In this document: positions 1-32,606 of the stretch, piece after piece | How the letters are laid out: each line of letters opens with the position of its first letter | How positions within the stretch are numbered: the stretch's first letter is position 1 | The notes under the pieces: generated by a model | Database searches by the model: none | What the model saw: the letters and a program-made list of their open reading frames with translations, nothing else | What the model was told of the DNA's origin: nothing | Translations under genes and position numbers: made by a program | Virus record (IMG/VR): IMGVR_UViG_3300047557_003468 | Location: 1 to 32,606 of that record | DNA: 32,606 bases | DNA from: a virus | Direction: 5' to 3' (one strand)

Positions 1-44
1 CTATAGGCTAACAAAAACGAATAGAGCATAGAGAGATTGAAAAG

Positions 45-88
45 AGAGGGGGGAGGAAGCATACAAAATAGTCCCGCCCCTCTTTTTT
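45..88 (+). terminator. Intrinsic terminator of a gene lying left of the window
   Basis: Arms AGAGGGG (45-51) and CCCCTCT (77-83) pair, and six T follow at 83-88. The long interior (52-76) can pair further but imperfectly. No complete gene ends here inside the window. Confidence 0.5.
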
Positions 89-139
89 ATTTCCCCCCTA
101 ATTATATACCTCCCCCCCGTAATATGAGTGTTATGGGTG

Positions 140-149
140 CTATTTATAA
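140..149 (+). promoter_or_regulatory. Candidate late promoter box CTATTTATAA
   Basis: The decamer matches the boxes found at the uncoupled junctions of the structural operons (12491, 16376, 20025, 28971). The next start codon on this strand is at 211. Inferred from motif sharing only. Confidence 0.3.
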
Positions 150-210
150 GGGCTGGGATGCGTAGGGTGCAATTCGATTCCACCCTATATAACAAAGCCC
201 CTTTTGTAAA

Positions 211-555
211 ATGGAAAATCTTTTAAGTGAGGCCTCTAAAAAGTATTCGGTCTTCGAGATCACGAATCAGAAGAAGAAGTCCAAGAACTACGGGAAGAAA
301 ATTTACGTTGCTTCAAGTTACATGAAGGAGGAGGATATTCTTTCTCGGATTCGTAGCATCCAAGACAGCAAGACAGGGAGGGGTGGAACCAAGGACCTAG
401 CCAAGGATATTAGATCCGCCGGAAAGGATTACAAAGAAGATTTCAAAGTAAAGGAAATCAAGTCCGGTCTCTCCAGGGAACGCGCAGAGGAAGTGAAGGC
501 AGCCCTCATAGACAAATCCTTCAAGGTTTACAACCAAGAAATGGATGTTGTTTAA
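211..555 (+). CDS. Small lysine-rich protein, possible degenerate GIY-YIG fold
   Basis: A 114-aa basic protein. The pattern is reminiscent of a GIY-YIG nuclease core: YSVFEITN near the N-terminus, KKIYVASS about 20 residues later, an arginine in ILSRIRSIQ, an alternating helix DLAKDIRSAGKDYKEDFKV, and a glutamate in RERAEEVKAALI. The diagnostic GIY and YIG triplets are replaced (YSV, YVA), so catalysis is doubtful and the fold call is an inference. It lacks the AATCAAAGTT leader used by the neighbouring small genes. The nearest upstream signal is the AT-rich box at 140-149, so its expression timing may differ. Confidence 0.6.
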   Translation: MENLLSEASKKYSVFEITNQKKKSKNYGKKIYVASSYMKEEDILSRIRSIQDSKTGRGGTKDLAKDIRSAGKDYKEDFKVKEIKSGLSRERAEEVKAALIDKSFKVYNQEMDVV

Positions 556-630
556 ATCCTAGTAAAATTACTAAAAAAATTTCTTCCGGCAAACTTTGGG
601 GGCATGGCCAAAAAAAATATCGAAAAAAAG

Positions 631-663
631 TTGCTTCAGGTTGATTTTGTTCGTATCTTTATG
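631..663 (+). promoter_or_regulatory. Promoter directed across ncRNA copy A (antisense)
   Basis: TTG at 631-633, exactly 20 bp spacer, TATCTTTATG at 654-663, with TTCG just before the box as in the ncRNA promoters. No start codon with the usual leader follows. The transcript would run through the complement of ncRNA A to the hairpin at 784-806, which has T8 on this strand (808-815). Confidence 0.55.
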
Positions 664-688
664 CATCCGTTCCCTCCAATCCCAGCTT

Positions 689-764
689 AAAAAAAAAGAA
701 CAGCGTACCTCTGATCCCTTCTGTACTCCCGTCTCCAGGTAACAGCCCGTCTCAATTGACAACC
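689..764 (-). ncRNA. Structured small RNA, family copy A
   Basis: No start codon or translation leader follows the promoter. In transcript orientation the RNA starts near GGTTGTCAATTGA. The 5' helix pairs UUGUC with GACGG (two G-U pairs). A middle hairpin pairs CUGU-AC with GU-ACAG around one bulged U. The 3' motif GGGATCAGAGGTACGCTG folds with CAG/CUG around the loop AGGUACG, extends to GA/UC across one U-U mismatch, and is followed by nine T, giving a Rho-independent end. This is the only copy with a clear T-run terminator. Function unknown; family described under findings. Confidence 0.7.
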
Positions 765-806
765 TAAAGGTACGAACAAAAAAGGCCCCAGGCAACAGCT
801 AGGGCC
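763..806 (-). promoter_or_regulatory. Nested terminator/promoter: ends CDS 826..1053, starts ncRNA A
   Basis: Reading the minus strand, arms GGCCCTAG and CTGGGGCC (784-806) enclose CTGTTGC and are followed by six T. The TTG in the loop (793-795) is the -33 box; 20 bp further lies TACCTTTAGG (763-772). On the plus strand the same hairpin is followed by ATTTTTTTT, so it can terminate both ways. Confidence 0.75.
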
Positions 807-825
807 ATTTTTTTTGAAAAATCTT

Positions 826-1053
826 TTACCACTCGGTTACCCTCTGCTTCACTTCCTCTGCATAGGTGTGGGACCTGGACATGATGAAAGCATCAGTCTC
901 TACTTCAACACAGTACTCAGCCCATACCTCACGAGCTTCCTGGAATAGCTGGTTGAGAGTACGTTCTCCAGGGGCTACTACGTAGTCCACTTTGTACTCC
1001 TTGATTAACTTGATGCCGTCATAGATTCTGAACTGTGCAGTCTTTTGTGTCAT
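826..1053 (-). CDS. Small protein of unknown function, only minus-strand coding gene
   Basis: 75 aa; I do not recognise the family. It begins MTQKTAQFRIYDGIKLIKEY and continues with an amphipathic stretch (TLNQLFQEAREVWAEYCVEV), consistent with a small alpha/beta domain. The start is fixed by the standard leader (AAATCAAAAGTT before ATG) and by a promoter at 1070-1102 on the same strand. It stops just before the hairpin at 784-806, which also launches ncRNA A. It lies between two ncRNA copies on the same strand, so this 600-bp block is a minus-oriented island in an otherwise plus-strand region. Confidence 0.75.
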   Translation of the reverse strand: MTQKTAQFRIYDGIKLIKEYKVDYVVAPGERTLNQLFQEAREVWAEYCVEVETDAFIMSRSHTYAEEVKQRVTEW

Positions 1054-1069
1054 AACTTTTGATTTATGG

Positions 1070-1102
1070 CCTAAAGGTACAAACTAAATATTAGATTGGC
1101 AA
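1070..1102 (-). promoter_or_regulatory. Promoter for CDS 826..1053
   Basis: On the minus strand: TTG (complement of 1100-1102), 20 bp, TACCTTTAGG (complement of 1070-1079), then a 16-nt leader to the ATG. Confidence 0.75.
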
Positions 1103-1128
1103 CGATTCCCACAAATTTATTTTTCCAT

Positions 1129-1210
1129 GGCTTAGGGACAGCCTACCTCTGATCCAGCTCCAGGAGTTGTTCTCTCCAGCCCGTCTTAACTGCTCCCGCA
1201 AGTGACAGCC
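1129..1210 (-). ncRNA. Structured small RNA, family copy B
   Basis: The transcript begins GGCTGTCACTTGC. The 5' helix pairs CUGUC with GACGG. Inside it ACU pairs with AGU, and GC/GC closes a GGGA (GNRA) tetraloop; copy D has GA/UC and GAGA at the same place, a compensatory change. The middle hairpin pairs GGAG with CUCC. The 3' motif GGATCAGAGGTAGGCTG is conserved and followed by TCCCTAAGCC. No T-run follows, so the 3' end is uncertain. No ATG and no translation leader. Confidence 0.7.
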
Positions 1211-1241
1211 TAAAGGTACAAACTAAATAGGTCCCAGGCAA
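1209..1241 (-). promoter_or_regulatory. Promoter for ncRNA B
   Basis: Minus strand: TTG (complement of 1239-1241), 20 bp beginning CCTGGGACC, TACCTTTAGG (complement of 1209-1218). The right hairpin arm CCTGGGACC is kept although no left arm is present. Confidence 0.7.
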
Positions 1242-1443
1242 CTTTTTCTTTCTTTTTTTTCTTTTCGTGCTATTTATTAATGCGTTGATTGGGCTGGGCC
1301 AGCCTGGTGCTGTAAAAGACCCTATATCCAAGACCCTCATAATCAGCCAGTTAATAAAGGTAATCAAGGTACGCACATAAAAAATTTGCAGCCTAATGCC
1401 GGCTGCTATTCCTATGTCCGGCAAAAAATATTTTTGTAAACTG
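1242..1443. other. Non-coding stretch with hairpins, no gene seen
   Basis: Holds a pyrimidine run (1243-1265), a box CTATTTATTA (1270-1279), a small hairpin GGCTG/CAGCC (1292-1304) and a hairpin GCAGCC/GGCTGC (1388-1406). On the minus strand the second hairpin is followed by AAATTTTTT, so it could end a minus transcript, but I see no gene feeding it. A reading frame over 1143-1460 on the minus strand overlaps ncRNA B and has no start signal. Confidence 0.5.
1270..1279 (+). promoter_or_regulatory. Candidate late promoter box CTATTTATTA
   Basis: Identical to the box at 12491-12500 and preceded by GTG as at 137-139. It lies 212 bp before CDS 1492..1704, so a late promoter for that gene is possible but weakly supported. 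Confidence 0.25.
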
Positions 1444-1495
1444 TTGCCGGGGATGAACAAAGTCCGTATCTTTAGGTCCTAAATCAAAGTTATGA
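1439..1495 (+). repeat. Promoter-leader direct repeat, copy 1 (57 bp)
   Basis: Positions 1439-1495 are identical to 1703-1759. The unit spans the -33 box, spacer, -7 box, leader and start codon. Confidence 0.9.
1444..1476 (+). promoter_or_regulatory. Promoter for CDS 1492..1704
   Basis: TTG 1444-1446, 20 bp, TATCTTTAGG 1467-1476, then leader TCCTAAATCAAAGTT and ATG. Confidence 0.8.
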
Positions 1496-1704
1496 CAAAA
1501 GAACAAATTATCTTAGAGCTTAAAGCAATGGACGTAGACGGTGAAACTATGCAACACATTATTGAAGAGGTTGGAATGAAAGAACAAATGCACCGTCAGT
1601 TAGTAATGTCTTCTCCTATATTTAGGACAGAAGAGGTACTTGAAGAAAGGAGAGAGATTGAAAATATGATCAGTACCTCCCCTGTAAAAATATTTCTCAT
1701 CTAA
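1492..1704 (+). CDS. Small helical protein of unknown function
   Basis: 70 aa, predicted mostly helical from its heptad-like spacing (EQIILELKAMDV, MQHIIEEVGMKEQMHRQ, VLEERREIENMI), with a net charge near neutral. I recognise no family. The start is set by the AAATCAAAGTT leader. Its stop codon is followed at once by a second, identical copy of its own promoter and leader, so there is no terminator between it and the next gene and read-through is likely. Confidence 0.7.
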   Translation: MTKEQIILELKAMDVDGETMQHIIEEVGMKEQMHRQLVMSSPIFRTEEVLEERREIENMISTSPVKIFLI

Positions 1705-1759
1705 CTGTTGCCGGGGATGAACAAAGTCCGTATCTTTAGGTCCTAAATCAAAGTTATGA
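1703..1759 (+). repeat. Promoter-leader direct repeat, copy 2 (57 bp)
   Basis: Identical to 1439-1495. The genes behind the two copies encode unrelated proteins, so only the control cassette was copied. Confidence 0.9.
1708..1740 (+). promoter_or_regulatory. Promoter for CDS 1756..1941
   Basis: TTG 1708-1710, 20 bp, TATCTTTAGG 1731-1740, followed by a 15-nt leader. Confidence 0.8.
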
Positions 1760-1941
1760 ACACAAGCACAAGTTACACTATCGACACCTACATTGATCCA
1801 AACTCAAAGAACCACTGTGTTCTCTTCTCAGTAACGCTGAACGGAAAGAAAGTGTATGAGAGGGATTACGGCTCTCAGATCGAGTCTCTGATCACAATGG
1901 TTACAGACTATCTTAAGTGTATCCATCCAGAAGATTTCTAA
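1756..1941 (+). CDS. Small beta-rich protein of unknown function
   Basis: 61 aa, no family recognised. Alternating hydrophobic residues (YTIDTYIDP, HCVLFSVTLNGKKVYERDY) suggest a three-strand sheet followed by one helix (IESLITMVTDYLKCI). Start set by the duplicated leader; the terminator half of a nested element follows 10 bp after the stop. Confidence 0.7.
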   Translation: MNTSTSYTIDTYIDPNSKNHCVLFSVTLNGKKVYERDYGSQIESLITMVTDYLKCIHPEDF

Positions 1942-1950
1942 AAAATATTT

Positions 1951-1994
1951 GGCCCCAGCTGTTGCTTGGGGCCATTTTAGTTTGTATCTTTAGA
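1951..1994 (+). promoter_or_regulatory. Nested terminator/promoter between CDS 1756..1941 and 2010..2234
   Basis: Hairpin GGCCCCAG/TTGGGGCC (1951-1973; one G-U pair) with TTG in the loop (1962-1964), tail ATTTTAGTTTG, -7 box TATCTTTAGA (1985-1994). Confidence 0.8.
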
Positions 1995-2009
1995 TCCTAA
2001 ATCAAAGTT

Positions 2010-2234
2010 ATGAAAAGAAAGACAGTAAAGTTCGAAGCCATCAGAGAGAAGACAAACGTTCTGCTTGCAGACCCCAAGCTCTCAGTTGAATTTAAGGAAG
2101 GCGTCATAGCCATGTTCGAGCATGTTGCGCATGCTACTGATAATTACAATGGCTACATGTACATTGGCCACACCTCAGAAAAGTCTCTCCCAAGCTGGGG
2201 TACGCAGGAACACGTCACAAGAAAATATTTCTAG
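2010..2234 (+). CDS. Small protein of unknown function
   Basis: 74 aa. A helical N-terminal half (AIREKTNVLLADPKLSVEFK, GVIAMFEHVAHATDNY) is followed by NGYMYIGH and an aromatic C-terminus. The order 'helical pair, then NYNGYMYI' resembles a small phage protein type I have seen repeatedly, but I can attach no function. Start set by the AAATCAAAGTT leader. No GC hairpin follows its stop; the next promoter begins 9 bp later. Confidence 0.7.
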   Translation: MKRKTVKFEAIREKTNVLLADPKLSVEFKEGVIAMFEHVAHATDNYNGYMYIGHTSEKSLPSWGTQEHVTRKYF

Positions 2235-2242
2235 TAAAAAAG

Positions 2243-2275
2243 TTGGGTACGATCAAAATCGGTCGTACCTTTACT
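2243..2275 (+). promoter_or_regulatory. Promoter for CDS 2297..2629 with internal palindrome
   Basis: TTG 2243-2245, 20 bp, TACCTTTACT 2266-2275. The spacer and -7 box contain an inverted repeat GGTACGA/TCGTACC separated by 10 bp (2246-2269). Confidence 0.7.
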
Positions 2276-2296
2276 TCACAATCAAAAATCAAAGTT

Positions 2297-2629
2297 ATGA
2301 AAAAGTACACAAAGATCGAAGGCACAGAAAGCAAGTATCTGAAAGCAGAAGTTTTTTACAACAAGGGTGGTATCAATTACTTTACCAGCCGTACAGAGCC
2401 TAGAGGTTACTGGGCATCAGTAACAGTCGTAGACGTGGATAGGAGAGAGAATGGAGTATCCATTGAGTCCTTCAGTTTGTTTGGTAGCGGTTACAAAGAG
2501 TTCCTCTTCGAAGTCAAGAAGCAGAGTGAGAAGAGCTACAACAGAGCTGTTGCTGAGGCAGGTCCGGTGATTGAGAAAATCCAGAACGCCTTACTTGAAA
2601 AAGCAGGTTATGCAACCACTCCAGCCTAA
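2297..2629 (+). CDS. Conserved-looking phage protein, function unknown
   Basis: 110 aa. The frame is open upstream to 2243, but that stretch is promoter and leader, so the ATG at 2297 (leader AAAATCAAAGTT) is chosen. The sequence has a beta-rich first part (LKAEVFYNKGGINYFTSR, RGYWASVTVVDVDRRENG) and a helical end (FLFEVKKQSEKSYNRAVAEA, VIEKIQNALLEKAG). The KGGINYFTS and RGYWASV elements are typical of a widespread small phage protein without known role. A strong hairpin follows at 2639. Confidence 0.75.
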   Translation: MKKYTKIEGTESKYLKAEVFYNKGGINYFTSRTEPRGYWASVTVVDVDRRENGVSIESFSLFGSGYKEFLFEVKKQSEKSYNRAVAEAGPVIEKIQNALLEKAGYATTPA

Positions 2630-2638
2630 ACGAGTTAA

Positions 2639-2674
2639 GCAGGCTACGGTCCTTTTGGTCGTAGCCTTGCTTTT
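2639..2674 (+). terminator. Intrinsic terminator of CDS 2297..2629
   Basis: Arms GCAGGCTACG (2639-2648) and CGTAGCCTTGC (2660-2670), the latter with one bulged base, followed by TTTT. Confidence 0.7.
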
Positions 2675-2714
2675 GCACATTGCCAGCATTCTTTATTTTT
2701 TCTTTTCAAATTAG

Positions 2715-2747
2715 TTGCCAGTCTCAATCTAAGTTTATATCTTTAGG
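2715..2747 (+). promoter_or_regulatory. Promoter for CDS 2769..3014
   Basis: TTG 2715-2717, 20 bp, TATCTTTAGG 2738-2747. No hairpin arm surrounds this -33 box. Confidence 0.8.
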
Positions 2748-2768
2748 CCACAATCAAAAATCAAAGTT

Positions 2769-3014
2769 ATGTTACAAAAACACTTGACAGCAATCAAAGG
2801 CTTTCTCGCTATTTCAATCTATGAGAAAGTTCACGACATCATGTCCTCAGGTGGAGATTTTGAGTACGAAGATTTCTATATGGACATCCAGCCTTATCTT
2901 CAGGATATTGACAAAATCAAAACTCTCGATGACCTTGACCGCTTCTTATTTGAATCTGAGTTTGTTGAAGCTGGAATTACTTTAGCTTCTTTGTATAAAG
3001 ATTTTGTGAAATGA
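2769..3014 (+). CDS. Small acidic protein of unknown function
   Basis: 81 aa, strongly acidic in its centre (GGDFEYEDFYMDIQPYLQD, DKIKTLDDLDRF), with predicted helices at both ends. No family recognised. Acidic small early proteins of phages often bind host proteins or mimic DNA; that is only a possibility here. The start is set by the leader CAATCAAAAATCAAAGTT. The -33 box of the next gene's promoter lies inside its last codons. Confidence 0.7.
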   Translation: MLQKHLTAIKGFLAISIYEKVHDIMSSGGDFEYEDFYMDIQPYLQDIDKIKTLDDLDRFLFESEFVEAGITLASLYKDFVK

Positions 3015-3035
3015 AAATTAGTTTGTAACTTTAGG
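3004..3035 (+). promoter_or_regulatory. Promoter giving a leaderless or near-leaderless mRNA for CDS 3038..3289
   Basis: TTTG 3003-3006, 19 bp, TAACTTTAGG 3026-3035. The ATG starts at 3038, about where transcription should begin. Confidence 0.6.
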
Positions 3036-3037
3036 AC

Positions 3038-3289
3038 ATGAGAGACAGAGAAACAGAATACGCGAGGGAGCGATTGCGTTACATGGAAATGGACCTCGGT
3101 GACCTCGAGCAGGAGCTCGGGACGTTATACGACCTCAGATTCGAACAGCACTTGATTGAATATGAGAACTCGCACCGGATCGCTTCCTCCGTTTATCTTC
3201 AAAGAATAAAGCAAGGTGAAGTAGTAAGGCCAAAACCTACTTCAGTTAAAAAGAAATCATTTTGGAGCCTCCTGTTGGCGCTTTGGTAG
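3038..3289 (+). CDS. Small coiled-coil protein with hydrophobic C-terminus
   Basis: 83 aa. The first 45 residues are charged and heptad-like (EYARERLRYMEMDLGDLEQE, LGTLYDLRFEQHLIEYEN). The end is lysine-rich and then hydrophobic (KKKSFWSLLLALW), which may touch a membrane but is too short to span one. It lacks the AATCAAAGTT leader: its ATG sits 2 bp after the -7 box, implying leaderless translation. Internal ATG codons at 3083 and 3089 are alternatives but have no leader either. No family recognised. Confidence 0.65.
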   Translation: MRDRETEYARERLRYMEMDLGDLEQELGTLYDLRFEQHLIEYENSHRIASSVYLQRIKQGEVVRPKPTSVKKKSFWSLLLALW

Positions 3290-3305
3290 AAACTTCGTAA
3301 GTTCG
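3275..3305 (+). promoter_or_regulatory. Weak promoter for CDS 3328..3519
   Basis: TTG 3275-3277, 20 bp, TAAGTTCG 3298-3305; the -7 box departs from TATCTTTA. Spacing is the main support. Confidence 0.4.
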
Positions 3306-3327
3306 TTGTATATCAAATTAGATTGTT

Positions 3328-3519
3328 ATGACAACAGCACAAAAGAGGGAAGTCTTCCAAAGAGCCAGGCGCAAGGGAGATATCGCTACCCTAGCCGAAA
3401 GGACTGGCTATTCTCAGTCAATGATTAGCATGACTCTGAATGGTCAGCGAAACAACGAAAGTATTGTTAACACGGCTTACAAGCATGTAAGCAGAAGGAA
3501 AGAGGCTAGAACGAATTAG
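3328..3519 (+). CDS. Small helix-turn-helix DNA-binding protein
   Basis: 63 aa. Residues about 17-50 (DIATLAERTGYSQSMISMTL, NGQRNNESIVNTAYKHV) fit a Cro/CI-like HTH: helix 2, a glycine turn, recognition helix SQSMISMTLNG. The rest is basic. It is the only clear DNA-binding protein of the left region and could act on the repeated promoters, several of which hold inverted repeats. Its own leader (TATCAAATTAGATTGTT) and -7 box are divergent, so it may be regulated differently. A strong terminator follows. Confidence 0.75.
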   Translation: MTTAQKREVFQRARRKGDIATLAERTGYSQSMISMTLNGQRNNESIVNTAYKHVSRRKEARTN

Positions 3520-3545
3520 TGGTTTCATATACTTTTGATTAGACG

Positions 3546-3576
3546 GACCGGGATTTCTATCCTGGTCTTTTTTTTT
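3546..3576 (+). terminator. Intrinsic terminator of CDS 3328..3519
   Basis: Arms GACCGGGAT (3546-3554) and ATCCTGGTC (3559-3567), loop TTCT, one G-U pair, then a run of T to 3576. Confidence 0.85.
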
Positions 3577-3585
3577 GTAAAACTG

Positions 3586-3618
3586 TTGCCTGGGACGAAC
3601 AAAGTTCGTATCTTTAGG
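3586..3618 (+). promoter_or_regulatory. Promoter for CDS 3640..3933 with palindrome
   Basis: TTG 3586-3588, 20 bp, TATCTTTAGG 3609-3618. The inverted repeat ACGAAC-AAA-GTTCGT (3595-3609) ends on the first base of the -7 box. Confidence 0.8.
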
Positions 3619-3639
3619 CCATAACCAAAAATCAAAGTT

Positions 3640-3933
3640 ATGTCAAAGTTAACGTTTCTGAAAGAGTACCCGTTCGGGTTCGAGATTAATCAGTTCGAAG
3701 GTGATAAAAACTACACCATCACAGGTAACCTCAAAAGAGAATATTGCTTCAAGAAGTATGAAAGTAATTACGATGTCGAAGAGCATATACAGAAGCACGT
3801 AGACTGTAGCGGAATTGCTTTCGATTCAGAGTTCTCTCAGTTCTTTGCCTATGCTAAGACAGAAGAAAGAGCCGTGAAGTTTTGCTTAGACATCCAGGCT
3901 TGGTTTGACAGAGTGAGAGAGTTGGTAGATTAA
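3640..3933 (+). CDS. Small protein of unknown function
   Basis: 97 aa, mixed alpha/beta. It starts MSKLTFLKEYPFGFEINQFE, with strands around NYTITGNLKREYCF and a helical end (RAVKFCLDIQAWFDRVRELV). Three cysteines are scattered with no metal-binding spacing. No family recognised. Start fixed by the leader CCAAAAATCAAAGTT. The hairpin of the next nested element begins 9 bp after the stop. Confidence 0.7.
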   Translation: MSKLTFLKEYPFGFEINQFEGDKNYTITGNLKREYCFKKYESNYDVEEHIQKHVDCSGIAFDSEFSQFFAYAKTEERAVKFCLDIQAWFDRVRELVD

Positions 3934-3942
3934 AAAAAGTTT

Positions 3943-3985
3943 GCCCCAGGTGTTGCCTGGGGTCTTTTTTGTTTGTACCTTTAGG
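3943..3985 (+). promoter_or_regulatory. Nested terminator/promoter between CDS 3640..3933 and 4001..4381
   Basis: Arms GCCCCAGG (3943-3950) and CCTGGGGT (3956-3963), loop TGTTG holding the -33 TTG (3953-3955), T6 at 3965-3970, -7 box TACCTTTAGG (3976-3985). Confidence 0.85.
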
Positions 3986-4000
3986 GCAAATCAAAAGATT

Positions 4001-4381
4001 ATGAAACGTCCTTACAAAGTTAGATTCAATCTCGGAGCCGGCAAGAACTACATGAAGTGGAAAGTCGAAGGTCCGACAGGAGTAGCTTACTATTCTCCAG
4101 AAGAAGTCCAGATAGTGATGAGCAACTGTCAACTGAAGAACCAGAAGAAGACAGCGGAGAAGATACTTGAAGGTGCACATAAAACAGTTTGTGCCTGGGT
4201 TAAGTGTGAGAGTGTATCAATCGAAGACAGAACCTTCAACGGAGAGAAAGGTCTTCAGCTTAAGTACAACCCCAGGGTACTGCCTCATTGGTTTATTAAT
4301 GAAGGAGAGAATGTAGACAACATGACTACAGCTTGCATAATTACTTCCGGTCGCAAATTATTTGCACTGGATAGTTGGTAG
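4001..4381 (+). CDS. Conserved-looking phage protein, function unknown
   Basis: 126 aa. The frame is open back to 3941, but that part is the nested terminator/promoter; the ATG at 4001 after AAATCAAAAGATT is the likely start. The pattern (VRFNLGAGKNYMKWKVEGP, GVAYYSPEEVQIVMSNC, QLKNQKKTAEKILEGAHKTV, CAWVKCE) resembles a small phage protein type with a basic KNQKKTAEKI helix followed by CAWV, whose role I do not know. The -33 box of the next promoter lies in its last codons. Confidence 0.75.
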   Translation: MKRPYKVRFNLGAGKNYMKWKVEGPTGVAYYSPEEVQIVMSNCQLKNQKKTAEKILEGAHKTVCAWVKCESVSIEDRTFNGEKGLQLKYNPRVLPHWFINEGENVDNMTTACIITSGRKLFALDSW

Positions 4382-4407
4382 TCTGAAACAAAGTTCCTAT
4401 CTTTAGG
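4375..4407 (+). promoter_or_regulatory. Promoter for CDS 4428..4631, starting inside the upstream gene
   Basis: TTG 4375-4377 falls in the codons for Ser-Trp before the stop of CDS 4001..4381; 20 bp later TATCTTTAGG 4398-4407. Confidence 0.75.
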
Positions 4408-4427
4408 TCACAATCAAAATCAAAGTT

Positions 4428-4631
4428 ATGAAGTTCGAAATTACAGACAGGTCAGAGTACGTAACCAGAATCTTCTCAGTCGAAGATGAGAATGGCAACG
4501 AGTACATTGTTCGCTTCCTTGACAACATTTCCTACACTGCAGTAGAAGTAGAGAGCTTAGATGAGAGCCGGCTATTGGATGAAGAGGAGCCTCTCTTTGC
4601 TGAGCTGGTTGACCTTTGCGAAGCAGATTAA
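4428..4631 (+). CDS. Small acidic protein of unknown function
   Basis: 67 aa. The N-terminal half looks like a beta sheet (KFEITDRSEYVTRIFSVED, NEYIVRFLDNISYTAVEV) and the C-terminal third is very acidic (ESLDESRLLDEEEPLFAELV). No family recognised. Leader AAAATCAAAGTT fixes the start. A nested terminator follows 9 bp after the stop. Confidence 0.7.
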   Translation: MKFEITDRSEYVTRIFSVEDENGNEYIVRFLDNISYTAVEVESLDESRLLDEEEPLFAELVDLCEAD

Positions 4632-4640
4632 AAAAAGTTT

Positions 4641-4683
4641 GCCCCAACTGTTGCTTGGGGCCTTTTTTCTTTGTATCTTTAGG
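4641..4683 (+). promoter_or_regulatory. Nested terminator/promoter between CDS 4428..4631 and 4704..5006
   Basis: Arms GCCCCAA (4641-4647) and TTGGGGC (4655-4661), loop CTGTTGC with TTG at 4651-4653, T6 at 4663-4668, TATCTTTAGG 4674-4683. Confidence 0.85.
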
Positions 4684-4703
4684 CCATCACAAAAATCAAA
4701 GTT

Positions 4704-5006
4704 ATGAAAATTACAAGACAAGAAGCTAAGTTGAAGATCGACAACTTGCAGAACGGAACCATCTACTCCGTAACCTTCATCAAGAAGGATGGCAGTGTAA
4801 GACTGATGAACTCCATCAAAGGAACCAGGAAAGGTGTTAAGGGTGTCGGACTTAAGTTCGATGCTGAGGAGAGAGGATTGATTCCTGTGTATGACATCCA
4901 GCTTGCCAAGAAGGACCCAGCCAACCCAGACAAAGCCTGGAGGATGGTGAACGTAAACACTCTCACTGAGATCTGCGTTAACAAAGAGAGATTTGAAGTA
5001 ATCTAA
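4704..5006 (+). CDS. Small basic beta-rich protein, conserved-looking, function unknown
   Basis: 100 aa. A strand-rich core (TIYSVTFIKKDGSVRLMNSI, GTRKGVKGVGLKFDAEERG, LIPVYDIQLAKKD, WRMVNVNTLTEICVN) is arranged like a small barrel. The sequence VTFIKKDGSVRLMN followed by KGVKGVGLKFD and a YD motif resembles a small protein found in several T4-like and Bacteroidota phages, without known activity. Leader CAAAAATCAAAGTT sets the start. Confidence 0.75.
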   Translation: MKITRQEAKLKIDNLQNGTIYSVTFIKKDGSVRLMNSIKGTRKGVKGVGLKFDAEERGLIPVYDIQLAKKDPANPDKAWRMVNVNTLTEICVNKERFEVI

Positions 5007-5014
5007 AAAAGTCA

Positions 5015-5057
5015 GCCCCAGGTGTTGCCTGGGGCGATTTTAGTTTGTATCTTTAGG
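5015..5057 (+). promoter_or_regulatory. Nested terminator/promoter between CDS 4704..5006 and 5072..5257
   Basis: Arms GCCCCAGG and CCTGGGGC (5015-5035), loop TGTTG, TTG 5025-5027, tail GATTTTAGTTTG, TATCTTTAGG 5048-5057. Confidence 0.8.
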
Positions 5058-5071
5058 TCACAATCAAAGTT

Positions 5072-5257
5072 ATGGAAAGAAAGATATTGAAAATCAACAC
5101 AACTTACGGAATCGTTACCTACTCAATCGACTCCGAGATTTTTCGAGCAGACGTTAATGAGGATATGGATGGCGATTATTACTTCCGATGCTCAGTCAGT
5201 GACAAAATAATATACATTCCCCAAGCAATAATAGTTGCCCTTACTGAAAATAGTTAG
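5072..5257 (+). CDS. Small beta-rich protein of unknown function
   Basis: 61 aa, nearly all predicted strand (KILKINTTYGIVTYSIDS, EIFRADVNEDMDGDYYFRCS, KIIYIPQAIIVALTE). No family recognised. The leader is short (TCACAATCAAAGTT). The -33 box of the next gene (5235-5237) is inside its codons and its stop codon abuts the next -7 box, so no terminator separates the two genes. Confidence 0.7.
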   Translation: MERKILKINTTYGIVTYSIDSEIFRADVNEDMDGDYYFRCSVSDKIIYIPQAIIVALTENS

Positions 5258-5265
5258 TATCTTTA
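5235..5265 (+). promoter_or_regulatory. Promoter for CDS 5281..5529, overlapping the upstream gene
   Basis: TTG 5235-5237, 20 bp, TATCTTTA 5258-5265; the spacer is coding sequence and ends with the stop of CDS 5072..5257. Confidence 0.75.
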
Positions 5266-5280
5266 CACAAAATCAAAGTT

Positions 5281-5529
5281 ATGAACGACAAGTACTTAGA
5301 GCAATGCGCAATGCAGCGTGCAGCCATTATGGCACTCCTGACCAAGTTTATGAGAGAGCAGAATGACGAGCTAACTATCCGCAACGTTAAGATCGCCATC
5401 TGTAATTTCTTCAGCCAACTAATCGACAACGAAACAATGGTTGCTGATGAGATTGAGGTATGCACATTGGAATCCATTCAGACATTCCTACAGAAGGAAG
5501 CTATCGTAGAAGCCTTCCAGGAGTCTTAA
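5281..5529 (+). CDS. Small helical protein of unknown function
   Basis: 82 aa, predicted all helix (NDKYLEQCAMQRAAIMALLT, NVKIAICNFFSQLIDNE, LESIQTFLQKEAIVEAF), with an acidic C-terminal half. No family recognised. Leader AAAATCAAAGTT sets the start. A terminator hairpin follows 8 bp after the stop. Confidence 0.7.
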   Translation: MNDKYLEQCAMQRAAIMALLTKFMREQNDELTIRNVKIAICNFFSQLIDNETMVADEIEVCTLESIQTFLQKEAIVEAFQES

Positions 5530-5536
5530 AAAAATT

Positions 5537-5580
5537 GGCTCCAGGTGTTGCCTGGAGTCTCTTTCCTTTGTATCTTTAGG
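5537..5580 (+). promoter_or_regulatory. Nested terminator/promoter between CDS 5281..5529 and 5609..5977
   Basis: Arms GGCTCCAGG (5537-5545) and CCTGGAGTC (5551-5559); both arms changed relative to the usual GGCCCCAGG yet still pair. Loop TGTTG with TTG 5548-5550; TATCTTTAGG 5571-5580. Confidence 0.85.
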
Positions 5581-5608
5581 CCATCACCAATCCTTTAAAT
5601 TAACAGTT

Positions 5609-5977
5609 ATGAAGAAACAATCCCCCGCGGATGCTCGCATCCAAAGTCTGCTTGACACTCTCAAAGCTGACTACACTACTACAGAGTTCAGACAATTCGA
5701 CTCTGCAGTCTACAGAGAACTTTTTAGCGTAGGCGCAGCTTACCTTGGAGTCCTAAAAGACCTCAAGGCTGTACAAGCCAAGAGAGGTGCTCTCAAGCTG
5801 AATGAAAAGTTCTACAAGCTCCGTCCGTCCACTGTACGTAAGCACATGACGATGAAAGTCTACGAGAGCATAGGTCGCCCAGTGACTCAAACCAAAAAAA
5901 CTAAAGAGGCAGACATCTTTGTAAAAGCAAAGGAAGAAGCCAAGAAGGAACTGATTAAACTAATCAAGAGCTACTAG
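5609..5977 (+). CDS. Lysine-rich helical protein of unknown function
   Basis: 122 aa. The first 60 residues are mixed (IQSLLDTLKADYTTTEFRQF, VYRELFSVGAAYLGVLKDL). The last 60 are very basic and helical (TKEADIFVKAKEEAKKELIK), which would suit nucleic acid or ribosome contact, though no motif proves this. Its leader (CCTTTAAATTAACAGTT) departs from the usual AATCAAAGTT. A long hairpin with a T tail follows at 6001. Confidence 0.7.
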   Translation: MKKQSPADARIQSLLDTLKADYTTTEFRQFDSAVYRELFSVGAAYLGVLKDLKAVQAKRGALKLNEKFYKLRPSTVRKHMTMKVYESIGRPVTQTKKTKEADIFVKAKEEAKKELIKLIKSY

Positions 5978-6000
5978 GATGGTTGATTGTTGGTTTCTCG

Positions 6001-6030
6001 AACCCTGGGAATAATTTCCTGGGGTTTTTT
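6001..6030 (+). terminator. Intrinsic terminator of CDS 5609..5977
   Basis: Arms AACCCTGGGAA (6001-6011) and TTCCTGGGGTT (6016-6026), loop TAAT, with two G-U pairs, then TTTT. Confidence 0.8.
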
Positions 6031-6040
6031 GTTTGCCCCG

Positions 6041-6073
6041 TTGCCTGGTACGAATTTAGTTCGTACCTTTAGG
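6041..6073 (+). promoter_or_regulatory. Promoter for ncRNA C with 8-bp palindrome
   Basis: TTG 6041-6043, 20 bp, TACCTTTAGG 6064-6073. A perfect inverted repeat GGTACGAA-TTTAG-TTCGTACC (6047-6067) fills the space between -33 and -7 and enters the -7 box. Confidence 0.75.
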
Positions 6074-6150
6074 CTGTCGCTTAGGACAGGCGCCCGAAGA
6101 AAAAGGGTGAAGAGATCAGAGGTAGGCTGCCCCTTATTTTTTTATGGGGG
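6073..6150 (+). ncRNA. Structured small RNA, family copy C (only plus-strand copy)
   Basis: The RNA begins GCTGTCGCTTAGGACAGG. The 5' helix CUGUC/GACAG is perfect where other copies have GACGG with a G-U pair. The middle hairpin CGCCC/GGGUG has a 9-nt loop GAAGAAAAA and matches copy D in stem but not in loop. The 3' motif is AGATCAGAGGTAGGCTG. A further hairpin CCCC/GGGG spans the downstream T-rich stretch. There is no ATG before the next promoter at 6185. Confidence 0.7.
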
Positions 6151-6184
6151 TCAAAAAAAAGTTTCAAAAAAGTTTTTGGTTTCG

Positions 6185-6217
6185 TTGCCTGGAACGAAAA
6201 TAGTATGTATCTTTAGG
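6185..6217 (+). promoter_or_regulatory. Promoter for CDS 6239..6619
   Basis: TTG 6185-6187, 20 bp, TATCTTTAGG 6208-6217; leader TCACAATCAAAAATCAAAGTT. Confidence 0.8.
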
Positions 6218-6238
6218 TCACAATCAAAAATCAAAGTT

Positions 6239-6619
6239 ATGAAAAAAAGCATCGCAGACATCCAGTCAGTAGTATCAGCTAGTCCTTCTTCTATCTTCAG
6301 CAAGGACGACGTCTTAGCACTTCTCGCATCAATTGAGGTATCAGCAGGTAAGCCGGAATTGTCCGAAGAGTTCAAAGCAAAACTCTGCACTTTTGTTGCA
6401 GAGAATATCAACGATGCTATGTTTAATTTAGCATCAGATGATGTTGTTAATTTTGACAGTGCAGAGTTTGAGCTTTACGGAAACGAAATCTCACTCAGCT
6501 CGGTTCAGCTTGACTATCGCACATTCAGCAGTCAAGTGAGGAATGAAGTTATAGAGAAGATGAATGACTTTTTCTTCGAAGTAGAAGATGAAGTAAAAGA
6601 AGTAGCAGAAATTAATTAA
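6239..6619 (+). CDS. Acidic protein of unknown function, paralogue of CDS 9648..10040
   Basis: 126 aa. The frame is open back to 5987 across ncRNA C and two promoters; the ATG at 6239 with the standard leader is the real start. It aligns along its length with the product of 9648..10040: PSSIFSKDDVLALLASIE against PSIFTREDVIHLLCKLEE, then EEFKAKLCTFVAENI against PEFKNRILQVVKEAI, FDSAEFELYGNEISL against LYSAEFSMSNNTVEL, and a shared acidic end. No known family recognised; duplication within the region is clear. Confidence 0.75.
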   Translation: MKKSIADIQSVVSASPSSIFSKDDVLALLASIEVSAGKPELSEEFKAKLCTFVAENINDAMFNLASDDVVNFDSAEFELYGNEISLSSVQLDYRTFSSQVRNEVIEKMNDFFFEVEDEVKEVAEIN

Positions 6620-6627
6620 AAAAAACT

Positions 6628-6671
6628 GGCCCTAGGTGTTGCCTAGGGCCAAACTAAGTTGTATCTTTAGG
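6628..6671 (+). promoter_or_regulatory. Nested hairpin/promoter between CDS 6239..6619 and 6696..7508
   Basis: Arms GGCCCTAGG (6628-6636) and CCTAGGGCC (6642-6650), paired changes relative to GGCCCCAGG. Loop TGTTG with TTG 6639-6641. The tail AAACTAAGTTG is poor in T, so termination may be weak. TATCTTTAGG 6662-6671. Confidence 0.8.
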
Positions 6672-6695
6672 TCACACAATTAAACAATAGAAGTT

Positions 6696-7508
6696 ATGTT
6701 AAACAACAACTCACTCGAAATGACAGTTATGACTCAGGAGCAAATCATGAAAGCGGCTCCACAAGCTTACGCATCAACTCCAAAGCCAGGAGTGTCTCAG
6801 AAGTACACGTTCCTTCCTACTAGCCGTATCATTGAGGATATGGACAAGTTGGGTTGGAAAGTAAGCCAAGCCAAAGCAAGCCGTTATCGTAACGCAAGCC
6901 TTGCTGAGTATGGCAACCATGTTATCCGTTTCTTCCACCCGGATATCTACCTCAGGAATGCTGACGGTGGTGTTGAGGCTTACATCAACGTGGTAGTGAT
7001 GAACAACCACACCGGTCGTGGAAGCTTTAGATTTGAGATTGGTATCTTCCGCCTCGTATGTTCCAACGGTCTTGTTATCAAGGATAAGGACTTCGGAAGC
7101 TTCCAGCTTCGCCACTCCGGATACTCTTTTGAGCAGTTGCAAGGGACTATGCAAACAGCCATCGATCGTCTGCCTGACTTGGTTGGTCGCATCAATGTCC
7201 TCTCTCAGAGAATCATGACCAAGGAAGAGCAGTTTGAGTTTGCTCAGAAAGCTTTCCAACTGAGGTCGACTCCTGAGAGGCTGCTGTCTCAAGAAGACCT
7301 TCAGGAGATGCTGGCACCTCGCAGGAAGGAAGATGCTGGTGATTCACTCTGGCATGTATTCAATAGAGTACAGGAGGGAGTAATGAAAGGAGGCTTCATG
7401 GCAGTAGGTAGCAAAGGGAAGCTGAGGAAGGTGAAGGGCATCAGGAACATCCAAAAGGATTTGCAGATGAATCAGGAGCTGTGGGAGATGGCGATGTCTT
7501 ATGCATAG
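6696..7508 (+). CDS. DUF932 domain protein
   Basis: 270 aa, the largest gene of the left region. Residues about 75-175 carry the DUF932 signature: HVIRFFHPDIYLRNADGGVE, then AYINVVVMNNHTGRGSFRFE and GIFRLVCSNGLVI. DUF932 proteins are common on phages and plasmids and have no established biochemical role; some are linked to anti-restriction gene neighbourhoods. The C-terminal third is charged and helical. The leader (CAATAGAAGTT) lacks the usual ATCAAA. An alternative in-frame ATG lies 11 codons in. A strong terminator follows at 7538. Confidence 0.85.
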   Translation: MLNNNSLEMTVMTQEQIMKAAPQAYASTPKPGVSQKYTFLPTSRIIEDMDKLGWKVSQAKASRYRNASLAEYGNHVIRFFHPDIYLRNADGGVEAYINVVVMNNHTGRGSFRFEIGIFRLVCSNGLVIKDKDFGSFQLRHSGYSFEQLQGTMQTAIDRLPDLVGRINVLSQRIMTKEEQFEFAQKAFQLRSTPERLLSQEDLQEMLAPRRKEDAGDSLWHVFNRVQEGVMKGGFMAVGSKGKLRKVKGIRNIQKDLQMNQELWEMAMSYA

Positions 7509-7537
7509 GAGTGAATAGTACGGTACCATAGTTAACG

Positions 7538-7565
7538 GCCCTCCTTTCTAGGAGGGCTTCTTTTA
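7538..7565 (+). terminator. Intrinsic terminator of CDS 6696..7508
   Basis: Perfect arms GCCCTCCT (7538-7545) and AGGAGGGC (7550-7557), loop TTCT, then TTCTTTTAT. Confidence 0.85.
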
Positions 7566-7572
7566 TATTGTA

Positions 7573-7593
7573 TGCAATGCAATGCAATCCAAT
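7573..7593 (+). repeat. Short tandem GCAAT repeat
   Basis: Three perfect GCAAT units followed by two CCAAT-like units, between the terminator at 7538 and the next promoter. Too short to suggest a function. Confidence 0.5.
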
Positions 7594-7616
7594 TCCACTA
7601 GAATATGTTTTTTTTG

Positions 7617-7649
7617 TTGCCAATATCAAAATAAGTTTGTACCTTTAGG
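7617..7649 (+). promoter_or_regulatory. Promoter for CDS 7663..7935
   Basis: TTG 7617-7619, 20 bp, TACCTTTAGG 7640-7649; short leader CTAAATCAAAGTT. Confidence 0.8.
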
Positions 7650-7662
7650 CTAAATCAAAGTT

Positions 7663-7935
7663 ATGACAACAACACGAACAACAGACTGGCTCATTGCTTA
7701 CACAGGCTTCTCCTCTTTCAATCTTATCGAATGTGAAGATGGAGACATCGTTATCGAAGTAGATAGAAGCTACGACGAACTAATCTTTGACGACGTATCC
7801 TTCGATGTCGAAGTTAAGTTTGAGAATGGTGAACCACAGTTCTCAGTACACGAAGGAGGCTTCAGGGAGGCTCTCCTGGACTCTGAGATAGAAACCATGA
7901 GAGAGATGGTTGCAGAGCACTTAAGAAAGAAGTAA
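7663..7935 (+). CDS. Acidic small protein of unknown function
   Basis: 90 aa, rich in Asp and Glu (IECEDGDIVIEVDRSYDELI, FDDVSFDVEVKFENGEPQFS), predicted mostly beta with one C-terminal helix (ETMREMVAEHLRKK). The strongly negative sheet would suit a DNA mimic or a host-protein inhibitor, but I recognise no family, so this is speculation. Its promoter has no hairpin arms. Its terminator at 7942 faces the end of ncRNA D, which is transcribed toward it. Confidence 0.7.
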   Translation: MTTTRTTDWLIAYTGFSSFNLIECEDGDIVIEVDRSYDELIFDDVSFDVEVKFENGEPQFSVHEGGFREALLDSEIETMREMVAEHLRKK

Positions 7936-7941
7936 CACGAG

Positions 7942-7970
7942 GCAGGTCCTGAGCGACCTGCTTCCCTTTT
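7942..7970 (+). terminator. Intrinsic terminator of CDS 7663..7935
   Basis: Arms GCAGGTC (7942-7948) and GACCTGC (7955-7961), loop CTGAGC, then TTCCCTTTT. Confidence 0.75.
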
Positions 7971-7982
7971 ATAGGGGGTATT

Positions 7983-8062
7983 GGGTTAGGCACAGCGTAC
8001 CTCTGATCCCTCCACCCTTCCTGCTCGGGCGCCCGTCTTAACTGATCTCTCAAGTGACAGCC
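7983..8062 (-). ncRNA. Structured small RNA, family copy D
   Basis: The transcript starts near CTGTCACTTGAGAGATCAG. The 5' helix CUGUC/GACGG encloses ACU/AGU and then GA/UC closing a GAGA (GNRA) tetraloop, covarying with GC/GC and GGGA in copy B. The middle hairpin CGCCC/GGGUG has a 9-nt loop. The 3' motif is GGGATCAGAGGTACGCTG followed by TGCCTAACCC. The gene is convergent with CDS 7663..7935. No ATG or coding leader. Confidence 0.7.
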
Positions 8063-8093
8063 TAAAGATACGAACTAAATTTTAGTTTGGCAA
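8061..8093 (-). promoter_or_regulatory. Promoter for ncRNA D
   Basis: Minus strand: TTG (complement of 8091-8093), 20 bp, TATCTTTAGG (complement of 8061-8070), with TTCG before the -7 box. It is divergent from the promoter at 8138. Confidence 0.7.
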
Positions 8094-8137
8094 CTATTTT
8101 TCACAAAAAATAAAAAAATATTTTTTTTCCGGAACTG

Positions 8138-8170
8138 TTGCCTGGGACCATTTTAGATCGTAACTTTATG
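8138..8170 (+). promoter_or_regulatory. Promoter for CDS 8188..8634
   Basis: TTG 8138-8140, 20 bp beginning CCTGGGACC, TAACTTTATG 8161-8170. It keeps the right hairpin arm without a left arm. Confidence 0.75.
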
Positions 8171-8187
8171 CTATCAAAATCAAAGTT

Positions 8188-8634
8188 ATGTCACACACTA
8201 TCGCACACTCCTCCGCTCTCGACTTCATCACTGCTGGCAAGGCCATTTTCACCTGCAAGAGCCTGAAGACCGGCACCAGGTTCACCTACAAGGTAGCCGC
8301 TCCGAAGGACCAGTCTAAGGAGGCTTCTACCATCCTCTTCGTCCAGGTTCTGACCGGTAGCGACAACACCAGTGATTACAGCTTCTTCGGATGCCTCCGC
8401 AGGAACGGAGACACTTGGTCTTTTGCAACCAGTCCTAAGTCTCGCATTGGTGCTACTGCTCCTTCAGTTGTTGCTTTCGATTACATCTTCCGTAATCTGG
8501 CTTCTGGCAGGACTATCGATCAGCTTGAGATCTGGCACGAAGGTAAGTGTTGCAGGTGCGGTAGGAAGCTGACTGATCCGGTTAGCATCGAAACCGGAAT
8601 AGGCCCTGAATGCGCAAGCAGGAAGGCTGCCTAA
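8188..8634 (+). CDS. DUF6011-type protein with C-terminal Cys cluster
   Basis: 148 aa. The C-terminus holds C121-C122-R-C124-G-R-K-L-T-D-P followed by GIGPEC142, the spacing typical of DUF6011 domains and consistent with a small zinc site (Cys121 or Cys122, Cys124 and Cys142 visible; a fourth ligand is unclear). The N-terminal 110 residues form a sheet-rich domain (GKAIFTCKSLKTGTRFTYKV, STILFVQVLTGSD, YSFFGCLRRNGDTWSFATSP). DUF6011 occurs in phage and mobile-element proteins of unknown role, often attached to nucleic-acid-related domains. The gene is divergent from ncRNA D. Confidence 0.8.
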   Translation: MSHTIAHSSALDFITAGKAIFTCKSLKTGTRFTYKVAAPKDQSKEASTILFVQVLTGSDNTSDYSFFGCLRRNGDTWSFATSPKSRIGATAPSVVAFDYIFRNLASGRTIDQLEIWHEGKCCRCGRKLTDPVSIETGIGPECASRKAA

Positions 8635-8643
8635 AAAATATTT

Positions 8644-8687
8644 GGCCCCAGGTGTTGCCTGGGGCCATTTTAGTTTGTATCTTTAGG
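8644..8687 (+). promoter_or_regulatory. Nested terminator/promoter between CDS 8188..8634 and 8713..8931
   Basis: The consensus form: arms GGCCCCAGG (8644-8652) and CCTGGGGCC (8658-8666), loop TGTTG, TTG 8655-8657, tail ATTTTAGTTTG, TATCTTTAGG 8678-8687. Confidence 0.9.
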
Positions 8688-8712
8688 CCATCACAATTAA
8701 AAAATCACAGTT

Positions 8713-8931
8713 ATGCAACTCACACTCCTCCAGCTCAGAGTCCTGATTACAGGTTTGAAATTCGAAGCCAAGACCGGTTTGAAGATGTCCGGCAAAGTTA
8801 ATTCCGCCCTCATTGCTAAGCGTTTCCTTGGTCATCCCGACAAGGCTCGTATCAAGAAGGATGTCTTGGTAGAAGAGCTTCAGAGAGTGCTCACAGACGC
8901 AGAAGCACAGATGAGAGAACAGCATGTGTAG
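8713..8931 (+). CDS. Small basic helical protein of unknown function
   Basis: 72 aa. It contains LKFEAKTGLKMSGKVNSALI, a lysine-rich segment, then HPDKARIKKDVLVEELQRVL, a likely helix. The basic N-terminal half could contact nucleic acid; no family recognised. The leader (TTAAAAAATCACAGTT) has CACAGTT in place of CAAAGTT. A hairpin terminator follows at 8946. Confidence 0.7.
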   Translation: MQLTLLQLRVLITGLKFEAKTGLKMSGKVNSALIAKRFLGHPDKARIKKDVLVEELQRVLTDAEAQMREQHV

Positions 8932-8945
8932 ATGATAGGAAGGAA

Positions 8946-8973
8946 GGACCCTGGCAGAGGCCAGGGTTCCCCT
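8946..8973 (+). terminator. Intrinsic terminator of CDS 8713..8931
   Basis: Arms ACCCTGG (8948-8954) and CCAGGGT (8961-8967) with loop CAGAGG, extended by GG/CC; the tail TCCCCTTTG is only moderately T-rich. Confidence 0.65.
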
Positions 8974-8982
8974 TTGTCCGGC

Positions 8983-9000
8983 GGGCCTTCAGTTAGGCCC
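8983..9000 (-). terminator. Hairpin at the end of ncRNA E
   Basis: Minus strand: arms GGGCCT and AGGCCC, loop AACTGA, directly after the conserved CTG. No T-run follows, so it may protect the end rather than terminate. Confidence 0.45.
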
Positions 9001-9057
9001 AGCGTACCTCTGATCCCTCCGGTGTCTGTTGCCCGCCCTTTCCATATTTGGATAGCC
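8983..9057 (-). ncRNA. Structured small RNA, family copy E (most divergent)
   Basis: The transcript starts near GGCTATCCAAATATGGAAAG. The 5' helix is replaced by UCCA/UGGA around AAUA, while the middle keeps GGGCGGGC and a short CGG/CCG hairpin. The 3' motif GGGATCAGAGGTACGCTG is identical to copies A and D. It is followed by a strong hairpin GGGCCT/AGGCCC. Loss of the 5' helix with retention of the 3' motif marks the 3' hairpin as the core. No start codon or translation leader. Confidence 0.65.
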
Positions 9058-9088
9058 TAAAGTTACGAACTATTCCGGTCCCAGGCAA
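9056..9088 (-). promoter_or_regulatory. Promoter for ncRNA E
   Basis: Minus strand: TTG (complement of 9086-9088), 20 bp beginning CCTGGGACC, TAACTTTAGG (complement of 9056-9065). Confidence 0.7.
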
Positions 9089-9132
9089 CTTTTTTGCAAA
9101 ATATTTATTTTTTATTTTTTTTATATTTTTGT

Positions 9133-9164
9133 TTGATAATTGAGATTTAGTTTGTAACTTTATA
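9133..9164 (+). promoter_or_regulatory. Promoter for CDS 9186..9374
   Basis: TTTG 9132-9135, 19 bp, TAACTTTATA 9155-9164. It is close to the host consensus and lacks the GTTGCCTGG cassette. Confidence 0.65.
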
Positions 9165-9185
9165 TCATAATCAAAAATCAAAGTT

Positions 9186-9374
9186 ATGAAAGTAGCAAAG
9201 ACAGTTATCCCCCAGGACCGCCCTTCATTCAATGATTGGGCAGCTGAATTTAAAGTAGGCATTCTGGCTCCGAAGCCAGTCAACGCCAGAGCTGTAGAAA
9301 TGATGGCTTCTTATGATTGGAAGCCTAAGTCTCAGAAGACTACCAAGATAATTCAGAAGCCTTGGTATCTGTAA
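9186..9374 (+). CDS. Small basic protein of unknown function
   Basis: 62 aa, basic, with prolines and two aromatic ends (PSFNDWAAEFKVGILAPKPV, MMASYDWKPKSQKTTKII, QKPWYL). Little regular structure is expected in the last 20 residues. No family recognised. Leader CAAAAATCAAAGTT fixes the start. Confidence 0.65.
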   Translation: MKVAKTVIPQDRPSFNDWAAEFKVGILAPKPVNARAVEMMASYDWKPKSQKTTKIIQKPWYL

Positions 9375-9382
9375 AAAAAAAT

Positions 9383-9426
9383 GGCCCCAGCTGTTGCCTG
9401 GGGCCAAACTAAGTTGTATCTTTAGG
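9383..9426 (+). promoter_or_regulatory. Nested hairpin/promoter between CDS 9186..9374 and 9448..9573
   Basis: Arms GGCCCCAG and CTGGGGCC (9383-9405), loop CTGTTGC, TTG 9394-9396; the tail AAACTAAGTTG is T-poor as at 6651; TATCTTTAGG 9417-9426. Confidence 0.8.
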
Positions 9427-9447
9427 TCACAATCAAAAATAAAAGTT

Positions 9448-9573
9448 ATGATTTCACTCAGCGTTATTCCAAATCTCAGAGACACTCCATCCAATGTACG
9501 TAAGGCAGTCATCGCTTGCTTGATGCTCGATGCATGCTATCTTCTGCCAATGTTTTATTCTTTGTCTCTGTAA
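9448..9573 (+). CDS. Very small (41 aa) protein with hydrophobic C-terminal half
   Basis: Supported by position, not by homology. It has a complete promoter and leader (CAATCAAAAATAAAAGTT) upstream and a nested terminator 9 bp after the stop, exactly like its longer neighbours. It begins MISLSVIPNLRDTPSNVRKA and ends with a hydrophobic stretch VIACLMLDACYLLPMFYSLS (residues about 21-40), which could be a short membrane segment. Small membrane-active peptides are common in phage early regions; here this is an inference. Confidence 0.65.
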   Translation: MISLSVIPNLRDTPSNVRKAVIACLMLDACYLLPMFYSLSL

Positions 9574-9582
9574 GAAAAAGTT

Positions 9583-9626
9583 GGCCCCAACTGTTGCTTG
9601 GGGCCATTTTAGTTTGTATCTTTAGG
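9583..9626 (+). promoter_or_regulatory. Nested terminator/promoter between CDS 9448..9573 and 9648..10040
   Basis: Arms GGCCCCAA and TTGGGGCC (9583-9605), loop CTGTTGC, TTG 9594-9596, tail ATTTTAGTTTG, TATCTTTAGG 9617-9626. Confidence 0.85.
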
Positions 9627-9647
9627 CCATAATAAAAAATCAAAGTT

Positions 9648-10040
9648 ATGAACACACAGGAAATTTTCAATCAGACCAGACATCAAGTTCTCAACAGCTT
9701 TCCTTCCATCTTCACAAGAGAGGATGTTATCCATCTCCTCTGCAAGCTTGAAGAGTCTGTTGAAGCAGTAGAGAAGCCAGCAGCCACTTCAGTAATCACT
9801 CCTGAGTTTAAGAATCGCATTTTGCAAGTTGTTAAGGAAGCTATTGATGAGTCAGCAGAAAACCTGGAATCAGGTGATATAGTTGATTTGTACTCAGCTG
9901 AATTTTCAATGAGCAACAATACTGTTGAGCTTGACAGTGTTAACATTAATCATGAAGACATGGCTCGAGAAATGAAGAGAGAAGTTTGCTACTCACTCAA
10001 TAATTTGTTTGAGGAAATTGAGTCGAAAGAAGAACTTTAA
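9648..10040 (+). CDS. Acidic protein of unknown function, paralogue of CDS 6239..6619
   Basis: 130 aa. It shares with the 126-aa product of 6239..6619 the order SIFTREDVIHLL, ITPEFKNRILQVVKEAIDES, AENLESGDIVDLYSAEF, and a long C-terminal helix ending in Glu-rich sequence (SLNNLFEEIESKEEL). A 10-residue insertion (EAVEKPAATS) sits near position 45. Predicted mostly helical and acidic. Leader AAAAAATCAAAGTT sets the start. Confidence 0.75.
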   Translation: MNTQEIFNQTRHQVLNSFPSIFTREDVIHLLCKLEESVEAVEKPAATSVITPEFKNRILQVVKEAIDESAENLESGDIVDLYSAEFSMSNNTVELDSVNINHEDMAREMKREVCYSLNNLFEEIESKEEL

Positions 10041-10057
10041 GAAGCTTAAAAAAAATT

Positions 10058-10101
10058 GGTCCCAACTGTTGGTTGGGACCTTTTTTGTTTGTATCTTTAG
10101 G
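10058..10101 (+). promoter_or_regulatory. Nested terminator/promoter between CDS 9648..10040 and 10122..10406
   Basis: Arms GGTCCCAAC (10058-10066) and GTTGGGACC (10072-10080), loop TGTTG, TTG 10069-10071, T6, TATCTTTAGG 10092-10101. Stem bases differ from the consensus while pairing is kept. Confidence 0.9.
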
Positions 10102-10121
10102 TCAACAAAAAAATCAAAGTT

Positions 10122-10406
10122 ATGATTACTCCAACTCAGTTCCTCAGTTCAGAAATCTCTCAGATCTCTCAGGTGTACAGTGGCAAGCGTAATCACTGCA
10201 GATGCGGATGTGGTGGTACTTATGTAGCTACTACTTTCATGATCAAGCCTCGCACAGATGAGATCAACAACGATCTCGTAGCCAGACGCTTGAAGAGAGC
10301 AAAGAAGCTTGTTCAGCAAGGAGCAGATGTTGATTACGGAGACAACTACGTCGACATCGAAACCGGAAACAACAGAGCACTGACTTTCTACTTTGACGAA
10401 GTCTAA
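10122..10406 (+). CDS. Small protein with CRCGCGG cysteine motif
   Basis: 94 aa. The motif VYSGKRNHCRCGCGGTYVAT at residues about 18-38 is like a 'GK..CCCGC.G.Y' element seen in small phage proteins of unknown role. Two closely spaced cysteines plus the adjacent histidine could bind a metal, perhaps in a dimer. A helix (LVARRLKRAKKLVQQGADVD) and a terminal strand pair (YVDIETGNNRALTFYFDEV) follow. Leader AAAAAATCAAAGTT sets the start. Confidence 0.75.
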   Translation: MITPTQFLSSEISQISQVYSGKRNHCRCGCGGTYVATTFMIKPRTDEINNDLVARRLKRAKKLVQQGADVDYGDNYVDIETGNNRALTFYFDEV

Positions 10407-10415
10407 AAAAAAGTT

Positions 10416-10459
10416 GGTCCCAGCTGTTGCCTGGGACCTCTTTTGTTTGTATCTTTAGG
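10416..10459 (+). promoter_or_regulatory. Nested terminator/promoter between CDS 10122..10406 and 10480..10674
   Basis: Arms GGTCCCAG and CTGGGACC (10416-10438), loop CTGTTGC, TTG 10427-10429, tail TCTTTTGTTTG, TATCTTTAGG 10450-10459. Confidence 0.85.
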
Positions 10460-10479
10460 CCATCACAAAAATCAAAGTT

Positions 10480-10674
10480 ATGACACACACAGCAGAAGTT
10501 AGCACACTGGTTCATCTCACTCCTGAAGAATTATGGACTCTCAGAATGGCTCTCTCTACCAGGGTTAAGTTCCTGGAGGCAGACTTGATTCCTATCTTAT
10601 CTAATCCAGGGCTCTGGATTGAGGAAGTAGAGGAAGCTAAGGCTTTAGAAAAGAAGCTACGAGCTTGCCAGTAA
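10480..10674 (+). CDS. Small helical protein of unknown function
   Basis: 64 aa, two predicted helices: LTPEELWTLRMALSTRVKFL and a second EEVEEAKALEKKLRAC, separated by a proline-containing turn (SNPGLW). The first helix resembles the helical hairpins of small phage proteins without known role. Leader CAAAAATCAAAGTT sets the start. Confidence 0.7.
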   Translation: MTHTAEVSTLVHLTPEELWTLRMALSTRVKFLEADLIPILSNPGLWIEEVEEAKALEKKLRACQ

Positions 10675-10682
10675 AAAAAATT

Positions 10683-10726
10683 GGTCCCAGCTGTTGCCTG
10701 GGACCTTCTTTCTTTGTATCTTTAGG
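10683..10726 (+). promoter_or_regulatory. Nested terminator/promoter between CDS 10480..10674 and 10748..10945
   Basis: Arms GGTCCCAG and CTGGGACC (10683-10705), loop CTGTTGC, TTG 10694-10696, tail TTCTTTCTTTG, TATCTTTAGG 10717-10726. Confidence 0.85.
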
Positions 10727-10747
10727 TCACAATCAAAAATCAAAGTT

Positions 10748-10945
10748 ATGCCAAACATGAGCTACTGCAGATTCAGAAACACTCTCAACGACTTGAGAGA
10801 TTGCGAGAACAACTTCTCCAACATCAGCTCTACTGAAGAGCTAAGAGCAGCCAAAGAAATGCTTAAGCTTTGTCAAGACATTGTTGACAGTGTATCGATT
10901 GATGAACTTGAACTGAGTGAGGAGGAAGTGGAAGACGATTATTAA
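10748..10945 (+). CDS. Small acidic protein with MSYCRFRNT N-terminal motif
   Basis: 65 aa. The frame is open upstream to 10694 through the promoter; the ATG at 10748 after AAAATCAAAGTT is preferred. MPNMSYCRFRNTLNDLRDCE is a motif I know from many small phage and phage-like proteins of unknown function. The rest is helical and ends in an acidic tail (DELELSEEEVEDDY). Two cysteines (in SYCRF and RDCEN) are part of the conserved motif. Confidence 0.8.
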   Translation: MPNMSYCRFRNTLNDLRDCENNFSNISSTEELRAAKEMLKLCQDIVDSVSIDELELSEEEVEDDY

Positions 10946-10949
10946 AAAG

Positions 10950-10982
10950 TTGGGTCCGGCTAGAAATAGTCGGACCTTCCCA
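10950..10982 (+). promoter_or_regulatory. Variant hairpin/promoter before CDS 11004..11471
   Basis: TTG 10950-10952, then 20 bp to a poor -7 box GACCTTCC (10973-10980). The spacer is a 10-bp hairpin GGTCCGGCTA/TAGTCGGACC (10953-10976) with a GAAA tetraloop. Here the hairpin lies after TTG instead of around it, and it could act mainly as terminator. Confidence 0.4.
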
Positions 10983-11003
10983 TCACATTCTAAAATTAAG
11001 GTT

Positions 11004-11471
11004 ATGAAAATAATACGCGCACAAGACTACATTAAGATGACAGAGCTAGCCTCTAAAGAAAAGAATGCATGCACAGTGTATGCCTTCGCAGCAGCCTTCA
11101 ACGTAGACTTCGATCAGGCTCACGGAACAGTAGAGTATCTCTTTGAGAGGGAGAACAAGAAGGGAGCCAAGACAAGCAACATAGTGAATAGGATGAAGCA
11201 GGCCTTTGAGTCTCAAGAAGTAATCAGAGGCCACAGAGTAACATCCATCATGTCCAATCCCAAGAAGCTCACAAGATGGAAGTACGGAGGTAACCATCAA
11301 GCAAGGAGAACAAGGATAAGTACCTTCATTCAAGACTATCCCATTGGTACATTCTACATTCTAGTTAGGAACCATGCAGTAGTCATCAAGGATGGAGTGT
11401 TGATAGACAATCTCAGCAAGGCCTCTGCCAAGAGCATAGTGAAGCATGCCTTTCAGATCGAACCAGCATAG
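11004..11471 (+). CDS. Probable papain-like/C39-like cysteine peptidase
   Basis: 155 aa. NACTVYAFAAAFNVDFDQAH places Cys23 at the start of a helix, as in papain-like and C39-like peptidases. About 100 residues later, IGTFYILVRNHAVVIKDGVL gives His124 in a strand and LIDN a following Asn/Asp, completing a Cys-His-Asn/Asp arrangement. Many phages carry small proteins of this layout; substrates are unknown. The middle is basic (KKLTRWKYGGNHQARRTRIS). The frame is open upstream to 10917 through the GAAA hairpin; the ATG at 11004 (leader CTAAAATTAAGGTT) is preferred. It is the last gene before the non-coding boundary. Confidence 0.7.
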   Translation: MKIIRAQDYIKMTELASKEKNACTVYAFAAAFNVDFDQAHGTVEYLFERENKKGAKTSNIVNRMKQAFESQEVIRGHRVTSIMSNPKKLTRWKYGGNHQARRTRISTFIQDYPIGTFYILVRNHAVVIKDGVLIDNLSKASAKSIVKHAFQIEPA

Positions 11472-11472
11472 G

Positions 11473-11493
11473 GAGAGGGGAGTCACCCCTCTC
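11473..11493 (+). terminator. Hairpin after CDS 11004..11471
   Basis: Perfect arms GAGAGGGG (11473-11480) and CCCCTCTC (11486-11493) with loop AGTCA; no T-run follows, so intrinsic termination is uncertain. Confidence 0.5.
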
Positions 11494-11922
11494 TCACTCG
11501 CTCTCGCCTGTCAACACTTGACAACAGCTGACATCAGGTAGGTTCACATAAGAGCACTATAACCCCAACGTAATTACACCTGATCCCGCGATATACGCAG
11601 ATACGGGGTCGCTGCTTGGTGTGAGATCCTCCCCTAAAATTTGACGACCCAAATAAAATATATACCAATCAATCGTATACTGTTTGTAAATTCACTTTTT
11701 ATTACTAATTTCACGGAATGCGATTATCGGGGAGAGGAAAAAATTTGAAAACCAATAAGTTATATACCGAATGCCTGACCTACTTAGAGTATCTACCCAG
11801 CGTACCTCAGTAAACAAATGTCATACCCCGCTAGGCTATAGTAAACCGGGTAAATTTCAGGGATCTCCAAATTCCGATATCAATACACCAGACTAGATTT
11901 AAACACTTTAAAATCCACTTAT
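11494..11922. other. Non-coding boundary region between early and structural blocks
   Basis: No frame with a credible start. Visible elements: inverted repeat TGTCAA-CAC-TTGACA (11509-11523); hairpin GATCCCG/CGGGGTC (11582-11610, one G-T pair); a weak promoter-like TTTG-N19-TAATTTCA (11683-11713); and, on the minus strand, GAGGTACGCTGGG (complement of 11796-11808), which equals the 3' motif of ncRNA E. I looked for a tRNA T-loop on both strands and found none. Confidence 0.5.
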
Positions 11923-12210
11923 ATGACCTTTACCTACTCTGCTCGACTTTTTGACTATGACAATGAGACTCGTACATTTGTTGCTGATGCCTACAGATTA
12001 GCCGTTGACGGGTATCTGGGAGCATTTCCAAGTGCTAGACAGGCATTCGATATATACAATCCAATGACCTCGGAAACTCGAACTTTTGAATTTGTCCGTG
12101 AAACGGACGGTTGCTATTTATTTGAGAACGAGTTAGACAGTCTCAAGTGTATTGTTAACCTAAACTGCGACTATGGGGAAGAAGTATACGATTATGGCAC
12201 GAATCAATAA
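11923..12210 (+). CDS. Small acidic protein, first gene of the structural side
   Basis: 95 aa, Tyr/Phe- and Asp-rich (FTYSARLFDYDNETRTFVAD, FPSARQAFDIYNPMTSETRT, ELDSLKCIVNLNCDYGEEVY). Predicted beta-rich; no family recognised. It has neither the AATCAAAGTT leader nor a clear promoter, and it overlaps the next gene by 17-38 bp, so it behaves like the coupled genes that follow. Confidence 0.55.
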   Translation: MTFTYSARLFDYDNETRTFVADAYRLAVDGYLGAFPSARQAFDIYNPMTSETRTFEFVRETDGCYLFENELDSLKCIVNLNCDYGEEVYDYGTNQ

Positions 12211-12490
12211 TAGGATTGGTGAGTCGCGTGGTGGGTTGAAAGAGGCGGGTAATATGATCGCCTCTCAACCCTATAACCCCTCTAAGAAACCCTCTTTTAC
12301 GGATCTCATTGTTGATGAGCTTAATAAGATGCTTAAAAAGAAGACTCTCTCAAGTGCTACTCACTCACACTCCATTGAAATTGCTCGTAGAATGGGAGGT
12401 ATATTGACCGGTATATACGGCAGGAGAGCACACGGACTCCGACAAGCAATACATGTTGTTTTATCACAAGTTCGCAAACGCTTTCCTTAG
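12194..12490 (+). CDS. Basic protein of unknown function
   Basis: 98 aa from the ATG at 12194 (MARINNRIGESRGGLKEAGN); the ATG at 12173 would add seven residues and lengthen the overlap with the preceding gene, so 12194 is preferred with modest certainty. Very basic, with two likely helices (SFTDLIVDELNKMLKKKTLS, LRQAIHVVLSQVRKRFP). A nucleic-acid-binding role is possible but unproven. It ends 1 bp before the AT-rich box at 12491. Confidence 0.6.
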   Translation: MARINNRIGESRGGLKEAGNMIASQPYNPSKKPSFTDLIVDELNKMLKKKTLSSATHSHSIEIARRMGGILTGIYGRRAHGLRQAIHVVLSQVRKRFP

Positions 12491-12500
12491 CTATTTATTA
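12491..12500 (+). promoter_or_regulatory. Candidate late promoter box CTATTTATTA
   Basis: Directly after the stop of CDS 12194..12490 and 16 bp before the ATG at 12516; preceded by AG as at 16374. Confidence 0.5.
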
Positions 12501-12515
12501 GCACAACTTAGCTAA

Positions 12516-12830
12516 ATGAAAAACAAGCAACTAATAACCGAACGTAGACAAATCATGAAGATTGCGGGTCTTCTGAACGAAGATGATTACAGCATGGGTA
12601 CACCATCAGGCGATACAGATGCCATGGGTGACTTAGCAGAATTTAGTTCTTCTCATCCTTATATAAAAAGTTTGGATGATGCTATTAAGATCGTATCAGA
12701 CGTTAATAACTTTGTATCAATCTATGCTGGTGATGATGAGTCGGGGAAGGCTAGTGAAGCGGATAAACTAAGTGCAAAGCTTGAAGATCTCAAGAATTTT
12801 CTAGAAAACATGCGTAAAAACGGTGAATGA
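12516..12830 (+). CDS. Acidic protein, unknown; first gene of a coupled cluster
   Basis: 104 aa, acidic, Ser- and Asp-rich in the middle, with a C-terminal helix (KLSAKLEDLKNFLENMRKNG). The N-terminal QIMKIAGLLNED resembles the first residues of the products at 12827 and 13158. I have seen such 'K(I/L)A.(I/L)L.E' starts on small virion-associated proteins of marine T4-like phages, but no function is established. It follows a candidate late promoter and overlaps the next gene by 4 bp. Confidence 0.65.
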   Translation: MKNKQLITERRQIMKIAGLLNEDDYSMGTPSGDTDAMGDLAEFSSSHPYIKSLDDAIKIVSDVNNFVSIYAGDDESGKASEADKLSAKLEDLKNFLENMRKNGE

Positions 12831-13048
12831 TTAAACTAGCTAATATCTTAGAAGATGTGTCTGATAAACGTAAGCATCTCAAAGCTGCACGCGATGTAGC
12901 TAATGAATTTGCACGTAGAGGACACGATCCGATAGAAGCTGTTAACTATGCTGCTGTCAGCGTTAAAAAAATGTCTGGTTATGATCTAACTCCAGAGGAT
13001 AAAGAAATCCTAAGGAAGGTTGTGTATGTTCACCCTAACTTTAAATAA
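12827..13048 (+). CDS. Small helical protein of the coupled cluster
   Basis: 73 aa, start ATGA overlapping the previous stop. MIKLANILEDVSDKRKHLKA begins with the shared 'IKLANIL.D' element, followed by a basic helix (RDVANEFARRGHDPIEAVNY) and a second (VSVKKMSGYDLTPEDKEILR). No family recognised. Confidence 0.65.
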   Translation: MIKLANILEDVSDKRKHLKAARDVANEFARRGHDPIEAVNYAAVSVKKMSGYDLTPEDKEILRKVVYVHPNFK

Positions 13049-13050
13049 GT

Positions 13051-13161
13051 ATGGCTAAAGCATCACCAAAACCACGTCCTATGAAAAGTAGGCAGAATGG
13101 TAAGAAACATAAGAAGCGTATTGATGAGAATAATGCAATACTAAACAAGTTTGCAAAGTGA
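13051..13161 (+). CDS. Very small (36 aa) basic protein
   Basis: MAKASPKPRPMKSRQNGKKH and then KKRIDENNAILNKFAK: half the residues are Lys, Arg or His. It fits exactly between two genes (2 bp after one stop, with its own TGA overlapping the next GTG start), which is the main argument that it is real. It may bind DNA or RNA through charge alone. Confidence 0.6.
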   Translation: MAKASPKPRPMKSRQNGKKHKKRIDENNAILNKFAK

Positions 13162-13541
13162 TTAAGATAGCATCCATACTAGCTGAAAAAGATCGTCTAC
13201 AGAATTACCTCTACAGCGGTACACGAGATCAAATAGATCTGCATCCTAATCCCTATACTGTTGTTGGTAGCAGCAAGGGAACTATCGAAGGTAAAGGTCC
13301 TCTTACACCCTCTGAGCGTCCTGAAAATGTCTACACATCGAATAAGTATAATGTAGGCTATCCTTGGAATTTACAGGATCCGAACATCTTTGAAGAGGAG
13401 TCTGAGATTAACGTGCATGAACGTTTGTTACCTCGTGAACTCCAAGTTATGGAACAACTACGTAAGATAGCAATCCGTCTCAGGCAAACTAACGTGACAG
13501 ATTCAGATATAAACAATTACATCCAAAACTATATTAAATGA
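13158..13541 (+). CDS. Protein of the coupled cluster, GTG start
   Basis: 127 aa. The GTG at 13158 overlaps the preceding TGA by 4 bp, and MIKIASILAEKDRLQNYL matches the N-terminal element of the two genes upstream, supporting this start. The middle is proline-rich and probably extended (HPNPYTVVGSSKGTIEGKGP, LTPSERPENVYTSNKYNVGY); the end is helical (ERLLPRELQVMEQLRKIAIR). No family recognised. Confidence 0.65.
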   Translation: MIKIASILAEKDRLQNYLYSGTRDQIDLHPNPYTVVGSSKGTIEGKGPLTPSERPENVYTSNKYNVGYPWNLQDPNIFEEESEINVHERLLPRELQVMEQLRKIAIRLRQTNVTDSDINNYIQNYIK

Positions 13542-13870
13542 AACCATTTAGCTTAAAGCAATGGCTTGTTGAGAATGAGCAAGGTCCTTATATGAAAGCA
13601 TCTACCTCTATGAATGAGGGTGGTGATCTAGAAACTGATATCTATAGAATCTTATCAAAACAAATAAAGTCAAACAGTATTGCAGGCTTTAGTGGTTCTG
13701 GAGTAGGATATCTTTTAAAACTCATGAATGATCACATTCTTCCTAACCTCTCTCCAGAAGTTTTACAGCAGGTTTATGATGAAGTTAAGCTTCTAAATTC
13801 TGATGAAGAGGATGAAGAATCCTTTAGCCAATTACAGCAAGCTGCTAAAGATTCTACTAGAGGATATTAA
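13538..13870 (+). CDS. Acidic helical protein, end of the coupled cluster
   Basis: 110 aa, ATGA overlap with the previous stop. It begins MKPFSLKQWLVENEQGPYMK, again a short amphipathic N-terminal element ending in Glu, then a glycine-rich bend (IAGFSGSGVGYLLKLMNDHI) and an acidic tail (NSDEEDEESFSQLQQAAKDS). No family recognised; probably acts with its three coupled neighbours. Confidence 0.65.
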   Translation: MKPFSLKQWLVENEQGPYMKASTSMNEGGDLETDIYRILSKQIKSNSIAGFSGSGVGYLLKLMNDHILPNLSPEVLQQVYDEVKLLNSDEEDEESFSQLQQAAKDSTRGY

Positions 13871-13888
13871 CATATAGTGTAATATTAG

Positions 13889-13920
13889 TTGATTTTCTGG
13901 AAAAAAAGTCGGATCTTTCA
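13889..13920 (+). promoter_or_regulatory. Host-type promoter before the glutaredoxin gene
   Basis: TTG 13889-13891, exactly 20 bp, GATCTTTCA 13912-13920; one changed base in the TA of the -7 box. It sits in the gap after the stop of CDS 13538..13870. Confidence 0.5.
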
Positions 13921-13994
13921 TTTGTATTAAATGATTGTCTTTCCTTTCTCGTCGAAAGGTCGCAAAAAAAGAAAAGAAAAGAAAGAAAAAGAAC

Positions 13995-14315
13995 ATGGAG
14001 AAAGTAAAGGTTTTAGGGCTACGTGGGTGCTCTTGGTGCAACTCTCTTAAAGTAGAACTATACGATAAAGGAATACCTTTCGAATTTATCGATGTCGATA
14101 AGGAAGGACGTATTGCGGATATGCTAGAAGAACTCCTGGATACAGAGAATTACCCCATTACAATGGTCCAAAGTAGTAATGCTATTGTTTATATCTACAT
14201 GCCTGATAAGGCAACTGATCTCGGAACTAGAACGTTACCTGATGGTAATACTAAGATCGGTTGTTTTAACCTGGTTGATATTTTAGAAGCTATCGAATTA
14301 AACTTAAATAAATAA
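13995..14315 (+). CDS. Glutaredoxin
   Basis: 106 aa, normal length for a phage glutaredoxin. MEKVKVLGLRGCSWC carries the redox pair C12-S-W-C15 after the first strand. The second strand is PFEFIDVDKE, followed by a helix (IADMLEELLD) and YPIT with the cis-proline P54 that lines the substrate site. In T4-like phages such proteins keep ribonucleotide reductase reduced, so nucleotide supply is the likely pathway; no reductase gene is in view. The frame is open upstream from a TTG, but that stretch is A-rich leader (GCAAAAAAAGAAAAG), so the ATG at 13995 is chosen. Confidence 0.85.
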   Translation: MEKVKVLGLRGCSWCNSLKVELYDKGIPFEFIDVDKEGRIADMLEELLDTENYPITMVQSSNAIVYIYMPDKATDLGTRTLPDGNTKIGCFNLVDILEAIELNLNK

Positions 14316-14316
14316 T

Positions 14317-14493
14317 ATGCGTTATAAATCACTGGTTTTATCAAAGCTGGAGTCTGTTGAAAATCTACTCAATAACCTCAACTCTCTTTTGTCTAATCCA
14401 ACCACTACTAGAGAGCAATTTGATCATTTCTTTGAAAAAGCTAAGGAGAGGTTAGAAGAGGTAAAAACATTAATTAATTCAGAATCTGAATAA
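14317..14493 (+). CDS. Small helical protein (58 aa) of unknown function
   Basis: Starts 1 bp after the glutaredoxin stop, so it is translationally coupled. MRYKSLVLSKLESVENLLNN and TREQFDHFFEKAKERLEEVK form two heptad-like helices, suggesting a helical hairpin or coiled-coil dimer. No family recognised. Confidence 0.65.
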   Translation: MRYKSLVLSKLESVENLLNNLNSLLSNPTTTREQFDHFFEKAKERLEEVKTLINSESE

Positions 14494-14498
14494 AAAAG

Positions 14499-14530
14499 TT
14501 GCTAGATTGTTTTTTTGGTAGTATGTTTTG
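14499..14530 (+). promoter_or_regulatory. Host-type promoter for the HD-domain gene
   Basis: TTG 14499-14501, 20 bp, TATGTTTTG 14522-14530, close to the Bacteroidota TANNTTTG. Followed by the leader CTCAAAATCAAAATT, the same type as in the left region. Confidence 0.75.
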
Positions 14531-14545
14531 CTCAAAATCAAAATT

Positions 14546-15328
14546 ATGCTATCAGCAGAACAAATCAAAAGCAATCTCGAGAAGTTTTACTCACTCGTAG
14601 AAACCCACATTTCAGATCCTCGCAAAAAACAACTTCTCGAACTTTACGATTCACAGCAGGAGATTTTAGCATTCGCACCTGCATCATCAAAAGCATCTTT
14701 TCATAATTCATTTGAAGGTGGTTACTTAGATCACGTAATTCGTGTAACCGAATGTGCTCTTATGTTGGCTAAGGTATGGGAAGTGCAAGGTGCTACGACC
14801 TCTACATTCACAAACGAAGAACTCGTATTCTCAGCTCTCAACCACGATCTAGGAAAACTAGGTCTTTACGGAAAGCCTCGCTATCTTCCTAATGATTCTG
14901 AGTGGCATGTAAAGAACCAAGGTGCTAACTACAAACCTAACGCAGAACTACCCTTCCTTCCAGTTCAGGATAATTCACTATTTATACTTCAGCAGGCAGG
15001 CATCCAACTCTCTCTAAACGAATATATTGCTATCAAAATACACGACGGACTCTATGATGAATCTAATCGTGCATACTTGATATCAGGACAGAATGAGTCT
15101 AAACTGAGAAGCTGCTTACCTATGATACTTCACCAAGCAGATCTCATGGCATCTAGGATAGAGTGGGAAAAGGAGTGGTTGAGTAAAGTTGGAGCACCTG
15201 CAAAGCCAAGAGAAGCAAAGCCAGCAACAGCTGCACAGTTTAAGCAACAAGCAGATGCTAAGAAGCTACAATCTGTAAGTGGTGCTAAAACTAACACATC
15301 ATTAATGAACGCTCTAAAAGGACTTTAA
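14546..15328 (+). CDS. HD-domain phosphohydrolase
   Basis: 260 aa. The HD signature is clear: H63 in GGYLDHVIRV, then H100-D101 in ALNHDLGKLG, and further His/Asp candidates in IKIHDGLYDES and ILHQADLMAS, giving the H...HD...H...D metal-binding order. The family removes phosphate from nucleotides or cyclic nucleotides; substrate unknown. The last 40 residues are Ala/Lys-rich and probably flexible. An earlier TTG start at 14528 would lie inside the -7 box, so the ATG at 14546 after AAAATCAAAATT is used. It keeps an early-type promoter inside the structural side. The next gene starts 1 bp after its stop. Confidence 0.85.
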   Translation: MLSAEQIKSNLEKFYSLVETHISDPRKKQLLELYDSQQEILAFAPASSKASFHNSFEGGYLDHVIRVTECALMLAKVWEVQGATTSTFTNEELVFSALNHDLGKLGLYGKPRYLPNDSEWHVKNQGANYKPNAELPFLPVQDNSLFILQQAGIQLSLNEYIAIKIHDGLYDESNRAYLISGQNESKLRSCLPMILHQADLMASRIEWEKEWLSKVGAPAKPREAKPATAAQFKQQADAKKLQSVSGAKTNTSLMNALKGL

Positions 15329-15329
15329 T

Positions 15330-15602
15330 ATGGTATTTGGATGGATCATGGTAGCTATCTGGGTAGCTACTATTGTCGGTTGGGTAATATTCAACTTGTA
15401 CAATAAGAACGTTAAATTAGAAAGAACTACTTTAAACCAAGCAATTTTTATTGCTAACTTACAATCTTTGATAGAACAATCTGATAAGGCTCTAAAAGAG
15501 CTAGATGATAAAATATGGCTTGAGAGCGATAAAGAGCTTCAAACTGTTTTTACAAATCTAAAAGCAATACAAAACGCACTAAATCAGTTCAATAGATCGT
15601 AA
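15330..15602 (+). CDS. Membrane-anchored coiled-coil protein
   Basis: 90 aa. Residues 2-23 (VFGWIMVAIWVATIVGWVIF) form one N-terminal membrane segment; the rest is a charged helix (LIEQSDKALKELDDKIWLES, LKAIQNALNQFNR). Single-span proteins of this shape are common near virion genes, but this one has no recognisable lysis signature. It starts 1 bp after the HD gene and overlaps the sigma gene by 1 bp (TAATG). Confidence 0.7.
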   Translation: MVFGWIMVAIWVATIVGWVIFNLYNKNVKLERTTLNQAIFIANLQSLIEQSDKALKELDDKIWLESDKELQTVFTNLKAIQNALNQFNRS

Positions 15603-16375
15603 TGGTGGATGATATTTTTACTAAAGAGGATACGGAGATAAGTCTAACGAAGGATGGAAAAGTAAGAAAAAGGAGACCTAAAAAATCAATAGATTACTTT
15701 ACACTAGATACCCAAGATGCGATACTGAGGTATAGAAGGGAGGTGTCGACTGCTCAGAGGAATAAGATATTTAATGAGGAGATCTACAATGCTTTTTACA
15801 AGCTAGCAGAGAATATAATACACACTTTCAAATTTTACTATACAGAAGTTGATAACATCGATGAACTAAAACACGAAGTCATTGCCTTCTTGCTAGAGAA
15901 GTTACACTTATACGACGAAAGCAAAGGTAAAGCTTATTCCTATTTTGGTACTATTGCTAAGAGGTATCTAATTGTTTACAACAACAATAACTACAAGAGA
16001 CTTAAAGGTAAAGCAACTGTAGATGAGGTTGACGAAGACAAAACAATAGTTAACAACCTAATCTCAGAATCTTCTGATACTCCAACAGAGATAACCTTCT
16101 TTGACACTTTTGTAAATTATTTAGACGACAATCTACTAGAGATCTTTCCAAAACCTCAAGAGGCAAGAGTTGGTGATGCTATTGTAGCAGTTTGTAAGAG
16201 GAAGGAAAGTGTGGATGTATTCAATAAAAAAGCACTTTTTATTTACATAAAAGAGATCACAGACGCTCCAACACCCACCATAACAAAGGTAATAAAAACA
16301 ATCAAACACATCTACAAAGATATGTTGAACAAGTATTTGGAGGAAGGCGACAAAATAGACATTTTTTCAAATTAG
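15602..16375 (+). CDS. gp55-like late-transcription sigma factor
   Basis: 257 aa. Residues about 45-130 look like sigma region 2: a helix EIYNAFYKLAENIIHTFKFY, then IDELKHEVIAFLLEKLHLYD, and ESKGKAYSYFGTIAKRYLIV, the 'D..KGKA.SYF..IAKRYL' element typical of T4 gp55-type factors. It is longer than T4 gp55 (185 aa) and has a further helical C-terminal part. In T4 this factor directs host RNA polymerase to late promoters; here the AT-rich boxes in front of structural operons are candidate targets. It overlaps the preceding gene (TAATG) and ends directly before one such box. Confidence 0.75.
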   Translation: MVDDIFTKEDTEISLTKDGKVRKRRPKKSIDYFTLDTQDAILRYRREVSTAQRNKIFNEEIYNAFYKLAENIIHTFKFYYTEVDNIDELKHEVIAFLLEKLHLYDESKGKAYSYFGTIAKRYLIVYNNNNYKRLKGKATVDEVDEDKTIVNNLISESSDTPTEITFFDTFVNYLDDNLLEIFPKPQEARVGDAIVAVCKRKESVDVFNKKALFIYIKEITDAPTPTITKVIKTIKHIYKDMLNKYLEEGDKIDIFSN

Positions 16376-16385
16376 CTATTTATTG
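16376..16385 (+). promoter_or_regulatory. Candidate late promoter box CTATTTATTG
   Basis: It begins 1 bp after the stop of the sigma gene and lies 11 bp before the ATG at 16397, at the head of the baseplate operon. Confidence 0.5.
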
Positions 16386-16396
16386 TAAAGACTTTT

Positions 16397-16727
16397 ATGG
16401 ATTTCGACTTCAATTTATACGACGGAAAGAAGTATTCGGATCTCCTCAAAGATATCGTAAAGAACCACAAAAATAAGCAGACGCAGATCAGAGCCTGGAG
16501 ATGCTGTTATATTGGTTCCACTCGTCAAAGGATATTTGGATTCAGATATTAAAAATGACGAAGCATTGGTTAAACTAGCTCAGATAACGCAGAAAGCAGC
16601 AGCTCCTGCAGCTACTAGTGATGGAAACTTATCTGACAAGGATTTAGAAATGCTCTTTAGTGATATACAAAAGAGTACAACTCCATTAGAGTATAAAGAG
16701 GTGAAAGAGTTAAAATCGACTGAATAA
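16397..16727 (+). pseudogene. Small virion-operon gene interrupted by a frame change
   Basis: The ATG at 16397 opens MDFDFNLYDGKKYSDLLKDI then VKNHKNKQTQI, and this frame closes about 50 codons in with a Cys/Arg-rich, implausible end. From 16491 the +1 frame reads EPGDAVILVPLVKGYLDSDI then KNDEALVKLAQITQ and continues to 16727, where it overlaps the next gene (TAATG). In related phages as I remember them, one protein carries both parts ('YDGKSLSDLFKD...' then 'GDAV..VPLIKEY.D.G.KNDE.L.KLA'), with a short segment between. Either a small deletion, a sequencing or assembly error, or a +1 frameshift joins them. The only start for the second part alone is a TTG at 16512. Confidence 0.6.
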
Positions 16728-17668
16728 TGCCGTCCACTTTAAATCCAACGTTTGCTCAGATTTTAGAAAGCTCGAGGCAGCAGCAAAAAGCACAGCGATC
16801 GATTTATCTTGGGAGAGTTACGCATATTATAACCGGACCAAATTACGAAGGTACAACTAGTCGAGATCCACTCTACAATGATCCAACGGATATAGGTAAG
16901 ATCTGTTTTCAGATGATAGATACTATACAGGATAGATCTTCACAAGGGGTTGGTAACCCTGTTGCCAAACCTTTAATGTCAGATCTTAAAAAACTACCTT
17001 TGCTAAGTGAGATTGTTGCTATAGTAACTGGACCCAGTATTGATACTGTTGATCAAAAAGGCTTACAAGAGTATTACTACTTGTCAACTTATAATGTTTG
17101 GAACTCAAGTCACCAAAACGCAATACCAGATCCAGGAGACTTATCTGAGTTTGCTAACTCGCAGGATAGAAACTACGAACAATCAGCAGCAGTAAACCAA
17201 GCAGTAAATCTAAATGACCCAGCGACAGTAGCTTATCCTTTAACTCCTAGCTTTTTGGAGAAGTCTAATATAAAGACACTAAGACCTTTTACAGGAGATG
17301 TAACAATTGAAGGAAGGTGGGGTAATTCGATACGATTTGGATCAACTACAGCAGTTCCCACTGAAAATCCGTGGTCTTCCCAACCTCCAATAGGTAATCC
17401 TATTACAATCATAAGAAATGGTCAAGGAAGGCAGTTAGATGATACTGCTTGGATACCAACAGTAGAAGACATCAACAGAGATCCTTCCAACATCTACCTA
17501 ACACAAGGACAAAAGATAGTTATAGACGACATCCAGAACAACTTTAGTTTAGCTACACTTGGAGTCGCGTTAACAAGTAATTACTCAGCTGCTATACCAA
17601 TACAAGAACAATTAGCAGACTACGATAGCATATCACCATCTGAACAAGATAAAAGACTAATAGGATAA
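16727..17668 (+). CDS. gp5-like baseplate hub/spike protein, OB-fold part
   Basis: 313 aa. Residues about 26-105 fit an OB-fold (YLGRVTHIITGPNYEGT, DIGKICFQMIDTIQ, PLLSEIVAIVTGPSID) as in gp5/VgrG-type hubs. Near residue 194 DVTIEGRWGNSIRFGST and NPITIIRNGQGRQ are characteristic of hub proteins of marine T4-like phages, as I recall them. It acts at the centre of the baseplate, where the spike pierces the cell envelope. No lysozyme domain is visible, unlike T4 gp5. Coupled on both sides by TAATG overlaps; the next gene looks like the missing spike tip. Confidence 0.75.
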   Translation: MPSTLNPTFAQILESSRQQQKAQRSIYLGRVTHIITGPNYEGTTSRDPLYNDPTDIGKICFQMIDTIQDRSSQGVGNPVAKPLMSDLKKLPLLSEIVAIVTGPSIDTVDQKGLQEYYYLSTYNVWNSSHQNAIPDPGDLSEFANSQDRNYEQSAAVNQAVNLNDPATVAYPLTPSFLEKSNIKTLRPFTGDVTIEGRWGNSIRFGSTTAVPTENPWSSQPPIGNPITIIRNGQGRQLDDTAWIPTVEDINRDPSNIYLTQGQKIVIDDIQNNFSLATLGVALTSNYSAAIPIQEQLADYDSISPSEQDKRLIG

Positions 17669-18096
17669 TGTATACACCCCAATTTCCATATTTAGGTAAT
17701 CAAGCCATTGTTAGCTCTGGCAGGGTTGTAGTACACTCTTACGATGATTTCATATTTCATTTTGGCAAAAAAGGAGTAGCTATATCAACACCAGCAACTG
17801 TGACAATGGATGTTGGAGAGAGAGCTATAATAGCAGCTCCTAAGATAGAATTGGGATACAACGCAGAAGCAAACGGTCAACCTGTTTTACTTGGAAACAG
17901 CACTGTGACTCAACTAGGAATACTATGTGATCAGTTGATTGAACTAGGAGATGCTCTTTCAAAGCTAACTGAAAAAGAACCGGAGAAAGCTATTCCACTC
18001 ATTGTAAAAGCAGCTCAGACTACTAGAGATTTGTCTAAGCAAGTTAAAACACAACTTGAAGTTAACTGTCTCTCAAAAGCAACATACACTAACTAA
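17668..18096 (+). CDS. Spike-tip-like protein (separate C-terminal part of gp5 type)
   Basis: 142 aa. The first 80 residues are a run of short strands (NQAIVSSGRVVVHSYDDFIF, FGKKGVAISTPATVTMDVGE, RAIIAAPKIELGYN, QPVLLGN), the pattern of the C-terminal beta-helix of gp5-type spikes. The last 60 are helical (LCDQLIELGDALSKL, PLIVKAAQTTRDLSKQVKTQ). In T4 this domain is fused to the OB-fold protein; here it is a gene of its own, overlapping the hub gene by 1 bp. Confidence 0.65.
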   Translation: MYTPQFPYLGNQAIVSSGRVVVHSYDDFIFHFGKKGVAISTPATVTMDVGERAIIAAPKIELGYNAEANGQPVLLGNSTVTQLGILCDQLIELGDALSKLTEKEPEKAIPLIVKAAQTTRDLSKQVKTQLEVNCLSKATYTN

Positions 18097-20003
18097 TGGC
18101 AGGGATTGGAGTAGCACTTGAAAAATTAATACTAGCATCTGCAAAAGCAGTGGCAACTCTGCAAGTAGGTGTCAATAAGGTGTTGTGGGGAAGTGCCAAC
18201 AAACAACCAGTAGCATCAGCAAAGTACGATTCAAAAACTGGTAAAGTAACCTACACAACCACTAGAACAACACCAACACCCCCTAAGAAGCAGACTCTTA
18301 TCAACTCTGGTTTATTTAATGCTTTGGATGCATTAAACAGGGTTGACCTATGTAATATAATAACGTACTTTCTTGATAACATTAATATTAAGAAAAAACC
18401 AAGACCTCCAAGAGAAACTTGGACCGGAGCTCAGAAAGCGTTCTATACGCTTCAAGACAAGGCTTTAGTCGTTCAGATAGCAATTGATAAATACACAGCG
18501 TTTCCGACCGTTTTTATAGGTAATTATTTAGGAACGGGACCCGATCCACTTACAATGGATCAAGCTGTGACTGGTTCTGGTGCACCGTTGGGACAGACTG
18601 ATATAAGTGGTACAGATGTAAGTAAGTATAACATGTACAACTTACTTCAGAGTATCAAAGATTCCTTTGCCGACAGAGTAAACTCAGCGTTAGGAGGAGC
18701 CCTGACACCGGAGGAAAAAGCGATAGCAGCCGAAGTCCCAGGCTTAACTTTGAATCTAAATTTTGTTGATAATTTTATTGCAAGCATCTCAAAGTATACA
18801 GATTACAGAGAGATCTCAAATGAGGATTTTGTAAAGCTGCAAGATCGAATTAATAAATTGAGAGCTGTATGTGTAGTTATCAATACGTTAGATTTTAAAA
18901 GTGCACTTGCTTTGGCAGGTAACTTTTTGAATGTGGACGTAAGAGCTCAAATACAGGAACTGAGTAAGTTTGTCGATCCAACTAAAATTATACCAACCTT
19001 AAAGCAGATAAACAATGCTATTAGATCTTTTATTAACATAGCAACAAGGCTACAGAATCTAATAACTCAAGCGCAGTTTGTAATAAAAATAGCGATTATA
19101 ATTATAAAGGTCTTCAAGTTTATTAGAGCATTCTTCTTGGCGTTACCATTACCTAGCATGTTTACTACCACAGGTATAAACATAGCTTTGAACGAAGCAC
19201 ACAATGCTGCAAAAGAAACTCAGAAAGGGCTAATAAAGATCCTGAACGAAGTAAATGCATTACTATCAGTAATACTAATATTTACTAGATACTTACTAGC
19301 AAATGCAAACGAGTTATTAACCAGGTTGGATAGATTGCTAGCTACGTTAGAAGGATGTGAAGCAGTTAAAGATTCTGATGTAATAGCAGAACTTAAACAA
19401 ACCAGAGATGCCTTATCAGCACTCAGGGATAACCTAGCTGCTTACATAACACAGTACGACTCAAAAACTAATCCAGATAGTACAGAGTTTGGTCAGTATA
19501 GCATTAGGGTCGTAGACGAAGAAGTAGTGGATAGATCAATTACAAACAAGCGTAGAAGAGGAATAGCACTCGATCAGTACGGTGTGATAGTGACACAATC
19601 TGATCTAACATTCGCTACCAACACCCAAGTTATCATAGGAGAGGTGAAGGTTAAATTAATTGCAGCAGGTCTCGTCTTACCATCCTTAGCAACTTTAGAT
19701 GGTTCAGATTTAGCAATAATTAGTGAATCGGTAAACTATTTAGATAGTAATGACTTACTAGATGATAATTTGAACATAGAAGCAAACTTCTCAAGTGATA
19801 CTCCTGATAATGAAGATGAAAGTAAAGGACTCGGTCTCAACGCCTTTATAAACAACCTACCAGGAGGCAAAAGATTGAGAAAGAGGGTGAGAAGACAATT
19901 GGCTAGTGCATCAGAAAAACTAGGATCACAGATAGAAGGAGAAAAAGTACAAACATCTCAAATAACAAACACAACATCTACAATCAATAGTTTAGCAGGC
20001 TAG
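18096..20003 (+). CDS. Large helical virion protein, possible tape measure or hub component
   Basis: 635 aa. Mostly helical with long heptad-like stretches (LKQINNAIRSFINIATRLQN, LLTRLDRLLATLEGCEAVKD, ELKQTRDALSALRDNLAAYI) and a strongly hydrophobic segment at residues about 326-355 (FVIKIAIIIIKVFKFIRAFF). Hydrophobic segments in long helical tail proteins are typical of tape measures, and the length is near that of T4 gp29 (590 aa), but the position between spike and gp25 and the Thr/Pro-rich region near residues 45-65 are unusual. I do not recognise a family; virion location is inferred from coupling on its 5' side. Confidence 0.6.
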   Translation: MAGIGVALEKLILASAKAVATLQVGVNKVLWGSANKQPVASAKYDSKTGKVTYTTTRTTPTPPKKQTLINSGLFNALDALNRVDLCNIITYFLDNINIKKKPRPPRETWTGAQKAFYTLQDKALVVQIAIDKYTAFPTVFIGNYLGTGPDPLTMDQAVTGSGAPLGQTDISGTDVSKYNMYNLLQSIKDSFADRVNSALGGALTPEEKAIAAEVPGLTLNLNFVDNFIASISKYTDYREISNEDFVKLQDRINKLRAVCVVINTLDFKSALALAGNFLNVDVRAQIQELSKFVDPTKIIPTLKQINNAIRSFINIATRLQNLITQAQFVIKIAIIIIKVFKFIRAFFLALPLPSMFTTTGINIALNEAHNAAKETQKGLIKILNEVNALLSVILIFTRYLLANANELLTRLDRLLATLEGCEAVKDSDVIAELKQTRDALSALRDNLAAYITQYDSKTNPDSTEFGQYSIRVVDEEVVDRSITNKRRRGIALDQYGVIVTQSDLTFATNTQVIIGEVKVKLIAAGLVLPSLATLDGSDLAIISESVNYLDSNDLLDDNLNIEANFSSDTPDNEDESKGLGLNAFINNLPGGKRLRKRVRRQLASASEKLGSQIEGEKVQTSQITNTTSTINSLAG

Positions 20004-20024
20004 GCTATAAAACTAACTAATAAA

Positions 20025-20034
20025 ATATTTATAA
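20025..20034 (+). promoter_or_regulatory. Candidate late promoter box ATATTTATAA
   Basis: In the only gap (35 bp) of the 16.7-22.7 kb operon. The box ends 4 bp before the ATG at 20039, so it may serve an mRNA starting at or inside that gene. Confidence 0.4.
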
Positions 20035-20038
20035 TCGT

Positions 20039-20473
20039 ATGGCAAAGTTAGATTTACTTAGAAAAATTATAAGAGAAGAGGTATCAGCAGTGTTTCAACA
20101 AGAGCTGGCATCCATACTCAAAGAATCTATCTTAAATAGGGGATCGAACACGATAGTTGAAACCAAACAACCCACTCAACCTAGGATTCCAGGAACGTTA
20201 AATACAGCACCAGCCAAGAGGGTTATACCTCCTAACCTAGGTGCTGGAAATCCGTTGAATGCTTTGTTAGCTGAAACAGCTATGAGTATGACAACAGACG
20301 ATTACGAAAGCATGGGAGGAATTTCAAGTGAAAGAGAATCACCTATAGTAGAGTCTGTAAATGATATGTTTGCAGCAGCTAGACCAAGCTCAAATTTAGA
20401 TGCAATACAGATAAATGCGGTACCAGATTTTACTGGTATTATGGCTAGAATGAAAGAAAAAGGTGAAATATAA
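20039..20473 (+). CDS. Small virion-operon protein of unknown function
   Basis: 144 aa. Residues 1-30 (MAKLDLLRKIIREEVSAVFQ, QELASILKESI) form an amphipathic helix of the 'LRKIIREEV' type common in small phage proteins. The rest is Pro/Ala/Asn-rich and probably extended (PRIPGTLNTAPAKRVIPPNL), ending in a short helix. It overlaps the gp25 gene by 1 bp (TAATG), so a baseplate assembly role is likely by context only. Confidence 0.65.
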   Translation: MAKLDLLRKIIREEVSAVFQQELASILKESILNRGSNTIVETKQPTQPRIPGTLNTAPAKRVIPPNLGAGNPLNALLAETAMSMTTDDYESMGGISSERESPIVESVNDMFAAARPSSNLDAIQINAVPDFTGIMARMKEKGEI

Positions 20474-20883
20474 TGGCATATTCGGTAAGAAATAGAAGTG
20501 TATTAGATCTGAGACCGTCCACTGGGATTGGAGTAGCACTTCCTTTTGACTCACCAGGTGTCTTCAGAACAGTATACACTACAAAGGATCAGATCAAATA
20601 CAACTTGATAAATTTTCTGTTGACTGATAGAAGAGAGAGAATCTTCAATCCATCCTTTGGAGCTAATATAAGAAGTAGGCTATTTGAGCAAATAACACCT
20701 GACACCTTTGATACTTTGGACACTCAAATAAGATCGGGAATAGAACAATACTTCAAAAACGTTGTGATAACTGATTTAACTTTTGAACCAGACCCTGATC
20801 GTAATCTAATAACAATTCAGTTCTCCTATTTGATAAGCAATACAGGAGAATCGGACAATGTAATTTTAAACCTAAATGGCTAA
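20473..20883 (+). CDS. gp25-like baseplate wedge protein
   Basis: 136 aa, the normal size for the GPW/gp25 family. The family pattern is visible: TTKDQIKYNLINFLLTDRRE then RIFNPSFGANIRSRLFEQIT (the 'R..NP.FG..l...LFE' core), DTLDTQIRSGIEQYFKNVVI and the terminal strands NLITIQFSYLI. In T4 gp25 sits in the baseplate wedge and starts sheath assembly; the family has the same fold as TssE. Overlaps the gp6 gene by 8 bp. Confidence 0.9.
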   Translation: MAYSVRNRSVLDLRPSTGIGVALPFDSPGVFRTVYTTKDQIKYNLINFLLTDRRERIFNPSFGANIRSRLFEQITPDTFDTLDTQIRSGIEQYFKNVVITDLTFEPDPDRNLITIQFSYLISNTGESDNVILNLNG

Positions 20884-22729
20884 CAAGGACGTAAGATACT
20901 TAAATAAGGATTTTAACAGCTTTAAAGAAGCGTTAATAGAGTATGCTAGGGCCTACTATCCTAACAGCTATAACGATTTCTCAACATCGTCGCCAGGAAC
21001 TATGTTCATCGACATGGCTTCTTATGTAGGAGATGTACTTTCGTTCTACCTGGATAATCAAGTACAAGAAACGTTCTTGGAGTATGCTAAGCAGACAAAC
21101 AACTTATATGCACTAGCTTACATGCTAGGGTACCGACCTAAAGTAACTTCAGCAGCTTACGTAACCTTAGATGTTTACCAACAAGTACCAGCTACTGGAG
21201 TAGATTATCTACCTGATTTCAATTACGCATTGATAATCGACGAAGGAATGCAGGTTAGGTCTAACATTAATACTTCAAATTACTTTTATTGTCCTAATAA
21301 AATAGATTTCAGTTTATCATCTTCCATTGATCAAACTGACATATCAGTTTATACAACTGTTGGTGGAAATCCAAACACATACTTGTTTAAGAAAACAACA
21401 CAAGCAATCTCTGGACAAATAAAAACAACAACGCTCACTTTTGGATCAGCTGAGAGGTTTGCTATAAGGAATATCGAAGATAGTAATATAATAGAGATAG
21501 TAAGTGTCGTAGACAATAACGGAAACAAATGGTATGAAGTACCGTATCTAGCTCAAGATTACATCTTGAATCCTGTAAAAAATACAGCACTAGCATATCC
21601 TACTTTGTATCAAGAAGCAAACGAAGTTCCGTATATTCTAGAGAGATTAGACGTACCTAGACGTTTTGTAGCCAGGTTTAAGAATGAAACAACATTACAG
21701 TTAGAGTTTGGTGCAGGCTTGATTGAGGCTTCTGGATCAGTTCCGAATCCATTCAATGTGGGAATTGGTACTGTGAACGGTATCGATCTACTCAACACTG
21801 CTTTTGATCCTACCAACTTTGTTTCCAACAACTCATACGGTCTAGCACCTACTAATTTAACTTTAACTGTAACTTACATTGTAGGTGGTGGTGCGCAAGC
21901 CAACGTACAAGTAAACGAACTAACCTACCTATCATCAGCCGTAACATCATTTGCAGGTACAACAACACCTGCTACAGCAGAAACAATCAGAGCAAGTCTT
22001 GCAACTGATAACAGCGTGAGAGCAGTAGGAGGTGGTGATGGAGATACTCCAGAAGAGCTAAGATTTAATACCTTAGCAATGTTCCCATCTCAAATGAGAG
22101 CTGTCACACAGCAAGACTATCTAGGTATAGTTCTAGGAATGCCTCCTAAGTTTGGACAAGTTGCAAAGGCTTATGTGACAAAAGATGATGCAGTATTCGG
22201 ACAGTACTTAGTAGGTCAACCAGGGGAAAGAGATCCATTTGCAACATCCATATACGTACTAAGCTATAATGCAAACGGAGAACTCGAGAGACCAGGACCA
22301 GCTATACTAAGAAACATACAAACGTATTTAGGTGATTATAGAATGCTCACCGATACCATTATACTCAAACCAGGCTACATAGTTAACATACAAGTCAACT
22401 TTGACATAATAGTAAGGCCTAACTACGCAGCTAGAGAGGTTATAGGTTACTGTTTAATTGCTCTAAAAGACTACTTTGCAAGAGATAAATGGCAGATGAA
22501 TCAACCTATTATATTAAGTGAAATCTATACACTACTTGATAGATTAACTGGAGTTCAGACAGTGCAAAAAGTCAACATTACCAACATATCAGGTAATGGA
22601 TATTCTGAATATAGTTACGATATGTCAGCAGCGACTCTTAACGGAGTTGTTTATCCATCCCTAGATCCTTGTATTTTTGAAGTAAAATATCCGGATGTAG
22701 ACATTAAAGGACGCGTAGTAACACTATAA
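20876..22729 (+). CDS. gp6-like baseplate wedge protein (baseplate J family)
   Basis: 617 aa, close to T4 gp6 (660 aa). The N-terminus VRYLNKDFNSFKEALIEYAR and NDFSTSSPGTMFIDMASYVG DVLSFYLDNQ is the usual start of long J-type wedge proteins. Near residues 386-420, GGDGDTPEELRFNTLAMFPS and AVTQQDYLGIVLGMPPKFGQ match the baseplate-J core ('E....R......AVT..DY'). It links neighbouring wedges into the baseplate ring. Immediately downstream of gp25, the usual partner, with an 8-bp overlap. Confidence 0.88.
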   Translation: MANKDVRYLNKDFNSFKEALIEYARAYYPNSYNDFSTSSPGTMFIDMASYVGDVLSFYLDNQVQETFLEYAKQTNNLYALAYMLGYRPKVTSAAYVTLDVYQQVPATGVDYLPDFNYALIIDEGMQVRSNINTSNYFYCPNKIDFSLSSSIDQTDISVYTTVGGNPNTYLFKKTTQAISGQIKTTTLTFGSAERFAIRNIEDSNIIEIVSVVDNNGNKWYEVPYLAQDYILNPVKNTALAYPTLYQEANEVPYILERLDVPRRFVARFKNETTLQLEFGAGLIEASGSVPNPFNVGIGTVNGIDLLNTAFDPTNFVSNNSYGLAPTNLTLTVTYIVGGGAQANVQVNELTYLSSAVTSFAGTTTPATAETIRASLATDNSVRAVGGGDGDTPEELRFNTLAMFPSQMRAVTQQDYLGIVLGMPPKFGQVAKAYVTKDDAVFGQYLVGQPGERDPFATSIYVLSYNANGELERPGPAILRNIQTYLGDYRMLTDTIILKPGYIVNIQVNFDIIVRPNYAAREVIGYCLIALKDYFARDKWQMNQPIILSEIYTLLDRLTGVQTVQKVNITNISGNGYSEYSYDMSAATLNGVVYPSLDPCIFEVKYPDVDIKGRVVTL

Positions 22730-22733
22730 TAAA

Positions 22734-23981
22734 ATGGCAGTATATCAAATATTTCCTTCAGCTGATGCAACTGTTTACTCGAGATACCCACTCAAGAACA
22801 CAGGAAGAGATCCTATTCTTGAGGTATCAGTTGACAATTCACAGGATGGATTAAGGTATCTTAGTCGGGTAGGTATAACTGATAACCCTTACTACACCTA
22901 TGATCTAGCTGCCAACAGCAACTATTCAAACTCAGACGCATATTTTCCAACCGAGTCAATTAAAAGAGCAGTACTCCAGTTTTCAAATTCAGACATAAAC
23001 AGACTAAAAACATACGCCTCACAATCCATAAGTGGATCTTGGGAAGCTAATTTAGTAATGTATCTTGCATCTGCACAGAACTTGAGTACGACGTATTCAT
23101 TGGACATTTTTGCTGTAACACAGTCTTGGTCTATGGGAACAGGACAGTTTGCACAAGTACCAGAGGCTAGAAATGGAGTAAGCTGGACCTATACAGGAGA
23201 TGCATTAAACTCCCCTGCATGGATAACCGGAGGAGGAAGTTGGAACCAATCTTTATACTCTACACAGAGCTTTGACTATATGTCAAATAAGGACATAAAT
23301 GCAGATATAAGTCCAATACTAAATGCATGGTTTAGTGGTTCAACACCAAACTACGGATTGATTGTCAAGCATCCAAATGCGATTGAACAGAACACATCAT
23401 CCTTTGTGGATCTAAAGTTCTTCTCGGTTGACACACATACAATCTATCCACCAACAATACAGTTTAAGTGGAGAGATGATTATTACTATCCACAAGGAAC
23501 AAACTACGTACTTGATAATCAAATCACAGTCGTATTAGCAAATAATCCAGGAATACTGAAGCAAAACGAAGTATACAAGATGAGAACTGGGGTTAGGTAC
23601 ACCTATCCTACAAGACAGTTTACAACTTCATCTGTTTACTTAACTAGCCTTTACTTCTCTGAGAACACGTACTGGGCTTTGCAAGATGTGAAGACTGATG
23701 AGATAGTAATAGACTTTGATCCTGTGTATACAAGGCTCAGTGCTGATAGCGTAAGTAACTACTTTACTCTATACACAAGTGGATTAGAGATTAATCGTTA
23801 CTACCGAGTTTTGATAAAAACTAGCATATACTCTACAACTTACGGACCGCTATCATTGTATGATAATCAACAATCATTATACGATGCCTTGTCTCTTTAC
23901 GGACCCAATGACTTAGCTCTCTTACCAGCTGAAGAAGTTATTTATACGAATCAAAACCTAGTATTTAAAATAACGGGATGA
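22734..23981 (+). CDS. DNRLRE-domain virion protein
   Basis: 415 aa. The first 250 residues are beta-rich and have DNRLRE-like features: IFPSADATVYSRYPLKNTGR, a strand IKRAVLQFSNSDINRL, YSLDIFAVTQSWSMGTGQF and INADISPILNAWFSGSTPNY. DNRLRE modules occur in surface and tail proteins and are thought to bind carbohydrate or stabilise long proteins. The C-terminal 150 residues are another sheet domain rich in Tyr. It starts 4 bp after gp6 and overlaps the next gene, so it is probably a wedge-associated protein. Confidence 0.75.
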   Translation: MAVYQIFPSADATVYSRYPLKNTGRDPILEVSVDNSQDGLRYLSRVGITDNPYYTYDLAANSNYSNSDAYFPTESIKRAVLQFSNSDINRLKTYASQSISGSWEANLVMYLASAQNLSTTYSLDIFAVTQSWSMGTGQFAQVPEARNGVSWTYTGDALNSPAWITGGGSWNQSLYSTQSFDYMSNKDINADISPILNAWFSGSTPNYGLIVKHPNAIEQNTSSFVDLKFFSVDTHTIYPPTIQFKWRDDYYYPQGTNYVLDNQITVVLANNPGILKQNEVYKMRTGVRYTYPTRQFTTSSVYLTSLYFSENTYWALQDVKTDEIVIDFDPVYTRLSADSVSNYFTLYTSGLEINRYYRVLIKTSIYSTTYGPLSLYDNQQSLYDALSLYGPNDLALLPAEEVIYTNQNLVFKITG

Positions 23982-24325
23982 TGCAACAAGAAGTTAATTT
24001 AATAAAGGAGGTATACGGTAGAAACACCTATACAAGGGTTATAGATACCTCTTTTACGGAACTATATGTGCCGGTTACAGCATCTCTAGCTGAACCTACA
24101 ATAACAGTTGAAGAGTTCTTTGATCTCTATAACGACTTGTTTTTTGAGATACCACCAACTGGAGAGGTAAACTCACATGAGTATTTGGTTAAAAGAAGTA
24201 CTGAATATTTAGGAGGTGGTGTTCTAAGTGACACAGAAAAAGCTTATATTGAGGAGATTAACTCTCTAAGACAACAGCTTCTTGAAGCAAATCAAAATTA
24301 CTTAAATCTAACTAAGATAGTGTAA
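23978..24325 (+). CDS. Small baseplate-operon protein with C-terminal coiled coil
   Basis: 115 aa. The frame opens with two consecutive ATG codons overlapping the previous stop (ATGATG). A strand-rich first half (VYGRNTYTRVIDTSFTELYV) leads to a helix TVEEFFDLYNDLFFEIPP and a terminal heptad-like helix EINSLRQQLLEANQNYLNLT, suggesting trimerisation. No family recognised. It overlaps the 1546-aa gene by 1 bp and probably helps mount it. Confidence 0.65.
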   Translation: MMQQEVNLIKEVYGRNTYTRVIDTSFTELYVPVTASLAEPTITVEEFFDLYNDLFFEIPPTGEVNSHEYLVKRSTEYLGGGVLSDTEKAYIEEINSLRQQLLEANQNYLNLTKIV

Positions 24326-27300
24326 TGGAAGTAGTCGACGTTAAATATTTAGGATCTGATGGACAGTATCAAAATTACAGTCCAGTTGATCTAGCTTTGA
24401 TCAACAAAGCTTTCATAACACCGAGTTTTGGTGATTTAGACGACTACGTTGAATATTTCATAAAAGATTTAGATGGAAATATTCTTGATGCTAACTACTT
24501 TGGTACACAATACGAACGAGGAACAGATGTCAATCCATTATCAGGTACAACAACCACAGTAAAGTTAGATCCTGAAACAGATGTAAGAAATGCTGGATAT
24601 AATAGAGGAACTGTAAATATTAAGTACAATTTCTTCAAGACTTACTTACAATCTACTCCTTTTACTGAGAATAACTTCTGGATAAAGGAGATATCAACGT
24701 CCAGGACTGAGATTAAAGTAGCTAGACAGGATCTATCAAACTCACAGCTAGCTAACGCCTTTAACATATTCAACACAGCGTTATCAGCACAAACATACTA
24801 CCCCGACTTCCTTCTTAATTTTGGAAACGATATCCAGGTAATAGCTGTAAATGCAGTTTACGTAGAAGAAGGTTTAAGTGGTTATATAATTTTTAAGTTA
24901 TACGAACCGCTACCTGATCAGTTTGATCTAAAATCTACTTTTTGGGTTGTAACACAGGTAGCAGAATCAGCAGAGTTCAACGTTACGACTACAGTTGAAC
25001 CTGAACCAGTTGAAGAACTTACAAGACTAAGAGGTCCAAACTACAAAGTAGCAATCAACGATTCGGTAAGTCAAACAACACCTTACTACACCTATACAAA
25101 TTTATTTGCCACCTCCGTAAGCTCATCTTTTCAGCAGTTAAGATCAATGATGGATGAAAAGGGAGTGAGTATAAACGTCGATTATAGTAATTTTGAAAAC
25201 TTCGTACACTTTTCATCTGCAACAGAGAGACTCTACAACTTCGTGTATAAGCTTCAGCTTATCGAATCCGCTTCTGCAGGTTTAGCAACGACTAATACGT
25301 CAACAGCTAAAGTACTTCTTCAAAATCAGATAAACAGTACGATAGAGAAGTTTGATGGTTACGAGTACTACTTGTACTTTCAATCCGCATCAACAGCTTG
25401 GCCAAAAAGTACAACCGACTTACCATACTTACTGTATTCAGTGACGTCATCACAAGCAGTAAATTGGCTGGGAAGTTCGGAGACATTACCAACAGCAACA
25501 TCGCTAAGCAACTATTATTCAGCTTCTTTTTATGACAATAATAATCCAGATTTACTGGAGTATACGACGCCTGCTTACATTAGAGATGACGTAAGTAATG
25601 AACCCTATCTAGTGTTCTTAAACATGATAGGACAGCATTTCGATAACATCTGGATTTATCTAAAAGACGTTACAAACCGATACTCAGCTGAAAACAATCC
25701 GTTTGTTGGTATATCGTTGGATGAGGTAGGTAATGCACTCAAATCTCTTGGTTTAAAACTATATACTAATACTAATATATCGGATAATATCTACTACTCG
25801 TTGTTGGGTATAAATGGTGATGGAAACCTTTTACCTCCAACTGGATCAGAAGTTATAACGGAATACGTCACATCTAGCATAGAGACATTACCTGCAGATC
25901 AAATCAATGCAGAATATTATAAACGATTATATCACAATCTAGCTTACTTATACAAAACTAGAGGTACTGATAGAGGTGTTAGAGCATTAATAACAACCTT
26001 TGGTATTCCACCTTCAATCTTAACAGTACATGAGTATGGTGGTTATAATATGTACGATGTTGCTGGTATACAAGAGATCGACAATATAAAGATAACTACT
26101 GGTAGTGTACTTGAAATATCAAGTAGTCTACTGTCACCCTACTCAACACTACAATACTACGATAACAATAAGGATAGGACTTCAATAACAGTACAAGTAG
26201 GCTTCTCACCAGCGGATTCTATAAATGCTAGCATAACATCATCAGGGTATATTACAGCATCGAATCAACCTGGTTACTTTAATATAATGCAGTTTATTGG
26301 AGCACCAGATCTTCAATACTCTAGCTCCTACACACCACTTGTACAGCTTGGAAATACTTACTTTAATGCAGAGTATACCAGTAGGTATGATGTGTGGGAC
26401 TTTATAAGAATTATTAAGTACTATAATAACACACTGTTCAAATTACTTAGAGATTTTGTGCCAGCTAGAGCCAGTGCAGATACTGGTATAGTAATCAAAT
26501 CACATATTTTAGAAAGGAATAAGTACCCAAGAAAAGAACCAACTTTTACAACAAGCTCCAATGACGCAGACTATGAACTACTAGAAGTATCAGGTTCAGA
26601 TGGTGGATGTGTAATAGGATCAACTGAATTTGTACAAGCCTTTCCTGTGCAATATAGTGCATACAGCACACCACTGTTGCAGTCAAACGGTACTGTTTAC
26701 GTGAGTTCATCTGACGATGTTCAAAAGTACAACGGTGAATTTAGTGGTAGCACTATCTATGCAGAGGTTAATTATTTTCCTCAAACCGAATACTCAAGCT
26801 ACATCTATCCATGGACTTCATCCGTACCAGCTCCAAATAAGATTATGTTCACGACATATTCACTGGATGCTACTTTCCAGAATATAACTGGATCGGTTAT
26901 TTCTCAAAGATTTCTAGACCTAGATTACAATAGCAGCCAGCTAGTTCCTGTCAATTACGGATTGGTAACACAGTCTTTAAGTAGATCTTTGGTGATCGGA
27001 TTTGTATCTCAAAGTAGTCAACCCTACTCACAATTTGCACAGTACCAAGATTATAATCAGAGTTTTAGACCTATAACAATACCAAGATATAGTGGATCTT
27101 ATTTATCAGGACGCTACTACAACAGTCACAGCTTAGGTGATGTATCTTACGGTGAAGATCCTGTCATAGACTACACATCAAAGAGAGTTGGATTTTTTAA
27201 TCAAATAGAAAGTAGTTCCTTCCTACCAGGAAAAGTAAACGCGTCGCTAGCTTACTTAGCAGATGTTTCTGGTGGTTTGTACGAACTAAACCAGAATAAT

Positions 27301-28965
27301 AAAAACTGGGAAGATGTACAGCGTACTTTTAAAGCAGGAACAACATTAACTATTAAACAATTTGACAACAGGAAGTTTAGTAACCAAGTAACTACAGATG
27401 GTGTAAAGACAATTTACAACAGTGGATACAGCTACACACCACAGATATATTTTATATCAGGGTCAGATAATAGATTATACTTTCAATTTGTAGGGGCTGG
27501 TGCATCTACCGATTCTGTTATAGGGTACAATACTGGAACACCTAATGCATTTATAAGTGGTGCTGCTTCACCAACTTACGGATTTACTGTGGTAGATACT
27601 ATACAAAGAACCGGAAATATTTACAATATTTTTGACGGTGAAGCTAATCCAAGTGTGTTTTTTAGTCCTGGAGACGCTGTAAGCTTCCCTAGCTTTACTG
27701 CATCAGAAGCAGGACAGAGGACATTTAGTGCTAATTTCACAGTCAATTTCCAATTTCAAGACCCAGAGTTCTATCCAGCAGCAAGTGGTTCATTTGAGTT
27801 TGGTGCTTATTACAATGGAGTTTCTTTAATAGGAGCTGTTCAAAGTGTCAACTTTACCTCAAGCTTTGTACCAAGTGGAACTACGACAGGCACTGTTAAT
27901 AAAAGGAGTACAGCAGCTAATCCAGATTCTACTCCAACTAGATCAAGTCCAATATTATCTTTCACAGGACCTTTTGACTTATATGTTGATGGTGTATTCA
28001 GTACAACCATAGGATCATCTCTATCAACTTTGGACGTAGCTGTTTACTTGTGGACTGAAAATGGAGGATTATTAAATTATGCAGACTACTTAGTTGAAAA
28101 TGCATCAGGTGATATAGCAGCAAACTTTAGTTTTTATAACGCAGGTGCTCCAACAGTTTTATTAGGACAACCAACATCAGGTGGTACACCAACTGGAGGA
28201 ACAAAAGAATACGTTGCTTCAAGAGTAATAAACTATACAACACCCGCTTATAGTTTAAGTCCAGAAGATAAAGTAGTGTTTAAATTTAGGCAAACTGGAA
28301 TGTCTACGGCAAATTACACAGCATCTTTATCAAGTGGAACTGCAAACAGCAGTTTAACAATCAACACAATTAGTGCAGCCCAAGGTGGATATCCGTATGC
28401 AACTGCTAGTCTAGCTACTGGAAATTTCATATACGATGTTGTAGATATAAACAATCTCGAAAGTAAGATAGTGCTAAGTGAGAACTTATCAAATTTCCAA
28501 GATTATTTATTCATACCAGCGTTTGCATCAGCTTCGGTTGCTTACACCAGCTCATTATACACCCAGTATGGAGATGTTAACGTATCTTTCAGTCCCCAAC
28601 AAGGTGATAAAATAATTATGGCAGACTTTAGTGGTTTAGTGCAGGATCTCGATGTACAAAGTGTTGAAACTGTGGCAGAGAGAATTAGTATTACTGTGGT
28701 TCCGCAAGTAATAAGTAACTGGATCACTGATCCCTCACGAATTAAGAGATTCCTGCTACTAAGAAAGTTTAAAGATGAACAAAGTGTTATAATGACTTTC
28801 AACAAAACTCCAGGACAAACATCCTATGGATTATTGCTTCCTGAAACAGTGAGCTCAGAGGTTACAGAAAATATTAATACACTACAAGCAGCTGTCCAAT
28901 CGCAGTTGTTGACAGGACAATCTGTGCCGCCTATTAACACCATAGATGGAGGAACTTTTGGCTAA
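24325..28965 (+). CDS. Giant baseplate/tail-fibre protein (gp7-like position)
   Basis: 1546 aa, the largest gene in the window. Residues 1-750 look like a wedge scaffold: repeated sheet segments, then FSSATERLYNFVYKLQLIES and, near residues 540-572, LYKTRGTDRGVRALITTFGI PPSILTVHEYGG, a 'KTRGT..G..ALI..fGIP...L.V.EYGG' element found in large tail proteins that join baseplate and fibres. From about residue 800 the sequence becomes Ser/Thr/Tyr/Gly-rich and all beta, as in receptor-binding fibres. Its place after gp25-gp6 corresponds to T4 gp7, but homology to gp7 itself is not evident to me. Confidence 0.75.
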   Translation: MEVVDVKYLGSDGQYQNYSPVDLALINKAFITPSFGDLDDYVEYFIKDLDGNILDANYFGTQYERGTDVNPLSGTTTTVKLDPETDVRNAGYNRGTVNIKYNFFKTYLQSTPFTENNFWIKEISTSRTEIKVARQDLSNSQLANAFNIFNTALSAQTYYPDFLLNFGNDIQVIAVNAVYVEEGLSGYIIFKLYEPLPDQFDLKSTFWVVTQVAESAEFNVTTTVEPEPVEELTRLRGPNYKVAINDSVSQTTPYYTYTNLFATSVSSSFQQLRSMMDEKGVSINVDYSNFENFVHFSSATERLYNFVYKLQLIESASAGLATTNTSTAKVLLQNQINSTIEKFDGYEYYLYFQSASTAWPKSTTDLPYLLYSVTSSQAVNWLGSSETLPTATSLSNYYSASFYDNNNPDLLEYTTPAYIRDDVSNEPYLVFLNMIGQHFDNIWIYLKDVTNRYSAENNPFVGISLDEVGNALKSLGLKLYTNTNISDNIYYSLLGINGDGNLLPPTGSEVITEYVTSSIETLPADQINAEYYKRLYHNLAYLYKTRGTDRGVRALITTFGIPPSILTVHEYGGYNMYDVAGIQEIDNIKITTGSVLEISSSLLSPYSTLQYYDNNKDRTSITVQVGFSPADSINASITSSGYITASNQPGYFNIMQFIGAPDLQYSSSYTPLVQLGNTYFNAEYTSRYDVWDFIRIIKYYNNTLFKLLRDFVPARASADTGIVIKSHILERNKYPRKEPTFTTSSNDADYELLEVSGSDGGCVIGSTEFVQAFPVQYSAYSTPLLQSNGTVYVSSSDDVQKYNGEFSGSTIYAEVNYFPQTEYSSYIYPWTSSVPAPNKIMFTTYSLDATFQNITGSVISQRFLDLDYNSSQLVPVNYGLVTQSLSRSLVIGFVSQSSQPYSQFAQYQDYNQSFRPITIPRYSGSYLSGRYYNSHSLGDVSYGEDPVIDYTSKRVGFFNQIESSSFLPGKVNASLAYLADVSGGLYELNQNNKNWEDVQRTFKAGTTLTIKQFDNRKFSNQVTTDGVKTIYNSGYSYTPQIYFISGSDNRLYFQFVGAGASTDSVIGYNTGTPNAFISGAASPTYGFTVVDTIQRTGNIYNIFDGEANPSVFFSPGDAVSFPSFTASEAGQRTFSANFTVNFQFQDPEFYPAASGSFEFGAYYNGVSLIGAVQSVNFTSSFVPSGTTTGTVNKRSTAANPDSTPTRSSPILSFTGPFDLYVDGVFSTTIGSSLSTLDVAVYLWTENGGLLNYADYLVENASGDIAANFSFYNAGAPTVLLGQPTSGGTPTGGTKEYVASRVINYTTPAYSLSPEDKVVFKFRQTGMSTANYTASLSSGTANSSLTINTISAAQGGYPYATASLATGNFIYDVVDINNLESKIVLSENLSNFQDYLFIPAFASASVAYTSSLYTQYGDVNVSFSPQQGDKIIMADFSGLVQDLDVQSVETVAERISITVVPQVISNWITDPSRIKRFLLLRKFKDEQSVIMTFNKTPGQTSYGLLLPETVSSEVTENINTLQAAVQSQLLTGQSVPPINTIDGGTFG

Positions 28966-28970
28966 TGCAT

Positions 28971-28980
28971 ATATTTATAA
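28971..28980 (+). promoter_or_regulatory. Candidate late promoter box ATATTTATAA
   Basis: In the 34-bp gap between the giant gene and CDS 29000..29665; the leader from the box to the ATG is A-rich (AGAGAAAATAGACTAAAAC). Confidence 0.5.
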
Positions 28981-28999
28981 AGAGAAAATAGACTAAAAC

Positions 29000-29665
29000 A
29001 TGGCATATTTAAACAACACATCAGTTGTAGTAGACGCAATTCTCACTGACAAAGGTAGGCAACTACTTTCTCAGAACGATGGTTCATTTCAAATTACACA
29101 GTTCTCTTTATCCGACGATGAAGTGGATTACACTCTCTACAATCCTAATCATCCATCCGGATCTGCATTCTACGGTGAAGCAATAGAGAATATGCCAATA
29201 ATACAGGCATTTCCTGAATCGCAACAAATCATGAAGTATAAGCTAATAACTCTACCAAGAGGAACAGCGAAACTACCAGTAATTACTATTGGTTATCCTT
29301 CAATAGTATTGAAGCAAGGTGCATCAATATCAATTACACCACAAACTCTAAACTATTTAGGAGCTACTTCAACTTTTGAGCAATCGGGATATGTTGCAAC
29401 TATAGGTGATGTCAGAACTACAGCAGCATTTAACGGAGTTGGACTTAACACTCCACAAGCTACTGCACTTAATGCAACCGGTGTTACAACAGTTGGAACT
29501 AACGTATCTAAGACTGTAATTGGTACTTCAATTAATATAACAGCAACAACTGTAAACACTCTATTTGGAAATAATACAACACTATACACCACACTTACAG
29601 TCACTGGACGTGATTCTGGTGCAAGATTGTTCGTTCCAGTTCAAATAACAAAAGTAACACAATAA
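29000..29665 (+). CDS. Tail-associated structural protein of unknown family
   Basis: 221 aa. The N-terminus YLNNTSVVVDAILTDKGRQL LSQNDGSFQITQFSLSDDEV DYTLYNPNHPSG is of a type I know from marine phage contigs next to fibre genes. The second half is a Thr/Val/Asn-rich beta domain with alternating residues (TTVGTNVSKTVIGTSINITA), like the shaft or knob of a fibre. First gene of the last operon, following a candidate late promoter; 4 bp before the next gene. Confidence 0.7.
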   Translation: MAYLNNTSVVVDAILTDKGRQLLSQNDGSFQITQFSLSDDEVDYTLYNPNHPSGSAFYGEAIENMPIIQAFPESQQIMKYKLITLPRGTAKLPVITIGYPSIVLKQGASISITPQTLNYLGATSTFEQSGYVATIGDVRTTAAFNGVGLNTPQATALNATGVTTVGTNVSKTVIGTSINITATTVNTLFGNNTTLYTTLTVTGRDSGARLFVPVQITKVTQ

Positions 29666-29669
29666 GAAT

Positions 29670-30755
29670 ATGTCATATACTAGACTAGGACCATCGGATC
29701 TTGTGATCAGTTCGGACTCGATAACAGCTCCAGCATGGAGTTCCAATCAGCCAACACTATCTACTTTTTTCACTGCTTCGACAGTGGTAACAAGTGCTAT
29801 TAGTCAAGGTGCCTTTTACTTAAACGTGTACCAAACGCAAAGTAATGCGACAGGAGCAGCTATACAATTTTCAATAGCTTATGGAAATCTAAAGGGTTCC
29901 GGATCTCGTTGGTATAATCCTTTAGTACCTGGAGTATCACCATCTCTTACTACCTATAGGCAGTACGAAACACTTGTATACGGACCAGCTCTTTCAGGAT
30001 CAACACAAGGATTCAACTTTGGAGGAGAAGCAACAAACGCGCCTGATATATTTGCAATAAATGTAGATAGAAATAGGTATAAAGAAAATTTATTTCCTGG
30101 CACATTTAACCTAAAAATATCAGGAAGTAATGGACAAATCCAGTTATGCGATAACAGTAACGATGTTACTACGGTAACTTATTTAGATTGTGGAAGAGTG
30201 TTTAATCTAGTGTCTGGATCTAATGGTACAGCTACTAATGGCAATGTAACAGGGCAGATAGCACCTGGATACACACCATCTGGATCTTATGGATTTTTCC
30301 TTCCTGATATTGGAACTATTATACTTAACGCAAGTGCTTTAGCATTAGGAACTGCTTACGGTGGTATAGGGTTAACATTAGATCGTCAGAATTATGGATC
30401 ACCGAGCTATACGCTCAACGCATCCTCTTCCTATACGTCAACTAACAACACACTACTCTATCAAGCAGTGTCTCAATCAGCATACTTCCAGCTTAACAGC
30501 TTAGAGACCATTTCTTCTGATTACATATTTTTGAGAGTAGGCAATGCTGACTACAACTACTCAAGCAATCCAACCTTTGTATCAGGATCAGGAAACGTCC
30601 TATACTCCAGCATGATATATAATCCACAAACTTATATAACAACTGTTGGTTTGTATAATGATAATTCGGAACTTCTAGCTGTTGCAAAACTATCTAGAGC
30701 ACTCGTAAAAGACTTTACAAAAGAAGCACTTATTAGAGTGAAATTAGATTGGTAA
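29670..30755 (+). CDS. Tail-fibre-like structural protein
   Basis: 361 aa, all-beta and rich in Ser, Gly, Tyr and Asn. It starts MSYTRLGPSDLVISSDSITA PAWSSNQPTLSTFF and continues with QGAFYLNVYQTQSNATGAAI QFSIAYGNLKGSGSRWYNP. This opening recurs in uncharacterised marine phage proteins encoded beside tail genes. The C-terminus carries one lysine-rich helix (AKLSRALVKDFTKEALIRVK). Receptor-binding or fibre assembly is the likely role by context. Confidence 0.7.
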   Translation: MSYTRLGPSDLVISSDSITAPAWSSNQPTLSTFFTASTVVTSAISQGAFYLNVYQTQSNATGAAIQFSIAYGNLKGSGSRWYNPLVPGVSPSLTTYRQYETLVYGPALSGSTQGFNFGGEATNAPDIFAINVDRNRYKENLFPGTFNLKISGSNGQIQLCDNSNDVTTVTYLDCGRVFNLVSGSNGTATNGNVTGQIAPGYTPSGSYGFFLPDIGTIILNASALALGTAYGGIGLTLDRQNYGSPSYTLNASSSYTSTNNTLLYQAVSQSAYFQLNSLETISSDYIFLRVGNADYNYSSNPTFVSGSGNVLYSSMIYNPQTYITTVGLYNDNSELLAVAKLSRALVKDFTKEALIRVKLDW

Positions 30756-30765
30756 TTAAAGAATA

Positions 30766-32208
30766 ATGAGTAGATCGTCGAATAGTCTTAGGGCATCAGA
30801 TGTAATAACTACTCCAATCAAGCTTAAGTACACAGCTTCCTATGACTGTAGCAGTCTAGAAACCTACGGACTTACTGTTTTGACTGGAATAAATGGACCT
30901 GTCACATCAACAGGCTCAATTCCTCAAACGACGCTGAACTACCTATCAATAAGGCAACTCTACTACTCAAACTTTCTTACTGGAAGTTATTTAGCAAGCA
31001 CTTCAAGCTTCGACAACTCTATGCAGTCGACAGCTGCTTCAGGTACTCTAGATGCTGATCTTAGGTATTTTCCCACAGATGCAGGAGCAGTTATAAGAGT
31101 GTTATCCATACCTAGAAACGTGTATGGTGAGAGATTATCTAGAAGATCTTTTGTAATGTCATCAGTAGACTACAAACTAGTCGATGATGGAAACGGTAAC
31201 ATTGTTGATCAGAACAGTAACAATGTGCATGTAGGCAATATAATTTATCCGCAGGGAATGGTTATCATAACCAATCCTGATTATTTAGAGGTATTACCTT
31301 ACTATCCAACAGCTGTAGATGATGTGGGATCTTTTGAAAGTTCCACAAGTCCGAAAACAGTTAATTTATTGTCTAATGATGATGGTGGTAGCGGAACTCT
31401 ACAGGGTTCGACTGTTTCTATTTTTGGCGGTGATGCAAGTTACTTTACTAATAACCTCAACGGAACAGTTACATTAAATACAACTGCACCAGGCATTTAC
31501 ACTACTTACTATACAGTAGATTCTTTAGTGGCTGGAGGTTGTTATTTAGCTAGTAACACTGCTTCCGTAACAGTATCGGTATATCCAGATCCCACAACAA
31601 CCACTAGTACAACCACAACAACATCAACCATACCACCTACAACCACTAGCACAACCACAACAACAACCACTGTAGTACCTACAACCACTAGCACGACTAC
31701 GACTACAACTATACCGGTTACAACTACTACAACCATACCAGTAACCACAACAACAACTATACCGGTTACAACTACTACAACCATACCACCTACAACCACT
31801 AGTACTACAACTACGACAACAACTATACCACCTACAACTACTAGTACCACAACCGTATCAACAAAACTAGTGCAGTTATTTGCTAAACACGACTCTGGAA
31901 CAACTTTGTTCCCTGATGTTAAATTTGCATATTCCTACGATAACATAACATTCACAGAAGTGGGTAGTAACTTTACTGATACAACTTGTACTCTAAGAGC
32001 CACCTTAAGTGTTCCAACTGGAAACACTCTATACGTTAAGATTACGCAAAACGGTAATACAAGTGTTGCTTACCAATCAAACAGATCAAGCATAACACCA
32101 TGCCCAGCATATGATCCAGGAACAGCCGTTTGCGTTTGGTCAGCGGGAATACTCGTACCGAGAGAATACTATTTTGTGCTAGATGCTGAGCAATCGGGAG
32201 CGTGTTAA
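30766..32208 (+). CDS. Multidomain tail fibre/adhesin with Thr-rich linker
   Basis: 480 aa. Residues 1-180: a structural domain with the same context as the two preceding products (SNSLRASDVITTPIKLKYTA, VIRVLSIPRNVYGERLSRRS, GNIIYPQGMVIITNPDYLEV). Residues about 183-275: a cadherin/Ig-like domain (PTAVDDVGSFESSTSPKTVN LLSNDDGG, then GIYTTYYTVDS). Residues about 278-366: almost only Thr, Pro, Ser and Ile in repeats such as TTTTTIPVTTTTTIP, an extended linker. Residues 367-480: a C-terminal beta domain (KFAYSYDNITFTEVGSNFTD) with four cysteines, probably the exposed tip. Confidence 0.75.
   Translation: MSRSSNSLRASDVITTPIKLKYTASYDCSSLETYGLTVLTGINGPVTSTGSIPQTTLNYLSIRQLYYSNFLTGSYLASTSSFDNSMQSTAASGTLDADLRYFPTDAGAVIRVLSIPRNVYGERLSRRSFVMSSVDYKLVDDGNGNIVDQNSNNVHVGNIIYPQGMVIITNPDYLEVLPYYPTAVDDVGSFESSTSPKTVNLLSNDDGGSGTLQGSTVSIFGGDASYFTNNLNGTVTLNTTAPGIYTTYYTVDSLVAGGCYLASNTASVTVSVYPDPTTTTSTTTTTSTIPPTTTSTTTTTTTVVPTTTSTTTTTTIPVTTTTTIPVTTTTTIPVTTTTTIPPTTTSTTTTTTTIPPTTTSTTTVSTKLVQLFAKHDSGTTLFPDVKFAYSYDNITFTEVGSNFTDTTCTLRATLSVPTGNTLYVKITQNGNTSVAYQSNRSSITPCPAYDPGTAVCVWSAGILVPREYYFVLDAEQSGAC
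31597..31860 (+). repeat. ACA/ACT triplet repeat tract coding for the Thr-rich linker
   Basis: Composed of ACA, ACC and ACT codons with spaced CCA and ATA. A unit containing ACCGGTTACAACTACTACA recurs around 31713 and 31761. Synonymous codons vary between units, which limits slippage but still favours length change by recombination. Confidence 0.8.
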
Positions 32209-32223
32209 TGAAATTAATTTGTT

Positions 32224-32606
32224 ATGAAAAATGTTCGTTATATCTGTGTACAACCTCGTATCAAGTATTATGCTTGGCAAGTTGAAGTTGTAATACATAA
32301 TTTTATCAAGCATGGAGGTAATGCTAACAAGCTAGAAATTTTAGTTGCAACAAATCCTAGCGATGGAACATCAGCACAGGAAGTTGTAGAAATGTGGAAC
32401 AAGTTAGCATCAACCTACAACTACGTTAGATTCTTTTTTTATGAAGATACGAGAGAGGATAAGACTTACATTCCATCGGTGTACTTCAATATCCTAAAGA
32501 AACATATTCAAGCCTTTCCAGAGCTTGAAGAAGAAGCACTATATTTATTCGATTGTGACACAATTTATACAAAGCCTTTGGATTTAGCACCAATGCTAAG
32601 CGATGA
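32224..32606 (+). CDS. Glycosyltransferase, truncated by the window end
   Basis: 127 codons are present without a stop. The start is the ATG at 32224; another ATG at 32208 reads a short dead-end frame. The sequence MKNVRYICVQPRIKYYAWQV EVVIHNFIKHGG and later ALYLFDCDTIYTKP, with the D110-x-D112 motif, fits a nucleotide-sugar-dependent glycosyltransferase (GT-A type). Such genes near fibre genes of phages are thought to modify virion proteins or host surface sugars. The gene follows the adhesin by 15 bp and is probably co-transcribed. Confidence 0.7.
   Translation, partial: MKNVRYICVQPRIKYYAWQVEVVIHNFIKHGGNANKLEILVATNPSDGTSAQEVVEMWNKLASTYNYVRFFFYEDTREDKTYIPSVYFNILKKHIQAFPELEEEALYLFDCDTIYTKPLDLAPMLSD

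What the first reader, a model, noticed from the sequence alone, without database searches (positions are those of the whole stretch)
763..10726. Nested terminator-promoter element with the -33 box in the hairpin loop, reused at 13 junctions
At 763-806, 1951, 3943, 4641, 5015, 5537, 6628, 8644, 9383, 9583, 10058, 10416 and 10683 a 7-9 bp GC hairpin surrounds TGTTG or CTGTTGC. The TTG is the -33 box; exactly 20 bp downstream is TATCTTTAGG or TACCTTTAGG. Arms vary in pairs (GGCCCCAGG, GGCCCTAGG, GGCTCCAGG, GGTCCCAAC, each with its complement), so pairing is selected while TTG is constant. About 45 bp thus end one transcript and start the next, insulating each gene. Two copies (6628, 9383) have T-poor tails and may leak.
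Basis: seen in the sequence. Interest (0 to 1): 0.75.

Follow-up and report, generated by a model that had tools for sequence, protein, structure and literature searches.

The report
Terminators wrapped around phage promoters
In this virus of Bacteroidota-type bacteria, and in many of its relatives, a ~45-base element packs the predicted stop signal of one gene around the predicted start signal of the next, and compensating changes in its stem suggest that both functions are kept by selection.

Summary
All 13 hairpins are where stated, 12 on the + strand and the one at 763-806 on the minus strand. In each, TTG sits in the loop and TAnCTTTAG follows after exactly 20 bases. Of 25 promoters found by -33/-7 sequence alone, 13 have a strong stem centred exactly on GTTG; almost none have one at other offsets. 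Stems vary by compensatory change (5 of 9 pairs), wobbles occur only in the sense-RNA form, and hairpins come with a T-rich tail. This fits an intrinsic terminator for the upstream gene, not a DNA operator.

The layout recurs with unrelated arms in other Bacteroidota-type phages, including the isolate Flavobacterium phage immuto. It is not universal: 12 of 25 tandem junctions are nested, 6 have a separate terminator, 2 a spacer hairpin, 4 a promoter only.

The closest known kind is the PeSL, the composite promoter-terminator motif of T4-like phages. In the T4 stretches scanned, no hairpin surrounds the -35 box. This is a new variant of a known kind. Termination, initiation and insulation are inferred, not measured. 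The window also carries five copies of a small-RNA-like family absent from Rfam.

The parts
763..806 (-). Nested element: hairpin 806-784 GGCCCTAG[CTGTTGC]CTGGGGCC, T6 tail, -7 box TACCTTTAGG 772-763; lies after the minus-strand gene 1053-826 and drives a small-RNA-like unit
1950..1994 (+). Nested element: hairpin 1950-1974 (G-U wobble), -7 box TATCTTTAGA 1985-1994
3943..3985 (+). Nested element: hairpin 3943-3963, tail CTTTTTT, -7 box TACCTTTAGG 3976-3985
4641..4683 (+). Nested element: hairpin 4641-4661, -7 box 4674-4683; orthologous by position to L009 8028, where one pair is C-G here and T-A there
5015..5057 (+). Nested element: hairpin 5015-5035, -7 box 5048-5057
5537..5580 (+). Nested element: hairpin GGCTCCAGG/CCTGGAGTC 5537-5559, -7 box 5571-5580
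6627..6671 (+). Nested element with CCTAG variant arm: hairpin 6627-6651, T-poor sense tail, run of 8 T on the minus strand, -7 box 6662-6671
8643..8687 (+). Nested element: hairpin 8643-8667 (most stable, -22 to -23 kcal/mol), -7 box 8678-8687
9382..9426 (+). Nested element: hairpin 9382-9406, T-poor sense tail, run of 9 T on the minus strand, -7 box 9417-9426
9582..9626 (+). Nested element: hairpin 9582-9606, -7 box 9617-9626
10058..10101 (+). Nested element: GGTCCCAAC[TGTTG]GTTGGGACC, where the C after GTTG is changed to G and the 9th pair is C-G; -7 box 10092-10101
10416..10459 (+). Nested element: hairpin 10416-10438, -7 box 10450-10459
10683..10726 (+). Nested element: hairpin 10683-10705, -7 box 10717-10726
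2242..2275 (+). Second layout (type II): hairpin 2245-2270 in the spacer, its 3' arm runs into the -7 box (GGTACGA..TCGTACC-TTTAC)
10949..10981 (+). Type II hairpin without a clear -7 box (GTTGGGTCCGGCTAGAAATAGTCGGACCTTCC)
3545..3618 (+). Un-nested comparison: separate terminator 3545-3568 with run of T, then promoter GTTG 3585 to -7 box 3609-3618
15602..16375 (+). 257-aa protein conserved in L079 and immuto; weak match to sigma-70 region 2; possible phage sigma factor, unproven

Best explanation
Each copy is a fused intrinsic terminator and promoter in the small-gene region of a T4-like phage of Bacteroidota-type hosts. The sense RNA of the upstream gene folds into a GC-rich hairpin followed by a U-rich stretch and is released there. 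In the DNA, the same bases carry the -33 box (GTTGC) in the loop, part of an extended -33 motif in the 3' arm, the U-tract as spacer, and the -7 box (TAnCTTTAGG) 20 bases on. The promoter fixes the loop and much of the right arm, and the left arm evolves as its complement. The effect is a compact 65-81 base junction that ends one transcript and starts the next. In most copies a run of A before the hairpin probably also ends transcripts coming from the other side. Shown by sequence: position, spacing, pairing, strand of wobbles, tail coupling, recurrence. Inferred: actual termination, initiation and insulation.
For: Position: 13 of 25 promoters have a stem centred exactly on GTTG. Covariation: 5 of 9 pairs in the window set and 6 of 9 in the other-phage set have compensatory changes, against 0-1 in slid controls. 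Orthologous copies also differ by compensatory changes (window 4641 against L009 8028; window 796 minus against L009 5353 minus). Unbiased test: sites picked by the right half only have the complementary left arm in 11 of 12 cases, 35 of 36 variable positions paired, permutation p = 1e-5. Sense RNA: wobble cells are G-U in the sense orientation. Tail: 4.3 T in the 8 bases after nested stems against 1.9 at non-nested promoters, p = 7e-4. Context: hairpins start shortly after the upstream stop codon, and nested gaps are 65-81 bases against 120-263 where terminator and promoter are separate. Recurrence with unrelated arms in other phages, also in Flavobacterium phage immuto. Control: hairpins centred 0-4 and 5-9 bases from the box occur at 22 and 21 of 258 viral promoters, against 2 and 4 of 116 matches of the same pattern in cellular contigs.
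Against: No transcript ends or starts have been measured. Two copies lack a sense U-tract. Several junctions with the same promoter have no hairpin, so nesting is not required for promoter use. The arms of the window copies are alike, so part of the similarity reflects shared descent or recombination. The copies used in the pair counts were chosen because they fold.
Confidence: 0.8

Rival explanations
1. The elements are mainly recombination cassettes of the PeSL kind: repeated promoter-terminator sequences between small genes that act as patches of homology for gene insertion and loss, with regulation as what the cassette carries.
For: The phage is T4-like. The 8.2-11.5 kb block, rich in nested copies, has almost no counterpart in the closest relative L009, although genes on either side are conserved. 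Element types differ at the same junction: nested at 5537 here, type II at L009 9259.
Against: Compensatory changes and tail coupling show selection on the RNA fold beyond DNA homology. At 6628 the unusual CCTAG arm is shared with the un-nested promoter at the same place in L009 (GTTGCCTAGAATG), which suggests the hairpin formed or decayed in place. The two readings are compatible.
Confidence: 0.4
2. The inverted repeat is a DNA operator: a dimeric phage regulator binds the palindrome over the -33 box.
For: The repeat is centred on the -33 box. One small protein has a weak HTH match (window 3328-3519, PF01381, E = 0.014). One promoter (6040) has a perfect palindrome in its spacer.
Against: Arm sequence changes freely as long as it pairs, and differs wholly between phages. 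Wobbles fit RNA and would be mismatches in a DNA palindrome. A T-rich tail goes with the hairpin.
Confidence: 0.06
3. The single-stranded DNA hairpin is itself the promoter signal, as in N4 virion RNA polymerase promoters (general knowledge).
For: The hairpin is at a fixed distance from the -7 box.
Against: Eleven of 25 promoters in the window have the same boxes and spacing and no hairpin centred on the -33 box. The hairpin is at -33, not close to the start site.
Confidence: 0.02
4. Hand-off: nesting puts a terminating RNA polymerase on the next promoter, so that released polymerase restarts after sliding a few bases, linking successive small genes as a relay.
For: The predicted release point lies in the spacer just before the -7 box. 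Post-termination sliding and restart at downstream promoters has been shown in vitro for bacterial RNA polymerase, with an effect expected to depend on terminator-promoter distance (PMC6978380).
Against: There is no direct evidence here. Tandem terminator-promoter junctions in the same genome would do nearly as well. Compactness alone explains nesting.
Confidence: 0.15

Closest known systems
PeSL (promoter-early stem-loop) cassettes of T4-like myoviruses (Arbiol 2010; [quoted passage not shown] seen through PMC4503421, because the original papers could not be read)
   Same: Repeated composite promoter-terminator elements between small variable genes of T4-like myophages, dense in regions of gene turnover.
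   Different: Among 13 T4 early-type promoters scanned, no hairpin is centred on the -35 box; two lie 25-28 bases upstream and one in the spacer. Here the -33 box is inside the loop at fixed register, with Bacteroidota-type boxes.
HGTV-1 haloarchaeal tailed virus motifs (TATA-like box plus inverted repeat before most left-side ORFs; PMC3950731)
   Same: A repeated promoter plus inverted-repeat unit before many small genes.
   Different: An archaeal promoter; no nesting around an upstream promoter box is described in the text read.
Bacteroidota sigma promoters (TTTG / TAnnTTTG; general knowledge)
   Same: A -33 TTG and a -7 TAnnTTT-type box about 20 bases apart.
   Different: A stricter GTTGC-N19-TAnCTTTAGG, found once in each of three Bacteroidota genomes of 3.3-4.0 Mb and 22 times in this 32.6 kb record.

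Membership tests
PeSL composite promoter-terminator motif | Repeated intergenic unit holding a promoter and a stem-loop terminator | tested here: met
PeSL composite promoter-terminator motif | Found in a T4-like myovirus | tested here: met
   Baseplate wedge proteins match PHROG tail families; closest isolate immuto (45% baseplate identity) carries proteins annotated as T4-like gp20 and gp23
PeSL composite promoter-terminator motif | Dense in regions where gene content differs between relatives | tested here: met
   Genes in 8.2-11.5 kb mostly lack counterparts in L009; one pair of genomes only
PeSL composite promoter-terminator motif | Homologous recombination with end points in the motif | tested here: inconclusive
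   Element types differ at the same junction, but no close genome pair was available to map end points
PeSL composite promoter-terminator motif | T4 layout: stem-loop beside the promoter's -35 box rather than around it | tested here: not met
   Hairpin centred on the -33 box here; 25-28 bases upstream in the two T4 cases found. The layout was read from T4 itself, since the PeSL papers were not available
Intrinsic (Rho-independent) terminator | GC-rich hairpin followed by at least 4 T in 8 | tested here: met
   11 of 13 copies; the two T-poor copies (6628, 9383) fail on the sense strand
Intrinsic (Rho-independent) terminator | Transcript 3' ends at the U-tract | not testable with these tools
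   needs Term-seq
Bacteroidota-type promoter | -33 TTG and -7 TAnnTTTG spaced by about 20 bases | tested here: inconclusive
   TTG and spacing fit; the -7 box is TAnCTTTAG(G), not TAnnTTTG
Bacteroidota-type promoter | Recognised by the host primary sigma factor | not testable with these tools
   A possible phage sigma factor gives only a weak match (E = 0.055) and no match in the PDB

The most novel reading that the evidence does not exclude
Nesting is a general, repeatedly evolved solution in Bacteroidota phages and works as a polymerase relay: RNA polymerase released at each terminator already sits on the next promoter and restarts, so a chain of separate one-gene transcripts behaves like an operon with a new start at each gene.
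Probability: 0.13. Interest if true: 0.85.

Novelty: new variant of a known kind. Interest (0 to 1): 0.58.

Why it matters
It shows how two signals with conflicting demands, one read in RNA and one in DNA, can share the same bases, with a clear rule: the promoter fixes the loop and right arm, and the left arm follows. The rule gives promoter and terminator predictions for phages of Flavobacterium-like hosts, for which few tools exist, and names a cultured phage (immuto) in which to test them. It also offers a natural test of whether terminator-promoter distance sets polymerase recycling, and compact insulating parts for genetic work in Bacteroidota.

Tried and rejected
Rfam: nothing above gathering score in the window. 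tRNA genes: none. Near-identical phage records: none by megablast, and the window element itself has no blastn match in named phages. Two viral scans with over-tight patterns gave nothing (the second had the spacing wrong and was corrected). The genome-contig scan returned mostly single scattered matches in unrelated phyla and served only as a background control. In 400 kb of one Bacteroidota genome only 10-15 intergenic consensus promoters were found, with no terminator-like hairpin around the TTG; that is too few to exclude nesting in hosts. Literature searches for overlapping or nested terminator-promoters found no description of this layout; the PeSL papers themselves are not in the library. 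A DNA operator and an N4-type hairpin promoter were considered and set aside for the reasons given under rivals.
Full report
WHAT WAS CHECKED. The window is a 32.6 kb IMG/VR virus record. Its right half encodes T4-like tail and baseplate proteins, and its closest named relative is Flavobacterium phage vB_FspM_immuto (37% for the DUF932 protein; 45% for a baseplate wedge protein). The left 11 kb is a run of small genes, nearly all on the + strand.

THE ELEMENT IS REAL. A search for GTTGC-N-TANCTTTAGG gives 22 hits in the window and none for the reversed control pattern. With GTTG-N20-TAnCTTTAG there are 25 promoters. Scanning every possible hairpin centre around all 25, 13 have a stem of score 8 or more at exactly one offset, on the GTTG, and the next best offsets hold 4% each. 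The copy at 763-806 is on the minus strand, after a minus-strand gene and before a small-RNA-like unit. Folding energies of the nested copies are -12 to -23 kcal/mol, and those of the other promoters 0 to -6.5.

THE STEM IS UNDER SELECTION AS SENSE RNA. In an alignment of the 13 copies plus two from relative L009, 5 of 9 pairs show changes on both sides, against 0 in all slid controls, and the wobbles are G-U in the sense orientation. These copies were chosen because they fold, so the percentage paired is biased upward. Two tests avoid this. First, the register scan above picks promoters by their boxes only. Second, in other phages, sites were picked by the right half only (GTTGYTNGTNNNCTTTNTTTNNNNTATCTTTAGG): 11 of 12 have the complementary left arm, 35 of 36 freely varying positions pair, permutation p = 1e-5. 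The single exception (L099) has the same right half and no left arm. The element at 4641 and the one at L009 8028 sit at the same place, between homologous genes, and differ by a C-G to T-A swap in the stem.

IT BEHAVES AS A TERMINATOR ON PAPER. Nested stems are followed by 4.3 T in 8 bases against 1.9 at the same place in non-nested promoters (p = 7e-4). A generic terminator scan finds 39 sites against 10.9 +/- 4.0 expected, most nested copies among them, and most also on the opposite strand because a run of A precedes the stem. The two T-poor copies (6628, 9383) are called only on the minus strand, with runs of 8-9 T.

JUNCTION CENSUS. Of 25 tandem + strand junctions between 1492 and 11471: 12 nested, gaps 65-81 bases; 6 with a separate terminator and then a promoter, gaps 120-263; 4 with a promoter and no terminator, gaps 23-51; 1 (2242-2275) with a second layout in which the hairpin fills the spacer and its 3' arm runs into the -7 box; 1 (after 10945) with such a hairpin and no clear -7 box; 1 with neither. 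Nesting therefore saves roughly 50 bases or more per junction, but it is not the only solution used.

HOW WIDE IS IT. Scanning viral contigs for the promoter and testing for hairpins gave the same layout with unrelated arms in many phages: AGCAGATTA[GTTGC]TAGTCTGCT and variants (L050, L054, L065, L068, L093, L112, L122); GGGAGCAG stems around TTGGAA (L079, six copies in about 3 kb); AGGGGAGGG[TTGGTT]CCCTCCTCT (L051, L115); and forms with GTTGC in the 5' arm. In the ten-copy set, 6 of 9 pairs show compensatory change. The isolate immuto carries one copy with the box in the loop and two with it in the 5' arm. Across viral contigs, hairpins centred 0-4 and 5-9 bases from the box occur at 22 and 21 of 258 promoters, against 2 and 4 of 116 for the same pattern in cellular contigs, where centres are spread evenly. 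Several of these phages share genes with the window phage (DUF932, a phosphohydrolase, a sigma-like protein), so this is one broad lineage or gene pool, in which arms have been replaced or have re-evolved.

A SHARED CONSTRAINT. Promoters without a hairpin often keep GTTGCCTGG or GTTGCCA, so the right arm is partly promoter sequence. The copy at 6628 has an unusual CCTAG arm, and the promoter before the same gene in L009 is un-nested GTTGCCTAGAATG. This suggests that a left arm was added to, or lost from, an existing promoter in place. The copy at 10058 changes the C after GTTG to G together with its partner, keeping the ninth pair.

MECHANISM. Best reading: an intrinsic terminator in the RNA and a promoter in the DNA share about 45 bases. 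Steps shown by sequence: register, pairing, sense orientation, tail. Steps inferred: release of RNA in the spacer, start after the -7 box, insulation. A relay in which released polymerase restarts on the promoter beneath it is possible; restart by sliding polymerase is documented in vitro (PMC6978380). It is untested here.

KNOWN RELATIVES. Composite promoter-terminator motifs in T4-like phages are known as PeSLs and are linked to gene shuffling (cited in PMC4503421; original papers not readable). The window phage is T4-like, and the 8.2-11.5 kb block, rich in nested copies, is mostly missing from L009, as a PeSL role would predict. In four T4 stretches, 13 early-type promoters have no hairpin around the -35 box; the two nearby upstream ones lie 25-28 bases away, and one hairpin sits in the spacer. 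The nested register therefore looks like a new variant. No paper describing it was found, though the library covers only part of the literature.

SIDE FINDING. Five units in the window share a promoter and a conserved tail GATCAGAGGTASGCTG after a small stem CTGTC/GACGG, mostly on the minus strand between genes. Relatives occur in about ten other viral contigs, some with a different promoter. Rfam has no match, and named phages and plasmids gave none. The RNAalifold consensus is weak and shows no compensatory pairs, so the structure is open. This looks like a new small RNA family of these phages.

Noticed in passing
window minus 772-690, 1218-1140, 8070-7990, 9065-8995; plus 6064-6135; also L009 5270 (-), L009 9830 (+), L010 356 (+), L025 2684 (-), L262 92 (+), L263 8984 (-), L265 381 (-), L266 2505 (+), L276 854 (-), L280 1576 (-), L281 2033 (+): Multi-copy small-RNA-like family: promoter, (C/T)TGTC-loop-GACGGGC, a variable hairpin, then a near-invariant GATCAGAGGTASGCTG. 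Five copies in 9 kb of this phage, relatives in about ten other viral contigs, no Rfam match, structure unresolved.
   Followed up: partly
window 2242-2275 and 10949-10981; L009 8384-8430, 8937-8970, 9259-9305: A second junction element: GTTGG(G)TNCC..hairpin filling the spacer, whose 3' arm is the -7 box (..GTACCTTTAC) or a decayed form (..GGACCTTTAC, ..GGACCTTCC), as if some copies kept the terminator and lost the promoter.
   Followed up: partly
window 6040-6073: Promoter of the + strand small-RNA-like unit with a perfect spacer palindrome GGTACGAA-TTTAG-TTCGTACC, a possible operator.
   Followed up: no
window 15602-16375; L079 1760-2530 (-); L140 38175-38873: Conserved 232-257 aa protein with a weak sigma-70 region 2 match (E = 0.055), a candidate phage sigma factor.
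   Followed up: partly
window upstream of most + strand starts in 1.5-11 kb: A conserved leader close to AATCAAAGTTATG lies directly before the start codon of most small genes, perhaps a translation signal in a host that does not rely on Shine-Dalgarno pairing.
   Followed up: no
window 30766-32208: Putative tail-associated protein with a long threonine-rich low-complexity tract.
   Followed up: no
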